From: Micromonospora carbonacea
GTDB lineage: Bacteria > Actinomycetota > Actinomycetes > Mycobacteriales > Micromonosporaceae
Reading direction: 5' to 3'
Length of the DNA stretch: 64,000 nucleotides
Assembly: GCF_014205165.1 (NCBI RefSeq)
Contig: NZ_JACHMZ010000001.1
Span: 2,874,501 to 2,938,500 of the forward strand
Shown one piece after another: positions 1 to 64,000 of the stretch. The translations under genes were made by a program, and so were the position numbers. The notes under the pieces are model-generated. The model saw only the letters and a program-made list of their open reading frames with translations. It was not told the DNA's origin and made no database searches. How positions within the stretch are numbered: the stretch's first letter is position 1; every line of letters starts with the position of its first letter.

Positions 1-754
1 CCACCGTGTCGCCGGCCGGCGGGGTGCCGGTGGGCGTCGGGGTCGGCGAGGCGGGGGGCGTGGTCGTCGGCGTCGCGGTGGGGGTGGTGGTCGGCGGGGG
101 AGTGCCGGTCGGTGGCGTGGTGGGGGTGGTGGCGCCGCTGGTGACCGTCACGTCGTCGTAGCGGGCGGTGGCGTGGCGGGTCTGCACGCCGATGCGCCCG
201 GTGGCGATGCTGCCGGTGCCCGAGCCGACCGGGACGCCGTCGACCCACCCGCGCACGGTCGACCCGGCGGCCTCGATGCGCAGCGTGTACCAGGCGCCGG
301 TGGCGACGGTGCGCGACAGCGTGCCCAGGGTGGTCGCCGCGCCGCTGCGGACCGCCTCCAGCCGGACCTGGTTGCCGGGCAGCAGGGCGAGCCGGTAGTA
401 GGTGGTCGACCCGGAGGCCCGGGCCAGCAGGGCCACGGCCCCGTCGGCCGGCAGGGTCAGGGCCTTGACCCGGGCCTGGACGGTGTAGTCGGTCCAGGTC
501 GAGGTGCCGGCGAACAGGCGCGCGTTGTCGGTGTCGGCCTTGGCCTGGTGCAGGGCGGGGCTGTCGTCGGCGACGACCGACCAGGTCCCGCCGGACTTCG
601 ACCAGCCGGCGGTGTCCCCGTCGGTGAAGTCGTCGCTGAACAGCGTGGCGGCGTACGCGGACTGGACGCCGCCGAGCTGGGTCAGGCCGAGCGCGGCGGC
701 GGTGAGGGCGGCGGTGGCGACGGCGAGCAGGGGCCGTCGGCGGCTTCTGCGCAT
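1..754 (-). CDS. Secreted protein, N-terminal part (probable pectate lyase or other carbohydrate-active enzyme), cut by window edge
   Basis: The start is the ATG at 754, preceded by a GGAGG ribosome binding site. The gene runs off the left edge, so only 251 codons are visible. Residues 1-36 are an Arg-rich Sec-type signal peptide ending in AYA-A. Residues about 37-205 look like a concanavalin-type jelly-roll domain (LFSDDFTDGDTAGW at the start, YYRLALLPGNQVRLEA in the middle), as found in front of actinobacterial pectate lyases. From about 208 a Thr-Pro linker begins, typical of a tether to another domain. The catalytic domain lies outside the window, so the enzyme class is inferred. A perfect GAAAGCGCTTTC palindrome upstream suggests LacI-type control, and the GH127 gene behind it suggests pectin or arabinan breakdown. 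Confidence 0.7.
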   Translation of the reverse strand, partial: MRRSRRRPLLAVATAALTAAALGLTQLGGVQSAYAATLFSDDFTDGDTAGWSKSGGTWSVVADDSPALHQAKADTDNARLFAGTSTWTDYTVQARVKALTLPADGAVALLARASGSTTYYRLALLPGNQVRLEAVRSGAATTLGTLSRTVATGAWYTLRIEAAGSTVRGWVDGVPVGSGTGSIATGRIGVQTRHATARYDDVTVTSGATTPTTPPTGTPPPTTTPTATPTTTPPASPTPTPTGTPPAGDTV

Positions 755-802
755 GGTGGAGGAACCTCCGGGGGACGGGGTAGGAGGCCGGCAACGGGGC
801 GT

Positions 803-814
803 GAAAGCGCTTTC
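803..814. promoter_or_regulatory. LacI-family operator, perfect 12-bp palindrome
   Basis: GAAAGCGCTTTC is a perfect palindrome about 50 bp upstream of the secreted-protein start at 754. Its central GCGC with A/T-rich flanks is the usual form of LacI/GalR-family operators in actinomycetes. Two LacI-type regulators lie at 3724-4731 and 5107-6450. The rest of the 755-1040 gap holds only the hairpin at 977-1011. Confidence 0.6.
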
Positions 815-976
815 CTGGCGCACCGTAGCCCCGGTCCTCATGCCTGTCAATGCATCGCCTCCCCGCGCGGCGGGCCTGCTGCGGACCGTGGGCGGGATGC
901 AGCCGCCGGGCCGGGCCGGAACCACCCCAGCCACGGGTGCCCGCGTGTCACCACGAGCGCCCACCGACCCGGAAGC

Positions 977-1011
977 GGGCCACGCCGGCGACAGCGTCAC
1001 CGGCGTGGCCC
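977..1011. terminator. Hairpin terminator behind the GH127 gene
   Basis: Two perfect 12-bp arms, GGGCCACGCCGG and CCGGCGTGGCCC, are separated by 11 nt and lie 30 bp beyond the GH127 stop codon. There is no U-tract, which is common for actinomycete terminators. Confidence 0.5.
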
Positions 1012-1040
1012 GTCCACGGTCGCGGGCGGGGCCTAGCCGT

Positions 1041-3374
1041 TCAGCCGTTGGCGACGAGCCGCCAGCGGTTGTCGGCGCTGCCGTTGTCGGAGTCCTGCAC
1101 GGCCTGCGCGCCCTGGGCGGTGGAGCCGTTGAGGATGCCGAGCAGCTTGCCGCTGTTGACGTTGCGGATCTTGTAGGTGCCGTCGCCCTGGTTCAGCAGG
1201 GTCCACAGGTGGTCGGCGGTGCCGTTGTCGGCCCACTGTAGGACGCGGGCGTTGTCGGCGGTGGACATGTTCTCGACGCCGAGGACCTTGCCGCTGTTGA
1301 CGTTGCGGAACTTGACGTTGCCGCCGTCGGTCACGACGACCCAGTTGTGGTCGGCGGTGCCGGTGTCGCCCCACTGGAGGGCGAGCCCGCCGTCGGCGGT
1401 GGACATGTTCTGGATGCCGAGCACCAGGCCGCTGCCGACGTTGATCAGCTTGTGGGTGGTGGTGCCGGTGCCGCCGCTGACGCTCCAGTAGACGGTGTAG
1501 TTGTAGCCGTGCGCGTCCTGGAACGGCGCGAGGTTGACCGTCGCGCCGTTGGCGGACGCGGTGAACGCGAGCGAGCTCGTGCTGGTCCGGGTGACCGACG
1601 TGGCGTTGAGCGAGGGCAGGGCGTTCAGGGTGGTGTTGCCGTAGTTGCCGGCCAGCACCATCGGGCCGTAGGTGACGGCGGCGACGGCCGCGTTGTCGTT
1701 GGCGGGGGAGAGCACGACCCGCATCGGCAGCCGCACGGTGATGGTGTCGCCCGCGGCCCAGGTGCGGGTGACCGTGGCGTAGCCGCCGGGCGTGGTGTCC
1801 ACGCTCTGCGTCGTGCCGTTGACGGCGATCGTCGCGCCGGTGGTCCACGCCGGGATGCGCACCCGGATGCTCCACGAGCCGCTCATGGTGCCGGACAGGG
1901 TGAGGGTGGTGGTGTCGCCGACCGGGTAGCTGGTGCTCTGGGTGACCGTGATGCCGCGCTGGGACCAGTTCAGCGTCGACGGCGCGAACAGGTTCACGGT
2001 GAGCGTGGTGCCGTTGTAGAAGTAGATCGAGTCCATCAGCCTGGTGTTGACCTCCAGGCCGGTGCCCTGGCAGCACCAGAACGAGTTGTAGTCGGTGCTC
2101 CAGGTGCCGCCGCCCCAGGCGGGGCCGACGCCCCGTCGGCCGCCCGGCTTGAGCGGGGTGAAGTAGGTGACGTGGCCGTGGCCGTCGGCCGGGTTCTGTG
2201 CGCCGATGACGTGGTTGGCCAGGGCGCGCTCGAAGAAGTCGAAGTACGCCGCCCGGTTCGGGTCGATCAGCCACAGCTCCCGGGTCAGCTTCAGCATGTT
2301 GACCGTGTTGCAGTGCTCGCACGTGTCGTTGGTGAGGTAGCCGGCGATCGCGTTGGGCGGGCGGAAGTGCTCGGCCTGGCTGTTGCCGCCGATGACGTAC
2401 GTGTGCGCGTTGACGGTCATGTTCCACGCGTTGCTGGCGATGTCGCGGTACCGCGTGGTGCCGGTCGCCTTGAACTCACGCGCCGCGCCGATCCACTTGG
2501 GCACCTGCGTGTTGGCGTGCAGCCCGTTGAGCTGGTCGGAGTTGCTGGCGAGCGGGTTGAACACGGCCGCGTGGTCGAAGCGCTGGGCGACGGTGAGCCA
2601 GCGGCCGTCGCCGGTGTACTGGTAGAGGTCGGCCAGCGCCTCGTTCATGCCGCCGAACTCGGTGCCCAGCATGTTCTGCATCTGGCTGGAGCTCAGCCGG
2701 GACGTGCGGGTGTCGACCCAGCCGGCCAGCGCCAGCAGCACGGTGCGGGCCTGGGTGTTGCCGATGTAGCGCCAGACGTCCAGCAGCCCGATGAGGGTCT
2801 TGTGGATGCAGTAGTAGGGCACGTTGCCGTTGGACAGGGTGCGCGCCTCCAGCGCCGCGAAGTCCGACTCGGGGAACCCGGACAGGTAGCCCGCGGTGAA
2901 CCCGGCCGCGCCGTTGTTCGCCTGGCACTTGGCCAGCTCGGCGACCATGTAGTTCGCCTTGTCGCGGCAGGTGGTGTCGCCGAGGGCCGCGTACGCCTGG
3001 GCCCAGGCGGTCAGGAAGTGCCCCTGCATGTGGGTGCGGAACGGGAACGACGGGGCGTCCCAGCCGCCGTTGGACGCGGCGCCGTTGGTGGACAGGCGGT
3101 GGTTGGCGCGGAAGTTGTAGAGCAGCCGGTCGACGTCGACGAAGCGCAGGTAGCTCAGCGTGCGGTTCTGGTTGTCCAGCCAGCGGCCGGCGGTCAGCCG
3201 CACCTGGCCCGGCTCGAACGGGTACGCCGAGACGCCGGTGTCCGGTCGCGCCGGCGGGACCGCCAACGCCGCAGCGGCCGGCTGCGAGCCGGCGAACGTG
3301 GCGCCGGCCGCGGAGACGACCGCGGTCGCGCCGGCGGCCTGCAACAGCTGCCGTCGGTTGATGGGCAGGGGCAT
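1041..3374 (-). CDS. Secreted GH127 beta-L-arabinofuranosidase with C-terminal ricin-B lectin domain
   Basis: 777 aa. The start is the ATG at 3374, with TTGGAGG 5 nt upstream; an ATG at 3482 has no such site. Residues 5-38 form a Tat signal (NRRQLL, then a hydrophobic stretch and AAAA). The body matches the GH127 (former DUF1680) family. The catalytic zinc-cysteine set is visible: E353 and C355 in CEHC, and C434-C435 in WCCQGTG, with the same spacing as the Glu-Cys and Cys-Cys pairs of Bifidobacterium HypBA1. Residues about 635-777 hold three repeats with LGI/LGV and QW motifs, a beta-trefoil CBM13/ricin-B carbohydrate-binding domain. It should remove beta-L-arabinofuranose from plant arabinan, pectin or hydroxyproline glycoproteins outside the cell. 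A good promoter and operator lie upstream at 3471-3526. Confidence 0.88.
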   Translation of the reverse strand: MPLPINRRQLLQAAGATAVVSAAGATFAGSQPAAAALAVPPARPDTGVSAYPFEPGQVRLTAGRWLDNQNRTLSYLRFVDVDRLLYNFRANHRLSTNGAASNGGWDAPSFPFRTHMQGHFLTAWAQAYAALGDTTCRDKANYMVAELAKCQANNGAAGFTAGYLSGFPESDFAALEARTLSNGNVPYYCIHKTLIGLLDVWRYIGNTQARTVLLALAGWVDTRTSRLSSSQMQNMLGTEFGGMNEALADLYQYTGDGRWLTVAQRFDHAAVFNPLASNSDQLNGLHANTQVPKWIGAAREFKATGTTRYRDIASNAWNMTVNAHTYVIGGNSQAEHFRPPNAIAGYLTNDTCEHCNTVNMLKLTRELWLIDPNRAAYFDFFERALANHVIGAQNPADGHGHVTYFTPLKPGGRRGVGPAWGGGTWSTDYNSFWCCQGTGLEVNTRLMDSIYFYNGTTLTVNLFAPSTLNWSQRGITVTQSTSYPVGDTTTLTLSGTMSGSWSIRVRIPAWTTGATIAVNGTTQSVDTTPGGYATVTRTWAAGDTITVRLPMRVVLSPANDNAAVAAVTYGPMVLAGNYGNTTLNALPSLNATSVTRTSTSSLAFTASANGATVNLAPFQDAHGYNYTVYWSVSGGTGTTTHKLINVGSGLVLGIQNMSTADGGLALQWGDTGTADHNWVVVTDGGNVKFRNVNSGKVLGVENMSTADNARVLQWADNGTADHLWTLLNQGDGTYKIRNVNSGKLLGILNGSTAQGAQAVQDSDNGSADNRWRLVANG

Positions 3375-3470
3375 CGGACCTCCAAGGGGTGCCGGGCCAG
3401 GGACGGGAACTGCGGCCCGAGGGCAGGTCGTCGAGCCGGTAGGTCGCCGGGCTCGACCGATAAGCGTCGC

Positions 3471-3526
3471 GTTAACGTTCACATGCGACGACTGACATGT
3501 TACGTTCGACGCCTCGATTGATTCAA
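3471..3526 (-). promoter_or_regulatory. Promoter and LacI-type operator of the GH127 gene
   Basis: On the minus strand, TTGAAT (3521-3526) and TAACAT (3497-3502) form a -35/-10 pair with an 18-nt spacer. Just downstream of the -10, at 3471-3482, lies GTTAACGTTCAC (plus strand), which is palindromic at 10 of 12 positions around AACGTT. An operator at this place would block transcription until a sugar inducer is bound. Confidence 0.5.
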
Positions 3527-3665
3527 GAAGGTGATTCTATCGAGCTTCTTACGACTGGGAGGCGGGCATGTTTGCGCCGGTGAGCCGCCCGATGGCCCAG
3601 CGGTGGGCGCGCTCGTCGGCCGGCTCGGGGCGGGCCGTGGCGGGGCTTGCGGGCGGGGGCCGGGA

Positions 3666-3679
3666 TGTTATCGCTATCA
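3666..3679. promoter_or_regulatory. Possible second LacI-type operator
   Basis: TGTTATCGCTATCA is palindromic at 5 of 7 base pairs and resembles the TGTTAGCGCTAACA form. It sits between the LacI stop (3724) and the GH127 promoter. The rest of the 3375-3723 gap holds the GH127 promoter and nothing else I can name. Confidence 0.3.
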
Positions 3680-3723
3680 ACCGGCGGTCGAGCGGTGCCG
3701 GCGCGGCGGTGCCGGCGGCGGGA

Positions 3724-4731
3724 TCACCCGGGCGGCGGGCCGACGCTGCTGCGCGTCATCAACGTCGGGGACACGGTCTGCCGCAGCGTGCGGTCGACGC
3801 CGGACTCGATCTGGGTCAGCAGCAGGCTGAGGCTGGCCTTCGCCACGGTGTCGAAGTCGGGGCGGACGGTGGTCAGCGGCGGGATGAAGTAGGCCGCGTC
3901 GGGCACGTCGTCGAAGCCGACGACGCTGACCTCCTCCGGCACCCGCCGGCCGTGCTCGTGCAGCGCGTGCAGCACGCCCAGGGCGAGGTCGTCGTTGGCG
4001 GTGAAGATCGCGGTCACCCCCGGCGTGCGCGCCAGCATCTGCCCGCAGCGGTATCCCGACGCCGCCGACCAGTCCGCCTGCAACACGGGAGGAGCCTCCG
4101 CGCCCGCGGCCCGCAGCGTCTCCCGCCACCCCGCGATCCGGCCGGCGCTGTCGAACCAGTCGCCCGGGCCGGAGACGTGCCAGACCGTCCGGTGGCCCGC
4201 GTCGAGCAGGTGCTGGGTGGCCAGCCGGCCGCCCTCCACCTGGTCGATGGTGACCAGGGGCTCCGGTCGGCGGGGGTCGCCGTCGACGGTGACCAGCGGA
4301 ATGTCGGTGGGCAGGCAGTCCAGCGCCTCGCCGGCGGACTCCACGGGCGCGATCACCACGATCCCGGCGACGCGGTGCGCCAGGTGCCGTTCGACGACGG
4401 CGGTGATGGAGTCGCGGTCCAGGTTGCGGACGCTGCCCACGCTGACGGCGAAGCCCGCCTCGGCCGCGGCGAGCTCGAACGCCGACAGCAGGGACGCCGG
4501 GCCGTAGAGCGTGGTGTTGAGCGCCACCACGCCGAGGACCTGGGACCGCCCGGTGACCAGCGCACGGGCCGCGCGGTTCGGGCGGTAGCCGAGCTGGCTG
4601 ATCGCGGCCTGCACCCGCAGCCGGGTCTGTTCCCGGACGTTGGGGTGCCCGTTGAGGACGCGCGACACGGTCTGGTGCGACACCCCGGCTAGGCGGGCCA
4701 CGTCCCTCATCGCAGGACCGCGTGCGGTCAT
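3724..4731 (-). CDS. LacI-family transcriptional regulator
   Basis: 335 aa. The start is the ATG at 4731, with GGAGAGGTGGG upstream; the open frame extends to 4824, but the extra 31 residues resemble nothing. The N-terminal helix-turn-helix (MRDVARLAGVSHQTVSRVLNG, about residues 8-28) and the hinge helix (YRPNRAARALVTGRS) are complete. A full periplasmic-binding-protein-like effector domain follows, ending VVGFDDVPDAAYFIPPLTTVRPDFD. It lies directly upstream of the GH127 gene on the same strand and is the likely repressor of the arabinan genes through the palindromes at 803, 3471 and 3666. The inducer is unknown and is inferred to be an arabinose-containing sugar. Confidence 0.85.
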   Translation of the reverse strand: MTARGPAMRDVARLAGVSHQTVSRVLNGHPNVREQTRLRVQAAISQLGYRPNRAARALVTGRSQVLGVVALNTTLYGPASLLSAFELAAAEAGFAVSVGSVRNLDRDSITAVVERHLAHRVAGIVVIAPVESAGEALDCLPTDIPLVTVDGDPRRPEPLVTIDQVEGGRLATQHLLDAGHRTVWHVSGPGDWFDSAGRIAGWRETLRAAGAEAPPVLQADWSAASGYRCGQMLARTPGVTAIFTANDDLALGVLHALHEHGRRVPEEVSVVGFDDVPDAAYFIPPLTTVRPDFDTVAKASLSLLLTQIESGVDRTLRQTVSPTLMTRSSVGPPPG

Positions 4732-4912
4732 CCCACCCACCTCTCCGTGCGCCCTCCCGGCCCGTTGACGCCGGGTGGTCGGACCGATGCTTCGCCGGGC
4801 ATCGACCTCGGGGCACGCAGACACACCGCCGTGGACAACGCCAAATCAGCGAGAGTCTACGCGGCGGTGGTGTCGGGTGGGCTGGAGAAGGCGGCCGTAC
4901 TGCGGCTGCAAA

Positions 4913-4933
4913 CCGTGATGTTCGTCATCACGG
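4913..4933. other. Short perfect hairpin in the gap between two LacI genes
   Basis: CCGTGATG and CATCACGG pair around a TTCGT loop inside the 375-bp gap 4732-5106. It could end transcription of the 5107-6450 gene or be an operator of the downstream LacI gene. I see nothing else in this gap. Confidence 0.35.
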
Positions 4934-5106
4934 CTCGCGGACGGGCGCGAGCAGACGACGGGCGGCCTGGGACGGCACCTTCCTTCTTCGCCGGCCGCCG
5001 TGGCCGGCGGCGCGCGCAGGGGACGGGCGGTATCGATCGGTTCGGATGCTATCGAAACGAGTCGGCGGCGACAAGGAGAGGTTTCCGAGGACCGCCGCGG
5101 CACCGG

Positions 5107-6450
5107 TCACCGCACGCCGGGAGCGGCGGTGCTGTCCCGTACGACGAGCGTGGTCGCCAGCTCGACGCGGGTCTGGGGGAGGCGCTGGTTGGTGGCCAGG
5201 GCCAGCACCATGCGGGCGGCGGCGGCCCCCATGTCGGTGAGCGGCTGCTGCACCGAGGTCATCGTCGGGCCGCACAGCCTGGTGTGCGGGATGTCGTCGA
5301 AACCCACGACGCTGAGATCCTGGGGGATACGCCGGCCGGTCCGGCGGGCGGCCTCGTAGACCCCCAGGGCCTGAAGGTCGTTGCCGCACAGCACCGCCGT
5401 CGGGGTCGGGTTGAGGCGCAGCAGGTCCTGGCCGAGGCTGAGACCGTCCTCGAAGGAGAACCAGGCCCCCGTGCGCAGCAGCCTCGGCTCCAGCCCGGCC
5501 CCGGCGGCCTCCATCGCCGCCCGCGCGCCGTCGAGCCTGGCCCGGGCGCAGAGCCGCTCGGTCGGGCCGGTGATCACGGCGATCCGCCGGTGACCCAGGT
5601 CGAGCAGGTGCCGCGCGGCCTCGAAGCCGCCGCTCCAGTTCGTCGCCGTCACCGAGGGGACGGTGTGCAGCGGCAGCTCGTCCGTCGGATCCAGCACCAC
5701 CAGCGGGATCGCGCTCGCCCGCAGCAGGGCGTGCTGCTCGGAGGTGAAGCCGAGGTGCACCGCGATCACCCCCGTCGGCCGCCGCGCCAGCAGGTCGCGG
5801 GACCAGAACCGGCCCTGCGACAGCTGCCGCCGGGCGTCGGTGAAGCCGACGGCCAGCCGGTGCTCGCCGGCGACCTGCTCCACCCCGTGCATGATCGCCA
5901 CCGCCAGGTTGCTCTGCATCCCGTAGAAGACCACCTCCACGATGGCGCTCGGGGTGCCCAGCTCCGGCCGGCGGTAGCCGTGCTCCCGCAGCAGGGCCTC
6001 CACCCGGGACCGGGTCCCGGCGGCGACGCCCGACCTGCCGTTGAGCACCTTCGACACCGTCGGCACCGACACGTCCGCGAGGCGCGCGATCGTGGTGAGC
6101 GTGTGTTCCCCCCGCCTGCGCCCCCGCCGTTCGACGCCCGCCGCGCCGTCCGTGCGCTGCTGGCCGGGCGGGGCGGCCGGGGGGCGGGCGGCCGCCGCAC
6201 CGGCCGCCGCCGCGTCGACCTGCGCGCGGGCGGGCGGCCGGCGGTGCCGGCCCGCCGTGGCGAGCAGTTCGGCCCGCACCGCCTCGGCCGTCTCGATCGC
6301 GCCCGGCCCTGCCGGTATCGTCCGGGTGAGGTAGCGGCGTCGCTTCGACACGGGGTCGATCCCGGCATAGACCCGGACCCGCAGGGAGCCGCTGGGCAGT
6401 TCCTCGATCTCGCCGCGCGCCCGCCGGCGGGGCCCGGGCTCGTCCGACAT
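5107..6450 (-). CDS. LacI-family regulator fused to an integrase arm-DNA-binding domain
   Basis: 447 aa, about 110 longer at the N-terminus than a normal LacI protein. Residues about 12-66 (RGEIEELPSGSLRVRVYAGI, then DPVSKRRRYLTRTIPAGP) match the AP2-like arm-binding domain at the N-terminus of actinomycete tyrosine integrases. The following HRRPPARAQVD also resembles the next integrase segment. A low-complexity Ala/Pro/Arg linker (70-113) leads into a complete LacI helix-turn-helix (LTTIARLADVSVPTVSKVLN) and effector domain ending VVGFDDIPHTRLCGPTMTSV. No ATG or GTG lies in frame close before the LacI helix-turn-helix, and TAG lies in frame just before the ATG at 6450. The fused protein is therefore the most economical reading. 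Three GGCTCCACG repeats lie upstream. A broken integrase joined by chance is the alternative. Confidence 0.75.
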   Translation of the reverse strand: MSDEPGPRRRARGEIEELPSGSLRVRVYAGIDPVSKRRRYLTRTIPAGPGAIETAEAVRAELLATAGRHRRPPARAQVDAAAAGAAAARPPAAPPGQQRTDGAAGVERRGRRRGEHTLTTIARLADVSVPTVSKVLNGRSGVAAGTRSRVEALLREHGYRRPELGTPSAIVEVVFYGMQSNLAVAIMHGVEQVAGEHRLAVGFTDARRQLSQGRFWSRDLLARRPTGVIAVHLGFTSEQHALLRASAIPLVVLDPTDELPLHTVPSVTATNWSGGFEAARHLLDLGHRRIAVITGPTERLCARARLDGARAAMEAAGAGLEPRLLRTGAWFSFEDGLSLGQDLLRLNPTPTAVLCGNDLQALGVYEAARRTGRRIPQDLSVVGFDDIPHTRLCGPTMTSVQQPLTDMGAAAARMVLALATNQRLPQTRVELATTLVVRDSTAAPGVR

Positions 6451-6471
6451 GGAGCCAGGCTACTCCACAGT

Positions 6472-6507
6472 GGCTCCACGTCGATGCCCTGGCTCCACGG
6501 CTCCACG
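6472..6507. repeat. Three direct repeats GGCTCCACG in front of the integrase-LacI fusion gene
   Basis: Exact copies lie at 6472-6480, 6491-6499 and 6499-6507. A shorter relative (ACTCCAC) is at 6462-6468. Short direct repeats are the usual form of arm-type sites bound by integrase N-terminal domains, so they are candidate binding sites for the fused domain and would overlap the gene's own promoter. Confidence 0.5.
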
Positions 6508-6569
6508 CAGGGTCCGGCGGTCACGCCCGGGCTCGGCGACCGGACAGCCCTGCCGGTCGGCCCCGTCGG

Positions 6570-7457
6570 TCAGGGGACGAGGCGCTTCTCGAACCAGTGG
6601 TGGGCGTAGCGCTCGGTGTTGAACGGCTCGACCTCGTGGTACCCGGCGGAGCGGTACAGGGCGATGGCCTCGGTGAGGCTGCGGTTGGTGTCCAGCCGGA
6701 CGGCGGTCCAGCCGCGCGCGGCGGCGTACCCCTCCAGCTCGTCGAGCAGCCGCCGGCCGACGCCGAGGCCGCGCACCGCCGCGGAGACCCACACGCGCTT
6801 GATCTCGGCCGGCGCGCCGGGGCGCAGCTTCACCGCGCCGCAGCCGACGGGCTCGGCGTCGAGGGTGGCCAGCAGGAACACACCGGCGGGCGGGGTCAGC
6901 TCGTCGTCGCCGAGCGGGCTGCTCAGCGCCGGGTCGAAGCCGCCGTCGAAGCGCCGGGCGACGTCGCGGGCGTAGGCCCGCACGCACACCCGCGCCCGTG
7001 GGTCGCCCGGCGAGCACGGCGCGATGGTCACCCTCGACGCGACGAGCAGCCGCTCCACCTCGGCCATCGCCGCGACGAGCCGGGTGCGGCGTGGCCCGCT
7101 GAGCGGCGCGAGGATCGACCAGGCGAACGCGTCGGAGCGTTCGTCGAGCTCGGCCCACTCGGCCCGGCCGGCGTCGGTGAGCGTGGCCTGCCGGACCCGG
7201 CCGTCGCCGCCGCCCGGCGCGACGGTGACGAGCCCGTCGCCCTCCAGGGCGCGCAGGAGCCGGCTGAGGTGCCCGGAGTCCAGGCCGAGCCGGTTCCGCA
7301 GCGCCGCGACCTCGGCGCCGTCCGGGCCGATCTCCCACAGCAGGCGCGCCTGGGCGAGGGGCCGCCCGCGCGCCATGTACGCGTCGTCCAGCGCGCCCAC
7401 CCGCCGGGTCACCGTCCGGTTGAACCGCCGTACCGTCGCGACAAGCTCCGTGTCCAT
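6570..7457 (-). CDS. MarR-type regulator fused to a GNAT acetyltransferase
   Basis: 295 aa. The start is taken as the ATG at 7457 (MDTELVATVRRFNRTVTRRV). Residues 1-140 form a MarR winged helix (AALRNRLGLDSGHLSRLLRALEGDGLV, with the wing DGRVRQATLTDAG). Residues about 150-295 form a GNAT fold with the acetyl-CoA loop (VRGLGVGRRLLDELEGYA) and the closing YRSAGYHEVEPFN. This two-domain layout is a recognised actinobacterial family whose acetyl acceptor is mostly unknown. The perfect inverted repeat CCTGAC-CTTA-GTCAGG starts 4 bp beyond the start codon, which suggests autoregulation. Confidence 0.85.
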   Translation of the reverse strand: MDTELVATVRRFNRTVTRRVGALDDAYMARGRPLAQARLLWEIGPDGAEVAALRNRLGLDSGHLSRLLRALEGDGLVTVAPGGGDGRVRQATLTDAGRAEWAELDERSDAFAWSILAPLSGPRRTRLVAAMAEVERLLVASRVTIAPCSPGDPRARVCVRAYARDVARRFDGGFDPALSSPLGDDELTPPAGVFLLATLDAEPVGCGAVKLRPGAPAEIKRVWVSAAVRGLGVGRRLLDELEGYAAARGWTAVRLDTNRSLTEAIALYRSAGYHEVEPFNTERYAHHWFEKRLVP

Positions 7458-7460
7458 GTG

Positions 7461-7476
7461 CCTGACCTTAGTCAGG
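7461..7476. promoter_or_regulatory. MarR-type operator
   Basis: CCTGAC-CTTA-GTCAGG is a perfect 6+6 inverted repeat just upstream of the MarR-GNAT start at 7457. It also lies about 80 bp upstream of the divergent IclR gene, so it may control both. Confidence 0.55.
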
Positions 7477-7553
7477 TAAATGTCGGGGGGTGCGACGGGG
7501 GTCGCCCGCCACCCCCGCACGGCGTGCCGCGGAGTGCTTCATAGGGTGGAGGG

Positions 7554-8312
7554 ATGCAACCCGTCGTGCGCGCGCTCCAGGTCCTCCAGGCGCTGTCCAG
7601 CCGGCCTGACGGAATGACCCTCCAGGAACTGCACCTGGCGCTCGACATCCCGCTGGGCAGCATGCACCGCATCCTTGCCGTGCTGCGCGAACAGCGATTC
7701 GTCAGCCGGTCGCCGATCGACCTGCGCTACTTCCTCGGTCCGGCCGTGCGCGATCTCACCGAGAGGAACGTGAGCGGGGCCGGCGGCATGCAGTCGCTCA
7801 CGACCGTCGTGCGCGAGTTGTCCCAGGCCACCGGCGAGACGGTCTTCCTGACCGAGTTGCACGGCAGCGAGGCCGTCTGCGTCTCGTTGGTGGAGGGCAC
7901 CTATCCGCTCCGGCTCTTCGTGCGCCTGGGGCAGGTCATGCCGCTGAACGCGGCCGCGGCGGCCCGGGTGCTCCTCGCCCACCTGCCGACCGCGGTCGCC
8001 GCGGAACTGCTCGGCGCGAGCGTGCTCGGCGAGTTCACGCCGGCGAGCCCGCACACCGCCGAGTCCGTCCTGGAGCGCCTGCCGGTCATCCGGGAGCGGG
8101 GCTACGACATCGCCGCCGACGAGCTCGACGAGGGCGTCTGGGCGGTCGCCGCCCCGGTCTTCACCTCGACCGGCCGGGCGACCGCCAGCGTGACGCTCGC
8201 CGGTTCGTCCGGTCGGTTCGCCACCGAGGCCGCCCGCAGCGCCGCCATCCGCAGCGTGACCGGGGCCGCCGCCCGAATGTCGGCGCACCTCGGCTGGACC
8301 CCCGGGGAGTAG
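7554..8312 (+). CDS. IclR-family transcriptional regulator
   Basis: 252 aa. The start is the ATG at 7554, with GGTGGAGGG just before it. Residues 1-65 are a winged helix-turn-helix (ALQVLQALSSRPDGMTLQEL, LPLGSMHRIL-type recognition helix, then REQRFV). Residues about 75-250 form the IclR effector domain with its usual blocks (ETVFLTELHGSEAVCVSLVE, then RLGQVMPLNAAAAARVLLA, and near the end the conserved GVWAVAAPVF). It reads towards the MOSC-ferredoxin operon, whose leader carries GGAA-N7-TTCC-N7-GGAA. The same motif stands before the PyrD-like operon and before the ribokinase operon. I infer that this protein is the regulator of all three; the effector is unknown. Confidence 0.85.
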   Translation: MQPVVRALQVLQALSSRPDGMTLQELHLALDIPLGSMHRILAVLREQRFVSRSPIDLRYFLGPAVRDLTERNVSGAGGMQSLTTVVRELSQATGETVFLTELHGSEAVCVSLVEGTYPLRLFVRLGQVMPLNAAAAARVLLAHLPTAVAAELLGASVLGEFTPASPHTAESVLERLPVIRERGYDIAADELDEGVWAVAAPVFTSTGRATASVTLAGSSGRFATEAARSAAIRSVTGAAARMSAHLGWTPGE

Positions 8313-8326
8313 CCCCGGTCCGTGCT

Positions 8327-8348
8327 GCCACCGCCTCCCGGCGGTGGC
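8327..8348 (+). terminator. Hairpin behind the IclR gene
   Basis: GCCACCGCC and GGCGGTGGC pair perfectly around a TCCC loop, 15 bp after the IclR stop. The rest of the 8313-8556 gap holds the operator at 8518-8546; I could not place a clear -35/-10 pair. Confidence 0.5.
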
Positions 8349-8517
8349 GCGCGCCCGTCCCTCGCCGCTCGTCCTGCCCCGCCTCCCGCGCCGCCGGCAC
8401 GCCGCACCGGCCCTGTTCGCCCGCCGGTGTCGGAGGACACAGCCCTGACCAGTGCCCACGAGGGGCGGGATCGGGGCGAAGGGGATTCATCGCCACTGGT
8501 GTACGCGCGCGATGCTG

Positions 8518-8546
8518 TGGAAACATGCCTTCCATGATACGGAAGG
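8518..8546. promoter_or_regulatory. Candidate IclR operator, three alternating half-sites
   Basis: TGGAA (8518), TTCCA (8530) and GGAAGG (8541) form GGAA-N7-TTCC-N7-GGAA. The last half-site overlaps the ribosome binding site of the MOSC gene. The same geometry is found at 17740-17765, and the first pair is found at 17002-17018. Exact spacing at three places near genes of one theme argues for a shared regulator. Confidence 0.65.
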
Positions 8547-8556
8547 AGTCGTGGTG

Positions 8557-9252
8557 ATGGAGAGTCCTGACCTGCCGGTGGAAGACCTCGCGGGACGCAT
8601 CGTGTGGCTCTGCGTGGGCGGCGCGTCCCTGCTGCGCAGCGGCGACCAGGAGATCCGCACGGGATACCTCAAGACCCCGGTCGACGAGGTCCGGGTGTCC
8701 CGTGCCGGGCTGCCCGGGGACGAGCAGGTCTACGAGACCCACGGCGGCCCGGACCGGGTGGTGCTGAGCTACTCCGTCGAGAACTACGCGTTCTGGCGCG
8801 ACACCCTCGGGCTCGACCTGCCGCAGTACGCGGCCCTCGGGGAGAACTTCACCACCACCGGGCTGACCGAGTTCGAGGTGCACGTGGGCGACGTCTTCGC
8901 CGTCGGCGACGCCGTCGTGCAGGCGGCCCAGCCCCGGTCCCCCTGTCACAAGGTGGCCGCCCGCCACCGCCGGCCCAGGTTCACCATCGAGGTCGCCCGC
9001 AGCCACCGGACGGGCATCCTCTACCGGGTGCTCCGCGAGGGTGTCGTCCGCGTCGGCGACACCATGCGGCTCGTCGCCCGCGAGCCGCACGGCTACTCGA
9101 TCGCCGACGCCAACCGCATCCTCATCGACCGCAGGGACCTCGCCGGCGCCCGTGCCCTGCTGCGGGTCGACTCGCTCGCCGAGGCGAAGAAGGCCGAACT
9201 GCGGGACCGGCTCGCCGCCGCCCCACCCACCGACCCCAAGGAGCTGTCATGA
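8557..9252 (+). CDS. MOSC-domain (YiiM-like) molybdenum-cofactor enzyme
   Basis: 231 aa. The start is the ATG at 8557, 8 nt after AAGGAG. The protein follows the YiiM type of MOSC protein: an N-terminal barrel, then YSVENYAFWRDTLGLDLP, LGENFTTTGLTEFEVHVGD, and the cofactor-binding Cys130 in PRSPCHK. MOSC enzymes such as YiiM, YcbX and mitochondrial mARC reduce N-hydroxylated bases and similar compounds and need an outside electron donor. Here the donor is probably encoded next door: the ferredoxin start overlaps this stop (ATGA) and a ferredoxin reductase follows. The substrate is not visible from sequence; an N-hydroxylated nucleobase would fit the neighbouring nucleobase genes. Confidence 0.82.
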   Translation: MESPDLPVEDLAGRIVWLCVGGASLLRSGDQEIRTGYLKTPVDEVRVSRAGLPGDEQVYETHGGPDRVVLSYSVENYAFWRDTLGLDLPQYAALGENFTTTGLTEFEVHVGDVFAVGDAVVQAAQPRSPCHKVAARHRRPRFTIEVARSHRTGILYRVLREGVVRVGDTMRLVAREPHGYSIADANRILIDRRDLAGARALLRVDSLAEAKKAELRDRLAAAPPTDPKELS

Positions 9253-9452
9253 TCCGCGTGCACGTCGACCTCGATCTCTGTCAGGGCTTCGCCAACTGCG
9301 TGATGGTCGCGCCGGACCTCGTCGACCTCGACGCGAACGGCAAGGCGGTGGCGCTGCGCGAGACCTTCCCCGACACCGACGAGGGCGAGCTGCGCGAGGC
9401 GGCCGAGTCCTGCCCGGCGGTCGCGATCCGACTCGAACGGAGCGCGCGGTGA
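9249..9452 (+). CDS. Small [3Fe-4S]-type ferredoxin
   Basis: 67 aa. The start ATG overlaps the MOSC stop by 4 bp. The cysteine pattern C-x5-C (LCQGFANC) followed by a distant CP (SCPAVAI) is that of the single-cluster ferredoxins that usually serve actinomycete cytochromes P450. No P450 gene is present in the window. The tight coupling to a MOSC protein upstream and a ferredoxin reductase downstream (GTGA overlap) suggests that it carries electrons from NAD(P)H to the MOSC enzyme. Confidence 0.85.
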   Translation: MIRVHVDLDLCQGFANCVMVAPDLVDLDANGKAVALRETFPDTDEGELREAAESCPAVAIRLERSAR

Positions 9453-10666
9453 CGGGCGGAACGGTCGTCGTCGGCGCCTCCCTGGCCGGGCTGCGGACCG
9501 CGCAGCACCTCCGGGCCCTCGGCTACGCCGAACCGGTGACGCTGATCGGCGCGGAGCCGCACCTGCCGTACGACCGGCCGCCGCTGTCCAAGCAGGTGCT
9601 GCTGGGGGAGTGGCCCGCGAGGCGCACGCACCTGGTAACCGAGGGACAACTCGCCGAGCTGCGGGTCGACGTCCGGCTCGGCGTGGCGGCCACGGGCCTG
9701 GACCGGGAGCGCAGGCTCGTCACGCTCGTCGACGGCGGCCTGGTCCCGTACGACTTCCTCGTCGTCGCGACCGGCTCGCGGCCCCGCGAGCTGCCCGCCC
9801 CGAACGGCGGCCCGCACGTGCACACGCTGCGCACCCTCGACGACGCCCGGCTGATCGCGGCGAAACTCGGCCCGGGACGCCGCCTGGTGGTGATCGGCGC
9901 CGGCTTCATCGGCTGCGAGGTCGCCTGCGCCGCCGTGGCCGGCGGCGCCGCCGTGACCCTGGTGTCCCGCGAGACCGCGCTGCTGCCGCAGTTCGGCCCG
10001 GACGTCTCCACCTACCTGGCCCGGCTGCACCGCGACGCCGGGGTCCGGCTGCTGCTCGGCGCGCACGTCCGCTCGGTCGGGCCGGCCGGCGGCGACGCCG
10101 CCTCGGTCGTGCTCGCCGACGGGACGGTCCTCGATGCGGACGTGGTCGTCGTCGGCATCGGCGGCGTCCCGAACGTCGAGTGGCTGGCCGGCAGCGGCCT
10201 CGCCGGGCCCGACGGCGTGCCGGTGTCGCCGCACGGGCAGACGGCCGACCCGGCGATCCTCGCCCTCGGCGACGTCGCGGCCTGGCCGGGGCCCGCCGGC
10301 CGGGGCCGCCGACGTTCGGAGCACTGGTCGCACGCCGTCGAACAGGCCAGGACCGTCGCCCGGGTCGTGGTCGAGGGGCCGTCCTTCGACCCCGGGACCT
10401 TCGTGCCGTACGCGTGGTCCGACCAGTACGGCCGCAAGCTCCAGACCGTCGGCGAGGTCCCGGCCCGGTCGGGCCGGATCGTGTCGGACGGCTGGCACAC
10501 CGCGGACCGTCGGCGGCACTGCCTCTACCTCGACGACCGCGGCGAGGTGGTGGGCGGGCTCTTCGTGGACGATCCCCGGGGCGCGGGGCAGCTGCGCCGG
10601 GCCCTGCAACGGGCCGGCGGGACACCCGACGCCGGCGTCCCCGGACGCCGGCCCGCCCCGGCCTGA
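9449..10666 (+). CDS. FAD-dependent ferredoxin reductase
   Basis: 405 aa. The start is the GTG at 9449, overlapping the ferredoxin stop. Two Rossmann motifs are clear: FAD (VVVGASLAGLRTAQHLRALG, about residues 5-24) and NAD(P)H (VVIGAGFIGCEVACAAVAGG, about 149-168). The second FAD motif ILALGDVA and the reductase segments PYDRPPLSK and YAWSDQYGRKLQ are present. It belongs to the putidaredoxin-reductase/rhodocoxin-reductase family and oxidises NAD(P)H to reduce the preceding ferredoxin. It is the last gene of the three-gene operon, which ends in the strong hairpin at 10683. Confidence 0.88.
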   Translation: MTGGTVVVGASLAGLRTAQHLRALGYAEPVTLIGAEPHLPYDRPPLSKQVLLGEWPARRTHLVTEGQLAELRVDVRLGVAATGLDRERRLVTLVDGGLVPYDFLVVATGSRPRELPAPNGGPHVHTLRTLDDARLIAAKLGPGRRLVVIGAGFIGCEVACAAVAGGAAVTLVSRETALLPQFGPDVSTYLARLHRDAGVRLLLGAHVRSVGPAGGDAASVVLADGTVLDADVVVVGIGGVPNVEWLAGSGLAGPDGVPVSPHGQTADPAILALGDVAAWPGPAGRGRRRSEHWSHAVEQARTVARVVVEGPSFDPGTFVPYAWSDQYGRKLQTVGEVPARSGRIVSDGWHTADRRRHCLYLDDRGEVVGGLFVDDPRGAGQLRRALQRAGGTPDAGVPGRRPAPA

Positions 10667-10682
10667 GCGCCCGCGACGCACG

Positions 10683-10735
10683 CCGGCCCGGGGCCGACCG
10701 GACTTGCAGCGCAAGCCCCGTCGGCCCCGGGCCGG
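10683..10735. terminator. Strong bidirectional terminator between convergent operons
   Basis: Perfect 16-bp arms (CCGGCCCGGGGCCGAC and its complement) flank a 21-nt loop that contains a small CTTGC/GCAAG stem. It separates the ferredoxin reductase stop (10666) from the nucleoside hydrolase stop (10742). Confidence 0.75.
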
Positions 10736-10741
10736 TGACCG

Positions 10742-11776
10742 CTACGCCCGGGATCCGGCCCGGTCCGACCAGCCGTGGTACGCCGCGAACATGGTCCGCA
10801 GGAGCCGGTCGTTGTCGACCGTCTTCACGATCCGCACGGGCTTGGCCCGGGAGATGTCGAGCCCGACGTGCAGCCGCAGGTTCTCCCGCGTCCAGGCGAC
10901 CGGGCGGCCCCGGGTGAGCGTCCCCCGGGTCTCGACGTCGACCATCATCTCCTCGACGGTGACGATGCCCGGATCGACGAGCAGCGCCACCGCGAGGGGA
11001 TCGTGCAGCAGGCAGCCGTCGATGTCGCGCCAGGCCGCGGCCAGGTCGATCCAGGGGCGGGTCGTCTGGACCACGTACCGGGCCAGCGCGGAGCGCTCCA
11101 CGTCCACGAGGTCGAGATCCTGATGGCGCAGCAGCGTCTGCGACGTCGCGTCCAGCGGGAGCAGCGTGATCGGGCACCCCGAGGTCAGCACGATCCGGGC
11201 CGCGTCCGGGTCGATGCCGAAGTTCAGCTCCTGGAGGAACCCGGGCACGTCGAAGGCGCCCCCCATGACGACGATCTCCCGGACGACCTCCGGCAACCCG
11301 GGGTCGAGTTGCAGGGCCTGCGCCACGTTCGTCAATGGACCGATCGCCACGATGGTGATCTCACCCGGGTGGGCGCGGACGTGCCGGACGATCTCCGCTG
11401 CGGCGTCGAACGCCGTGCCGGGGTCGTGGGGCGCCGGCGGCGGCACGGCGGACCACGCGGCGCGGACCGCGTCGCTGCGGGTGACCCGGTCCTGCCGGCT
11501 GCGCCAGGGGCCGCTCGGCTCCAGCAGCGCGGTGCCCGCGCCGGCGTGCACCGGGATGTCGAGCCCGACCAGGTCGACGAAGGTGCGGGCGACGGCGTAG
11601 CCCTGGTCCCGATGGGTGTTGCCGGACACGACGGTGATCATGTCGAGCTGGATGGCGTCGGAGGCGACGGCGAGCGCCAGGGCGAGCCCGTCGTCGATGT
11701 CCGCGCCCGGGACGCCGTTGCCCGGGTCGCAGTCGACGATGATCCGTCGCCGCGACGGCGGGCGGCCGGCGCTCAC
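10742..11776 (-). CDS. Inosine-uridine-type nucleoside hydrolase
   Basis: 344 aa. The start is the GTG at 11776, after GGGAGCGG, overlapping the permease stop by 4 bp. The calcium-binding start of the family is present in the longer form DCDPGNGVPGADIDDGLAL; further blocks are IGPLTNVAQAL, VVMGGAFDVPGF, ELNFGIDPDAARIVL and the catalytic HDPLAVALL near the C-terminus. These enzymes cleave ribonucleosides to base plus ribose. Its place as last gene of an operon with a ribokinase (first gene) and an importer (middle) gives a simple route: import of a nucleoside, hydrolysis, and phosphorylation of ribose. Base preference cannot be read from the sequence. Confidence 0.87.
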   Translation of the reverse strand: MSAGRPPSRRRIIVDCDPGNGVPGADIDDGLALALAVASDAIQLDMITVVSGNTHRDQGYAVARTFVDLVGLDIPVHAGAGTALLEPSGPWRSRQDRVTRSDAVRAAWSAVPPPAPHDPGTAFDAAAEIVRHVRAHPGEITIVAIGPLTNVAQALQLDPGLPEVVREIVVMGGAFDVPGFLQELNFGIDPDAARIVLTSGCPITLLPLDATSQTLLRHQDLDLVDVERSALARYVVQTTRPWIDLAAAWRDIDGCLLHDPLAVALLVDPGIVTVEEMMVDVETRGTLTRGRPVAWTRENLRLHVGLDISRAKPVRIVKTVDNDRLLRTMFAAYHGWSDRAGSRA

Positions 11777-12627
11777 TCCCGCTCCCCGGTGGAGGCGAGC
11801 GACGAGGCGAACTGCCGCTGCGCGAAGAGGAGCACGAGCAGCGGGACCACGGCGGTGAGGGTGGCGGCGGCGAACATCTGGCCGTAGTCGACGCCGGACT
11901 CCTGGGCGAAGTCGGCGATGGCCACGGGCGCGACCCGCACGGCCGGCGCGGGGGCGATGAGCAGCGGCCACAGGAACGACTGCCACTGGAAGACGAACAG
12001 GATCAGGCCGGCGCCGACCATCGACGCCCGCGACAGCGGCAGGTAGATCCGCAGGTAGATGCCGAACCAGGACAACCCGTCCATCCGGGCGGCCTCGCTG
12101 AGCGAGGTCGGGATGCCGAGGAAGAACTGCCGCAGCAGGAAGATGGCCAGGCCGTTGCCGATCGCCGGCAGGATCAGCCCGACGAGCGTGTTCTGCAGGT
12201 CGGCCTCGCGGAACGTCGACGCGAGCGGGATGGCGATCGCCTCGAACGGCACCAGGAAGCTGACGACCATGACGCCGAACAGCGCCGCGCGCCCGGGGAA
12301 CGGGATCATCGCCAGCGCGAACGCGGCCAGCGACGACACGGCCAGCCCGAGGGCCACGCTGACCGTGGTGACCAGCACCGAGTTCAGCAGCGCGAGGGTG
12401 AAGCTGCTCTCGAGCACCGCGCGGTAATTGTCCAGCGAGACCGTGGAGGGGACCACCGTCCGGACGGAGACGGGGGAGAGGTAGCGGAAGATCTCCTCGC
12501 CGGGGCGCAGCGAGGAGACGACGGCCCACAGCAGGGGCGCGACGGCCAGGGCGGCGACCGGCACGACGAGCCAGAGCGTGCGGCGTCCGGTGCGCCGCTC
12601 GTTGCGTCTTGCGACGATGTCGGCCAT
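11773..12627 (-). CDS. ABC transporter permease, MalG type
   Basis: 284 aa. The start is the ATG at 12627, only 2 bp after the stop of the partner permease. Six hydrophobic segments are visible, and the EAA loop (EAARMDGLSWFGIYLRIYLPLSR) lies at about residues 181-203. It belongs to the CUT1 sugar permeases and pairs with the MalF-type protein upstream and the binding protein before that. No ATPase is encoded in this operon; such importers in actinomycetes commonly use a shared ATPase (MsiK type) encoded elsewhere. The context points to a nucleoside or ribose-containing substrate. Confidence 0.85.
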   Translation of the reverse strand: MADIVARRNERRTGRRTLWLVVPVAALAVAPLLWAVVSSLRPGEEIFRYLSPVSVRTVVPSTVSLDNYRAVLESSFTLALLNSVLVTTVSVALGLAVSSLAAFALAMIPFPGRAALFGVMVVSFLVPFEAIAIPLASTFREADLQNTLVGLILPAIGNGLAIFLLRQFFLGIPTSLSEAARMDGLSWFGIYLRIYLPLSRASMVGAGLILFVFQWQSFLWPLLIAPAPAVRVAPVAIADFAQESGVDYGQMFAAATLTAVVPLLVLLFAQRQFASSLASTGERE

Positions 12628-12629
12628 GG

Positions 12630-13520
12630 CTAGTCCTTCCCGGGCAGCAGCCGGAACTGCGCGGCGACCACCACGATGACGATGCTGACGAGGACGACCG
12701 TCGCCGCGGCGGAACTGCCGGTGTCGGCCAGCGTGTAGGCGCGTTCGAAGATGAAGTTCATGATGAGGTTGGTCGATCCCTCTGGCCCGCCCTGGGTCAG
12801 GATCCGCACCGGGGCGAAGACCAGGAAGTTGGCGACCGTGTCGGCGACGAGGACGAACAGCAGGGGCCGGCGGATGCCGGGCAGGGTGATGTGGACGAAC
12901 TGCTTCCACCCGCCTGCGCCGTCGAGGTCCGACGCCTCGTACAGGCTGCGGGGGATCTCGTGGATGCCGGCGACCAGGAAGGTCATCCAGTAGCCGACCC
13001 CGACCCAGCTGCACAGGATGACGATCGACATCAGCGCGGTGTCCGGGCTCACCAGCCACGGCACGGCCGGGATGCCGAGGGTGCCGAGGAGGCCGTTGAG
13101 CGGGCCGTCCGGGCGGAACAGCACGCCCCAGACGATCGCCGACACGGTCTGCGGGATCGCGATGGGCAGCAGGATCAGCGTGCGCCAGAGGCCCACCAGC
13201 GGGATGTGCCGGGTGAGTAGGACGGCCAGGAACAACGCGACCGCGATCTGGAACGGGTTGATGACCAGCGAGAACAGCAGGGTGACCTTCAGCGAGCCGA
13301 GGAACGCGGGGTCGCCGAACAGGTAGGTGAAGTTCGTCAGCGAGAACTCGCCGAGCCGGTTCGTCACCGCCGAGGTGACCGCCTCGACGGACGGGACGAG
13401 TCGTAGGAAGACCAGGCCGGTCAGGGCCGGCAGGAGGAACAGTCCGGCGGTGCCGAGCGTCCGCAGGCGCGCGCGGTTGCGGCTGCGACCAGCTCGGGGG
13501 CGCGGGGGTGCTTGTGTCAC
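12630..13520 (-). CDS. ABC transporter permease, MalF type
   Basis: 296 aa. The start is the GTG at 13520. An Arg-rich cytoplasmic start is followed by six membrane segments. The EAA loop (YEASDLDGAGGWKQFVHITLP) is clear at about residues 204-224. It forms a heterodimer with the following MalG-type protein. It is separated from the binding-protein gene by a 67-bp gap that contains a perfect hairpin, so it is probably made at a lower level than the binding protein. Confidence 0.85.
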   Translation of the reverse strand: MTQAPPRPRAGRSRNRARLRTLGTAGLFLLPALTGLVFLRLVPSVEAVTSAVTNRLGEFSLTNFTYLFGDPAFLGSLKVTLLFSLVINPFQIAVALFLAVLLTRHIPLVGLWRTLILLPIAIPQTVSAIVWGVLFRPDGPLNGLLGTLGIPAVPWLVSPDTALMSIVILCSWVGVGYWMTFLVAGIHEIPRSLYEASDLDGAGGWKQFVHITLPGIRRPLLFVLVADTVANFLVFAPVRILTQGGPEGSTNLIMNFIFERAYTLADTGSSAAATVVLVSIVIVVVAAQFRLLPGKD

Positions 13521-13549
13521 GTTCGTGTCTTTCCGATCGGGGCCTGCCG

Positions 13550-13580
13550 GCCCCGGGCGGCGCGACCCGCCGCCCGGGGC
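13550..13580 (-). terminator. Intercistronic hairpin after the binding-protein gene
   Basis: Perfect 13-bp arms (GCCCCGGGCGGCG and complement) around a 5-nt loop lie between the binding-protein stop (13588) and the permease start (13520). Such stems often protect or partly terminate the upstream message, raising binding protein relative to permease. Confidence 0.6.
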
Positions 13581-13587
13581 GGGCGCG

Positions 13588-14877
13588 CTACTTGTACTGG
13601 GACAGCTGCCGGGCGAGGGCGTCCTGCGCGGTGGCGAGGATCTGCGCCGGGTCGCCGCCGTTGCGGATGTCGGCGAACGCCTTGTTCACGATCGTCTCGA
13701 AGTCCACGTACCCCACCGAGGACGGCCGCCGGACCGCGTGCTCGTCGGTGTCGGTGGTGAGCAGGGTGCCGTACTGGGTGGTCTGCCGGGGGGCGATGCC
13801 GTCGATGTAGTGGATGTACTTCGGGTACGCCTTCTGGTTGACCGGCGGCAGGTTGAACTTCGTCGATGCGGACGTCGCGCCGTCCGTGGACAGCGACAGG
13901 TAGCGGGCGAACTCCTGCGCCGCGGTCGGGTGCTCGCTGACGTTGCTGACCCCGACGGCCCACGAGTCGGTCGGCGTGACGACCTTCCCACCCGCGGCGT
14001 ACGGCAGCGGGGCCATGCCCCACTTGTCGGCGAGGCCGCTCTTCTGCAGGTCGGTGATGCGGGCCGGACCGGCGACGTAGAAGGCGACGGAGCCGTTCTT
14101 GAACAGGTCCGGCATCTGGGCGGACGCCAGGCCACGGGGGGACAGGCCGGAGGAGTAGAGCTTGCCGTACCAGTCGCCGAAGGCGCGCCACTGCGCGGTG
14201 TCGACGGCCGGGGTGAGGTTGCCGTCGCCGGCCAGCCCGGCGTCGCCGCCCATCGACATGATCACGGGCTGGAGGGCGTAGTAGGCGTCGACCTGCTCGA
14301 AGGCGAAGCCGTACTGGGCGCCGGCGGCCTTGGCCTTCGTGGCGGCCTCCAGGGTTTGGTCCCACGTCCAGCGGCTGGCGTTGTCCGGCCCGGGCTCGGC
14401 GATCCCGGCCTTGGCGAGCAGGGCCTTGTTGTAGAAGAGGAAGTTGTCGCTGGTCCACAGCGGATAGCCGTACTGCTTGCCGTCCCAGGTGACCGAGGAG
14501 ATGCCGCCCGCGGTCAGGCTCTCCTTCATGGCCGGGGCGTCGGCGGAGACGTCCCGCAGGAAGCCCTGGGCGGCGAGGCCGGGCAGGCGCGGCGGGTCCA
14601 CCGCGATGACGTCGATGGAGGTGTCCTTCGAGCCGAGCCGCGCCTGGGTCTGTGCCGCGATCTCGGCGAAGGGGATGATCTGCACCTCGACGTCGATGTT
14701 CGGGTGCTCCTCGTGGAAGGCCGCCACCGCCTCGTCGAAGACGCCCTTGTGCGGGGTGACGAACGTGATGGTGACGTCCGCGTTGGGATCGTCGTTGGCG
14801 GAGGAGCCGCAGGCGCTCAGCGCCAGGGCGGCGACCGCCAACGAAGCGCCGGCGATCCGGCCGACCTTCTTTGTCAT
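13588..14877 (-). CDS. Extracellular solute-binding lipoprotein (family 1)
   Basis: 429 aa from the ATG at 14877, which has AGAGGA 6 nt upstream. A lipoprotein signal (MTKKVGRIAGASLAVAALAL, then SAC-G with Cys at about 23) is followed by a family 1 sugar-binding fold: VTITFVTPHKGVFDEAVAAF, then WTSDNFLFYNKALLAKAG, and a tail with NKAFADIRNGGDP. It delivers substrate to the two permeases downstream. The reading frame is open upstream without a stop into the LacI gene (see 14878-15963), so a fused LacI-lipoprotein could also be made. The internal signal peptide and ribosome binding site argue for separate initiation here. Confidence 0.85.
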   Translation of the reverse strand: MTKKVGRIAGASLAVAALALSACGSSANDDPNADVTITFVTPHKGVFDEAVAAFHEEHPNIDVEVQIIPFAEIAAQTQARLGSKDTSIDVIAVDPPRLPGLAAQGFLRDVSADAPAMKESLTAGGISSVTWDGKQYGYPLWTSDNFLFYNKALLAKAGIAEPGPDNASRWTWDQTLEAATKAKAAGAQYGFAFEQVDAYYALQPVIMSMGGDAGLAGDGNLTPAVDTAQWRAFGDWYGKLYSSGLSPRGLASAQMPDLFKNGSVAFYVAGPARITDLQKSGLADKWGMAPLPYAAGGKVVTPTDSWAVGVSNVSEHPTAAQEFARYLSLSTDGATSASTKFNLPPVNQKAYPKYIHYIDGIAPRQTTQYGTLLTTDTDEHAVRRPSSVGYVDFETIVNKAFADIRNGGDPAQILATAQDALARQLSQYK

Positions 14878-15963
14878 GGTATGGTCCTCTTTCGATAGGG
14901 GGCCCCGGGTGTCGCCACCGACTGCCATCTGAGTCGACACCTGGTGGTTCTCTCTGTGGTGCGTGGTGCAGCCGCAGGAGCGGCGACGGAGGAGCTCGGT
15001 GTCGCACACGATGTGCCTTGGCTCCCCCGGGCTCGTGGGTCGGGTCAGGGCGACCGCGTGTCGCGCGATGCTGGCCAGCGGCTGACTGACGGTGGTCAGC
15101 GGTGGCACGCTGAACAGGGACTGCTCGGTGCCGTCGAAGGTCACGACGGCCAGTCCGTTCGGCACCGCCACGCCGGCGTCGGCTGCGGCAGCCAGGACGC
15201 CGAGGGCCTGCATCTCGTCGGTGACGAGCACCGCGTCGGCCGTTGCGCGCGCGAACAGGGCGACCGCCGCCTGGTAGCCGCCGGCCCGCGAGAACGGCGC
15301 CTCGAAGAAGAGGCTCTCGTCGTTGGGCAGGCCGTGCGCCTTGAGGGCCTTGCGCCACCCGCCGATCCGCTCGACGGACGTGAACAGGTGCGACGGGCCG
15401 GCGATGACGGCGATGCGGCGGTGGCCGTGCGCGATGAGGTGTTCGGTGGCCATGGCGGCGCCGTCGAAGTTGTCGACGACGACCGAGGAGATGTCGGAGA
15501 ACCTGTCGCGCCGGTCGAGGGCGACGACCGGTATCCCGGCCCGGATCGCCGCCTCGACGGGTGAGTGGTGGCCCACCCCGACGTACAGCAGGCCGTCGAC
15601 CTGCCGCTCGACGAAGCTGGTGATGAGTCGGGCCTCCCGCACGGCGCTCTCGGCGGAGTTGCCCACCAGGAGAACCTGCCCCTCCCGGAAGACCTCGTCC
15701 TCGATCGCCCTGGCCAGGGCGGAGAAGAACGGGTTGGACACGTCCGGCACGACCAGGCCGAGCACGCCGGAGCGGCCGCCGGCCAGGGCCTGCGCGATGG
15801 CGTTGGGTCGGTAGCCGGTCCGCTCGATCGCGTCGAGGACGCGCTGACGCGTGGCCGGTGCGACCGCGCGTGGTCCGTCGTTGACGACGTAGCTGACGAC
15901 CGCCACCGAGGTTCCCGCCTCGCGGGCGACGTCCTGCCGGGTCACCCGGCGTGGCCCGGTCAT
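14878..15963 (-). CDS. LacI-family regulator without its own stop codon
   Basis: The start is the ATG at 15963, overlapping the ribokinase stop by 4 bp. The helix-turn-helix (VTRQDVAREAGTSVAVVSYV) and hinge (YRPNAIAQALAGGRSG) are intact. The effector domain ends with the family's usual tail, TELLRRRSCGC. After this no stop follows; the frame continues for about 32 codons directly into the binding-protein ATG at 14877. Taken whole, the frame 13588-15963 would code for 791 aa. A lost stop with internal re-initiation, a sequencing error or a true fusion are all possible. The end given here is the last codon before that ATG. It probably represses this operon in response to the imported substrate or to ribose. 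Confidence 0.75.
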
Positions 15964-16931
15964 CGCGGTGTCGCCTCGCGGCGCAGCACGTCGCCGGCCT
16001 GCTCCCACGTCGGGAAGGCCGAGGCTGCGCCCGGTCGGCTCACCGCCAGGGAGGCCGCCGCCAGGCCCCACCGGGCGGCCTCCGGCAGGGAGTGGCCCCT
16101 GGCGAGCGCGGCGGCCAGCGTCCCGGTGAAGCAGTCGCCGGCGCCCGTCGTGTCGGCGACCGTGGCGGCGAACGCCGCCAGGTGGTGAGCCGTCGGCCCG
16201 TCCGCGAGCACCGCGCCCTCGGCGCCGAGGGTGACGACGGCCGACCGGGGGCCGGCGGCGACGAGCCGGCGGGCCACCCCGAGCGCGTCGTCGACATCGT
16301 CGATGCGGGCCGGCCCGCCGTCGAGCAGTTCGAGCAGGTGGCCGGCCTCGTGCTCGTTGACCACGAGCGGATCGGCGCGGCGCAGCGTCCCGTGGTCGAC
16401 CGGGACGACCGGGGCCAGGTTCAGCACGAATCTCGTGCCGGCCGCGCCGGCCGAGTCGGCCGCCCACGCGACGACCGCGGGCGGCACCTCGCCCTGGACC
16501 ACCACGACGGCCGGCGGCGTCGCGTGGTCGCGGAGGTTCGCGTCGACCGTGGCCCGGTCGATTCGGTCCACCGGGCCGGGCTCGACGACGATCAGGTTCT
16601 CGCCGGTCGCCTCGACCACGACGGTGGCCCGCCCGGTGTGCCGGCCGGGGACGACGCCGACCTGCGTGACCGAGACGCCGTGGTTGGCCAGTGCGTCCCG
16701 GACGACCGTCGCGCTGGCGTCGTCGCCGACGACACCGAGCAGTTCGCAGGCAACGCCCATCCGGGCGATGGCCACCGCCTGGTTGGCTCCCTTGCCGCCG
16801 AGCCCGTCGCGGGCACGCCGGGAGATCACCGTCTCGCCCCGCCCTGGCAGTCGGGCGACGTCCAGCGAGCGGTCGTGGTGGATCGAGCCGATGACCAGGG
16901 CTTTTGGTGTCGCCCGCACCAAGTCGATCAT
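15960..16931 (-). CDS. rbsK: Ribokinase-type PfkB carbohydrate kinase
   Basis: 323 aa. The start is the ATG at 16931, with GGAAGGA 9 nt upstream. PfkB signatures are present: GGKGANQAVAIARMG near residue 45 and the ATP/catalytic block DTTGAGDCFTGTLAAA near residue 270. It phosphorylates ribose, or a close pentose, to the 5-phosphate in the cytoplasm. It is the first gene of the operon that ends in nucleoside hydrolase, which would release ribose. The promoter at 16966-16995 has an IclR-type half-site pair directly upstream. Confidence 0.85.
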   Translation of the reverse strand: MIDLVRATPKALVIGSIHHDRSLDVARLPGRGETVISRRARDGLGGKGANQAVAIARMGVACELLGVVGDDASATVVRDALANHGVSVTQVGVVPGRHTGRATVVVEATGENLIVVEPGPVDRIDRATVDANLRDHATPPAVVVVQGEVPPAVVAWAADSAGAAGTRFVLNLAPVVPVDHGTLRRADPLVVNEHEAGHLLELLDGGPARIDDVDDALGVARRLVAAGPRSAVVTLGAEGAVLADGPTAHHLAAFAATVADTTGAGDCFTGTLAAALARGHSLPEAARWGLAAASLAVSRPGAASAFPTWEQAGDVLRREATPR

Positions 16932-16965
16932 TAGGGCGTTCCTTCCGGCCGGCGTGAGGTTCCGT

Positions 16966-17018
16966 AATCTACGCGCGTTGAATCTGCGCCGTCAACGGTT
17001 GTGGAAGAGTGGTTTCCA
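16966..17018 (-). promoter_or_regulatory. Promoter of the ribokinase operon with upstream TGGAA-N7-TTCCA site
   Basis: On the minus strand TTGACG (16990-16995) and TAGATT (16966-16971) are 18 nt apart, a good vegetative promoter. TGGAA-N7-TTCCA (17002-17018), identical in form to 8518-8534, lies just upstream of the -35. A bound regulator there would be placed to activate rather than block. Confidence 0.6.
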
Positions 17019-17052
17019 AACTGGTTTCGGCTGGTGGCGCGCCGGTCGGGGG

Positions 17053-17646
17053 TCAGGCGTCGGGGAGCAGCCGGGTGGCCCTGCCGGCTTGCGGCCCGCC
17101 GCCCGGGCCGGTCGGCGCACCGGCGCACAGGGCGGTGACATCGCGCGCGGTGGCGACGGTGGCGACGAGTTCGTGACGCGGCTGCCGCAGGAACCCCTGT
17201 GCGGCCATCTGGTCGAGCTGCCGCAGGAACGCGTCGAAGAAGCCGTGCGCGTCGAGCACCGCGCACCTGGCCCGGGTGAGGCCGAGCCGTCGCAGGTTGA
17301 CCGCCTCGGTGATCTCCTCCAGTGTGCCGGGGCCGCCGGGCAGGGCGACGACGACGTCCGACAGCGCCAGGATGCGGGCCCGCCGGGCGGGACGCGAGGC
17401 GGTGACCTCCACCCGGGTCAGTCCCGGGTGCGGGGTCTCGTCGCCCGCGCCGGGAGGGGCCAGGACGCCGGTCACCCGGGCGTCGCGGGCCAGCGCCGTC
17501 CGGGCGGCAAGGCCCATGACGCCGTCCGCGCCGCCGCCGTAGACGAACTCGCAACCGTCGTCGGCGAGCGCGGAGACCAGCGACACCACGGCGGGGTGCA
17601 GCTCCTCGTGGCCGCTGGCCGCGCCGCCGTACAGACCGACCCGCAC
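17053..17646 (-). CDS. LOG-family nucleoside 5'-monophosphate phosphoribohydrolase
   Basis: 197 aa. The start is the GTG at 17646, with GGAGGACCC before it. The two signature motifs are present: YGGGADGVMG (about 42-51) and PGGPGTLEEI (about 105-114) with the catalytic Arg/Glu region. LOG proteins hydrolyse nucleoside 5'-monophosphates to free base and ribose 5-phosphate; they were first known for cytokinins, but bacterial ones act on AMP and other nucleotides. Many are mis-named lysine decarboxylase. It lies between the ribokinase and PyrD-like operons and its start faces the GGAA-N7-TTCC site at 17740, so it may belong to the same regulon. Confidence 0.85.
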   Translation of the reverse strand: MRVGLYGGAASGHEELHPAVVSLVSALADDGCEFVYGGGADGVMGLAARTALARDARVTGVLAPPGAGDETPHPGLTRVEVTASRPARRARILALSDVVVALPGGPGTLEEITEAVNLRRLGLTRARCAVLDAHGFFDAFLRQLDQMAAQGFLRQPRHELVATVATARDVTALCAGAPTGPGGGPQAGRATRLLPDA

Positions 17647-17695
17647 GGGTCCTCCAAGGGGGGGTGGGTGGCGGGGCCGCCGGCCGGCGGTGGGC

Positions 17696-17765
17696 TTGAC
17701 ACGCCGAACGGGGCGGCCGATACTCCGTAGCCTACTTGTGGAAGCAGGCTTTCCGCTAGGCGGAA
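17696..17765 (+). promoter_or_regulatory. Promoter and triple half-site operator of the PyrD-like operon
   Basis: TTGACA (17696-17701) is followed by GATACT (17719-17724), a 17-nt spacing. Downstream, GGAA (17740), TTCC (17751) and GGAA (17762) form GGAA-N7-TTCC-N7-GGAA, the same geometry as at 8519-8544. Its place after the transcription start fits repression. The region 17647-17797 also serves the divergent LOG gene. Confidence 0.65.
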
Positions 17766-17797
17766 AGTGTGGCGATTGTTCGACCGAGGGAGTGGGA

Positions 17798-18760
17798 GTG
17801 CAGCCATCCGCCCGGGAACCGGGTCCGTCCGACGATCTCCTCGGTGCCGCCGCCGGCGTCGATCTGTCCGTGCGCATCCGGGGCCTCGCCCTGACCTCCC
17901 CGGTGATGCCCGCCTCGGGCTGCTTCGGCCCGGAGCTGGGCCGGCTGCTCCCCATGCGGGAGCTCGCCGCCGCCGTCACCAAGACGGTCTTCCTCCAGCC
18001 CCGCGCCGGCAACCCGGCGCACCGGCTCACCGAGATCCCGGCCGGCGTCGTCAACAGCGTCGGCATCCCCAGCCGGGGCCCGCGCGGCTTCCTCACCCAC
18101 CAGTACCCCGGCTACCGGGCGCTGCCCGCCCCGACGATCATCAGCATCGGCGGCCACTCCCCGGCGGAGTACGAACAGGTCGCGGAGCAACTCGGCGGGG
18201 CCGGGGCCGGATACGAGATCAACGTCTCCTGCCCCAACCTCGACACCGACGGCCGGGACATCGGCTCCGATCCGGTCGCGCTCGCCGAGACCGTGGCCCG
18301 GGTGCGGGCGGTCACCGACAAGCCGATCATCGCGAAGCTGCCCGTGATGGTGGCCTCCATCGCCGAGTGCGCCCGCGCCGCCCAGGAGGCAGGCGCCGAC
18401 GCGGTCTGCGTGGCCAACTCGGTCCCGTCGCTTCCCCTCGAACCCGGCAGCCTGCGGCCGGCGCTCGGCAACCACGTGGGTGGCCTCACCGGCCCGCACA
18501 TCCGCCCCATCGTCCTGCGGCTCGTCTGGCTCGCGGCCAGGGCCGTCGACGTGCCCGTCATCGCCTGTGGCGGAATCGCCACCGCGGATCACGCCCTGGA
18601 GTACCTCTCCGTCGGCGCGTCGGCCGTGCAGGTCGGCACCGCCAACTTCAGCCGGCCCACCGCCATGGTCGACGTCGTCCGTGGCCTGCGCACCCGGTGC
18701 CGCGCGGCGGGCGTCACCACACTCCCCGCCCTGCTGCGCACCGATCTCACGCTCGCCTGA
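17798..18760 (+). CDS. PyrD-like dihydroorotate dehydrogenase (class 1B type), probably catabolic
   Basis: 320 aa. The start is the GTG at 17798, after GAGGGAGTGGGA. The FMN-barrel motifs of dihydroorotate dehydrogenase are all visible: VMPASGCFG near the start, NSVGIPSRGP, YEINVSCPN with the active-site Cys145 (class 1 type), and the phosphate-binding end VDVPVIACGGI and GASAVQVGTANF. A Cys base and a PyrK partner in the same operon mark class 1B, which uses NAD. Here the usual biosynthetic neighbours (pyrB, carAB, pyrF) are absent and a carbamoylase is present. The likely direction is therefore NADH-driven reduction of orotate to dihydroorotate for breakdown, as known for Clostridium oroticum. 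Biosynthetic use cannot be excluded. Confidence 0.8.
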   Translation: MQPSAREPGPSDDLLGAAAGVDLSVRIRGLALTSPVMPASGCFGPELGRLLPMRELAAAVTKTVFLQPRAGNPAHRLTEIPAGVVNSVGIPSRGPRGFLTHQYPGYRALPAPTIISIGGHSPAEYEQVAEQLGGAGAGYEINVSCPNLDTDGRDIGSDPVALAETVARVRAVTDKPIIAKLPVMVASIAECARAAQEAGADAVCVANSVPSLPLEPGSLRPALGNHVGGLTGPHIRPIVLRLVWLAARAVDVPVIACGGIATADHALEYLSVGASAVQVGTANFSRPTAMVDVVRGLRTRCRAAGVTTLPALLRTDLTLA

Positions 18761-18828
18761 CCCAGGGCGAGCCCGCCCAGCCCGCCGCGCCCGGCCGCCG
18801 CCGCGCGCCGACCAGGAACGAGAAGAGC

Positions 18829-19278
18829 ATGCCCGAACTCGCCGGCCTCTCCGCGCTCACCGCGCCGCTGGCCCGGACCGACGGCCCCGAACGGTGGTTC
18901 GACCTCGGCCACGACCCGCTGGCGTCCATCCGCCTCGGCGACGCGCTCGCCGCCGTCCTCTCCGCCCGCGCCGTGACCGCCGTCCTGCACTGGGAGGGCG
19001 AGGAGGAAGCGGTGCTCGCCCACGTCGTCGCGGCCGCGATGCGCACCCGCCGGGTCACCGTCGTGCAGGAACGCGGCCTCCTCTTCACCTCCGCCGACCT
19101 GCCCGACAGGTCGACCGTCGCCCTCGTCGCCACCCGGCTCACCAGCACCCGGGCCGTCACGCCGGTCGCCGCGATGATGCGCGAGCGGGGACACCGGCTC
19201 GACTGCGCGGTCACCCTGCAACCGCCCCGACTGCACCTGCCGGCCCCGCCGTCCGATCCGACGCCCGACGGTCACTAG
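18829..19278 (+). CDS. Small protein resembling a degenerate type I phosphoribosyltransferase (PyrE-like)
   Basis: 149 aa. The start is the ATG at 18829, preceded by AGGAACGAGAAGAG. Nothing in it is a clear catalytic motif. The order of elements recalls orotate phosphoribosyltransferase: RLGDALAAVLSARAVTAVL, then RRVTVVQERGLLFTSADLP, then the core strand DRSTVALVATRLTSTRAV and AAMMRERGHRLDCAVTL. In a working enzyme the core strand carries two acidic residues and TTG for PRPP binding; here they are replaced by VATRLTSTR. It could be an orotate- or nucleobase-binding helper rather than an enzyme. The homology is my reading by eye and is uncertain; it lies 24 bp before the carbamoylase gene. Confidence 0.55.
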   Translation: MPELAGLSALTAPLARTDGPERWFDLGHDPLASIRLGDALAAVLSARAVTAVLHWEGEEEAVLAHVVAAAMRTRRVTVVQERGLLFTSADLPDRSTVALVATRLTSTRAVTPVAAMMRERGHRLDCAVTLQPPRLHLPAPPSDPTPDGH

Positions 19279-19302
19279 CCCCCTCCGACAGCCAGGAGCA
19301 CC

Positions 19303-20562
19303 ATGTCCACCCTCGCCACCGTCCCCGCCCTGCAACCGGCCCGGCTGGAGGAGACGCTGCGGCGGTTCGCCGCCCTGTCCGAGCCCGGCGCGGGGGTCTC
19401 CCGCCTGGCCTACACGCGCCTCGAACGCCAGGCCCACGACCTCTTCGCGGCCCTGCTCGCCGACCTCGGCATCGCGTCGTACACCGACGCCGCCGGCAAC
19501 ACCATCGGCGAGCTGGCCCCCGACGCCGAGCCCCGCCCCGGCGCGATCGGCACCGGTTCCCACCTGGACAGCGTCCCGCACGGGGGCGCGTACGACGGGA
19601 CCGCCGGGGTCGTGGCCGCCCTCGCGGTGGCCGCCGCCGCGCGGGCCGGCCGCCCCCGGCACCGCCCGTGGCGCTTCGTCGCCTTCGCCGCCGAGGAAGG
19701 CGCCCGGTTCGGGCAGGCGTGCAATGGCAGCCGGATCGTCGCCGGCCTCACCGACGCCGCCGACCTGCACCGGCTCACCGACCGCACCGGCACGACGATG
19801 GCCGCCGCCATGACCGAGTGCGGCCTCGCGCCGCAGCGGGCCGCGACGGCGCGGTGGGAGCCCCGGGACTGGCGGGCCTTCGTGGAGCTGCACATCGAAC
19901 AGGGCACCGTGCTGGAGCGCCGGCGGGTGCCCATCGGGGTGGTCGACACCGTCTCCGGCTCGACCCGGCTGCGGGTCTGCCTGACCGGCGTGGCCGCGCA
20001 CACCGGCGGCACCCCGATGGACGACCGCCGCGACGCGCTCGCCGCCGCCGCGGAGTGCGTGCTCGACTGCGAACGGCTGGCCCTGGCCGCCGCCGACGTC
20101 AACACCCGGATCACCGTGGGCACCCTCACCGTCGAACCCGGCGCGATCACCGTCATCCCCGGCCGGGTGATGTTCACCGTCGACGTCCGCGAGACCGACT
20201 ACGACCGCCAACGCGCGGCGGCGCACGCCGTCGGCCAGCGGTGCCGCGCCGTCGCCGCCCGGCGCGGCGTCGACGTCGAGCTGGAGGAGCTGGCCGACAC
20301 CCCGCCGGTGACCCTGTCCCGCGAGGTGACGGCGGCGGCCCGCGCCGCGGCGACCGCGCTGGGGCTGCCCGCCGAGGTGCTGGCCAGCGGCGCGAGCCAC
20401 GACACCCAGCAGATCAGCCGGCTCATGCCGGCCGGGATCGTCTTCGTCCCCAGCCGCGGCGGGCTGTCCCACTCGCCCGAGGAGTTCAGCGCCGCCGACC
20501 AGGTCGCCGCCGGCGCGGCCGTGCTCCTGGAGACCATGTACCGGCTGGACGCGACGGCATGA
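19303..20562 (+). CDS. M20-family carbamoylase (hydantoinase/carbamoylase, AllC type)
   Basis: 419 aa. The start is the ATG at 19303. The binuclear metal set of M20 amidases is visible: GTGSHLDSVPHGG (H87), AYDGTAG (D98), the EEGARF pair, ELHIEQG and a C-terminal GLSHSPEEF His. The dimer-domain motif GVAAHTGGTPMDDRRDAL is that of carbamoylases. The family hydrolyses N-carbamoyl amino acids to amino acid, CO2 and ammonia. Placed with PyrD-, PyrK- and PyrC-like genes, the natural substrate is N-carbamoyl-L-aspartate (ureidosuccinate), giving aspartate. An allantoate amidohydrolase or beta-ureidopropionase role is the alternative. Confidence 0.85.
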   Translation: MSTLATVPALQPARLEETLRRFAALSEPGAGVSRLAYTRLERQAHDLFAALLADLGIASYTDAAGNTIGELAPDAEPRPGAIGTGSHLDSVPHGGAYDGTAGVVAALAVAAAARAGRPRHRPWRFVAFAAEEGARFGQACNGSRIVAGLTDAADLHRLTDRTGTTMAAAMTECGLAPQRAATARWEPRDWRAFVELHIEQGTVLERRRVPIGVVDTVSGSTRLRVCLTGVAAHTGGTPMDDRRDALAAAAECVLDCERLALAAADVNTRITVGTLTVEPGAITVIPGRVMFTVDVRETDYDRQRAAAHAVGQRCRAVAARRGVDVELEELADTPPVTLSREVTAAARAAATALGLPAEVLASGASHDTQQISRLMPAGIVFVPSRGGLSHSPEEFSAADQVAAGAAVLLETMYRLDATA

Positions 20563-21413
20563 CCACGGTGCCACCGGCGGCCGTCCTGGACGTGCTGCCC
20601 ACCCGCGATCGGCCGACGCCCGCCTGCGATCCGGCCGTCGTCGTCGACCACACGCCGCTCGCGCCGGCCATCCACCGGCTGGTGCTGCGCGCGCCCCGCG
20701 TCGCCGCTACCGCCCAGGCCGGCCAGTTCGTGATGCTCAGCGTGCCGCAGGCCACCGGGGAGCTGATCCAGCTGCCCCGGCCGATGGCCGTGCACCGCCG
20801 CCGGCCCGGCGGCGACATCGAGGTGGTCTACAACGTCCAGGGGCGGGGCACCGAGGCGCTGAGCCGGGTGCGGGCCGGTGACAGCCTCCCGGTCACCGGC
20901 CCCCTCGGCCGGGGCTTCGACCTCCCCGCCACCGCCGGCCCGCTCCTGGCGATCGGCCGGGGGATCGGGGTGTGTTCGTTCATGACCCTCGTCGAGGACG
21001 CCGCGGCCGCCGGCACGCCCAGCACCGTGGTCCTGAGCGCCCGCACCGACGACCGCGTCATCGGCCGCGCCGACTGCGCCGAGCTCGGGGCCGAGGCCAT
21101 CGCCGTGACCGACCTCGACGGCACCAGCGCCGTCGGGGCCCTCGGCCGCGCGCTGGCCGCCCGGTTCGCCGACCGGCCCCCCGCCCTGGTCGTGGTGTGC
21201 GGCTCCCAGCGGCTCACCGGACTCGCCGTGACCCTCGCGGGACGGTGGCGGGCGTCGCTGCAGGTGTCCGTCGAGGCGCACATGGCCTGCGGCCTCGGCT
21301 ACTGCCACGGCTGCGCCCTGCCCGGCCCAGCCGACCCGGAACGGGAGGGCCCCCTCGTCTGCTTCGACGGGCCCGTCTTCGCCGTGCAGGGGAACCCCGG
21401 TGCACCGGCTTGA
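20559..21413 (+). CDS. PyrK-like electron-transfer subunit (FAD, [2Fe-2S])
   Basis: 284 aa. The start ATG overlaps the carbamoylase stop (ATGA). It has the ferredoxin-reductase fold of PyrK: RPMAVHRR for FAD, an NAD-binding GRGIGVCSFMTL, and the C-terminal iron-sulfur cysteines C244-x4-C249-x2-C252-x15-C268. PyrK carries electrons between NAD(H) and the FMN of class 1B PyrD. That PyrD and PyrK are in one operon, with an amidohydrolase between them, strongly suggests a PyrD-PyrK complex made for this pathway. Confidence 0.83.
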   Translation: MTTVPPAAVLDVLPTRDRPTPACDPAVVVDHTPLAPAIHRLVLRAPRVAATAQAGQFVMLSVPQATGELIQLPRPMAVHRRRPGGDIEVVYNVQGRGTEALSRVRAGDSLPVTGPLGRGFDLPATAGPLLAIGRGIGVCSFMTLVEDAAAAGTPSTVVLSARTDDRVIGRADCAELGAEAIAVTDLDGTSAVGALGRALAARFADRPPALVVVCGSQRLTGLAVTLAGRWRASLQVSVEAHMACGLGYCHGCALPGPADPEREGPLVCFDGPVFAVQGNPGAPA

Positions 21414-22647
21414 GGCCGTCCGGCTGACGCCGGACGGCCCGCTGGTCGACGTCACCGTCGCCGACGGCGTGATCGGCGCGATCGAGCCCCGCGACGGCGG
21501 GCCGCCGGCCACCGAGCGGCTCGCCCTGCCCGCCCTGGTCGACCTGCACACCCACCTGCGCGACCCCGGCCACCCCGAGGCCGAGGACCTCCGCTCGGGT
21601 ACGGCCGCCGCGGCGGCGGGCGGGTACTCGGACGTGTTCGCCATGGCCAACACCGCACCGCCCACCGACCGCGTGTCCCGGGTCGCCGCGCTGCTGGCGC
21701 GGGTGCCACGGGGCACCACCCGCGTGCACCCGGTGGCCGCGGTGACGCGCGACCTCGCGGGCCGGCGGCTCGTGGACGTGCCGGCGCTCGTCGCGGCCGG
21801 GGTGCGGGTCTTCTCCGACGACGGCCGCTGCGTCACGGACCCGTCCCTCGTCCGCGCGATGCTGGAGGCTTCCCGGGACCTCGGCGTCGTCTTCGCCCAG
21901 CACGCCCAGGACCCGCACGCCGTCGGGGCCGGCGTCGTCAACGCCCGGGTGGCGGCCCGGGCCGGCGCAGCGCCGTGGCCGGCGGCAGGCGAGGAACGCG
22001 TCGTCGACCGGGACCTGTCGATCGCCGCCGACACCGGTGGACACCTGCACGTCTGCCACCTCTCCACCGCCGGCTCGGTCGAGCTGATCCGGCAGGCGAA
22101 ACGGTCGGGCGTCCGGGTCACCTGCGAGGTCACCCCGCACCACCTCGTCCTGGACGACGAGGCGGCGCTGCGCGCGGGCGGCCCGCTCAAGGTCAACCCG
22201 CCGCTGCGGGCCGCCGCCGACGTGCTGGCCCTGCGCGCCGCGCTCGCCGACGGCATCATCGACGTCGTCGCCACCGACCACGCGCCGCACCCGGCGGCGA
22301 CGAAGGCGCGCGGTTGGGCCGACTCGGCGTTCGGGCTGACGGGGCTGGAGACGGCCCTGCCCATCGTCGCCACGGTGCTGCGCGCACCCGACACCGGTCT
22401 GGTCGACTGGGCGCGGCTCACCGAGGTGCTCTCCGTCGTGCCGGCCCGCATCGGCGGCATCGCGCGCCGGACGGGCCGCTCCGTGCGGGTGGGGGAGCCG
22501 GCCGATCTCTGCGTGGTCGAGACGGGTGTCCCGCAGCGCATCCGCGTCGACCGGCACCGCAGCCGGTCCCGGAACAACCCGTTCGGCGGCTGGACCGTGC
22601 GCGAGCGGGTCGCCCGTACCCTCGTCGGCGGTCGCGTCGCGCACTGA
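21400..22647 (+). CDS. PyrC-like dihydroorotase (class I)
   Basis: 415 aa. The start is the GTG at 21400, inside the end of the PyrK-like gene (14-bp overlap), with AGGGGA before it. The metal site HTHLRDPG (H50, H52) includes Arg54, which in dihydroorotases holds the substrate carboxylate and is missing in hydantoinases. Further ligands and substrate residues are NTAPPTD, FSDDG, HAQD, HVCHLST and the catalytic VATDHAPH. It should interconvert dihydroorotate and N-carbamoyl-L-aspartate. In this operon hydrolysis to carbamoylaspartate, the substrate of the M20 enzyme, is the likely direction. It ends 29 bp from the convergent permease gene. Confidence 0.83.
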   Translation: MHRLEAVRLTPDGPLVDVTVADGVIGAIEPRDGGPPATERLALPALVDLHTHLRDPGHPEAEDLRSGTAAAAAGGYSDVFAMANTAPPTDRVSRVAALLARVPRGTTRVHPVAAVTRDLAGRRLVDVPALVAAGVRVFSDDGRCVTDPSLVRAMLEASRDLGVVFAQHAQDPHAVGAGVVNARVAARAGAAPWPAAGEERVVDRDLSIAADTGGHLHVCHLSTAGSVELIRQAKRSGVRVTCEVTPHHLVLDDEAALRAGGPLKVNPPLRAAADVLALRAALADGIIDVVATDHAPHPAATKARGWADSAFGLTGLETALPIVATVLRAPDTGLVDWARLTEVLSVVPARIGGIARRTGRSVRVGEPADLCVVETGVPQRIRVDRHRSRSRNNPFGGWTVRERVARTLVGGRVAH

Positions 22648-22676
22648 CCGCGACCGCCGACGTGACCCCGCAGGCG

Positions 22677-23929
22677 TCAGCGGGCCGACCCGGCGCGGCG
22701 CTTGTTGTAGACGTCGAACGCGACGGCGACGAGCAGCACCAGGCCCTTCACCACCGACTGCATCGACTGGTCGACGCCCATGAGCTGCATGCCGTTGCTC
22801 ATCACGGCCATGATCAGGCCGCCGACCATCGCGCCCACGACCGTGCCGACCCCGCCGGTGACCGCCGCGCCGCCGATGAACGCCGCCGCGATCGCGTCCA
22901 GCTCGAACATGTTGCCGGCGGCGGGCTGCGCGCCGTTGGACCGCGACGAGTAGATGATGCCCGCCACCGCCGACAGGAAGCCCATGTTGACGAAGACCCA
23001 GAAGTTGACGGTCTTCACCTTCACCCCGGAGAGCATGGCGGCGGGGAGGTTGCCGCCGATCGCGTAGACCTGGCGGCCGAACACGGTGCGCCGGGTCAGC
23101 AGCCCGTACGCGAGGACGAGCACCGCGAGGACGATCAGCACGATCGGCAGGCCCCGGGCGTGCGCGAGCTGCCAGGCGAAGTACATGACGACCGCGCCCA
23201 CCAGCACGACCCGGGCGACGAACAGCGGGAACGACTCGACCGGCTGCTGGTAGCGGATGCGCGCCACCCGGGTGCGGAAGCCGCCGACCGCGTACCCGGC
23301 GACCGCCACCGCGCCGATGAGCAGGGTGAACGCGTCGAAGCCCTGGCCGCCGAGCAGCCCGTTGAGGAAGCCCGCCGCGATCTGCTGGTATTCGGCCGGG
23401 AACGGCGACAGCGAGATGTTGTCCAGCACCCGCAGGGTGAGGCCGCGGAACAGCAGCATGCCGGCGAGGGTCACGATGAAGGCGGGAATGCCCGCGTAGG
23501 CGACCCAGAAGCCGTGCCAGGCGCCGACGGCGAGGCCGACGGCCAACGCGGCCAGCACGCCGAGCCACCACGGGTGGCCCTGCTGGATGACGAGCACGGC
23601 GGAGACCGCGCCGGTGAGGGCGACCACCGAGCCGACCGACAGGTCGATGTGCCCGCCGATGATCACGATGACCATGCCGATGGCGAGCACCAGGATGTAG
23701 GAGTACTGCAGGACGATGTTGGTGATGTTGCCCGGGCTCAGCGAGACGCCGTCGGTCAGCACCGCGAAGAGCGCGACGATGACCACGAGGGCGACGAAGA
23801 TGCCGCTCTGGCGCAGGTTGCGCATGATCAGCGTACGCGGGTCGCTGATGCCGGTGTGCAGGGCGAGGGCGGGGGCGGCGTCGTCGGCCGACGGGCGCTG
23901 CCCGGGGGAGGAGGATTTGATGTCGGTCA

Positions 23930-23930
<1 letters not shown>
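22677..23930 (-). CDS. Sugar ABC transporter permease (XylH/GguB type)
   Basis: 417 aa. The start is the ATG at 23930, overlapping the ATPase stop by one base. At least ten hydrophobic segments are visible, with the family blocks GHIDLSVGSVVALTG, IPAFIVTLAGML and the C-terminal AAAFIGGAAVTGGVGTVVGA. It belongs to the CUT2 family of pentose and multiple-sugar permeases. It forms the membrane channel for the ATPase and ChvE-like binding protein upstream. Confidence 0.87.
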
Positions 23931-25465
<1,535 letters not shown>

Positions 25466-25530
25466 GGGCATCCTCCCGCTGTTCGGGTCGTCGGGTGGCG
25501 TCGCCGGGCCGGGCCGGGCCGGCGTCCGCC

Positions 25531-25554
25531 GGGCCCGGGCGGTCGCCCGGGCCC
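25531..25554 (-). terminator. Intercistronic hairpin after the sugar-binding protein gene
   Basis: Perfect 10-bp arms GGGCCCGGGC and GCCCGGGCCC with loop GGTC lie between the binding-protein stop (25568) and the ATPase start. It probably gives more binding protein than ATPase and permease. Confidence 0.55.
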
Positions 25555-25567
25555 GACGGAAACCGCG

Positions 25568-26710
25568 TTACTTCTTGGCCTGGCCGGCGGCGACCTCCTC
25601 GGCCGTCCAGTAGCCGGAGTCGACGAGGACGGGCTTGATGTCGTCCTTGAAGACGGTCTGGATCGGCAGCAGGTACGCCGGGACGACCTTGACCTTGTTG
25701 TTGTAGGTGGTGGTGTCGTTGGCCTGCGGCTCCTTGTCCTGGAGGAACGCCTCGGCGGCGATGGCGGCCTGCTCGGCCAGCAGCCGGGTGTCCTTGAACA
25801 CGGTGGAGCTCTGCACGCCGTCGTTGATCAGCTTGATCGAGGCGATCTCGGCGTCCTGGCCGGTCACCACGGGCAGCTTCTTCTTACCCTTGCCGTAGCC
25901 GGCGTTCTGCAGGGCGGTGATGATGCCCCGGGAGATCCCGTCGTACGGCGACAGCACGCCGTCCACCGTGGACCCGTCGTTGTAGCTCGACGTCAGCAGG
26001 TCCTCCATCCGGGTCTGGGCGACCCCCTGCTGCCACCGGAGGGTGGCGATCTGCTCGATCTTCGTCTGGCCGGACTTCACCTTCAGCGTGCCGTTGTCGA
26101 AGAACGGCTTGAGGGTGTCCATCGCCCCGCCGAAGAAGTACTGCGTGTTGTTGTCGTCGAGCGAGCCGGCGAACAGCTCGATGGTGAACGGACCGGTCGC
26201 CGTGCCCTTCGAGCCGTCCTTGTTCTGCAGACCGAGGCCGACGAGCAGCGCGGTGGCCTGGGCGACGCCGACCTTGTAGTTGTCGAAGCTGACGTAGAAG
26301 TCGACGTTGGGGCTGCCGAGGATGAGCCGGTCGTAGGAGATGACCGGGATCTTCGCCTGGGCGGCGGCCTGGAGCTGACCGGTGAGCGCCGTGCCGTCGA
26401 TCGCCGCGATGATCAGGACGTCCGCGCCCTGCGTGATCATCTGGTCGATCTGCTGCGACTGGGTGGGGATCTCGTCCCCGGCGTACTGCAGGTCGACCTT
26501 GTAGCCCTTGGCCTGCAGCTTCTCCTTCACCGAGTTGCCGTCGGCGATCCACCGCTCCGAGGTCTGCGTCGGCATCGAGACGCCGATGGTCAGGTCGGTG
26601 GGCTTCTTGTCGGCGGTGTCGCCGCCTCCGCCGGCCCCCTCGCCGCTGCACGCCGCGATGCTGAGCGCCAGCACGGCGCTGCCGAGTGCCATCAAGAATC
26701 TTCTGGACAC
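25568..26710 (-). CDS. Sugar-binding lipoprotein (ChvE/xylose-type)
   Basis: 380 aa. The start is the GTG at 26710, with GGGAGGG 7 nt upstream. The lipoprotein signal has Cys at about 21 (LSIAAC-S), followed by a short Gly-rich tether. The body is a periplasmic-binding-protein type 1 fold like ChvE: LTIGVSMPTQTSERWIADG, QIDQMITQGADVLIIAAIDG, ISYDRLI, and the end TGQDAEIASIKLINDG. Such proteins bind xylose, glucose, arabinose or galactose. A LacI-type operator lies 59 bp upstream of the start. Confidence 0.87.
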   Translation of the reverse strand: MSRRFLMALGSAVLALSIAACSGEGAGGGGDTADKKPTDLTIGVSMPTQTSERWIADGNSVKEKLQAKGYKVDLQYAGDEIPTQSQQIDQMITQGADVLIIAAIDGTALTGQLQAAAQAKIPVISYDRLILGSPNVDFYVSFDNYKVGVAQATALLVGLGLQNKDGSKGTATGPFTIELFAGSLDDNNTQYFFGGAMDTLKPFFDNGTLKVKSGQTKIEQIATLRWQQGVAQTRMEDLLTSSYNDGSTVDGVLSPYDGISRGIITALQNAGYGKGKKKLPVVTGQDAEIASIKLINDGVQSSTVFKDTRLLAEQAAIAAEAFLQDKEPQANDTTTYNNKVKVVPAYLLPIQTVFKDDIKPVLVDSGYWTAEEVAAGQAKK

Positions 26711-26768
26711 AGGCTTCCCTCCCAGGACCTCGTGCCGAAAGTGCGGAGCGTGTCCACGCCCCGGTCAG

Positions 26769-26782
26769 TGTTAGCGCTCACA
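26769..26782. promoter_or_regulatory. LacI-family operator before the sugar ABC transporter
   Basis: TGTTAGCGCTCACA is palindromic at 12 of 14 positions and close to the common actinomycete form TGTTAGCGCTAACA. It lies upstream of the binding-protein start at 26710, so it most likely controls the whole transporter operon. No LacI gene is adjacent to it; the regulator is unknown. Confidence 0.6.
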
Positions 26783-26941
26783 TCCGCCTTGGTCAACATG
26801 TTTCGGGAAATGCCGGGGTCACGTTCTCGTAACAGCTCCGACCACTTCGGAGCCGGGCCGTTCGGAGCAGGGCGGACCCGCTGGGACACCGCTCGATCGA
26901 CACGTCTGAGAGCATCGTGGGCGACCACTGGGGAGGCTCAC

Positions 26942-27973
26942 ATGAACAGCAACGTCACCCGCCGGACCGCGATCGGGCTGGGCGCGGCAGCCGCCGCGCT
27001 CGCCGCCACCGGCCGGCCCGCCGCCGCCGCCGAGGGCCGGGCGTCCGCCGCGCCGGCCACGGGGACCCGCGCCACCGGCGGCGTCGAGGTGATCCGGCGG
27101 ACCTACCTCGAACAGAAGGCCGCGGCCGGCGGCGTGTGGCACTCGCACATCGCGATGGTCGACCGGGCCGGCACGCTCGCCACCGTCGTGGCCGACGACG
27201 CCGACCGCGTCACGCACGGCTACAGCGTGCAGAAGCTCGCCGTCGCCGTCGCCGTGATGGACAAGATCGACCGCGGGCAGCTCCGGCTGGACCAGCGGCT
27301 CGACCTGACCGCCGACATCATCCTCGGCGGCAGCGGCATCTACTTCCTGCAGACCGTCTGGGGCGACCAGGTCACCGTCGCCAACTTCCTCACCGCGATG
27401 CTGCTCGTCTCCGACAACACGGCCGTGCGGATGTGCGGCCGGGTGGTGCCGGCGCTGGAGATCAACGACATCCTCGCCGCGAAGGGGTTCGTCCACACCC
27501 GCGTCGAGCCCGTGGCCAACCCGAACCGGTTCTACCTCGGCGTCACCACGCCCCGCGAGACCCACGACCTGCTCTGGCGGCTGGCCAACAAGACCATCCT
27601 GACCCCGCGGTCCGCCGACTTCCTGCTCGGCATCCTGCGGTGGATCAACGGCTACCACGACGGGATCCGGCGCACCATGTCCTCGGCCGAGCGCAGCCGG
27701 GTCGCCACCAAGTACGGCGCCGACTACGACGAGCTGGGCGCGGCCCGGCACGAGGCCGGCATCATGTTCGACCCGGCGGGCGCGCCCACCCTGACCTACG
27801 CGCTGTTCGCCGACTCCCTCGGCGACCTGGACAACTACGGGTCGACCCACCCGGCGGTGCAGGCCCACGCGGTCCTCGGCCGGACCATGTTCGACGCGAT
27901 CTGCACCACCACCAACCGCGCGGCCCGCGCCCGGCACCACGTCCCGCCGTTCCGCCCGGTCGACGGCGGCTGA
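26942..27973 (+). CDS. Secreted class A beta-lactamase-like serine hydrolase
   Basis: 343 aa. The start is the ATG at 26942, with GGGGAGG upstream. A Tat signal (VTRRTAIGLGAAAAALAATG) is followed by a penicillin-recognising fold. The SxxK motif is S95-V-Q-K, SDN is present in LVSDNTAVRM, and the third motif is KYG rather than KTG. These carry the catalytic Ser and Lys, so the protein is likely active, but family members of this kind often act on cell-wall peptides or unknown esters rather than on antibiotics. It stands alone and ends at a strong shared terminator. Resistance function should not be assumed. Confidence 0.78.
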   Translation: MNSNVTRRTAIGLGAAAAALAATGRPAAAAEGRASAAPATGTRATGGVEVIRRTYLEQKAAAGGVWHSHIAMVDRAGTLATVVADDADRVTHGYSVQKLAVAVAVMDKIDRGQLRLDQRLDLTADIILGGSGIYFLQTVWGDQVTVANFLTAMLLVSDNTAVRMCGRVVPALEINDILAAKGFVHTRVEPVANPNRFYLGVTTPRETHDLLWRLANKTILTPRSADFLLGILRWINGYHDGIRRTMSSAERSRVATKYGADYDELGAARHEAGIMFDPAGAPTLTYALFADSLGDLDNYGSTHPAVQAHAVLGRTMFDAICTTTNRAARARHHVPPFRPVDGG

Positions 27974-28019
27974 CCCCCGCCGGCCGGGCCCGCTGTCAGG
28001 CGGGCCCGGCCGGCGGGGG

Positions 28020-28020
<1 letters not shown>
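27973..28020. terminator. Strong bidirectional terminator
   Basis: Perfect 20-bp arms flank an 8-nt loop (CTGTCAGG). It covers the whole gap between the beta-lactamase-like stop and the metH stop and touches both. Confidence 0.8.
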
Positions 28021-31622
<3,602 letters not shown>

Positions 31623-31645
31623 ACCGACCACCCCCGAAGTCTCGG

Positions 31646-31717
31646 AGGCGCCCTTGGTCCACATGCTCCCAGGTCGAGCGTGGCGGGCCGGGCCCGTCGC
31701 AGCGCCTCTCGGCCTGG
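31646..31717 (-). promoter_or_regulatory. Probable S-adenosylhomocysteine (SAH) riboswitch upstream of metH
   Basis: The minus-strand RNA shows P1 (CCAGGCCGAG with CUCGACCUGG, 9 of 10 pairs, 31708-31717 and 31669-31678), the conserved core GGCGCUGCGAC, a P2 hairpin CGGGC-CCG-GCCCG, the 3' junction CCACGCUCG, and a pseudoknot AGGCGC with GCGCCU (31646-31651). This is the layout of the SAH/ahcY RNA, which raises expression of SAH-recycling genes when SAH accumulates; metH is a known target type. A competing stem CUCUCG/CGAGAG (31721-31726 with 31706-31711) could be the unbound state. The match was made by eye. Confidence 0.65.
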
Positions 31718-31814
31718 TATCGAGAGACTACCGGATACCGGCCCAGAACCGTCGAATCGATCCCACCCAGTGCGACGGCCCGATCGCCACTAGGCTCGAC
31801 CCGGAGGTGTGGAG

Positions 31815-32684
31815 ATGAAACTCGGACTGCACTACTGGACGTTCTCGACCCCGGCCGACGCGGCGGCGATCGCGCCGACCCTGGCCGAGACCGCCACCCT
31901 CGCCGAGCAGGCGGGGTTCGCGTCGTTCACCGTGATGGACCACTACTTCCAGATGGAGGCCCAGGCCCCGGCCGAGGAGCCGATGCTGGAGGCGTACACG
32001 ACCCTCGGCTACGTCGCGGCGCTGACCCGGCGGATGACGCTGGGTGTGCTGGTCACCGGCGTCATGTACCGCCACCCGGGCCTGCTCGCCAAGATCGTCA
32101 CGACGCTGGACGTGCTCTCCGGCGGCCGGGCCCGCCTCGGCATCGGCGCGTCCTGGTACGAGCGGGAACAGCGCGGGCTCGGCGTGCCGGTCGTGCCGGT
32201 GGCCGAGCGGTTCGAGCGGCTGGAGGAGACGCTGCGCATCTGCCGGCAGATGTTCAGCGACGACGACGGGCCCTTCGAGGGCCGCCACTACCGGCTGGCC
32301 GAGACGCTCAACTCGCCGCAGCCGCTGCGCCGCCCGCACCCGCCGATCATGATCGGCGGCGGCGGCGAGCGCAAGACGCTGCTGCTGGTCGCCCGGTACG
32401 CCGACGCGTGCAACCTGTTCGGCTCCAGCCCCGACGACGTGGCCCGCAAGCTGGACGTGCTGCGCGGCCACTGCGCCGCCGAGGGCCGCGACTACGACGC
32501 CATCGAGAAGACGGCGATCGTGCTGCGGCCGCCGCTGGCCGACGTCGACGCGTTCGTCGCCGACGTGGCCGCGTACGCCGCGCTCGGGGTGACCGAGGTG
32601 CAGACGATGCCGGACCGGCACCCGGTGGAGTTCACCCGGCGGATCGCCGACGAGGTGCTGCCGAGGCTGGCCGACATCGGCTGA
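31815..32684 (+). CDS. Luciferase-like (LLM) F420-dependent oxidoreductase
   Basis: 289 aa. The start is the ATG at 31815, 7 nt after GGAGG; a GTG 6 nt earlier is too close to that site. A TIM-barrel of the LLM family is seen: MKLGLHYWTFSTP, FTVMDHYFQM, LGVLVTGVMYRHPGLLAKIVTTLDVLSGGRARLGIGASWYEREQRGLG, and PIMIGGGGERKTLLLVARYADACNLFG. Such actinomycete proteins mostly use coenzyme F420 to reduce or oxidise small molecules; the substrate is unknown. It is divergent from metH and shares a 150-bp upstream region with it. Confidence 0.85.
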   Translation: MKLGLHYWTFSTPADAAAIAPTLAETATLAEQAGFASFTVMDHYFQMEAQAPAEEPMLEAYTTLGYVAALTRRMTLGVLVTGVMYRHPGLLAKIVTTLDVLSGGRARLGIGASWYEREQRGLGVPVVPVAERFERLEETLRICRQMFSDDDGPFEGRHYRLAETLNSPQPLRRPHPPIMIGGGGERKTLLLVARYADACNLFGSSPDDVARKLDVLRGHCAAEGRDYDAIEKTAIVLRPPLADVDAFVADVAAYAALGVTEVQTMPDRHPVEFTRRIADEVLPRLADIG

Positions 32685-32704
32685 CCGGCCGCCCGGCTGA
32701 CCGG

Positions 32705-32731
32705 CCGCGCGCCCCGCCCGGCGGCGCGCGG
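32705..32731. terminator. Hairpin between convergent genes
   Basis: CCGCGCGCC and GGCGCGCGG pair perfectly over 9 bp, between the LLM stop (32684) and the FGGY kinase stop (32742). Confidence 0.5.
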
Positions 32732-32741
32732 GCCGGCCGGT

Positions 32742-34331
32742 CTACCGGCGCAGCCGCCGGTAGACCGGGGCCAGCCGCCGGTGCAGCAGGCGGTAGACGT
32801 CGAAGATCTCGTCGTACGTGGCCCGGTGCGCGGGCGTCGGCGCGAACACCCGGTCGCTGCGCATCAGCCCGGGCAGGTCGCCGAAGCCGACCATCCCGGT
32901 GCCGACCGCGCCGATCCAGCCCGCGCCCCGGGCGTTGACCGCCAGGGGGTTCGCGTCGCGCCGGATCTCGACGCCGAGCACGTCGGCGAAGATCTGGCAC
33001 CACGAGTCCGACAGCGCCCCGCCGCCGGTGATCGCCAGCGAGGTGACCGGCGCGCCGAGGAACCGGTCGACGGCCCGGAACAGCCACCGGGTGTTCAGGG
33101 CGACGCCCTCGAAGACCGCCCGCAGCAGGTCGGAGCGGTTGGTGTCCAGCGAGATGTTGAGGAACGCCGCGCGCAGGTGCGGGTCGTCGACCGGGGCGCG
33201 TTCGCCGTAGAGCCACGGGGTGTAGATGACGCCGTTCGCCCCCGGCGGCACCGTCGGGATGATCCGGTCGAACGCGTCGAAGATCGTGCCCTCGTCGCGG
33301 CTGACGTGCCCGGCGCCCAGCAGCGGGTCGTCGTACTCGACGACCTTGTCGCGCAGCCACGTCAGGTTGGCCCCGGCGGTGGCCTGCAACGCGGTCATCA
33401 GGTAGCGGTCGGGGATGGCGCACGGCACCGCGGCGATCCCGGCGACCACGTCGGTCTTCTTCGCCGGCACGTGCGCGGCGACCCACGACGAGGTGCCGAG
33501 ATAGAGGTGCGGCTGGTTGTCGCCGGTCGTGCCCGCCCCGATCGCGGCGGCCGTGTTGTCGATGGCCCCGGCCACCACCCGCACCGACCCCGGCAGGCCC
33601 AGGTGCGCGGCGGCGGCCGGCGACAGCGTGCCGATCACGTCGGTGCAGGCGACGATCGGCGGCAGCTTGTCCCGGTCGATGCCGCAGTCGGCGACCAGGG
33701 CGGGGGAGTAGCGGACGTCGCCCGGCCGCCGGTTGTCGGTCACCCACGAGGTGAGGATCGAGTCGACGGTGGCCACCGTCCGCCCGGTCAGCTTCAGGTT
33801 GATCCAGTCGAGCACGTTGAGGAACGACGCGGTGCGCGCGTACACCTGCGGCATCTCGTCGCGGACCAGCAGCATGTGCGCCGCCGGGTCCTTGCCGGTC
33901 GGCGACGGCATGCCGCCGGTGAGCCGCAGCCAGCGGGCGATCCGACGCGCCGACAATCCGTGGTACGCGGGAAAGCCGCCGAACTGGCGGCGCAGGTTCG
34001 CCGCGCCCCGCATGTCCAGCCAGCTGATGCACGCCGTCAACGGCTCACCGGCCGCGTCGACGGCGATGGTCCCCTCGCCCTGCGTGGAGGCGCACACCAC
34101 GGTGACCGCGCGCAGGTGCTCGGGGTGGGCCCGGCCCAGGTCGGCGGCGACCTGCCCGAGCGCGTCCCACCAGGCGCGGGGATCCTGCTCGGCCCCGCCG
34201 CCGGGCAGCACCCGCAGCGGCACGGCCCGCTCGGCCCAGCCGGTGACGGTGCCGTCGGCGGCGACGAGGGCGGCCTTCATCCCCGAGGTGCCCAGGTCGA
34301 TCGCGAGCACCTGCGGTGCCGTGGCTGCCAC
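32742..34331 (-). CDS. FGGY-family carbohydrate kinase
   Basis: 529 aa. The start is the GTG at 34331, 4 bp after the stop of the upstream fusion gene. It is a two-domain ASKHA kinase: the first phosphate motif LAIDLGTSGMKAALV at the start, the middle GAIDNTAAAIGAGTT and YLGTSSWV, and the adenosine motif TGGGALSDSWCQIFADVLG near residue 430. Family members phosphorylate xylulose, fuculose, erythritol and similar sugars. Coupling to a class II aldolase domain, which cleaves sugar phosphates, suggests kinase and aldolase act in one pathway. The sugar is unknown. Confidence 0.87.
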   Translation of the reverse strand: MAATAPQVLAIDLGTSGMKAALVAADGTVTGWAERAVPLRVLPGGGAEQDPRAWWDALGQVAADLGRAHPEHLRAVTVVCASTQGEGTIAVDAAGEPLTACISWLDMRGAANLRRQFGGFPAYHGLSARRIARWLRLTGGMPSPTGKDPAAHMLLVRDEMPQVYARTASFLNVLDWINLKLTGRTVATVDSILTSWVTDNRRPGDVRYSPALVADCGIDRDKLPPIVACTDVIGTLSPAAAAHLGLPGSVRVVAGAIDNTAAAIGAGTTGDNQPHLYLGTSSWVAAHVPAKKTDVVAGIAAVPCAIPDRYLMTALQATAGANLTWLRDKVVEYDDPLLGAGHVSRDEGTIFDAFDRIIPTVPPGANGVIYTPWLYGERAPVDDPHLRAAFLNISLDTNRSDLLRAVFEGVALNTRWLFRAVDRFLGAPVTSLAITGGGALSDSWCQIFADVLGVEIRRDANPLAVNARGAGWIGAVGTGMVGFGDLPGLMRSDRVFAPTPAHRATYDEIFDVYRLLHRRLAPVYRRLRR

Positions 34332-34335
34332 CTGA

Positions 34336-36627
34336 TCAGACCCCTTCGACCAGCGCGAACACCTGGTCGAACCGCGCGAGCGCGTCGTCGATGACCTCGT
34401 CGGTGTCGGCCATCGAGGTGTACATCCGCGAGCCGGCCAGGGTGATGATGCCGTGCGCAGCGTACGCCGCGCCCATCTGCTCCATCAGCCGCTTGCGGGC
34501 CTTGTTCTCCTTGAGCAGCTTCACCGGGTGGCGCATGTCCAGCAGCATGACGCCGCTGCACTCCAGGTGCACGATCGAGCCCTGGTTGTAGGCGACGTAC
34601 GGCAGGCCGTAGCGGTCGATGAGCCGTTGCAGGCCCCGGGTGAGCCGGTCGCCGGCCCGCCCGGCGATGACCGGCGCGTTCGTGCGCGCCATCTCCTCGA
34701 TGGCGAAGTAGCCGGCCGCGCAGGACAGCGGGTTCGCCGACAGGGTCCCGCCGACCTGGATGTGCGCGCCGCTCTTGCCGTCCAGGCCGGAGCCGAAGAC
34801 CGCCATCACGTCGGCGCGACCGCCGACGCCGCCGGCCATCGGGTACCCGCCGGAGACCGCCTTGCCCAGCACCGTCAGGTCGGGGGTGACGCCGAAGTAG
34901 CCGGCCGCGCCGCCCAGGCCGAGGCGGAACCCGGTGACCACCTCGTCGAAGACCAGCAGCGCGCCGAACTCGTCGCAGAGCTGGCGTACCTTGGCGTTGA
35001 AGTCGCGCGGCACCGGCCGGGTGCCGGACTCCGGGCCGACGGGCTCGACCACGACGGCGGCCGTGCCGCCCCGCAGCCGGTTCTCGATCAGCTTGCGTCG
35101 CAGCTGCCCCAGGTCGTGCGGGAACGCCTCCCGGGTGCGGCTCGTCGCGCCGAAGGGGATGCCCTTGGCGTTCATCCGGTAGGTGCCGGGCACCCGCAGC
35201 CCGTAGACCATCGTGTCGGACCAGCCGTGGTACGCGCCGCCGACCTTGATCACCATCTTCTTGCCGGTGAACGCCCGCGCCCCGCGCACGGCGGCCATCA
35301 CCGCCTCGGTGCCCGAGCCGAGCGCCCGGTACATCTCCACGTGCGGCAGGTACCGGTGGATGATCTCGGCGAGCTTCAGCTCGTACTCGTGGAACAGGCC
35401 GGTGACCGGCCCGGACGCCCGAACCACCTCCGCGACCCGCTCGTTGACCGGCCCGTAGTTGCTGCCCAGGATCGTCGGGCCGCCGGCCTGGAGGAAGTCG
35501 ATGTAGGTGTTGCCGTCGCGGTCGACCAGGTGCGCGCCCTCGGCCCGCTCGATCGCCAGGGGGAACGGGTAGTTGAACGCCAGGTTGTGCTGCACGCCGC
35601 CGGGGATGCGCCGCTTCGCCCGGTCGGTGATCTCCCGGCTGGCCCGGCACTTGGTGTCGTAGTAGTTGAGCACGTCGAGCAGCGCGTCGTGGCGCAGCCC
35701 GCGGATCGGCTGGGCGACCAGCGCCCTCAGCCGGCGCAGCACGTCGTCGACGTCGGGATACTCGCTGATCGCGTAGCCGAGCCGGGCCGCCTCGCCGCCT
35801 TCCGTCTTCCCCTCGCTGGGCGCGGCGAGCTTTCCCTCGGTGGGCGCGGCGGGCTTTCCCTCGGTGGGCGCGGCGAGCGCGGCGGCCGTCGCGTCGGCGC
35901 TGGGCAGCTCCTCGTCGGCGGGCACCCGCAGCGGCGACACCGCCTCGGTGATCTGGGCGGCGATCCGCTTCTCGTCGGCGCGCAGCTTGCCGAAGGCGAC
36001 CTCGCGGATCGCCGTCGGGATCGTGTAGACCTTCCCCGTCTCGGTGGTCAGCGCCAGCAGGTAGGCGATCGACACCTTCTCCAGCAGCGCCATGTTGAAC
36101 ACCGCCCGGTCCGGGTCCGTGCCGAGGGCGACGATCCCGTGGTTGGCGATGATGAACGCGTTGTCCCCGCCGGCGACCTTCTTCTGCACGTTCCTCGCCA
36201 GGAACCCCGTGCCCGACGGGGCGTAGTCGACGATGGCGACCCGCTTGCCGAGGAAGCGCACCTGCTCGTCGGTGAGCGCCGGGATCGGCCGGCGCAGGAA
36301 GGCCAGCGCCGAGGCGTACGGCTGGTGGGTGTGCACGATCGCGTTGACGTCCGGCCGCTGCCGGTAGATGTTGGCGTGCATCCCGCACTCGATCGACGGC
36401 GCGAGGCCCGTGCCGGAGTCGTCGGGCACGTGCTTTCCGGCGAAGTCGACGATGCAGACGTCCTCGACGCGCATCCGGTCGTAGTCGTAGTTGCTGGGGG
36501 TGACCGCGTACAGCTCGTGGCCGGGCACCCGGACCGACACGTTGCCCTCCGTGGCCTTGAGGTAGCCACGGGCGAGCATGGTGCGGCACATGTCGACGAC
36601 GTGCTGGCGGGACGTGCGGTGCTCCAC
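34336..36627 (-). CDS. Fusion of a class II aldolase with a class III aminotransferase
   Basis: 763 aa. The start is the GTG at 36627, with GAGGAGAG upstream. Residues 1-215 form a class II (fuculose-type) aldolase with its zinc site: GNVSVRVPG, the catalytic Glu in APSIECG, the HTH of AIVHTHQPYA, and NHGIVALG. A linker with three 8-residue repeats (AAPTEGKP type) follows. Residues about 310-763 are a PLP aminotransferase of the glutamate-1-semialdehyde type: IPGGVQHNLAF, GSGTEAVMAAVR, FDEVVTGFRLG and the PLP lysine in VLGKAVSGGYP. Both active sites look intact. One chain that both cleaves and aminates, or handles an amino sugar, is unusual. The partner is the FGGY kinase, and control is probably by the divergent PucR-type protein. 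Confidence 0.85.
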   Translation of the reverse strand: MEHRTSRQHVVDMCRTMLARGYLKATEGNVSVRVPGHELYAVTPSNYDYDRMRVEDVCIVDFAGKHVPDDSGTGLAPSIECGMHANIYRQRPDVNAIVHTHQPYASALAFLRRPIPALTDEQVRFLGKRVAIVDYAPSGTGFLARNVQKKVAGGDNAFIIANHGIVALGTDPDRAVFNMALLEKVSIAYLLALTTETGKVYTIPTAIREVAFGKLRADEKRIAAQITEAVSPLRVPADEELPSADATAAALAAPTEGKPAAPTEGKLAAPSEGKTEGGEAARLGYAISEYPDVDDVLRRLRALVAQPIRGLRHDALLDVLNYYDTKCRASREITDRAKRRIPGGVQHNLAFNYPFPLAIERAEGAHLVDRDGNTYIDFLQAGGPTILGSNYGPVNERVAEVVRASGPVTGLFHEYELKLAEIIHRYLPHVEMYRALGSGTEAVMAAVRGARAFTGKKMVIKVGGAYHGWSDTMVYGLRVPGTYRMNAKGIPFGATSRTREAFPHDLGQLRRKLIENRLRGGTAAVVVEPVGPESGTRPVPRDFNAKVRQLCDEFGALLVFDEVVTGFRLGLGGAAGYFGVTPDLTVLGKAVSGGYPMAGGVGGRADVMAVFGSGLDGKSGAHIQVGGTLSANPLSCAAGYFAIEEMARTNAPVIAGRAGDRLTRGLQRLIDRYGLPYVAYNQGSIVHLECSGVMLLDMRHPVKLLKENKARKRLMEQMGAAYAAHGIITLAGSRMYTSMADTDEVIDDALARFDQVFALVEGV
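35807..35878 (-). repeat. Three 24-bp tandem repeats in the interdomain linker
   Basis: Copies lie at 35807-35830, 35831-35854 and 35855-35878; the last two differ by a single base. They code for 8-residue units of the AAPTEGK kind joining the aldolase and aminotransferase domains, so linker length may vary between strains. Confidence 0.75.
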
Positions 36628-36742
36628 GGCGCTCTCCTCGGTCGGGCCACGGCGGATCGGCGGGGATGCCCGTCGGGGTCCATCGTCGCCGGGCGGCCGA
36701 CGCGGAGCACCGTCCCGCCGGACGCGAGAATCGGGCCCCCGA

Positions 36743-36759
36743 TTGTCACCGCGTGACAA
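36743..36759. promoter_or_regulatory. Operator between the PucR-type gene and the aldolase-aminotransferase gene
   Basis: TTGTCAC-CGC-GTGACAA is a perfect 7+7 inverted repeat in the 141-bp divergent region, 9 bp before the PucR-type start. It is the natural candidate site for that regulator and for control of both directions. Confidence 0.65.
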
Positions 36760-36768
36760 AATCGCGGG

Positions 36769-37974
36769 ATGACCGCGCCCGTCACGCCCTGGCAGCGGCT
36801 CCCCGCCGACCTGGCCGCCGCGATGCGCCCCCACCTGCCCGCCACCGTCGGGGCGGTCGCGGCGGCGGTCACCGAGGCCACCCCGGCCTTCGCCGCCATC
36901 TCCGACGCCAAGTTCGCCCGGGACGTGCGCACCGCCGTGCAGGTCGCGTTCGAGCGCTTCGTCGACCTCGTCGGCACCGCCGAGCCCGCCCTGCCGCCGC
37001 GCGTGCGGGACGTGTTCGTGGCGCTCGGCGCGGGCGAGGCGCGCGAGGACCGGGGGCCGGAGGCGCTGCTGGCGGCGCAGCGGACGGCGGCACGGCTGAT
37101 GCTGCGCACCGCGTCGGAGTCGCTGGCCCGGCTGCGCCCCGTCGACACCGCGGAGCTGATCGACCTGTCCGACGCCATCACCGCGTACGTCGACGAGCTG
37201 GCCGCCGCGAGCACCGACGGCTACGCCCTCCAGCTGCGCGAGCAGGCCGGGGAGGGCGACCGGCGACGCCGGCAGCTCGCCGAGCTGCTGCTGCGCGGCG
37301 ACGGGCTGCCCGCCGCAGTCGGGGCCGCCGCCGCGCGGATCGGCTGGCCGCGCCTCGACGAGGTGACGCCGGTCCTGCTGCCGCTGGAACAGGCCCGCGA
37401 CGCCCGGTTCCGCTACGGCGCGGACGGCCTCGTGGTCGAACGCGCCCGCGACGCCGTGCTGCTGCTGCGGGCCGGCCCCCGCTCCGCCCGCCCGCAGCTC
37501 GCCGAGGCCCTCGCGGGGCGCGGGGCGGTGGTGGGGCCGGCGCTGGGCTGGGCGCAGCTGCCGGCGGCGGTCCGGCTCGCCGAGCTGACCGCCGGGCCGG
37601 CCGGGGCGGACCCGGGCCCGGTCTTCGTCGACGACCACCTGGTCGCGCTGACCCTGCGCGGGGAGGCCGGCGCGCTGGCCGTGCTCACCGCCCGCCGGCT
37701 CGCGCCCCTGGCGCACCTGCGCCCGGCCCAGCGGGAGAGCCTGCTGGTGACCCTGCACAGCTGGCTGCGGCACTGGGGCTCGCGCGCCGAGGTCGCCAGC
37801 GAGCTGTACGTGCACCCGCAGACCGTCAGCTACCGCATCAGACGCCTGCGTGAGCTGTACGGCGACGACCTGACCGACCCGACCGCCCGCACGGAACTCC
37901 TCCTGGTCCTGGCCGCCCGCCCCACCCCCGGCTCGGCGTCCGGCCACGGCTCGGCCCTCGGGCCCGCTCGGTGA
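36769..37974 (+). CDS. PucR/CdaR-type transcriptional regulator
   Basis: 401 aa. The start is the ATG at 36769; only a weak GCGGG lies before it. The N-terminal 250 residues are an Arg/Ala-rich region without a known sensor motif. The C-terminus has the PucR helix-turn-helix: LLVTLHSWLRHWGSRAEVAS, then LYVHPQTVSYRIRRLRELYG. PucR proteins commonly activate catabolic operons for nitrogen compounds or sugars. It is divergent from the aldolase-aminotransferase and FGGY genes and separated from them by a perfect palindrome, so it is their likely regulator. Confidence 0.83.
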   Translation: MTAPVTPWQRLPADLAAAMRPHLPATVGAVAAAVTEATPAFAAISDAKFARDVRTAVQVAFERFVDLVGTAEPALPPRVRDVFVALGAGEAREDRGPEALLAAQRTAARLMLRTASESLARLRPVDTAELIDLSDAITAYVDELAAASTDGYALQLREQAGEGDRRRRQLAELLLRGDGLPAAVGAAAARIGWPRLDEVTPVLLPLEQARDARFRYGADGLVVERARDAVLLLRAGPRSARPQLAEALAGRGAVVGPALGWAQLPAAVRLAELTAGPAGADPGPVFVDDHLVALTLRGEAGALAVLTARRLAPLAHLRPAQRESLLVTLHSWLRHWGSRAEVASELYVHPQTVSYRIRRLRELYGDDLTDPTARTELLLVLAARPTPGSASGHGSALGPAR

Positions 37975-38024
37975 CCAGGAGGACAGCGTCAACTTCGATC
38001 TTCACGGCGACGCAGACCTCTTGA

Positions 38025-38606
38025 TCACCCGGGCGGGGTGGGGTGGGGCCAGGTGGTGAGGAGGGTGTCCAGGGCGTCCAGGATCCGGGTCCAGGTCTCC
38101 TGGGTGTCGGGGGCGCTGTGGTCGAACCCGCCCCCCAGCTCCAGGCTGACGTAGCCGTGGAAGACGCTGCCCAGCAGCCGGACCGCGTGCGTCTGGTCGG
38201 GTTCGGCCAGGTCGTACCCCCGCAGGATCGCCCGGAGCATCCGCGCGTGCCGGACGCCGGCGCTGGCGGCGGCCGTCTGCGGGTCGAGCCGGAGCTGGGC
38301 GGCGGCGTAGCGGCCCGGGTGCTCCCGGGCATAGCCGCGGTAGACGTTCGCCACGGCGGTCAGCGCGTCCTTGCCGGACCGCCCGGCCAGGGCGTCGGCG
38401 GCGCGGGTGGCGAGCTCGTCCAGGGCGAGCAGGGCGATCCGGGTCCTGAGGTCCTGGGAGTTTCGCAGGTGTGAGTAGAGGCTGGCGACGGTGACGCCGA
38501 ACCGCCTGGCGACCGCCGAGACGGTCACCTGGTCGAAGCCGACCTCGTCGGCCAGCTCCGCCCCGGCCAGGGTCAGGCGTGCTGCGGTGAGTCCGGCGCG
38601 GGCCAC
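38025..38606 (-). CDS. TetR-family regulator
   Basis: 193 aa. The start is the GTG at 38606, with GAGGAGG upstream; the frame opens at 38660, but that region is the operator. The helix-turn-helix is FDQVTVSAVARRFGVTVASLYSHLR (about residues 22-46). The C-terminal part resembles the TetR_C_33 (WHG) type, ending GFDHSAPDTQETWTRILDALDTLL. The palindrome at 38640-38660 lies between it and the divergent FBP-like gene, so it probably represses both. Confidence 0.85.
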   Translation of the reverse strand: MARAGLTAARLTLAGAELADEVGFDQVTVSAVARRFGVTVASLYSHLRNSQDLRTRIALLALDELATRAADALAGRSGKDALTAVANVYRGYAREHPGRYAAAQLRLDPQTAAASAGVRHARMLRAILRGYDLAEPDQTHAVRLLGSVFHGYVSLELGGGFDHSAPDTQETWTRILDALDTLLTTWPHPTPPG

Positions 38607-38618
38607 GATCCTCCTCGG

Positions 38619-38660
38619 TTGCCTAAGTCGATTATGCGTTTGCCTAAAGTCTTTAGGCAA
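38619..38660. promoter_or_regulatory. TetR operator with an extra half-site
   Basis: TTGCCTAAA-GTC-TTTAGGCAA (38640-38660) is a perfect 9+9 inverted repeat. A further half-site TTGCCTAAG begins at 38619. It ends 14 bp before the FBP-like start. Confidence 0.7.
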
Positions 38661-38674
38661 CCTAGCGTGCCATC

Positions 38675-39166
38675 ATGGAGCCGCTGACCGAGCAACAGAT
38701 CCGTGCCGCGTTCCTCAACTGCACCAAGGGCGAGGCGAAGCGCCTGTCCGTGCCGCGCGACCTGGCCGACCGCCCCTGGGCCGACCTGGACTACCTCGGC
38801 TGGCGGGACCCGCAGGCACCGGACCGCGCCTACCTCGTCACCGTGCTCGACGGTCGCCCGACGGCCCTCGCGCTGCGCTGCCCCAGCCCCACCGCCGCGC
38901 AGCGACCGCGCGGCATGTGCTCGATCTGCCTCACCACCCCGGCCGGCGGCGTCTCGCTGATGGTCGCGCGCCGGGCGGGCCGGCCCGGGCAGCAGGGCAA
39001 CACCGTCGGCACGTACGTCTGTAGCGACCTCGCCTGTTCCCTGTACGTGCGCGGCAGGAAGGACGCCGGGCCCGGCGCGCGCCTCCAGGAGTCGTTGACC
39101 CTGGAGGAGAAGGTCCAGCGGACGGTGGCCCACCTCGCCGCGTTCGTCGCCAGAGTGACCGCCTGA
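38675..39166 (+). CDS. FBP-domain (FusB-like) treble-clef zinc protein
   Basis: 163 aa. The start is the ATG at 38675, inside a short leader after the TetR operator. It opens MEPLTEQQIRAAFLNCTKGE and has the four zinc cysteines of the FBP fold: MCSIC (C-x2-C) and VCSDLAC (C-x4-C), followed by YVRGRK. Staphylococcal FusB/FusC bind elongation factor G and free it from fusidic acid; actinobacterial relatives are common and their natural job is less clear. A TetR partner and perfect operator fit an inducible ribosome-protection role, which is inference. Confidence 0.8.
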   Translation: MEPLTEQQIRAAFLNCTKGEAKRLSVPRDLADRPWADLDYLGWRDPQAPDRAYLVTVLDGRPTALALRCPSPTAAQRPRGMCSICLTTPAGGVSLMVARRAGRPGQQGNTVGTYVCSDLACSLYVRGRKDAGPGARLQESLTLEEKVQRTVAHLAAFVARVTA

Positions 39167-39302
39167 CCGGCGTCGGTGGCGAGGCGGCGGGGTGACCGCC
39201 CGGCCGCCGTCCGGCGAGCCGTGACAGCGGGCGCGGAAGGAGCCCGGACGCCACGCAGGCGGCCCCGGCGCGCGGGGTGGCCGGCCGAGGTTCCGCAGGC
39301 GG

Positions 39303-39770
39303 TCAGGGGATCGAGAAGAGCCGGTCCGCGGGTACGACGGTGGCGGGCAGCGCCGCGCCGGGCACGAGGGCCGGGTCGCCGGGGCGGTTCACGTCCGCCT
39401 CGAACGCGGCGAACCCGGGCCCGCTGATGCGCAGGCGGAGCGTCAGCCCCGGGTCCTCTCCGTCCACGCGGTCCGCCACGGAGAGGATCTCCGCCGTCGC
39501 GGCGACACCCGCGGCGGACAGGTGACGCGCGTCGCGTCGCGACCGGGCGACCAGCCGCAAGCCGAGGACGCCGAAACCGACGCCGACGATCGTCGTGAGT
39601 ACGCCACCGGCGAGCAGGCCCCAGAAGTCCTTGGTCGACGGTGGCGGCTCCACCGTCAGGGCGGCGACGAGCAGGGCCGGCCCGGGAAGGCAGATGGCGA
39701 GGAACACCAGCCGGCACAACAACGCGCCGATTGGGCCGAGGCGGGCTTCCGCTTGCCGGGGCGTGCTCAC
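39303..39770 (-). CDS. Two-helix membrane protein of unknown function
   Basis: 155 aa from the GTG at 39770. Two hydrophobic segments (about residues 17-40 and 50-72) are followed by a soluble C-terminal half with short beta-rich segments (TAEILSVADRVDG, LTLRLRISGPG, ADVNRPGDPALVPGAALPATVVP). This resembles the DUF3592-like small proteins of actinomycetes. Nothing around it suggests a role; the neighbours are an FBP-like gene and CrcB channels. Confidence 0.6.
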   Translation of the reverse strand: MSTPRQAEARLGPIGALLCRLVFLAICLPGPALLVAALTVEPPPSTKDFWGLLAGGVLTTIVGVGFGVLGLRLVARSRRDARHLSAAGVAATAEILSVADRVDGEDPGLTLRLRISGPGFAAFEADVNRPGDPALVPGAALPATVVPADRLFSIP

Positions 39771-39871
39771 CAACTCATCCTAGTTGGCCTCTCCCGCACC
39801 ATGATCGCCGCCGGCCGGACCGTGTTCCGGGAACGACCCATGGACGACACGACCCCGTGCGGGGGCGGCGG

Positions 39872-40234
39872 CTAGCCGACCAGCGCGCGGGTTACCGCGA
39901 AACCCAGGGTCGCCGCGCCCAGCCCGGCGGCGACGCTGGTCAGCGCGTTCACCAGCGCGAGCAGGCGGGAGCCGTCCCGGGCCAGGCGCAGCGTCTCGTG
40001 CCCGAAGGTGGAGTAGGTGGTGAGCGCGCCGCAGAACCCGGTGGCCAGCAGCGCGCCCACCGCCGGGCCGACCGGGGCGGCGACCAGGGCGCCGAGCACC
40101 AGCGAGCCGACCACGTTCACCGTCAGGGTGCCCCAGGGGAACGGTGAGGCGTGCCGGGCCTGCACGGTCCGGTCGGTGAGGTAGCGCAGCGGCGCACCGA
40201 CGGCCGCGCCGAGGGCGATCAGCAGGGCCGTCAC
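39872..40234 (-). CDS. crcB: CrcB/Fluc fluoride channel subunit
   Basis: 120 aa. The start is the GTG at 40234, overlapping the upstream crcB stop by 4 bp. Four membrane segments and the signature GFCGALTTYSTFGHE are present, with the early block GAPLRYLTDR. Fluc channels are dual-topology dimers that let fluoride leave the cell. Two adjacent genes, as here, usually make a heterodimer of opposite orientations. I see no fluoride riboswitch upstream of the pair. Confidence 0.88.
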   Translation of the reverse strand: MTALLIALGAAVGAPLRYLTDRTVQARHASPFPWGTLTVNVVGSLVLGALVAAPVGPAVGALLATGFCGALTTYSTFGHETLRLARDGSRLLALVNALTSVAAGLGAATLGFAVTRALVG

Positions 40235-40770
40235 GCCGGCCCGCCGTCGGCCCGTGCCCCGTCGGGGCCCGCGGGCCCCGGTGTCGTCGGGTGGGCGTGC
40301 GAGCCGGTCGCGCGGCCGAGCAGCCGGGCCGCGGCGGCGTCGCCGACCCAGACCGCGGCGAGCGCCCCCAGCAGGGTGGCGACGAGGTACGCCAGCGCGG
40401 TGCCCGCCGCGCCGGCGAGCGCCGCCTGCCGCACGTCCACCACGTACGTGGAGAAGGTGGTGTAGCCGCCGAGCACGCCCACGCCCAGGAACGGCCGGGT
40501 GAGCGGCGGGACGCGGCCGGCGGTGACCACCGCCATCAGCGCCCCGATCAGCAGGCACCCGGACACGTTGACGCCGAACGTCGCCCACGGGAACCCGGTC
40601 GGCGGGTGCGGGAACGCCGCCTGGACGCCCGCCCGGGCGAGCGCGCCGAGCACGCCCCCGGCCGCGATCACGCCGAGCACGACCGCCGGGTGGGCGCGCA
40701 GCTCGCCCCGGTCTTCCGGCACCCGCAGGTCGACGTCGGGGTCGACCCGGCGCGGGGTCGGTCCTGCCAC
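40231..40770 (-). CDS. crcB: CrcB/Fluc fluoride channel subunit with N- and C-terminal extensions
   Basis: 179 aa. The start is the GTG at 40770, with GGGAGGGCGAG upstream; the open frame starts at 40905, but that part lies in a repeat. The core has four membrane segments with GALARAGVQAAFP, NVSGCLLIGALMA and the signature GGYTTFSTYVVDV. It is longer than a typical 120-130 aa Fluc: a charged N-terminal stretch and a Pro/Gly-rich tail are added. It is coupled to the second subunit by a GTGA overlap. Confidence 0.86.
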   Translation of the reverse strand: MAGPTPRRVDPDVDLRVPEDRGELRAHPAVVLGVIAAGGVLGALARAGVQAAFPHPPTGFPWATFGVNVSGCLLIGALMAVVTAGRVPPLTRPFLGVGVLGGYTTFSTYVVDVRQAALAGAAGTALAYLVATLLGALAAVWVGDAAAARLLGRATGSHAHPTTPGPAGPDGARADGGPA

Positions 40771-40838
40771 CTCGCCCTCCCACCAGCCGCCTGGGCGTAC
40801 GAGCGCGAGCCTACCCCCGCCGCCCCGCACGGAGGGCC

Positions 40839-40907
40839 CCTTGATCGTCTGCGGGAAACGGAGAGTGCGGCCGGCGTGTCGTCTCCTTTCCGCGCAGACG
40901 ATCAAGG
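40839..40907. repeat. Long inverted repeat (69 bp) of the MITE or stem-loop kind
   Basis: Perfect 15-bp ends CCTTGATCGTCTGCG and CGCAGACGATCAAGG enclose a further imperfect pairing (GGAAACGGAG against CTCCTTTCC) and a GC-rich loop. It lies upstream of the crcB pair and directly beside the 15-bp tandem array. It could be a small mobile palindrome or a terminator for the methyltransferase gene. Confidence 0.65.
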
Positions 40908-40920
40908 CGCGGCGCGGCGC

Positions 40921-41010
40921 GGCGCAGCGTGGCGCGGCGCAGCGTGGCGCGGCGCAGCGTGGCGCGGCGCAGCGTGGCGTGGCGCAGCGTGGCGTGGCGC
41001 AGCGGGGCGG
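40921..41010. repeat. Six tandem copies of a 15-bp unit
   Basis: The unit GGCGCAGCGTGGCGC repeats exactly three times, then with one base changed twice, then in a more diverged sixth copy. It ends 18 bp from the methyltransferase stop at 41029. It has no spacers and is not a CRISPR. Confidence 0.85.
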
Positions 41011-41028
41011 GGCAGGCGGGGCGGGGCG

Positions 41029-41883
41029 TCAGCGTAGGGCGGCCACCGCCGCGTCCGCGCCGCCCCGCCACAGCGTGCCGGCCTCGGTGAAGCCGGCGGC
41101 GGTCAGCGCGCCGAGGTGCCAGGAGACCGGCGGGTTCCACTCGGGGCTGTGCCCGGTCGGGTAGATCTCGTGGCGGCGGCGCACCAGCGGGCCCAGCACC
41201 GGGTCGGCGCCGGCCCGCGCCCACCAGTCGGACCAGGACAGGGCCGCGCCGGTGGCGTGCCGGGCGGCGCGTCGCTCCCGGGCCCGGGCGGTCAGCCGGT
41301 CGGTCAGCGTTTTCAGCGCGTCGTCGGGCATGTGGTCGGCGTTGACGCACAGGCCGCCCGGGCGCAGCAGGTCCCGCAGCTCGCCGTAGAGGGCGGTGAG
41401 GCGCTCGGCGGGCAGCCAGTGCAGGGCGGTGGCGGTGAGCGCGGCGTCGTAGTCGCGGTGCGGCAGCCGGTCGGACCAGTCGGGGCGGGTCAGGTCGGCG
41501 GTGAGCACGACGGCGCGGTCGCCCAGCGACGCGCGGGCCAGGGCGAGCAGGGCGGGGTCGAGGTCGACCAGGGTGACCCGGGCCCGGGGGAAGCGGGCCA
41601 GGGCGCGCAGCGTGATCGTGCCGGTGCCACCGGCGAGGTCGAGCAGGCGGGGTGAGTCCGTGTCGACCACGGCCTCGACGGCGTCGAGCATGGCGGCGAG
41701 GCGTTCCTCCCGGTCCGGCATGAACCCCTCCTGCTGCCGATCCCAGCTCACCTGCCAGGCCGCCGCCGTCGCGGCGAGCCCGGGGGCGGGGTCGGCGGGG
41801 TCGGCGGAACCCTCGGTGATCGTCGCGGGGCACCCGGCGGCCGCCTCGGCCACACCCTCGCTGATGTAAGGAGTCATACGCAT
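41029..41883 (-). CDS. SAM-dependent methyltransferase
   Basis: 284 aa from the ATG at 41883; a second ATG at 41877 is equally possible, and neither has a ribosome binding site. TAACTA lies just upstream, so the message may be leaderless. The class I fold shows motif I LLDLAGGTGTITLRAL, motif II RVTLVDLDPALLALAR, and DAALTATALHWLP with the post-motif LLRPGGLCVNADHM. The substrate is unknown. It has a divergent partner, a small membrane protein, across a perfect palindrome at 41916. Confidence 0.83.
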   Translation of the reverse strand: MRMTPYISEGVAEAAAGCPATITEGSADPADPAPGLAATAAAWQVSWDRQQEGFMPDREERLAAMLDAVEAVVDTDSPRLLDLAGGTGTITLRALARFPRARVTLVDLDPALLALARASLGDRAVVLTADLTRPDWSDRLPHRDYDAALTATALHWLPAERLTALYGELRDLLRPGGLCVNADHMPDDALKTLTDRLTARARERRAARHATGAALSWSDWWARAGADPVLGPLVRRRHEIYPTGHSPEWNPPVSWHLGALTAAGFTEAGTLWRGGADAAVAALR

Positions 41884-41915
41884 CAGGCTAGTTACGCCGA
41901 CGGTCGACGTCCAGA

Positions 41916-41942
41916 CCTTGTTGCCAGTTATTGGCAACAAGG
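41916..41942. promoter_or_regulatory. Perfect 11+11 palindrome in a divergent promoter region
   Basis: CCTTGTTGCCA-GTTAT-TGGCAACAAGG lies 33 bp from the methyltransferase start and about 100 bp from the DUF6766-like gene. It may be an operator; no regulator gene is adjacent. Confidence 0.55.
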
Positions 41943-42044
41943 GGGGAGTGCTGTTCGCGGTCTCCGTCCCTTTTCAGTACGGTTTCGACCGGGTCCGGGC
42001 GGGGCACATCACGGGTGAGATCGACTACCGAGAGGGGGATCGTG

Positions 42045-42479
42045 ATGGCGGAGACCAGCACACCGGCCGGCACGCGCCCGTCCGTCAGCGCCGACACCGG
42101 GGGTGGCCGCAGTCGCGGCCCGGCGGCCGGCCCGCCGTTCCGCAAGCCGCGATGGCCCAAGGCGTACGCCTTCGCGCTGGTCACCGGCGCGCTCTTCCTC
42201 TTCTCGTGGGTCGGCCAGTTCCTCTTCCAGCTCGTGGTGCAGCGCAACGAGGCGGGCCAGCACGGCCAGGCGTTCGCCTGGTCCGAGTTCCTGCCGCAGT
42301 TCTTCGCGAGCACCTTCGAGAACTGGCAGTCGGAGTTCCTCCAGCTGATCTGGCAGGCCGCCGGGCTGGCCCTCTTCTACTACTGGGGCTCGTCCCAGTC
42401 GCGGGAGTCCGACGACCGGATCGAGGCCAAGCTGGACGCGCTGCTGCGCGAACGCAACCTGGATCCGGAGAACCCGTGA
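42045..42479 (+). CDS. Small membrane protein, DUF6766 type
   Basis: 144 aa. The start is the ATG at 42045, with GAGAGGGGG upstream; a GTG 3 nt earlier is possible. A Pro/Gly-rich start precedes two membrane segments (AYAFALVTGALFLFSWVGQF and LIWQAAGLALFYYWG), with the family-typical loop FLPQFFASTFENWQSEFLQL and the tail SSQSRESDDRIEAKLDALL. The function is unknown. Confidence 0.7.
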   Translation: MAETSTPAGTRPSVSADTGGGRSRGPAAGPPFRKPRWPKAYAFALVTGALFLFSWVGQFLFQLVVQRNEAGQHGQAFAWSEFLPQFFASTFENWQSEFLQLIWQAAGLALFYYWGSSQSRESDDRIEAKLDALLRERNLDPENP

Positions 42480-42566
42480 CCCGGCCCACCCCGCGCGCCG
42501 GTTGACCTCAACCCCGCTTCACCTCCGACGCTGTGCGCACACGGTCGAGCGACACGGAGGCGCGGG

Positions 42567-43535
42567 ATGCGAGTGATCGAGGTGGCCCGGTTCGGCGGGC
42601 CGGAGGTGCTGACCCTGACGGAGGCCCCCGACCCGTCGCCCGGGACGGGCGAGGTGGTCGTCGAGACGGCGTACGCCAACGTGCTCTGGATCGACACGGC
42701 GATCCGCGCGGGCCGGGCCGGGCAGTGGTTCCCGGTCCAGCCCCCGTACCGCCCCGGGTCGGGGGTGTCCGGCACGGTGAGCGCGGTGGGGCCCGGCGTC
42801 GATCCGGCCTGGGCCGGCCGGCGGGTGGTCGCGCGGACCGGACCGGTCGGCGGCTACCTCGACCGGGCCCCGGTGCCGGTCGACGACGTCCTCGCCGTGC
42901 CTGCCACGGTGTCGTTGCGGGACGCCGCGGCCCTGCTCACCGACGGCGCCACCGCGTTCGCCGTGCTCGACCTGGTCGGCGTGCGCCCCGGCGACCGGGT
43001 GCTGGTCACCGCCGCCGCCGGGGGAGCGGGCGCGCTGCTGGTCCAGGCGGCGCGGGCCGCAGGGGCCCGGGTGGTCGCGGCGGCGCGGGGGACGGCCAAG
43101 GGGGACGCGCTGCGTCGCCTCGGCGTCACCGACGTCGTGGACTACGCCGCCCCGGACTGGACCGACCGGGTACGCGCCGTCCTCGGCGGCGTCGACGTGC
43201 TCCTCGACGGCGCCGGCGGCGCGTACGGCCGGGCCGCGCACGACCTGGTGGCACCGGGCGGACGGGTCTGCGCGTACGGCGCGCCGGCCGGCGGCTTCGC
43301 CGTCCCCGAACCCGCCTCGGCCCGCGCCCGGGGCATCGCGGTCACCGGCATCGGGGCTCTCCAGGCGGCCGGGCCGCAGACCAGGCGGGCGCACCTGCTG
43401 GCCGCCCTGGACGCCGTCGCGGCCGGCCGGGTGACGCCGCTGGTGGGGCGGACGTTCCCGCTGGACCGCGCCGCCGACGCGCACCGCGCCGTCGAGGAGC
43501 GGGCGGCGGTCGGCAAGACCCTGCTCACCCCGTGA
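42567..43535 (+). CDS. Quinone-oxidoreductase-type zinc-free alcohol dehydrogenase (MDR family)
   Basis: 322 aa. The start is the ATG at 42567, after ACGGAGGCGCGGG. It has the two-domain MDR layout: an N-terminal GroES-like part (PPYRPGSGVSGTVSAVGPGVDP) and a Rossmann part with VLVTAAAGGAGALLVQAARAAGARVVAAARG. Zinc-binding cysteines are absent, as in NADPH:quinone reductase. The C-terminal ends with LDRAADAHRAVEERAAVGKTLLTP. It probably reduces quinones or enones with NADPH; the substrate is unknown. Confidence 0.85.
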   Translation: MRVIEVARFGGPEVLTLTEAPDPSPGTGEVVVETAYANVLWIDTAIRAGRAGQWFPVQPPYRPGSGVSGTVSAVGPGVDPAWAGRRVVARTGPVGGYLDRAPVPVDDVLAVPATVSLRDAAALLTDGATAFAVLDLVGVRPGDRVLVTAAAGGAGALLVQAARAAGARVVAAARGTAKGDALRRLGVTDVVDYAAPDWTDRVRAVLGGVDVLLDGAGGAYGRAAHDLVAPGGRVCAYGAPAGGFAVPEPASARARGIAVTGIGALQAAGPQTRRAHLLAALDAVAAGRVTPLVGRTFPLDRAADAHRAVEERAAVGKTLLTP

Positions 43536-43616
43536 GCGGGACCGCCGGGTGAGCCGCCGCGCTGCACCGCGTCCCGCCCGGCCGGGCCGGTCGCGGGCAG
43601 GCGGCGGTCGGGCCGG

Positions 43617-44732
43617 TCACCGCCGGCCGAGCGGGACCGCCTGGGCCGGCACCGCCGGCGTCGGCGGCACCGGTGCCGGGGCGGGCCCGGCGGGGCGTGC
43701 GGCCAGGCCGCCGAGCAGGGCGCCCAGCAGCGCGGCGAGGACGACGACGCCGCCGGTCACCTCGGGCGTCCAGCGCACCCCGACGGCCAGCGCGAGGCCG
43801 GTCAGGTGGCCGGCGACCAGCAGGCCGCCGAGCAGCGCCCCGGCCAGCGGCAGCCGCAGCGGCGCGTCCGGGCCGCGTACGGCGTCCAGCCGCCACAGCA
43901 GCGCGTCGGCGAGGGCGGTGCCGCCCAGGGTCCCCAGCGCGGCCCACGTCTGCGGCGTCGGGAACTCCTGCATCACCAGGTTGAACAACGCCACCCCGGC
44001 GACCAGGGCCACGCCCGTGCCCGGGGCCGCGCGCCGCCGGTGGACCAGCAGGAACGGTCCCACCAGCAGCAGCGTCGTGAGCAGGTACGCGTCGACGCCG
44101 AGCACCGCCTGCTGCTGGGTGCCCAGGCCGCCGATGAACCGGGTCGGGGCGAGGGTGAGGAACGCCGACGCGTAGGTGAGCAGGATGGACGGGGCCATCG
44201 CGCCGAGCACGAGCGAGGCGACGCCCGTGGCCGAGCGCGCGCCGCCCTCGCCGCTGGCCCACCACGAACGCAGCGGGCTGGTCACCAGCAGCACCGCCGA
44301 GGCGTCGAGGAGCAGGTGGCTCGGGCTGAACGCGGCGTCGAGCCCGACCTCCACCCCCAGCGTCTCGTGCCAGGTCAGGTCGGCCAGGCCGGCGAGCAGG
44401 AAGGTCGCCGCCGCGATCGCGCCGACCCGGTAGCCGGCGGGCCAGCCGTCCCGCCACCACCGGGGCGCGCCGCCGCGCCGCCGGTACGCTAGCCAGCACG
44501 TCCACGCCGCCGTGGCGACGAAGCCCGCGTAGAGCAGCCCGTGCCACGGGGTGAAGAAGCCCTCGATGGTCTCGATGATGTTGCTGTGCGCCCAGCCGTC
44601 GGACATCGCCCCGGCGGTGAGCACCGCGCCGAACAGGACGGTGACGAGGTCCTCCCGGCGGGTGGCCGGTGGCACTCCGGGGGAGGCGACTGCGGACGGT
44701 GAAGTGTCGTGGCGGACTCCGCTGCTGGTCAT
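43617..44732 (-). CDS. Polytopic membrane protein of unknown function
   Basis: 371 aa. The start is the ATG at 44732, with GAGAGGACC upstream. About ten hydrophobic segments are present. The first loop holds the conserved-looking block DGWAHSNIIETIEGFFTPWHGLLYAGF, and a later one FSPSHLLLDASAVLL, so several His residues face one side of the membrane, as in metal or heme sites. The C-terminus is a Pro/Ala tail. I do not recognise a function. Confidence 0.68.
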   Translation of the reverse strand: MTSSGVRHDTSPSAVASPGVPPATRREDLVTVLFGAVLTAGAMSDGWAHSNIIETIEGFFTPWHGLLYAGFVATAAWTCWLAYRRRGGAPRWWRDGWPAGYRVGAIAAATFLLAGLADLTWHETLGVEVGLDAAFSPSHLLLDASAVLLVTSPLRSWWASGEGGARSATGVASLVLGAMAPSILLTYASAFLTLAPTRFIGGLGTQQQAVLGVDAYLLTTLLLVGPFLLVHRRRAAPGTGVALVAGVALFNLVMQEFPTPQTWAALGTLGGTALADALLWRLDAVRGPDAPLRLPLAGALLGGLLVAGHLTGLALAVGVRWTPEVTGGVVVLAALLGALLGGLAARPAGPAPAPVPPTPAVPAQAVPLGRR

Positions 44733-44764
44733 CGGCGGTCCTCTCGGGAGATGGCGACTCAGCG

Positions 44765-47062
44765 TCATTGTGCGGCTCCCGTGGGCGACGATCCGGGACC
44801 GGCGGCCGTCCACGCCGGGCGCGTCGCGCCACCGTCCACATGTTGGGAAGCTGGCGCGGGCGGCGGCCTCATCCGCGCCGTGCCGGCGAGCGCGGCGCTG
44901 GTGTGCCACGGCGGCTCGGGCAGCGCGTACGGTGCGTTCGTCGCCGGCATCCCGCAGTTGGCGACCACGGGGCCGGGGGACCGTCGGCACAACGCCGGGC
45001 TCATCGCCGCCCGGGGGTCCGGCCTCGCCGCCCCGGCCCGGCGGATCACCGCCGAACTGCTCACCCGGCTGCTCACCGACCCGGCACCGGCCGGGGCCGC
45101 CCGCGGGGTCAGCGGCGGGACCGCCGCCATGCCGGCCCCGGCGGACCCGGCGCCCCGGCTGGAGACGCTGCGCTGATCCCGGCTCGGCCGGGGGCCGCGC
45201 CGGCCCGGCTCCCGGATCCCGTCCGGCCGGGCACCGCCGCCGGGCGACCGGTCGCGCGGGCCGGGGCGCGTCGGCCGGGCCGGTGCCGTCGGCCGGGGCC
45301 GCGCCGGGGCCGGGTGCGTCGCGGGCCGCGCCGGCGGCACCGGTGCGGTCGCACCGGCGCGGCGCACGACGGCCGCCAGGACCGCCCGGGGCAGCCGGTC
45401 GTGCGCCACCCGGCGCAGCGCCGGGTCGGCGACGTCGTACCCGCCCCGCGTTCGACGCAGCAGCCCGCGCGCGGCGAGCGCGGACATGGTCCGCTCGGCC
45501 TGGCCCGCCGGCCACCCGAGGGCCCGGTCGACCGTCGCGGCGGCGGTCCCGGAGCCCAGCGCGGCGGCGACCATCAGCGCGGCGCGTTCCCGGCCGGCGC
45601 AGGCGTCCAGGCGGGCGGCGGCGACCGCGAGCACCCGCTGCGGCGGCAGCGCCGGGTCCGTCCCGTCGGCCACGTGCCGCACGTACGCCTCGGCGTGCCC
45701 CGGCGACCCGGCGACCAGCGGCAGCAGCCGGGCCGCCAGCGCCGCCGGCTGTCCGGCCCGGACCAGCAGGCCGCGGAGCAGCCGACCGGTCTCCACCGCG
45801 GCCAGCGGGGGCAGCGGCACCTCGTCGTGGCCGCCCTCGGGGCCGGTGCGGTCGCCGCTCCACTGCGGACGCCGCGTCGTCACCACCGCCAGCGGCACCC
45901 GCCGGGCGACGGCCGCCGCGAACAGGGCACGCAGGAAGCGGTCCGTCGCCGGGGCGGCCCGGTCGGCGTCGTCGAGCGCCAGCACGACGGGCTGGCGGTC
46001 GGCCAGGCGCAGCAGCACCCGCTGCCACACCGCCGCGCCGACCGGCGACGGGCCGACGAGCAGCCCCTCCAACGCGACCACCGTGGACAGCGCCTGTCCC
46101 GCAGGGACCACGCCGTCGAGCGCCGCCAGCAGCCGTCGGCGTACGGTCGCGGGCGGCTCGTCGGCGCGCAGGCCCGCGAACGCGCGCAGCAGGTCGGCGA
46201 CGGGGGTCAGCGGCTGCTCGGGACGCGGCGGGCAGGCGGCGGCGTACCAGCGCACCGGCGCGCCGTCGACGGTCCCGACCGTGCGGCCCAGCTCGTGCAG
46301 CACCCGACTGCGGCCGCTGCCGACCGGGCCGACCAGCGCCACCCAGCGGGGGGCGCGCTCGCGGGCGGCCCGCAGCACCCGGTCCCGGGCGGCGGCGAGC
46401 TGCCGGCGGCGGCCGACCAGCGGGCCGTGGTGGCGGACCGGCTCGGGGCGGGCGGCCCCGACGGCGAGCGCCACGTCCATGGGCAGCGGCTTGCCGGCGA
46501 CGCTCAGCGGGCCGAGTGCCCGGTGGACGATCACCCCGGCGGTGGCGCGGCGGGTGGCCGCGCAGAGCACGACGCCGCCGGGCGGGGCGTGTTCCTGGAG
46601 ACGGGCGGCGGCGGTGATCACCGCGCCGCTGGCCATGCCGTGCGCGCCGGCGCGGATGCCCGCGACGTCCACCAGGGCCTCGCCGGTGGCGACGCCGACC
46701 CGCGTGCGCAGGGCCGCCACGCCCGGCAGGGCCCGACCGTCCAGGGCGCGCTGGATCTCCAGCCCGGCGCGCACCGCCCGGTACGCGTCGTGGCCGTCGG
46801 ACTCGCGGGCCCCGAACAGGGCCATCACGGCGTCGCCGACGTACTTCTCGACCACGCCGCCCCAGCGGTCCAGCACCCCGACGACGGTGTCGAAGTAGGC
46901 GCGTTGCAGGGCCCGGACCTCCTCCGGGTCGAGCCGGTCGATCAGCGCGGTCGAGCCGACGATGTCGGCGAAGAGGACGCTGACCGTCCGTAGTTCCTCG
47001 GGCACCGGCCAGTCGGCCGGCGTCGACGACTGCGTTCCGTTGACGGTCGTGGACATGGGCAT
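44765..47062 (-). CDS. Class III adenylate cyclase-type domain fused to an ATPase, 3' end truncated
   Basis: 765 codons in the open frame from the ATG at 47062. Residues 25-190 form a nucleotide-cyclase domain: VSVLFADIVGSTALIDRL (metal Asp), VVEKYVGDAVMALFG and RVGVATGEAL. Then comes an AAA-type ATPase with GPVGSGRSRVL and PVVLALDDADRA. Related proteins go on for several hundred residues of TPR-like repeats. Here recognisable sequence stops near residue 565 (HDRLPRAVLAAVV, about 45370), and the rest is Pro/Arg/Ala-rich and lies antisense to a glycosyltransferase remnant. I read the gene as cut by a deletion or rearrangement; whether it still works is open. Confidence 0.65.
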   Translation of the reverse strand: MPMSTTVNGTQSSTPADWPVPEELRTVSVLFADIVGSTALIDRLDPEEVRALQRAYFDTVVGVLDRWGGVVEKYVGDAVMALFGARESDGHDAYRAVRAGLEIQRALDGRALPGVAALRTRVGVATGEALVDVAGIRAGAHGMASGAVITAAARLQEHAPPGGVVLCAATRRATAGVIVHRALGPLSVAGKPLPMDVALAVGAARPEPVRHHGPLVGRRRQLAAARDRVLRAARERAPRWVALVGPVGSGRSRVLHELGRTVGTVDGAPVRWYAAACPPRPEQPLTPVADLLRAFAGLRADEPPATVRRRLLAALDGVVPAGQALSTVVALEGLLVGPSPVGAAVWQRVLLRLADRQPVVLALDDADRAAPATDRFLRALFAAAVARRVPLAVVTTRRPQWSGDRTGPEGGHDEVPLPPLAAVETGRLLRGLLVRAGQPAALAARLLPLVAGSPGHAEAYVRHVADGTDPALPPQRVLAVAAARLDACAGRERAALMVAAALGSGTAAATVDRALGWPAGQAERTMSALAARGLLRRTRGGYDVADPALRRVAHDRLPRAVLAAVVRRAGATAPVPPARPATHPAPARPRPTAPARPTRPGPRDRSPGGGARPDGIREPGRRGPRPSRDQRSVSSRGAGSAGAGMAAVPPLTPRAAPAGAGSVSSRVSSSAVIRRAGAARPDPRAAMSPALCRRSPGPVVANCGMPATNAPYALPEPPWHTSAALAGTARMRPPPAPASQHVDGGATRPAWTAAGPGSSPTGAAQ
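44860..45176 (+). pseudogene. C-terminal remnant of a UDP-glycosyltransferase
   Basis: The frame encodes GGLIRAVPASAALVCHGGSG, then AYGAFVAGIPQLATTGPGDR and HNAGLIAARGSGLA. This is the nucleotide-sugar binding region near the C-terminus of MGT-type glycosyltransferases, with the HGG-G motif and the following GD-x4-N box. The N-terminal two thirds are missing, and there is no start or ribosome binding site. It abuts the truncated end of the cyclase gene on the other strand. Confidence 0.65.
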
Positions 47063-47136
47063 CGCACCGCCTTTCCCCCCGCTTGGTGCCTGACGACCTC
47101 AGGAGACTCCCACCACCGGTCCGACGGGGGATCGGC

Positions 47137-47148
47137 AGAACGACGTAT
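47137..47148. promoter_or_regulatory. Motif AGAACGACGTAT shared by two promoter regions
   Basis: AGAACGACGTAT lies in the 187-bp region between the cyclase-ATPase gene and the LuxR-family gene. The same 12 bases occur in inverse direction at 50203-50214, before the DUF5995 gene and right after the LuxR gene. It is a candidate site for the LuxR-family protein, inferred only from position and identity. Confidence 0.4.
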
Positions 47149-47249
47149 GTCGGCCTACCGCAACCTTTGGTCGCAATGTCGACGCGAGGCGTACCAGTGG
47201 GGGCGAAGACCCGTAGAACGGTCCGGGGACCTGTGACTAGGCTGCGAAC

Positions 47250-50171
47250 ATGGCCAGCGATGTGGACCTCGCACCACTCGTCGGCCGTGCCGACCACCTC
47301 GCGACGCTGCGGTCCGCGCTGCTCGACGGCGTGGGTCCGGGGCAGACGGCGGCGGTGTTCGTCACGGGCGAGAGCGGGGTGGGCAAGACCCGGCTGCTGC
47401 GCGAGGCGGGCGACCGGTTCCGCGCCGGGGGAGCGCTCGTGCTCACCGGCTCGTGCCTCGACATCGGCGACTCGTCTCCCCTGCATCCGCTGTTGCAGGC
47501 GTTACGGCGCTTCGACGCCGAGCTGACGGCCTCGCACGCGCGGACGTCGTCGGCGGTGCGCGGGCTGTTGCAGACGTTCGCCGCCGAGACGGCCGGCCCG
47601 GACGGGGCGGGCGCCCTGCTGGAGCGGGTCTCCCGGGGGTTGCACCTGGTGGCGCAGGGGCGGCCGCTGGTGCTGGTGCTCGACGACCTGCAGTGGGTCG
47701 ACCGCACCACCCGGCAGTTGCTGCTCTATCTGCTCGCCGGGCTCGGCGACCTCCAGTTGTCGGTGCTGGCGGCGGTGCGGGCGGAGTCGTTGCAGGGCGC
47801 GCACCCGCTGCGGCGGGTGCTGACGGAGCTGCGTCGCCTGCGGTCGGTGCGGGTGGTCGACCTGGCGCCGCTGGACCGGGCGGGCACCGAGCAGTTGGCC
47901 GCGGCGGTGCTGGGCGGGCCGTTGGGCGCGGAGGCGGCGGAGTCGCTGTGGCAGCGCAGCGGCGGGAACCCGTTCGTGGTGGAGGAGCTGGCGCGGGACC
48001 TGCGCGAGGGGCGCGACGGGCTGTCGGAGACGGTGCGGGAGGTGTTCCTGTCCCGGGTGGACGCGTTGCCGCAGGCCGCGCACGCGGTGGTGCACGCGGT
48101 GGCGGCCGGGGTGGAGCCGGTGGCGCACTGGCTGTTGGCCGAGGTGATGCGGCTGCCGGAGGGGGAGCTGATCGACGCGGTGCGGGCGGCGGTGGCGCAC
48201 CGGTTGCTGGTGGGTGACGACGACGGTTACCGGCTCCGGCACCGGCTGGTGGCGGAGGTGCTCGCCCACGAGTTGCTGCCGGCGGAGCGGTCGGTGCTGC
48301 ACCGCCGCTACGCGGAGGCGTTGACGACGGCCCCGGCGGAGCTGCACCAGGCGCGGCTGGCGCACCACTGGCGGTTGGCGGGGGAGCCGGCGCGGGCGTT
48401 GCCGGCGGCGGTCGCGGCGGCGCAGGAGGCCGAGCGGCTGCACGGCTACGCCGAGGCGCACCGCCACTGGTCGGTCGCCCTGCAACTGGCCGGCCCGCAG
48501 GCCCCCGGGGTCGCCCCGGTCGACGGCGGGATCACCGCCGACCGCGCGGAGCTGCTGCGCCACGCCGCCGAGGCGGCCCACCACTGCGGCGAGCACGCCC
48601 GGGCGCTGTCCCTGCTGGAGGAGCTGGCCGACGCCGAGGACGCGGCCCCGGCCTGCGCGCTGCACATCCGGCGGGCCCGCTACCTGGCCGCCGCCGGCCG
48701 GTCCGCGCCCGCCGAGGCGGAGTACCGGCGGGCCCTGGCCGCCGCCGACTGCACCCCCCGGGAGCGGGCCACCGCCGCCGCGCACCTGGCCGAGCTGCTG
48801 CTGCACCTGGGCCGCTACGCCGACGCCGGCGAGTGGGCCCGGGAGGCCCTGGAGCTGGCCGCCGAGGTGGAGGGGTCCGTCTCCGAGGTGGTGCTGGCCA
48901 GCATGGCGCTGGGCTTCAGCGAGGCATACCTGGAGGACCCGGACGCCGGGCTGGCCGTCATGCGCGAAGCCCTCGACACCGCCGAGCGGGCCGGCCGCCC
49001 CGAGGACGTGGCCTGCGCCTACCTGCACCTGGCGGAGCTGCTGACCGGGCCGCTGAACATCCTGGAGGAAGGGGTGGTGGTGGCCCGCCGGGGCGCCGAG
49101 CGGGTCGCCGAGCTGGGCCTGGGCCGCACCTACGAGACCCGGCTGCTGGCCATCGCCACGAACGGGCTGTTCCGGGTGGGACAGTGGGCGGAGGCGGAGA
49201 AGGTGGTCGCGGCGGCGCTGCGGCACCGCCCGTCCGGCGCGGACGCCGTCGAGCTGCTGCTGGCCCGCTGCCGGCTCTGGGTCGGCTACGGCGACATCGC
49301 CGCCGCCGACCGCGACCTGGAGGCCGTGGCCACCGTGCTGGCCGGCGGCGGGGCCCGGCACGTCATCCCGCTGCTGACCCTGCGCGCCGGCCTGGCCATG
49401 TGGCAGGGCCGGCACGACCTGGCCCGGCAGGCGGTGCAGCGCGGCCTCACCGAGATCCGCTCCGACGACGTCGGCATCCTCGCCGCCCTGGTCTGGCACG
49501 GGCTGCGCGCCGAGGCCGAGGCGCACGCCGCCCGCGTCCCGGTGGACACGACGGTGGTGCGGCGGCTGCGCGAGGTGGCCGAGCGGGTGGCCCGCAAGAG
49601 CGAGCACGCCGCCCGGCCGGTGCGCGACGTCGTCGACGGGTTCCTGGCCCTGTGCGAGGCCGAGGTCAGCCGCCTCGACGGCAGCGACCCGCAGCTGTGG
49701 GCCCGGTCGGTGACCGAGTGGGACCGCCGCCACCACCCCTACCCGGCGGCGTACTCGCGGCTGCGGCAGGCCGAGGCGCTGCTGGCCCGGCGCAGCCGCA
49801 CGGCCACCGCCGGCAAGCTGCTGCGCGAGGCGTACCAGGTGGCGCAGGGGCTCGGCGCGGAGCCGCTGAGCACCGAGATCCGCACCCTGGCCACCCGGGC
49901 CCGGGTGGCGCTGGAGGACCGGGGCGCCCTCGCCGACGGGCGCCCCGCGGCCGGCGCCGAGCCGTCCGGCGACGAGCTGGCGATGCTGACGGCCCGGGAG
50001 CGCGAGGTGCTCGCCGCGGTGGCCGAGGGCCTGACCAACAAGGAGATCGGCCAGCGGCTGTTCATCAGCGAACGCACCATCGGCGTGCACGTGTCGCACA
50101 TCTTCGACAAGCTCCAGGTGCGCACCCGGGTCCAGGCCAGCGCGATCTTCCTGCGTAACCGTCCCGAGTAG
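47250..50171 (+). CDS. Large LuxR-family ATPase regulator (LAL type)
   Basis: 973 aa. The start is the ATG at 47250; TAGGCT, a -10-like element, lies 6 nt upstream, so the mRNA may be leaderless. Residues 1-250 form an STAND-like ATPase: LVGRADHLATLRSAL, Walker A GESGVGKTRLL and Walker B LVLVLDDLQWVD. The middle is a helical TPR-like region. The C-terminal 65 residues are a LuxR helix-turn-helix: LTAREREVLAAVAEGLTNKE, then LFISERTIGVHVSHIFDKLQ. Proteins of this size act as ligand- and ATP-controlled activators. The two regions flanking it share the AGAACGACGTAT motif. Confidence 0.88.
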   Translation: MASDVDLAPLVGRADHLATLRSALLDGVGPGQTAAVFVTGESGVGKTRLLREAGDRFRAGGALVLTGSCLDIGDSSPLHPLLQALRRFDAELTASHARTSSAVRGLLQTFAAETAGPDGAGALLERVSRGLHLVAQGRPLVLVLDDLQWVDRTTRQLLLYLLAGLGDLQLSVLAAVRAESLQGAHPLRRVLTELRRLRSVRVVDLAPLDRAGTEQLAAAVLGGPLGAEAAESLWQRSGGNPFVVEELARDLREGRDGLSETVREVFLSRVDALPQAAHAVVHAVAAGVEPVAHWLLAEVMRLPEGELIDAVRAAVAHRLLVGDDDGYRLRHRLVAEVLAHELLPAERSVLHRRYAEALTTAPAELHQARLAHHWRLAGEPARALPAAVAAAQEAERLHGYAEAHRHWSVALQLAGPQAPGVAPVDGGITADRAELLRHAAEAAHHCGEHARALSLLEELADAEDAAPACALHIRRARYLAAAGRSAPAEAEYRRALAAADCTPRERATAAAHLAELLLHLGRYADAGEWAREALELAAEVEGSVSEVVLASMALGFSEAYLEDPDAGLAVMREALDTAERAGRPEDVACAYLHLAELLTGPLNILEEGVVVARRGAERVAELGLGRTYETRLLAIATNGLFRVGQWAEAEKVVAAALRHRPSGADAVELLLARCRLWVGYGDIAAADRDLEAVATVLAGGGARHVIPLLTLRAGLAMWQGRHDLARQAVQRGLTEIRSDDVGILAALVWHGLRAEAEAHAARVPVDTTVVRRLREVAERVARKSEHAARPVRDVVDGFLALCEAEVSRLDGSDPQLWARSVTEWDRRHHPYPAAYSRLRQAEALLARRSRTATAGKLLREAYQVAQGLGAEPLSTEIRTLATRARVALEDRGALADGRPAAGAEPSGDELAMLTAREREVLAAVAEGLTNKEIGQRLFISERTIGVHVSHIFDKLQVRTRVQASAIFLRNRPE

Positions 50172-50202
50172 ATCCCCCACGACGTACGCCCGTCGCCCGC
50201 TT

Positions 50203-50214
50203 ATACGTCGTTCT
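50203..50214. promoter_or_regulatory. Second copy of the AGAACGACGTAT motif (inverse)
   Basis: On the minus strand the sequence is AGAACGACGTAT, identical to 47137-47148. It lies about 85 bp before the DUF5995 start. Confidence 0.4.
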
Positions 50215-50300
50215 ACTGATCCGCCGCACGGATCACGGCTGAGAGGCTGTGCCCCGAGGCCACGGCGCGGGAATGCCGCGGCGCGCAGGGGGGAGGACGC

Positions 50301-51077
50301 ATGGGGAAGGACGAACCGGTGTGGGGCCCGGTGCACCAGGACATCGTGGGGCTGCTCGCCGACCACCCGGCGGACGTGCCGGCGGTGGTCGACCACCTCA
50401 CCAAGCTCCAGGACCTGCTGGTGCGGCTGCCTCCGCTGGAGCGAAGCTGCCCCCTCGCGGACTTCAACGAGCTGTACCTGACCATCACCACCAGCGTGCT
50501 GAACGGCCTGTACGACGACCGCTTCGCCGACCCGGTCTTCCTGGCCCGGCTCGACGTGGAGTTCGCCGCCCGCTACTTCGACGCGCTGCGCTACTGGACG
50601 GAGTCCAGCCCGGCCACCCCCCGGGCCTGGTCCTGCCTGTTCCGGCGGATGCGCGGCCCGGACGCCCGGCCGCTGCCGTCGGCCGCGGCCGGGGTGAACG
50701 CCCACATCAACTTCGACCTGCCGTTCGCGTTGGTGACCACGTTCGACAGCCTGGAGTCCGAGCCGGTCGACGGCACCGACCAGCACCACGACTACCTGGA
50801 GATCAACCAGATCTTCGCCGAGCGGATCCCGGAGCTGCGGCGCGGCTACCTGGACAACTGGCAGCTCATGATCGACATGCTCAACGGCGACATCGACGAC
50901 TGGTACCAGGGCGAACTGGTCGAGTACACGCGCAACGTGGCGTGGCGCAACGCCCAGAAGATCTGGCGCTGCCGGCACGATCCGGAGGCCCGCGAGTGTG
51001 AGCGTGAGCGGCTGGACGACAACGCCGCCGCGCTCGGTCGGCTGCTGCTCTCGCCCCTCGGGGCGTTCCTGCAGTAG
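50301..51077 (+). CDS. DUF5995 family protein
   Basis: 258 aa. The start is the ATG at 50301, with GGGGAGGA upstream. It is a soluble, helical protein with conserved-looking blocks: FNELYLTITTSVLNGLYDDR, VNAHINFDLPFALVTTFD, and DYLEINQIFAERIPELRRGY. The His, Asn and Asp residues in these blocks could form a metal site. The family has no established function. Its place directly after the LuxR-type gene, with the shared motif in its upstream region, suggests that it may be a target of that regulator. Confidence 0.72.
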   Translation: MGKDEPVWGPVHQDIVGLLADHPADVPAVVDHLTKLQDLLVRLPPLERSCPLADFNELYLTITTSVLNGLYDDRFADPVFLARLDVEFAARYFDALRYWTESSPATPRAWSCLFRRMRGPDARPLPSAAAGVNAHINFDLPFALVTTFDSLESEPVDGTDQHHDYLEINQIFAERIPELRRGYLDNWQLMIDMLNGDIDDWYQGELVEYTRNVAWRNAQKIWRCRHDPEARECERERLDDNAAALGRLLLSPLGAFLQ

Positions 51078-51085
51078 CCGGGTAC

Positions 51086-51129
51086 GGGGGGTCCCCGCGC
51101 TACCGGGGGGGAAGCGCGGGGACACCCCC
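51086..51129 (+). terminator. Hairpin terminator behind the DUF5995 gene
   Basis: GTCCCCGCGCT (51091-51101) and AGCGCGGGGAC (51113-51123) pair perfectly, flanked by a G-run and a C-run that extend the stem. Confidence 0.65.
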
Positions 51130-51179
51130 TGTCCCGTAACGGGGTGGCGGGCCGGCGGGGCGGCCGCCACGATGGCGGG

Positions 51180-51929
51180 GTGAGCACCCGCGAGGAGCCG
51201 CTGCCCGGCAACGCCACCGCCGGAGTGGTCCGGGTGGGCGACACGGTCCGCCGGCCGGCCGGCCCGTGGACCGACACCGTCGACGCCCTGCTGGCCCACC
51301 TGCACCGGGTGGGGTTCCCCGGCGCGCCCCGCCCGCTGGGCCGCGACGACCGGGGCCGTCAGGTGCTGGAGTACGTGCCCGGCGCGGCCGGCGACGTCAC
51401 CGGCACGTACTCCCTGGGGGAGCTGGCCGGGATCGGGGCGCTCCTGGCCGACCTGCACCGCGCGACGGCCGGGTTCGTGCCGCCGCAGCCGGCGGTGTGG
51501 CAGCGGGTGATCCCGCCGGACCGCGAGGACCTGGTCTGCCACCACGACCCCGCGCCGTGGAACCTGATCCGCTCGCCCCGGGGCTGGGTCCTGATCGACT
51601 GGGACGGCGCCGGGCCCGGGTCGCGGCCGTGGGAGCTGGCGTACGCGGCGCAGAGCATGGCCGGGATGCGGGCGGACCGGCCGGTGCCCGAGTCGGCGGC
51701 GCGGCTGCGGGCCCTCGTCGACGGCTACGGCCTCGACGGCCCGCAGCGGGCCGAGCTGCCCCGGCTGCTCGGCCGGCGGGCCCGCGCCATGTACGACCTG
51801 CTCGCGGCCGGCGCCCGGGAGGGCCGGCAGCCGTGGGCGCGGATCTGGGTGGACGACGGCCCCTACTGGCGGGCCACCGCCGACCACCTCGACGCCCACG
51901 TGGCCGCCTGGTCCGCCGCGCTGAGCTGA
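51180..51929 (+). CDS. Aminoglycoside-phosphotransferase-fold (APH) protein
   Basis: 249 aa. The start is taken at the GTG at 51180; the ribosome binding site is weak. The kinase core is clear: HHDPAPWNLI (catalytic Asp and Asn), VLIDWDGAGPGSRPWELAYA (metal Asp), and the N-terminal QVLEYVPGAAGD hinge. Many members of this fold phosphorylate small metabolites rather than antibiotics, so drug resistance is not shown. The last codons lie inside a 38-bp tandem duplication. Confidence 0.8.
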   Translation: MSTREEPLPGNATAGVVRVGDTVRRPAGPWTDTVDALLAHLHRVGFPGAPRPLGRDDRGRQVLEYVPGAAGDVTGTYSLGELAGIGALLADLHRATAGFVPPQPAVWQRVIPPDREDLVCHHDPAPWNLIRSPRGWVLIDWDGAGPGSRPWELAYAAQSMAGMRADRPVPESAARLRALVDGYGLDGPQRAELPRLLGRRARAMYDLLAAGAREGRQPWARIWVDDGPYWRATADHLDAHVAAWSAALS

Positions 51930-51982
51930 CCGGCCGACCTTCCTCCTGGTCCGCCGCGCCGAGCTGACCGGCCGACCTTCCT
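51907..51982 (+). repeat. 38-bp tandem duplication at the end of the APH-fold gene
   Basis: Copies 51907-51944 and 51945-51982 differ at a single base. The duplication copies the last seven codons and stop of the gene plus following bases, so the second copy is a fossil tail. It marks recent slippage. Confidence 0.8.
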
Positions 51983-52049
51983 CGCCGGTTCGGCCGGAGC
52001 GGGCGGCGGGTTGCGCCTACCGTCGGTTCAGGGCGTGGAGGGGGCGCGC

Positions 52050-54098
52050 ATGGCGCAGCGGCGGGACGGCGGGCAGGCGAGGCGGACCCGGGGCCACCGG
52101 CGTGCGGCGGCCCCGGGCGACGGCGTGGTCGTCCCGGCCTGCGTCGACCGGGCGACCCGGCCGCGGCAGCCCGCCGGCCGGTTCGGCCGCTGGCTGTTCG
52201 AGCACCGGGTGCCGCCGGTCGGGCCGGAGACCGGGGAGACGCAGGGCCGGGCGCACCCGTGGTGGCAGGTGATGTGCCTGACCGGCGTCGACTACTTCTC
52301 CACCCTGTCGTACCTGCCCGGCATCGCCGCGCTGGCGGCCGGGGCGCTCTCCCCGGTGGCGACGCTGCTGATCGTGGCGCTGACCCTGTTCGGGATGCTG
52401 CCGATGTACCGGCGGGTGGCCCGGGAGAGCCCGCACGGGCAGGGGTCGGTGGCGATGCTGGAGCGGCTGCTGCCGTTCTGGCGGGGCAAGGTCTTCGTCC
52501 TCGTCCTGCTCGGCTTCGTGGCCACCTCGTGGATCATCACGATCACCCTGTCCGCCGCCGACGCCACCGTCCACCTGCTGGAGAACCCGTACCTGCCGGC
52601 GTCGTTCCCGCGCGGCACCCTCGCGGCGGTGGCGGTGACCGTGCTGCTGCTGGTGGTCCTCGGCGGGGTCTTCCTGCTCGGGTTCCGCGAGGCGGTGACG
52701 GTGGCGGTGCCCCTGGTGGTGGTCTTCCTGGGGCTGAACGCGGTGATCGTCGCGGCGGGCGTGGCGGCGATCGTGGCGGACCCGGCCACGCTGGGGGACT
52801 GGACCGCCGCGCTGACGGCCGGCGGCGGCGGGGTCGCCGGCCTGCTCGGCCCGGCGGTGCTGGCGTTCCCGCTGCTGGTCCTGGGCCTGTCGGGCTTCGA
52901 GACCGGGGTGAGCATGATGCCCCTGGTGCGCGGGGAGGGCCCGGACGCCGAGCGTCGGCTCGCCGCCCGGATCCGCAACACGCGCCGGCTGCTCACCGCC
53001 GCCGCGCTGATCATGTCGGTGTACCTGGTCGCCACGACGCTCGTCACCACCGTGCTGATCCCCGCGCGGGAGTTCCGGCCGGGCGGGGCGGCCAACGGCC
53101 GGGCGCTGGCCTGGCTGGCGCACGAGCGGCTCGGCGAGGCGTTCGGCACGGCCTACGACGTCAGCAGCGTGCTGATCCTCTGGTTCGCCGGGGCCTCGGC
53201 GATGGCCGGGCTGATCAACATCGTGCCCCGCTACCTGCCCTCGTACGGGATGGCCCCGGAGTGGGGCCGGGCGGTACGCCCCGTGGTGATCGTCTACACG
53301 CTGATCAGCATTGCGATCACCGTGGCCTTCCGCGCGGACGTCAACGCCCAGGCGGGCGCATACGCGACCGGGATCCTGGCGATGATGGTCTCCGCCGCGG
53401 TGGCGGTGACGATCGCGACGGCCCGCGCCCGGCACAGGTTCGCGGCGGTCGGCTTCGCCGTGCTCACCGTCGTCCTGCTCTACGCCCTCACGGAGAACGT
53501 GATCGCCAAGCCGGACGGGATCGCCATCTCCGGCCTGTTCATCGCGGGCATCATCGGCGTCTCGCTGATCTCCCGGGTCACCCGCACCACGGAGCTGCGC
53601 GCCGACCGGATCGAGTTCGACGACGCCGCCCGCCGGTTCGTCGCCGAGTCCCTCGCCCACGACGGACGGCTGCACCTGATCGCCAACAAGCGCGACAGCG
53701 GGGCGGTGAAGGAGTACACGGTCAAGGAGCGCGCGCAGCGCGGCATGAACCCGGTCCCGGGCGCCGCCGACGTGCTGTTCCTGGAGGTCGACGTCGTCGA
53801 CCCGTCGGAGTTCAGCCGGGTCCTGCGGGTGCACGGGGTGGAGGTCGGCGGGTACCGGGTGCTGCGGGCGGCCAGCCCGGCCGTGCCCAACGCGATCGCC
53901 GCGATCCTGCTCGCGCTGCGCGACGCCACCGGGGTCCGCCCGCACGCGCACTTCGAGTGGTCCGAGGGCAACCCCATCGCCCACCTGCTGCGCTATCTGA
54001 TCCTGGGGCGCGGCGACACCCCGCCCGTGGTGCGGGAGATCATCCGCAAGTCGGAGCGGGACCCGTCCCGCCGCCCCGGCATCCACGTCGGCGGCTGA
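52050..54098 (+). CDS. APC-superfamily transporter, KimA-like
   Basis: 682 aa. The start is the ATG at 52050, after GGAGGGGGC. A charged N-terminal tail is followed by about 12 membrane segments, beginning [20 protein letters not shown] (the unwound first helix with [10 protein letters not shown]), and a soluble C-terminal domain from about residue 520. This fits the KimA/YdaO group of potassium importers, which are controlled by c-di-AMP in Firmicutes. Potassium as substrate is inference from the family. I see no c-di-AMP riboswitch; the upstream gap is only about 70 bp beyond the repeat. Confidence 0.8.
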
Positions 54099-54285
54099 GC
54101 CGCGGGGACACCCCGGGCGCGGCCCCGATCACCCGTCTCGACATGAATCATACGTTTATTCACGTACGCCTGCCTTGCCCGATTCTGCTCCGTATCGTGA
54201 CCTTCGGTGGCCGCCGCGAGGTACGCCACCCGGCGCCCCGTTCCGGTGCCGCCGCGTCATTTCGTGCAGGAGAGGCAGGACCGTG

Positions 54286-55854
54286 ATGTTCACGTACCAG
54301 GGCAACCGGCGAGCGACGCCCAGCAGGCGACGGTCCCGGTGGTTCTTAGCCGGCGGCGTGGTGGCCGGCAGCCTGGTGGTCGGCGCGGCCGGTGTCACCG
54401 GCGTCGCCGCACTGGCCGCCGACCGTGCCCCCGGCGTGACCGACCAGGGGCGGCCGGCGGCGGCCGTGCGCGACGACGGCCCCGACGGGGGACGGTGGAC
54501 CGACGAGGGCGCCCCGGGCGGTCCCCGCCGGCCCGAGGCCGGGACGGAGGGGGCGGGTGCCCCGGATGGACCGGGGACGCCGGACGGCAAGCCGGACGGG
54601 CCGGGCACCCGCCGGCCGCCCCTGCTCACCGTGCCCTGCGACTCGGCCCGGCTCGTCGCCGCGCTCGTGCAGGCCAACGCGGAGGGCGGGGCGACGGTGC
54701 GGCTCGCGCCGAAGTGCACCTACACGCTCAGCCACGCCTTCCAGCAGCCCGACGAGTACGACGGCGGTATCCGCGACGCCCGGGAGGCCGCCGACGCCGC
54801 CGAGACCCCTGGGGACGCCGAACTGCCGCCGCGCCAGCCGGGCGACGACAACACCGGCCTGCCGGTGATCTACCAGGCGATCACCGTCGAGGGCTCCGGG
54901 GCGACCATCGCCCGGGGCGAGAACGCCGAGACCTTCCGCTTCTTCACGGTGCGCGACGGCGGCGAGCTGACGCTGCGCGACGTCACCCTGCGCAACGGCC
55001 GGTCCACCTCGGAGGGGGGCAGCGTCCACGTCGTGCACGGGGCCACGGCCGTCCTCGAACGCACCACGGTCGTCGGCAGCACCTCCGTCTCGCCGAAGGA
55101 GGGCGGCGGCGGGGTCTTCAACGACGGCAACATGGTGGTCCGCGAGAGCCGGTTCGTCGGCAACTCGGCCGCCGGCGCCGAGGGCAAGGGCGGCGGCATG
55201 CTCAACGGCGGCGTGCTGACCATGACCAAGACCGAGTTCCGCGACAACAGCGCCAACGGCTACGGCGGCGGGCTCGCCAACTACCGGGGCGCGGCCGACG
55301 TCGCCACCACCGTCCTCGCGCACAACATCGCCGGGCAGGGCGGCGGCCTGGCCAGCTTCTCGGCCCGCACCAAGGTCGAGGACACCCGGGTCGTCGACAA
55401 CACGGCCAAGATCGGCGGCGGCATCGCCAACTCCGACGCGGTGCTGGTCCTGCGCGGCCTGGTCGTCCAGGGCAACGCCGCCAGCGGCAACGGCGGGGGC
55501 ATCTCCAGCGTCCAGGGCCTGCTGCCGATGGACGACAGCGTCGTCAGCGGCAACCACGCCCGGGGCAACGGCGGCGGCATCTTCGCCGACCGCTCCAACA
55601 CCCTGGTGCGTACCAGCGAGGTGGGCGGCAACGCCGCGGTCGGCGCGAAGTCCGCCGGTGGCGGCGTCTACACCGTCGCCGGGCAGCTCTCGTTGTTCAA
55701 GAGCAAGGTGGTCGGCAACAGCGCGACCCTGCCCCCGGGCGGGATCTTCGCCGACCGGGCCCAGGTCAGGATCGACGACGCCAGCGTCGTCATCGAGAAC
55801 CGGCCCACCAACTGCCTCGGCAGCAAGGTGCCGATCGCCCACTGCTTCCGCTGA
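54286..55854 (+). CDS. Secreted right-handed beta-helix repeat protein
   Basis: 522 aa. The start is the ATG at 54286, with a GTG 3 nt before it in frame. One N-terminal hydrophobic segment (WFLAGGVVAGSLVVGAAGVT) acts as signal or anchor. A Gly/Pro-rich spacer follows, then about ten repeats with GGGGVFND, GNSAAG, GGGLANY, GGGIFAD and similar motifs, the turn pattern of a parallel beta-helix. Cys pairs near residues 118 and 145, and again at the very end, may form disulfides. Such proteins lie on the cell surface or act on polysaccharides; no catalytic residues are evident. The 187-bp upstream gap has an AT-rich stretch (54140-54165) likely to hold its promoter. Confidence 0.75.
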   Translation: MFTYQGNRRATPSRRRSRWFLAGGVVAGSLVVGAAGVTGVAALAADRAPGVTDQGRPAAAVRDDGPDGGRWTDEGAPGGPRRPEAGTEGAGAPDGPGTPDGKPDGPGTRRPPLLTVPCDSARLVAALVQANAEGGATVRLAPKCTYTLSHAFQQPDEYDGGIRDAREAADAAETPGDAELPPRQPGDDNTGLPVIYQAITVEGSGATIARGENAETFRFFTVRDGGELTLRDVTLRNGRSTSEGGSVHVVHGATAVLERTTVVGSTSVSPKEGGGGVFNDGNMVVRESRFVGNSAAGAEGKGGGMLNGGVLTMTKTEFRDNSANGYGGGLANYRGAADVATTVLAHNIAGQGGGLASFSARTKVEDTRVVDNTAKIGGGIANSDAVLVLRGLVVQGNAASGNGGGISSVQGLLPMDDSVVSGNHARGNGGGIFADRSNTLVRTSEVGGNAAVGAKSAGGGVYTVAGQLSLFKSKVVGNSATLPPGGIFADRAQVRIDDASVVIENRPTNCLGSKVPIAHCFR

Positions 55855-55973
55855 CCGTGCGGCCCGCTCGGCGCGTTCGGCGGGCCCGCCGGCACCGGCG
55901 GCAGATCTTGGACGGTTCGTGTTCGCTCGTGACGGCAACCGTCCAGGAACGTCGCAGGATCAGTGAAGCGACA

Positions 55974-56003
55974 GCGGCCCGCCCCCGCAAGGGGGCGGGC
56001 CGC
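55974..56003. terminator. Perfect bidirectional hairpin terminator
   Basis: GCGGCCCGCCCCC and GGGGGCGGGCCGC pair over 13 bp around a GCAA tetraloop, between the beta-helix gene and the convergent small membrane protein gene. Confidence 0.8.
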
Positions 56004-56022
56004 TCGTGTCGTGCCGCTCGAC

Positions 56023-56232
56023 CTACTTGGACGGCTCGGGGAGCTCGCAGTCGATCTTCGGGTTCGCGCCGATGTAGTTCAACGGCCCGGCGACGATGGT
56101 CACCAGGATGGTGCCCGCCTCGGCGCAGTTCTTGTCGTCGCCGTCGTAGTAGCCCCGCTGCCCAGCGGCGATGGCGCCGATGACCAGCCAGATGACAAGG
56201 ATGATTCCCAGAATCGACGGGCCGCGCCGCAT
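56023..56232 (-). CDS. Small single-helix membrane protein
   Basis: 69 aa. The start is the ATG at 56232, with GGGAGGAAG upstream; the longer frame to 56289 lacks such a site. One hydrophobic helix (SILGIILVIWLVIGAIAAGQ) is followed by a short outside tail with two Cys (NCAEAG and IDCELPEPSK). The pattern is common in actinomycetes and the function is unknown. Confidence 0.65.
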   Translation of the reverse strand: MRRGPSILGIILVIWLVIGAIAAGQRGYYDGDDKNCAEAGTILVTIVAGPLNYIGANPKIDCELPEPSK

Positions 56233-56305
56233 GGCTTCCTCCCGGGTAGTGGTGGGTTTCGAGGTGAGCCCGATGTACCCAACCGCCACTCGCGGCTAAA
56301 CGACC

Positions 56306-56339
56306 GCTGCCCCGTCCGCGCAGGTGCGGACGGGGCAGC
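56306..56339 (-). terminator. Hairpin terminator behind the helix-hairpin-helix gene
   Basis: GCTGCCCCGTCCGC and GCGGACGGGGCAGC form a perfect 14-bp stem with loop GCAGGT, about 80 bp past the stop at 56417. Confidence 0.75.
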
Positions 56340-56416
56340 GCCGTGATCGACGTGCGGGGCCGCTGCCAGGCGGGTGTGTCGGACCTGGCGTGCTGCGCCG
56401 CCGCCGGGACGGGCCG

Positions 56417-57550
56417 TCAGGCGTCGGCGTCGCCGGCCGGGAGCACCCGGTCGGCCTCGGCCGGGGCGCCGACGAGGACCTTGGCCTGCTGGGGCCACGT
56501 GGCCAGGCTGGGCGCGGCCCGCAGGCCGGCGGAGCGGATCGTCTCCCGCAGGGTCGCCTCGTCGAGGTCGGCGAGCTGCCGGTAGGTGCGGATGCCGGCG
56601 TCCTGGAGCGCGGCGGCCATCTTCGGGCCGATGCCCTGGATGCGACGGAAGTCGTCGGCCGACCCGGTGGTCGGGTCCGCCGCCGCGGCGACGCCCGGCG
56701 CGGCCTCGGGCTCGACCGGGACGTGCTGCGCCTCGGGCCCGACCACGACGGCCGGCGGCAGGGCGTCGTCGACCGGGGTGCGCGGCGCGGGGACGACGGG
56801 CGTGGCGGCCTCGGCCTCCGCTGCGGCCTCGGCCGGCGCGCTTGGGGCCGCCGGCTGGACCGGCTCGGTCGCCGCCGGCTCGACGTCCGTGGTCGCGGCC
56901 ACCGGCTCGACGTCCGCGGTTCCGGTCGCCGGCTCGACAGCCGTGGTCTCGGCCGCGGGCTCGACAGCCGCGGTCGGCTCGGGCGCCGTCGGCTCGGCGG
57001 GGGTCGCGTCGGCCGGCGGGGCGAGGGTCGCGGCGGCCGGCTCGGGCGTCGCCGCCGGCTCCGGGTCGGTGGCGACGGCGGGGGAGCCATCGGTCGCGGG
57101 GGCGTCGATCGTGGCGGCGGGGGTGTCGTCCGTGCCGGGAGCGTCGAGCGTGGTGGGGGTGCTCTCCGCGCCGGGGGTGTCGATCGTGGCGGCGGAGGTG
57201 CCGTCCGTGCTGGTGGGGGCGTCGTCCGTGGCGGCCGGGGTGAAGGCGGCCGGGTCGGCGTCGCCGAGGACCCCGCCGGGCGGGGTGGGGGAGGCGGTGT
57301 CCGGGGTGGGCTGGTCGAGGACGGCGACCGGGGCCGCCGCCGGGGCGACCGTCGCCTCCGGCCGCTGCTCGTCGACCGTGGCCTCGGGGGCCGGGCCGGA
57401 CACCACCGCCACGCCGGCGACCGGGTCACCCTCCACGATGGGCGTCGGGCCGGAAGGCGTCTCCTGGCGGCCCCGCAGCGCCCATCCGGCTGCCGCACCC
57501 ACCAGCAGCGCCAGGATCACGATCAGCCATTGCCCGAAACTCGACGGCAC
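56417..57550 (-). CDS. Membrane-anchored protein with long Ala/Pro/Thr linker and C-terminal helix-hairpin-helix
   Basis: 377 aa. The start is the GTG at 57550, with GGGAGG upstream. The first 25 residues are a membrane helix (FGQWLIVILALLVGAAAGWA). Residues about 35-300 are low-complexity, rich in Ala, Pro, Thr, Asp and Glu, with a loose PAATTDVEPA-like repeat. The end has a helix-hairpin-helix of the IQGIGPKMAAALQDAGIRTY kind, followed by LADLDEATLRETI. This resembles the DNA- or rRNA-binding HhH found at the ends of ribosomal-protein-linked and phage-like proteins. It may tether DNA or another partner to the membrane; that is a guess. Confidence 0.72.
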   Translation of the reverse strand: MPSSFGQWLIVILALLVGAAAGWALRGRQETPSGPTPIVEGDPVAGVAVVSGPAPEATVDEQRPEATVAPAAAPVAVLDQPTPDTASPTPPGGVLGDADPAAFTPAATDDAPTSTDGTSAATIDTPGAESTPTTLDAPGTDDTPAATIDAPATDGSPAVATDPEPAATPEPAAATLAPPADATPAEPTAPEPTAAVEPAAETTAVEPATGTADVEPVAATTDVEPAATEPVQPAAPSAPAEAAAEAEAATPVVPAPRTPVDDALPPAVVVGPEAQHVPVEPEAAPGVAAAADPTTGSADDFRRIQGIGPKMAAALQDAGIRTYRQLADLDEATLRETIRSAGLRAAPSLATWPQQAKVLVGAPAEADRVLPAGDADA

Positions 57551-57716
57551 GGGGAACCTCCCTCTTTGAGAGCATCGGTGAAAAGTCGCGAAGAAAATCC
57601 GTCGCAGCTTCGCACACGCGCCGTGTCGGCGACAGGGAGGTCCGGGGCCTTCCGGCGCTGGTGGGGTGCTTCGTACCCGGGGTGGCGGCGAGATGACCGA
57701 GCGTGGTCGGCCGGGG

Positions 57717-59066
57717 TCAGTCCTCCTCGCCGCGATAGGTGTAGAAGTCGTCGACGAACTTGCGCCGTAGCCGGGGCACCCGACTGGTGATGCCGAAGTA
57801 GCCGCGCGCCCCGAGCAGCGCGAGCCGCCCGATCACCGGACGGTAGATCCGGTCGTCGCCGCTGGTGCCGCTGCGGTGCAGCGAGTCGTGCACCCGGGCG
57901 AACCCGTACGGGAGCATGGCGGCCTCGTAGTCGGCGACGGCCTGCACCAGGGTCTTCTCCCCGGCGGCGGCCAGCCTGATCTGCCGGCAGAGCAGGGCGG
58001 CGTCGCGCAGGGCGGTGTTCGCGCCGACCCCGCGCCCCGGGGTCATGGTGTGGATGGCGTCGCCGAGCAGGGTGACGGTGCTGCTCTTCCAGGCCGGCAC
58101 GGGCTCGGAGGTGGACACCCTGATGGGCAGGGCGCTGCCGGGGTCGCTGCGGGCCAGCAGTTCCCGCAGGCGGGGGTGCCAGTTGCGGGTGAGTTCCTGG
58201 GCGATCCGGACGAGGTCCTCGCCGCGGCGGCTCATGACGTCGGCGGGGAACCGGCGGGCCGCGCTCCAGATGATGAAGTTGATGTTGTCGCGGGTGGTGT
58301 CGTGGCGCAGGCCGGGCCAGCGGCGCAGCAGGTCGGCGTCGGCGGCGGCGACGCCGGGCTTGACGTCGCCGCCGCGGTCCCACTTGAACTCCATCACGTG
58401 CAGCACGCCCATCGTCCCGCCCGCGCCGAAGACCAGCGAGATGCCCTGCGCGACACGTTCGGGCAGCAGCGAGCGGGTGTGTTCGGTCAGCGGGATCCGG
58501 GTGGCGATGTTGACGGTGCCGGCATCGCGGATCACCGCGTGCGGCAGGTACTGGCGGCGTACCGCCGAGTGCGTGCCGTCGGCGGCGACCAGCAGGTCGC
58601 CGGTGGCCGTGCTGCCGTCGGCGAAGTGGGCGGTGACCGTCCCGTCGTCGCGCTGCTCGTAGTGGGTGAAGGTCCGGTCGAACTCGACGGTGTCCTCCAG
58701 ACCGGTGAGCAGGACCTGGCGCAGGGTCATCCGGGCGACCGAGCGTTCGGTGCCGACGTCGTCGGTGTCCGGGCGCAGCGGGAACGAGGCGGTCTGCCGC
58801 AGCCGTTCGGTGACGACGTTGAAGTAGCGGGGCCCCCGGGCGCAGGTGACGGCGAAGATGTCGAACAGCTCCGGCGGCAGGCACTCCCGCAGCGCCCTGC
58901 TGCCGGTGGGCCCGATGCCGACCCGGTAGCCGAGCAGCCCGTCGGCCCGGTCGGCGTGCCGTTCGTGGACGGAGACGCCGATCCCGGCCCGGCGCAGCCC
59001 GTGGGCCAGGCACAGGCCGCCGGTGCCGGCCCCGATGATCATCACCTGCGGCGGGTTGGCCACCAT
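57717..59066 (-). CDS. FAD-dependent aromatic hydroxylase (PHBH type), spore-pigment cluster
   Basis: 449 aa. The start is the ATG at 59066, 16 bp after the upstream cyclase. It has the FAD motif MIIGAGTGGLCLAHGLRRAG, the DG motif VAADGTHSAVRR and the second FAD motif LLGDAIHTMTPGRGVGANTALRDA. In whiE-like clusters such an enzyme (ORF VIII) oxidises the polycyclic aromatic polyketide late in the path. It is co-directional with the TcmI-type cyclase and divergent from the core synthase genes. Confidence 0.82.
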   Translation of the reverse strand: MVANPPQVMIIGAGTGGLCLAHGLRRAGIGVSVHERHADRADGLLGYRVGIGPTGSRALRECLPPELFDIFAVTCARGPRYFNVVTERLRQTASFPLRPDTDDVGTERSVARMTLRQVLLTGLEDTVEFDRTFTHYEQRDDGTVTAHFADGSTATGDLLVAADGTHSAVRRQYLPHAVIRDAGTVNIATRIPLTEHTRSLLPERVAQGISLVFGAGGTMGVLHVMEFKWDRGGDVKPGVAAADADLLRRWPGLRHDTTRDNINFIIWSAARRFPADVMSRRGEDLVRIAQELTRNWHPRLRELLARSDPGSALPIRVSTSEPVPAWKSSTVTLLGDAIHTMTPGRGVGANTALRDAALLCRQIRLAAAGEKTLVQAVADYEAAMLPYGFARVHDSLHRSGTSGDDRIYRPVIGRLALLGARGYFGITSRVPRLRRKFVDDFYTYRGEED

Positions 59067-59082
59067 GTCGCGGCCCGCCGGC

Positions 59083-59433
59083 TCAGCCGGCCGTGCCGGT
59101 GACGCCGACCGGCGAGGTGGCGTCCCAGCTGTAGAAGCAGCCGGCGATCGCGTCGCGCGGCGAGCGCCAGGTCGGCAGGTACGGCGAGGTGTGCGCGGAG
59201 AGCCGCTCGTTGACCTGGAGGTAGAGCGGATGGTTGCGGGCCGCGGCGAGGGCGTCGGCCTCGACGTCGGCGGTCTCCATCAGGTGTACGCACAGGTCGT
59301 GCAGGCAGTACAGGGAGCGGTGCCGCACGCCGGTGAGGCCCGGCAGCTCCGTCGCGTCGGACTCGGCGAAGATCTGCGCGACGCGTCCCTCCGCGCCGGG
59401 GATGATCCTGCTGACGATCAGTAGACGACTCAT
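59083..59433 (-). CDS. TcmI-type polyketide cyclase (first copy)
   Basis: 116 aa. The start is the ATG at 59433, with GGGGACCC upstream. It has the small ferredoxin-like TcmI fold: [36 protein letters not shown] and [21 protein letters not shown]. It folds and closes rings of the growing type II polyketide. It is about half identical to the second copy at 60761; in known spore-pigment clusters one such cyclase is usual, so two copies on opposite strands are noteworthy. Confidence 0.83.
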   Translation of the reverse strand: MSRLLIVSRIIPGAEGRVAQIFAESDATELPGLTGVRHRSLYCLHDLCVHLMETADVEADALAAARNHPLYLQVNERLSAHTSPYLPTWRSPRDAIAGCFYSWDATSPVGVTGTAG

Positions 59434-59528
59434 GGGTCCCCTCCCGCAGGCGGCACCTCTGGATCAAGGTCGGGCGACCGTGGCGCCGCTTCTGCGACCA
59501 CCATGCCGACCGATCTGTCACGTTGCCG

Positions 59529-60338
59529 TCACCGTGGGTGTGTTTGCGGTGACGCGCCCGGCCGGCGCGGCTCGGGGGGCGTCGGGCGGCTGGCCTGCCG
59601 GATGGGCGCGAGCGTGTCGTGCAGCAGGGCGGTCATCGCCGGGGACGGCTCCAGGCGCAGTTCCCGCAGGAGCAGGTCGCGGTACGCGTAGAAGGCGTGC
59701 ACGGCCTCGAAGACGTTGCCCTCGGCGAGGTGGACGCGCACCACCAGCCGGTGCGGGGTCTCGCGCAGCGGTTCGGCCGCCATGGCCTCCAGCGCGGCCT
59801 CCAGGGCCTCGCCGTGCCGTCCCGCCGCGAGGTGGTTGCGGGCCACCTGCTCCAGCATGTGCAACCGCAGCTGGCGTAGGCGTTCGCGTTCCAGCAGCAC
59901 CCAGTCGTCGTACCAGCCGGGGAGCAGGTCGTGCCGGCCGGCGGTGAGGGCGACGCCGGTGCTGCCCGGGTCGTCGCCGTCGCGGACGCGGGCGGCGGTG
60001 CTGGCCAGGTCGTCGACGTCGAGCCGTACGCGGGGGTCGAGGCGGGTGGTGTCGCCGCTGGTGACCAGGGGGCAGCACGGGTCCTGGCGCAGCCGCCACA
60101 GCGCGGTGCGCAGCGAGGACAGCGCCCGTTCCTCCGGCGCCTCGGGCCAGAGCAGGCCGGCGAGGTGGCTGCGGGTGGCGCCGGGGCGCAGCCCGATGAG
60201 CGCGAGGACCCGTTGCAGGCCGCGCGGCACGACGACGGGCGTCTCGTCGTGCAGCAACTGGAAGCCGCCGAGCAGGCGCAGCGAGACGTCCGGGGCGTGG
60301 CCGTCGCCCGTGGTCGGCGTGGGCGGATCAGCGGTCAC
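59529..60338 (-). CDS. SARP-family transcriptional activator
   Basis: 269 aa. The start is taken as the GTG at 60338, with GCAGGGGG before it; the frame is open further but without support. The N-terminal OmpR-like winged helix is VSLRLLGGFQLLHDETPVVV, then LLWPEAPEERALSSLRTALW. The bacterial transcriptional activation domain follows, ending HAFYAYRDLLLRELRLEPSP. SARPs switch on secondary-metabolite clusters; this one lies between the two arms of the pigment cluster and probably controls it. The promoter TTGACT-N18-TAATCT is visible at 60473-60502. Confidence 0.83.
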   Translation of the reverse strand: MTADPPTPTTGDGHAPDVSLRLLGGFQLLHDETPVVVPRGLQRVLALIGLRPGATRSHLAGLLWPEAPEERALSSLRTALWRLRQDPCCPLVTSGDTTRLDPRVRLDVDDLASTAARVRDGDDPGSTGVALTAGRHDLLPGWYDDWVLLERERLRQLRLHMLEQVARNHLAAGRHGEALEAALEAMAAEPLRETPHRLVVRVHLAEGNVFEAVHAFYAYRDLLLRELRLEPSPAMTALLHDTLAPIRQASRPTPPEPRRPGASPQTHPR

Positions 60339-60472
60339 GGCGGCACCCCCTGCACCGGACCTGGTCCGGACTCCTCGTGCGTCCCGGCGCGCTCGCCCCG
60401 GGGGCGCCACTGTCTCCGGTGGCTCCACGCGTCGTGGCCCGGGCGTCGCGACCGCCGGGCTGGCCCGCTCGA

Positions 60473-60502
60473 AGATTAACCACAATGATTACGGTGAGTC
60501 AA
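60473..60502 (-). promoter_or_regulatory. Promoter of the SARP gene
   Basis: TTGACT (60497-60502) and TAATCT (60473-60478) on the minus strand are 18 nt apart. They leave a leader of about 130 nt before the SARP start. The remainder of the 422-bp gap to the divergent cyclase at 60761 has no clear repeats that I can name as SARP boxes. Confidence 0.5.
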
Positions 60503-60760
60503 CGTTGGGTACGGCGCGGCTGCCGGCATCGCGGACCGAGTGTGCCTGCCAACTGCGAATATTTGTCGTTATCAGGGTCACCTTCTCAGGAGGGGCATGG
60601 ATTGTCCACAGGATTCATCAACGCAGCGTCACCGCTGGTCGTGTCGGCGGGCGGCCCGGCGGTGACGCCTCGGTGACGGCGGTGCGCGCACCGTGGCGGC
60701 AGTCGTCCCGCGTGACGGCGAGCTCATGCCGCGCCGCCGCGCGCCCCAGGGAGGCAGTCC

Positions 60761-62363
<1,603 letters not shown>

Positions 62364-62367
<4 letters not shown>

Positions 62368-63737
62368 CCGCGCGCCGCACGGTGGTGACCGGCATCGGGG
62401 TGGTCGCCCCGGGCGGCGTGACCCGGGACCGGTTCTGGAAGACGATCACGGAGGGGCGCACGGCGACGCGGCGGATCACGTTCTTCGACCCGTCGCCGTT
62501 CCGTTCCCGCATCGCCGCCGAGTGCGACTTCGACCCGGTCGCCGCCGGGCTCACCGAGGCCGAGCGGCGCCGCGCCGACCGGTACGTGCAGTTCGCCCTG
62601 GCCTGCTCGATCGAGGCGGTCGCCGACAGCGGCCTGGAGCTGACCGACGCGCAGCGCGACCGCGCCGGGGTGGTGCTTGGCACCGCCGTCGGCGGCACCA
62701 TGGCCCTGGAGCAGGAGTACGTGACCGTCAGCGACTCCGGCAGCCGCTGGCTGGTCGACCACGACCGCGGCGGGCCGTACCTGTACCAGGCGCTCGTGCC
62801 CAGCAGCCTGGCCGCCGACGTGGCCTGCCGGCACGGGCTGCACGGGCCGGCGCAGGTGGTCTCGACCGGCTGCACGTCCGGCATCGACGCCATCGGGTAC
62901 GCCCACCAGCTCATCGCCGACGGCGAGGCGGACATCGTCCTCGCGGGGGCGGCGGACTCGCCGATCTCCCCGGTCACCGTCGCCTCGTTCGACGCGATCA
63001 AGGCGACCAGCCCCGACAACGACGACCCGGCGCACGCGTCGCGCCCGTTCGACGCCGACCGGCACGGTTTCGTCCTCGCCGAGGGCGCGGCGGTGCTGGT
63101 GCTGGAGGAGTACGGGCACGCCCGCCGCCGGGGCGCGCACGTCTACTGCGAGGTCGCCGGGTACGCCAGCCGCAGCAACGGCTACCACATGACGGGGCTG
63201 CGCCCCGACGGGCTGGAGATGGGGCTGGCCATCTCGGCGACCCTGAAGCAGGCGCGGCTGATCCCGCAGCAGGTCTCCTACATCAGCGCGCACGGCTCCG
63301 GCACCCGGCAGAACGACCGGCACGAGACGGCGGCGTTCAAGCGGGCCCTCGGCGAGGCCGCCCGCCGGGTGCCGATCAGCTCCATCAAGTCCATGGTGGG
63401 GCACTCCCTCGGCGCGATCGGCTCCATCGAGATGGCCGCCTGCGCCCTCGCCATCGAGTACGGCGTGGTGCCGCCGACGGCCAACTGGGCCACCCGGGAT
63501 CCGGAGTGCGACCTGGACTACGTGCCGAACGTGGCCCGGGAGCTGCCGGTGGACGTGGCCCTGTCGGTGGGCAGCGGGTTCGGCGGCTTCCAGTCGGCGA
63601 TGGTGTTCCGCCGGCTGGCCGGCACGACGCATGGCGGCACGACGCACGGCGGGACGCCGCTGGGCGGCGCGGCGCCCGGCGGGACGACGCACGGCGGGGC
63701 GGCGCGTGGGGCGGCCGGGGAAGGCCGGGCGGCGTGA
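62364..63737 (+). CDS. Type II polyketide ketosynthase alpha subunit (spore pigment)
   Basis: 457 aa. The start is the GTG at 62364, overlapping the cupin stop. The ketosynthase triad is present: Cys170 in [12 protein letters not shown], His in [15 protein letters not shown] and His in [15 protein letters not shown]. It extends the polyketide chain together with the beta subunit that follows. Its last 40 residues are an odd Gly/Thr/His tail with repeats of the GTTHGG kind, not needed for the fold; the DNA there is a short direct repeat (63630-63710). Confidence 0.88.
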
Positions 63738-64000
63738 CCACCCGGGCGGTGGTCACCGGGATCGGGGTGGTCGCCCCGAGCGGCATCGGCGCCGAGGCGC
63801 ACTGGTCCACGGTGGTGTCGCGGACCCGGCGCACCGGGCCGATCACCCTGTTCGACCCGGCGTCCTATCCCACCCGCGTCGCCGGTCAGGTGCCCGACTT
63901 CGAGGCGCTGACCTGGGCGGACAACCGTCGGCTGGTGCAGACGGACCGGTGGACGCACCTGGGGTTCGCGGCGACCCGGCTGGCGCTTGCCGACGCCGGG
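63734..64000 (+). CDS. Ketosynthase beta subunit (chain-length factor), N-terminal part, cut by window edge
   Basis: The start is the GTG at 63734, overlapping the KS-alpha stop by 4 bp. The 89 visible residues ([20 protein letters not shown], then [20 protein letters not shown]) are typical of chain-length factors. Its active-site region lies beyond the window, so the beta assignment rests on gene order (translational coupling after KS-alpha). It sets the length of the pigment polyketide. Confidence 0.82.

Follow-up and report, generated by a model that had tools for sequence, protein, structure and literature searches.

The reductive breakdown of orotate belongs to classical biochemistry, the anaerobe Clostridium (Zymobacterium) oroticum fermenting this compound via dihydroorotate and carbamoyl-aspartate to aspartate. 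DHODB of Lactococcus lactis (PyrDB-PyrK; 1ep1-1ep3) is a biosynthetic dihydroorotate dehydrogenase. In the open-licence literature we found neither a gene cluster for reductive orotate breakdown nor a paper on the regulon described here. On the regulatory side, three-box operators are known in the IclR family for PcaU, PobR and HmgR, which have been grouped under GTNCG-N5-6-CGNAC (32 orthologous groups; PMC8222616); the words orotate and pyrimidine are absent from the main text of that paper. A table in the same source gives ATTCC-N7(5)-GGAAT as the boxes of GenR, an actinobacterial IclR protein of Corynebacterium glutamicum that controls 3-hydroxybenzoate/gentisate catabolism and, according to a title in the reference list, both activates and represses (PMC8222616).

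Investigating the window, i.e. the whole 64,000-nt stretch of Micromonospora carbonacea DNA analysed here, we consider it probable that the IclR-family protein (252 aa) encoded at 7554-8312 (+) is the dedicated repressor of an operon for reductive orotate catabolism, whereby binding, repression, ligand and direction of flux are what we infer. As with PcaU, PobR and HmgR, three alternating boxes lie beside the putatively regulated catabolic operon and the IclR protein is encoded nearby, whereas the boxes here are GGAA/TTCC, 6-7 nt apart. Boxes and spacing are similar to those of GenR, but the pathway under GenR control is a different one. The proposed chemistry is that of orotate fermentation in C. 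oroticum; unlike there, the genes are found in actinomycetes, together with an IclR regulator and a new small protein.

The gene families assigned across the region in an initial annotation, made from the sequence alone, were recovered with Pfam and NCBIfam, both the HTH_IclR and the IclR_C domain of the regulator being over the gathering score. The operon (all genes on the + strand) begins with a class 1B-type dihydroorotate dehydrogenase (DHOD, PyrD; 17798-18760), the proposed orotate reductase, which is over the cut-off of NF005574 (274.5 versus 269) and below that of TIGR01037 (242 versus 270), matches DHODB 1ep1 with E 1.5e-53 and, like the L. lactis enzyme, keeps the SCPN motif with the catalytic Cys as well as the conserved Lys and Asn. 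Its partner is a PyrK-like FAD/2Fe-2S electron-transfer subunit (20559-21413), which retains the cysteines of the motif CGLGYCHGC and is over the cut-off of PF10418, just below that of PF00970 and below those of all PyrK equivalog models; the two subunits together have the make-up of a class 1B enzyme. The type I dihydroorotase (21400-22647) is over TIGR00857 (pyrC_multi; 342.9 versus 279) but below the equivalog NF006836 (427 versus 538), is related to 3mpg (E 2e-71) and keeps the metal and substrate residues in HxHLR, NT.P, DDG, NPPLR and TDHAPH. The M20 enzyme (19303-20562), a proposed N-carbamoyl-aspartate hydrolase, clearly belongs to the carbamoylase family (TIGR01879, 359 versus 204; structure relative 3n5f). 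Besides these genes, and to be added to the initial annotation, the operon contains one for a 149-aa protein X (18829-19278). A separate class-2 PyrD and another PyrC are encoded elsewhere in the genome, which leaves the operon set free from biosynthesis, and the position of a second PyrD copy beside a carbamoylase, in contrast to L. lactis DHODB, suggests that the reverse reaction is used. PyrD and the PyrK-like subunit would accordingly convert orotate and NADH to dihydroorotate, ring opening by the dihydroorotase would give N-carbamoyl-L-aspartate, and from this the M20 enzyme would strip the carbamoyl group, yielding aspartate, CO2 and ammonia.

The DHOD itself is rare in close relatives (1 of 200 family genomes at E<=1e-60; 3 of 160 genus genomes at E<=1e-45, own included), and so is the regulator, found in 2 of the 200 family genomes (E<=1e-45, own included); it is 83% identical in Dactylosporangium sp. 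NPDC000244 and 81% in Micromonospora sp. NPDC048830. Relatives of this IclR protein adjoin DHOD, M20, PyrK and dihydroorotase-type genes in many actinomycetes. Taking these four as the core set, at least one was present in 38 of 44 loci with IclR relatives and all four in 26 (singly: DHOD 29, M20 34, PyrK 30), while six loci had none of them in the DNA examined. OPRT-like genes, a further pointer to orotate, occur in 22 of 45 loci. The orotate theme of the initial annotation is supported, and so is its pairing of IclR protein and operator, detailed below, which is kept with relatives of this IclR across genera.

The operator positions given initially proved accurate: the exact three-box sequence GGAA-N7-TTCC-N7-GGAA is located at 8519-8544 (+), before the MOSC gene, and at 17740-17765 (+), before DHOD, and a two-box site, GGAA-N7-TTCC, at 17003-17017. 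The two-box pattern has three matches in the window against a mean of 0.26 in shuffles, none of 100 shuffles reaching three or more. Of the full triple the 7.53-Mb genome contains exactly two, both in this cluster and 9.2 kb apart (reversed pattern: one). The looser TGGAA-N7-TTCC, with 24 matches on both strands of the genome versus 27 for its reversed pattern, is at background, so that a genome-wide two-box scan alone is of no use. At the start of iclR itself (7300-7620; spacing 7 then 6 or 7), no triple with up to three mismatches was found.

In the 400 nt upstream of the IclR and DHOD genes of the 44 loci, GGAA-N6/7-TTCC occurs at 21 sites in 17 loci, against none for the reversed pattern and 0-1 for other spacings; extending to 1500 nt gives 33 sites in 24 loci, with 1-3 at other spacings and none reversed. 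In the remaining 20 loci an exact two-box site is absent from these 1500 nt; some of them (L078, L079, L083, L104) have a triple, intact or with one mismatch, nearby or elsewhere, and in the others none was found. Exact triples with spacing 7 followed by 6 or 7 number 12, in 10 loci, versus one in reversed sequence, and the 47 further spacing pairs in the scan gave 0-1 apiece. Alternating boxes at fixed spacing thus recur with related regulators, although the third box is not universal, since in one Pseudonocardiaceae clade the spacing is 6 and a clear third box is missing in most cases. In Nonomuraea pusilla (L077), IclR-MOSC-ferredoxin-ferredoxin reductase genes and a divergent DHOD operon are each preceded by an exact triple. 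It had been proposed that randomness of the motif in related genomes would speak against the regulon: where an IclR relative is present the motif is clearly non-random, whereas across the 200 family genomes the bare triple stays near control level (64 listed sites versus 60 for the reversed control, or 45 without genome G050, which has 15). As nearly all of these genomes lack this IclR protein, such a level follows, and the bare triple cannot define a regulon without it. An operator recurring beside the same regulator and the same genes very probably reflects real on/off control and not chance.

The spacing between promoter and operator recurs as well. The region 16850-17850 holds two promoter-like sites (mean 0.0 in shuffles), and their arrangement bears out the earlier remark that one operator lies downstream and another upstream of a promoter: the 17740 site occupies +9..+34 of TTGACA-17-GATACT (17696-17724, +), the 17003 site -58..-44 of TTGACG-18-TAGATT (16966-16995, -), ahead of the pfkB operon. 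Among 90 oriented operator sites of the IclR-relative loci (every site taken on both strands), TTGAC stands 43-48 nt upstream in 23, from 19 loci, and the remaining offsets of 6-150 nt together account for 15; control-spacing sites showed it in 1 of 66 cases and a second control in 0 of 14. The 17740-17765 operator shares this geometry, which roughly one in two of the distinct two-box sites in the loci lacks, among them the exact one preceding DHOD in L081. The recurring distance places the operator just past the transcription start, a repressor position. IclR bound there to the three alternating boxes would, without inducer, block the DHOD promoter, and orotate or dihydroorotate may release it.

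A second target of the regulator is probably the MOSC operon, which recurs in one relative and would be controlled via the 8519 site. It encodes a YiiM-like MOSC protein (8557-9252, +; Pfam MOSC; YiiM 5yhh, E 8e-33), a candidate N-hydroxylated base reductase, a small ferredoxin (Fer4_15 by Pfam; 9249-9452, +, start approximate) and a ferredoxin reductase (9464-10666, +, start approximate) of HcaD/AndAa type, below the NCBIfam cut-off. YiiM and YcbX are described as reducing an N-hydroxylated base (PMC3831636). The window's protein has the MOSC fold in common with E. coli YiiM but differs in its own ferredoxin, ferredoxin reductase and IclR-type operator, and is below the cut-off of the YiiM equivalog (6-hydroxyaminopurine reductase NF008577; 111 versus 294). 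This branch perhaps reduces N-hydroxylated pyrimidines. Around the 8519 site no promoter-like sequence was found, and its third GGAA (8541-8544) overlaps the MOSC Shine-Dalgarno sequence (GGAAGGAG, ATG at 8557), so that box 3 is not independent evidence there.

The initial annotation had united all three operons in one regulon by which a pyrimidine nucleoside or orotidine would be taken up and degraded, which we regard as doubtful; for orotidine as substrate no support was obtained. The additional genes, all on the minus strand, encode a phosphoribohydrolase of the LOG type, whose gene diverges from the DHOD operon (17053-17646; Pfam, below NCBIfam cut-offs; the start read from sequence is a GTG with GGAGGA upstream), a ribokinase-like PfkB-family sugar kinase (15960-16931; Pfam), a LacI-family regulator (14967-15950; Pfam, boundaries approximate), two ABC permeases with a solute-binding protein (11773-14860; Pfam, boundaries approximate) and a nucleoside hydrolase (10742-11743, start approximate), which by Pfam, NCBIfam and structure relatives resembles pyrimidine-specific enzymes. 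Such a wider regulon would agree with this resemblance, with TTGTGGAAG...TTTCC being common to the 17003 and 17740 sites, with the upstream position of the former, and with a uridine-phosphorylase-like gene (below the model cut-off) in 7 of 42 clustered loci, directly upstream of IclR in six. However, the 17003 site has two boxes, a pattern at genome background, and not the recurring +9 geometry; the module possesses its own LacI regulator and did not turn up next to IclR relatives elsewhere (PfkB matches of 41% only, in L079 and L083), its kinase occurring in 1 of 160 genus genomes (E<=1e-75, own included). With the island too rare among the near relatives examined, the 17003 site cannot be footprinted there. 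IclR might nonetheless activate the nucleoside-import/hydrolase/kinase operon through this site.

Less likely again is that regulator and operator are correctly paired while the operon, through homologues of orotate enzymes, acts on another cyclic ureide, e.g. 5-carboxymethylhydantoin or a substituted dihydropyrimidine. The substrate of the M20 enzyme is not readable from sequence; it is also over the 'allantoate amidohydrolase' model NF006771 (408 versus 399 bits), and among its relatives of solved structure are enzymes acting on allantoate, ureidoglycolate and carbamoyl-beta-alanine. The amidohydrolase of one clade scores best with an allantoinase model, and dihydropyrimidine dehydrogenase is a further relative of DHOD. 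Nevertheless, the window's amidohydrolase is over pyrC_multi with the motifs kept, DHOD is over a dihydroorotate dehydrogenase model, and the PyrK-like and OPRT-like partners are of orotate-enzyme families. Since several IclR groups share GGAA/TTCC boxes (PMC8222616), another IclR could bind, and of 13 other, hand-picked family regions five (L061-L064, L068) have a distant IclR gene close to a triple. It is improbable, though, that an IclR paralogue or a LacI protein is the true binder and the nearness of this IclR incidental, given sites tracking this IclR and the operon in 24 of 44 loci (1500-nt windows) and an exact triple less than 200 bp from the IclR gene in the only other of 200 family genomes to carry it. 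That the arrays are chance or ribosome-binding-site sequence, as the Shine-Dalgarno overlap of box 3 at the 8519 site might hint, is scarcely credible, the controls by shuffles, reversed patterns and other spacings speaking against it.

Orotate is a central metabolite, and for its breakdown under IclR control, the reading we prefer, the cluster offers a concrete operon together with a regulator and an operator in a precise position, all recurring across several actinomycete genera, so that regulator, ligand and pathway are now directly testable. It may also become necessary to reinterpret as catabolic some of the second pyrD, pyrC and pyrE copies that such genomes carry, and the spacing-6 two-box and spacing-7 three-box sites form a natural series for comparing two- and three-box use by IclR proteins.

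A bolder joint reading, which we think unlikely, sees a genetically undescribed aerobic route of orotate breakdown with a molybdenum-dependent side branch: IclR would sense orotate, X and the OPRT-like proteins would be repurposed, non-catalytic phosphoribosyltransferases binding orotate as sensor or scaffold, and MOSC-ferredoxin-reductase would admit N-hydroxylated pyrimidines. In the OPRT-like neighbours of relatives, the acidic residues of the PRPP loop are often lost. Protein X has no Pfam or NCBIfam match; a Pfam search at E<=0.1 with 32 X rows yielded scattered matches only (best DUF4908, 2 rows, 2.2e-4), and hhalign of these rows against 17 OPRT-like rows gave a weak profile match (E 0.0015, but a probability of 17%). 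At E<=1e-15, X was present in 1 of 354 family genomes, own included; it has relatives in these operons, and proteins identical to it at 72% and 69% occur in Dactylosporangium sp. NPDC000244 and Micromonospora sp. NPDC048830, respectively.

Both three-box operators (GGAA-N7-TTCC-N7-GGAA) that the initial annotation had placed before the MOSC operon (8519-8544) and the PyrD-like operon (17740-17765) match the sequence exactly, as do the two boxes claimed before the ribokinase operon (17003-17017). The two-box pattern occurs three times in the window vs 0.26 expected; the triple is found twice in the whole genome (7,528,541 bases), both times inside the window, and the reversed pattern once. With a leading T, the two-box pattern stays at background level genome-wide (24 vs 27), and site 17003 alone is therefore weak evidence.

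The PyrD-like operon (17798-22647, plus strand) encodes, according to Pfam and NCBIfam scans, a class 1B-type dihydroorotate dehydrogenase (DHOD, 17798-18760), X, a 149-aa protein without family (18829-19278), an M20 carbamoylase, a PyrK-like electron-transfer subunit and a type I dihydroorotase. These proteins exceed the curated cut-offs of NF005574, TIGR00857, TIGR01879 and PF10418 and miss those of TIGR01037, the PyrK equivalogs and NF006836; the M20 enzyme also scores above the cut-off of a model named allantoate amidohydrolase. Alignment to solved structures shows SCPN and the conserved Lys and Asn kept in DHOD, HxHLR/DDG/NPPLR/TDHAPH in dihydroorotase, the metal motifs in M20 and the clustered cysteines in PyrK, residues that contact substrate or metal. 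Read from the operon, the pathway would lead from orotate, the presumed substrate, through dihydroorotate and carbamoyl-aspartate to aspartate. Since a class-2 PyrD and another PyrC are encoded elsewhere in the genome, ~5 kb apart, this enzyme set is a second, probably non-biosynthetic copy. The neighbour of the operon on the other strand is a ribose-type ABC transporter (permease, ATPase, binding protein; 22677-26710), which lacks the motif.

An alignment of 36 IclR proteins (from 120 listed), used to scan the species genomes of GTDB, yielded 45 loci; 44 were kept, without L118 (24% archaeal match). Of these 44, 29 have DHOD, 34 M20 and 30 PyrK; all four core genes (these and dihydroorotase) occur in 26, at least one in 38 and none in six, counts which are lower bounds because several contigs are short. 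Among 42 clustered loci, several partner matches lying below model cut-offs, an MFS symporter most similar to the aromatic-acid type accompanies IclR in 17, OPRT-like proteins (by clustering) in 12 and NMT1-type ABC transporter parts in 10-11. In four Streptomyces loci (L085, L086, L089, L091) this type of transporter and the DHOD operon are co-directional; in the last three an exact GGAA-N7-TTCC precedes the transporter/DHOD genes, with TTGACT 43-44 nt upstream of the site, and in the first three a uridine-phosphorylase-like gene is oriented divergently from IclR.

The operator recurs at these loci. Exact triples with a first spacing of 7 and a second of 6 or 7 number 12, in 10 of the 44 loci, vs one in reversed sequence, and none of the other 47 spacing pairs yields more than one. 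Two-box sites of spacing 6/7 number 21 (17/44 loci) in the 400 nt upstream of IclR or DHOD, the controls giving 0 (reversed), 1 (spacing 4/5), 0 (8/9), 0 (10/11) and 1 (2/3); 1500-nt windows hold 33 such sites in 24 loci, vs 0, 3, 1, 1 and 2 in the same order, and none in the remaining 20. In ten Pseudonocardiaceae loci (L094-L103), an exact spacing-6 site stands before IclR in nine and before DHOD in four, most of the others having one-mismatch sites before DHOD, many of them AGTGGAAA-N4-TTTCCACT; a clear third box is mostly absent. Taken together, the comparison strongly supports a link between IclR, operator and orotate operon; the ligand of IclR and the substrate of the operon are inferred. 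Distant IclR genes (~28% identical) lie at most ~3 kb from an exact GGAA-N7-TTCC-N7-GGAA in five of 13 other family regions picked (L061, L062, L063, L064, L068), so other IclR groups of the family may share the same three-box layout.

Taking the transcription start as 7 nt past the second hexamer, the promoter-like TTGACA-17-GATACT of DHOD places 17740-17765 at +9 to +34. This layout recurs in relatives: of 90 oriented sites, 23 have TTGAC at 43-48 nt upstream of the first box, vs 15 occurrences at the remaining offsets between 6 and 150, 1 of 66 control-spacing sites and 0 of 14 reversed ones. Each palindrome is scored on both strands, so that the possible maximum is nearer half of 90. Same-genus loci are not independent; the 23 sites represent 19 loci of seven genera. 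Exceptions exist, e.g. the exact site before DHOD in L081. A protein bound at +9 to +34 should block the promoter, and this position suggests that IclR would be a repressor there. Site 17003 lies at -58 to -44 of a minus-strand promoter-like TTGACG-18-TAGATT, where an activator could sit; a search near site 8519, whose third box doubles as part of the MOSC ribosome-binding site, found no promoter. The proposed double role in repression and activation is thus possible from the site positions, but recurrence backs one role only.

The initial annotation had further proposed a single IclR regulon over three operons. The link to the orotate operon is conserved in relatives, membership of the MOSC operon is probable, but that of the nucleoside arm (nucleoside hydrolase, ABC transporter, LacI and PfkB kinase; 10742-16931, minus strand) is uncertain. 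In Nonomuraea pusilla (L077), the genes for MOSC, ferredoxin and ferredoxin reductase come directly after IclR, the DHOD operon runs divergently, and each of the two transcription units has an exact triple ahead of it; this is the only one of the 44 loci with the MOSC set (here 8557-10666, plus strand). No other IclR relative was found with the nucleoside genes as a set beside it, PfkB matches at 41% occur in two loci (L079, L083), and among 160 genus genomes the kinase was found in our own alone; the arm may belong to the regulon in this strain, the evidence being one imperfect site. A nucleoside link to IclR is plausible, because a uridine-phosphorylase-like gene, scoring under the cut-off of its model and present in seven of the 42 clustered loci, lies directly upstream of IclR in six. 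Aligned with two solved enzymes, the nucleoside hydrolase (10742-11743) shows an insertion of 7 residues within the N-terminal aspartate motif (DCDPGNGVPGADIDDG).

At E<=1e-45, IclR (7554-8312, plus strand) is found in two of 200 family genomes, our own included; the other, a Dactylosporangium (G044, locus L111), has an exact triple <200 bp from the IclR gene and carries an M20 gene of 58% identity. DHOD occurs in three of 160 genus genomes, again with our own. The orotate cluster is, judged by this distribution, an accessory island here, with close copies in a few strains. Three-box IclR operators are known in 32 orthologous groups, the GenR operator being given as ATTCC-N7(5)-GGAAT (PMC8222616); the operator in the window is therefore of a known kind, and the words orotate and pyrimidine are absent from the main text of that paper. 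Passages of PMC4016543 deal with dehydrogenase families and a purine route. Judged by titles and opening lines of abstracts in open-licence literature, no description of a gene cluster of the orotate-breakdown type was found; one may exist elsewhere in print.

A more sensitive search detected OPRT-like reading frames in 22 of the 45 loci and, in its first round, X-like ones in 32; the second round for X added three apparently real cases (L083, L109, L111) and several doubtful ones. X represents a small family with no Pfam/NCBIfam match, recurrent in the orotate operons. No OPRT-like gene was found in the DHOD operon of the window. Profiles of X and OPRT align in register, but the match is weak. 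By eye, in the alignment of OPRT-like proteins (A3, including L107:9850-10437 and L074:1620-2231), seven of 17 retain the acidic PRPP-loop pair and ten have lost it, as if these were turning non-catalytic.
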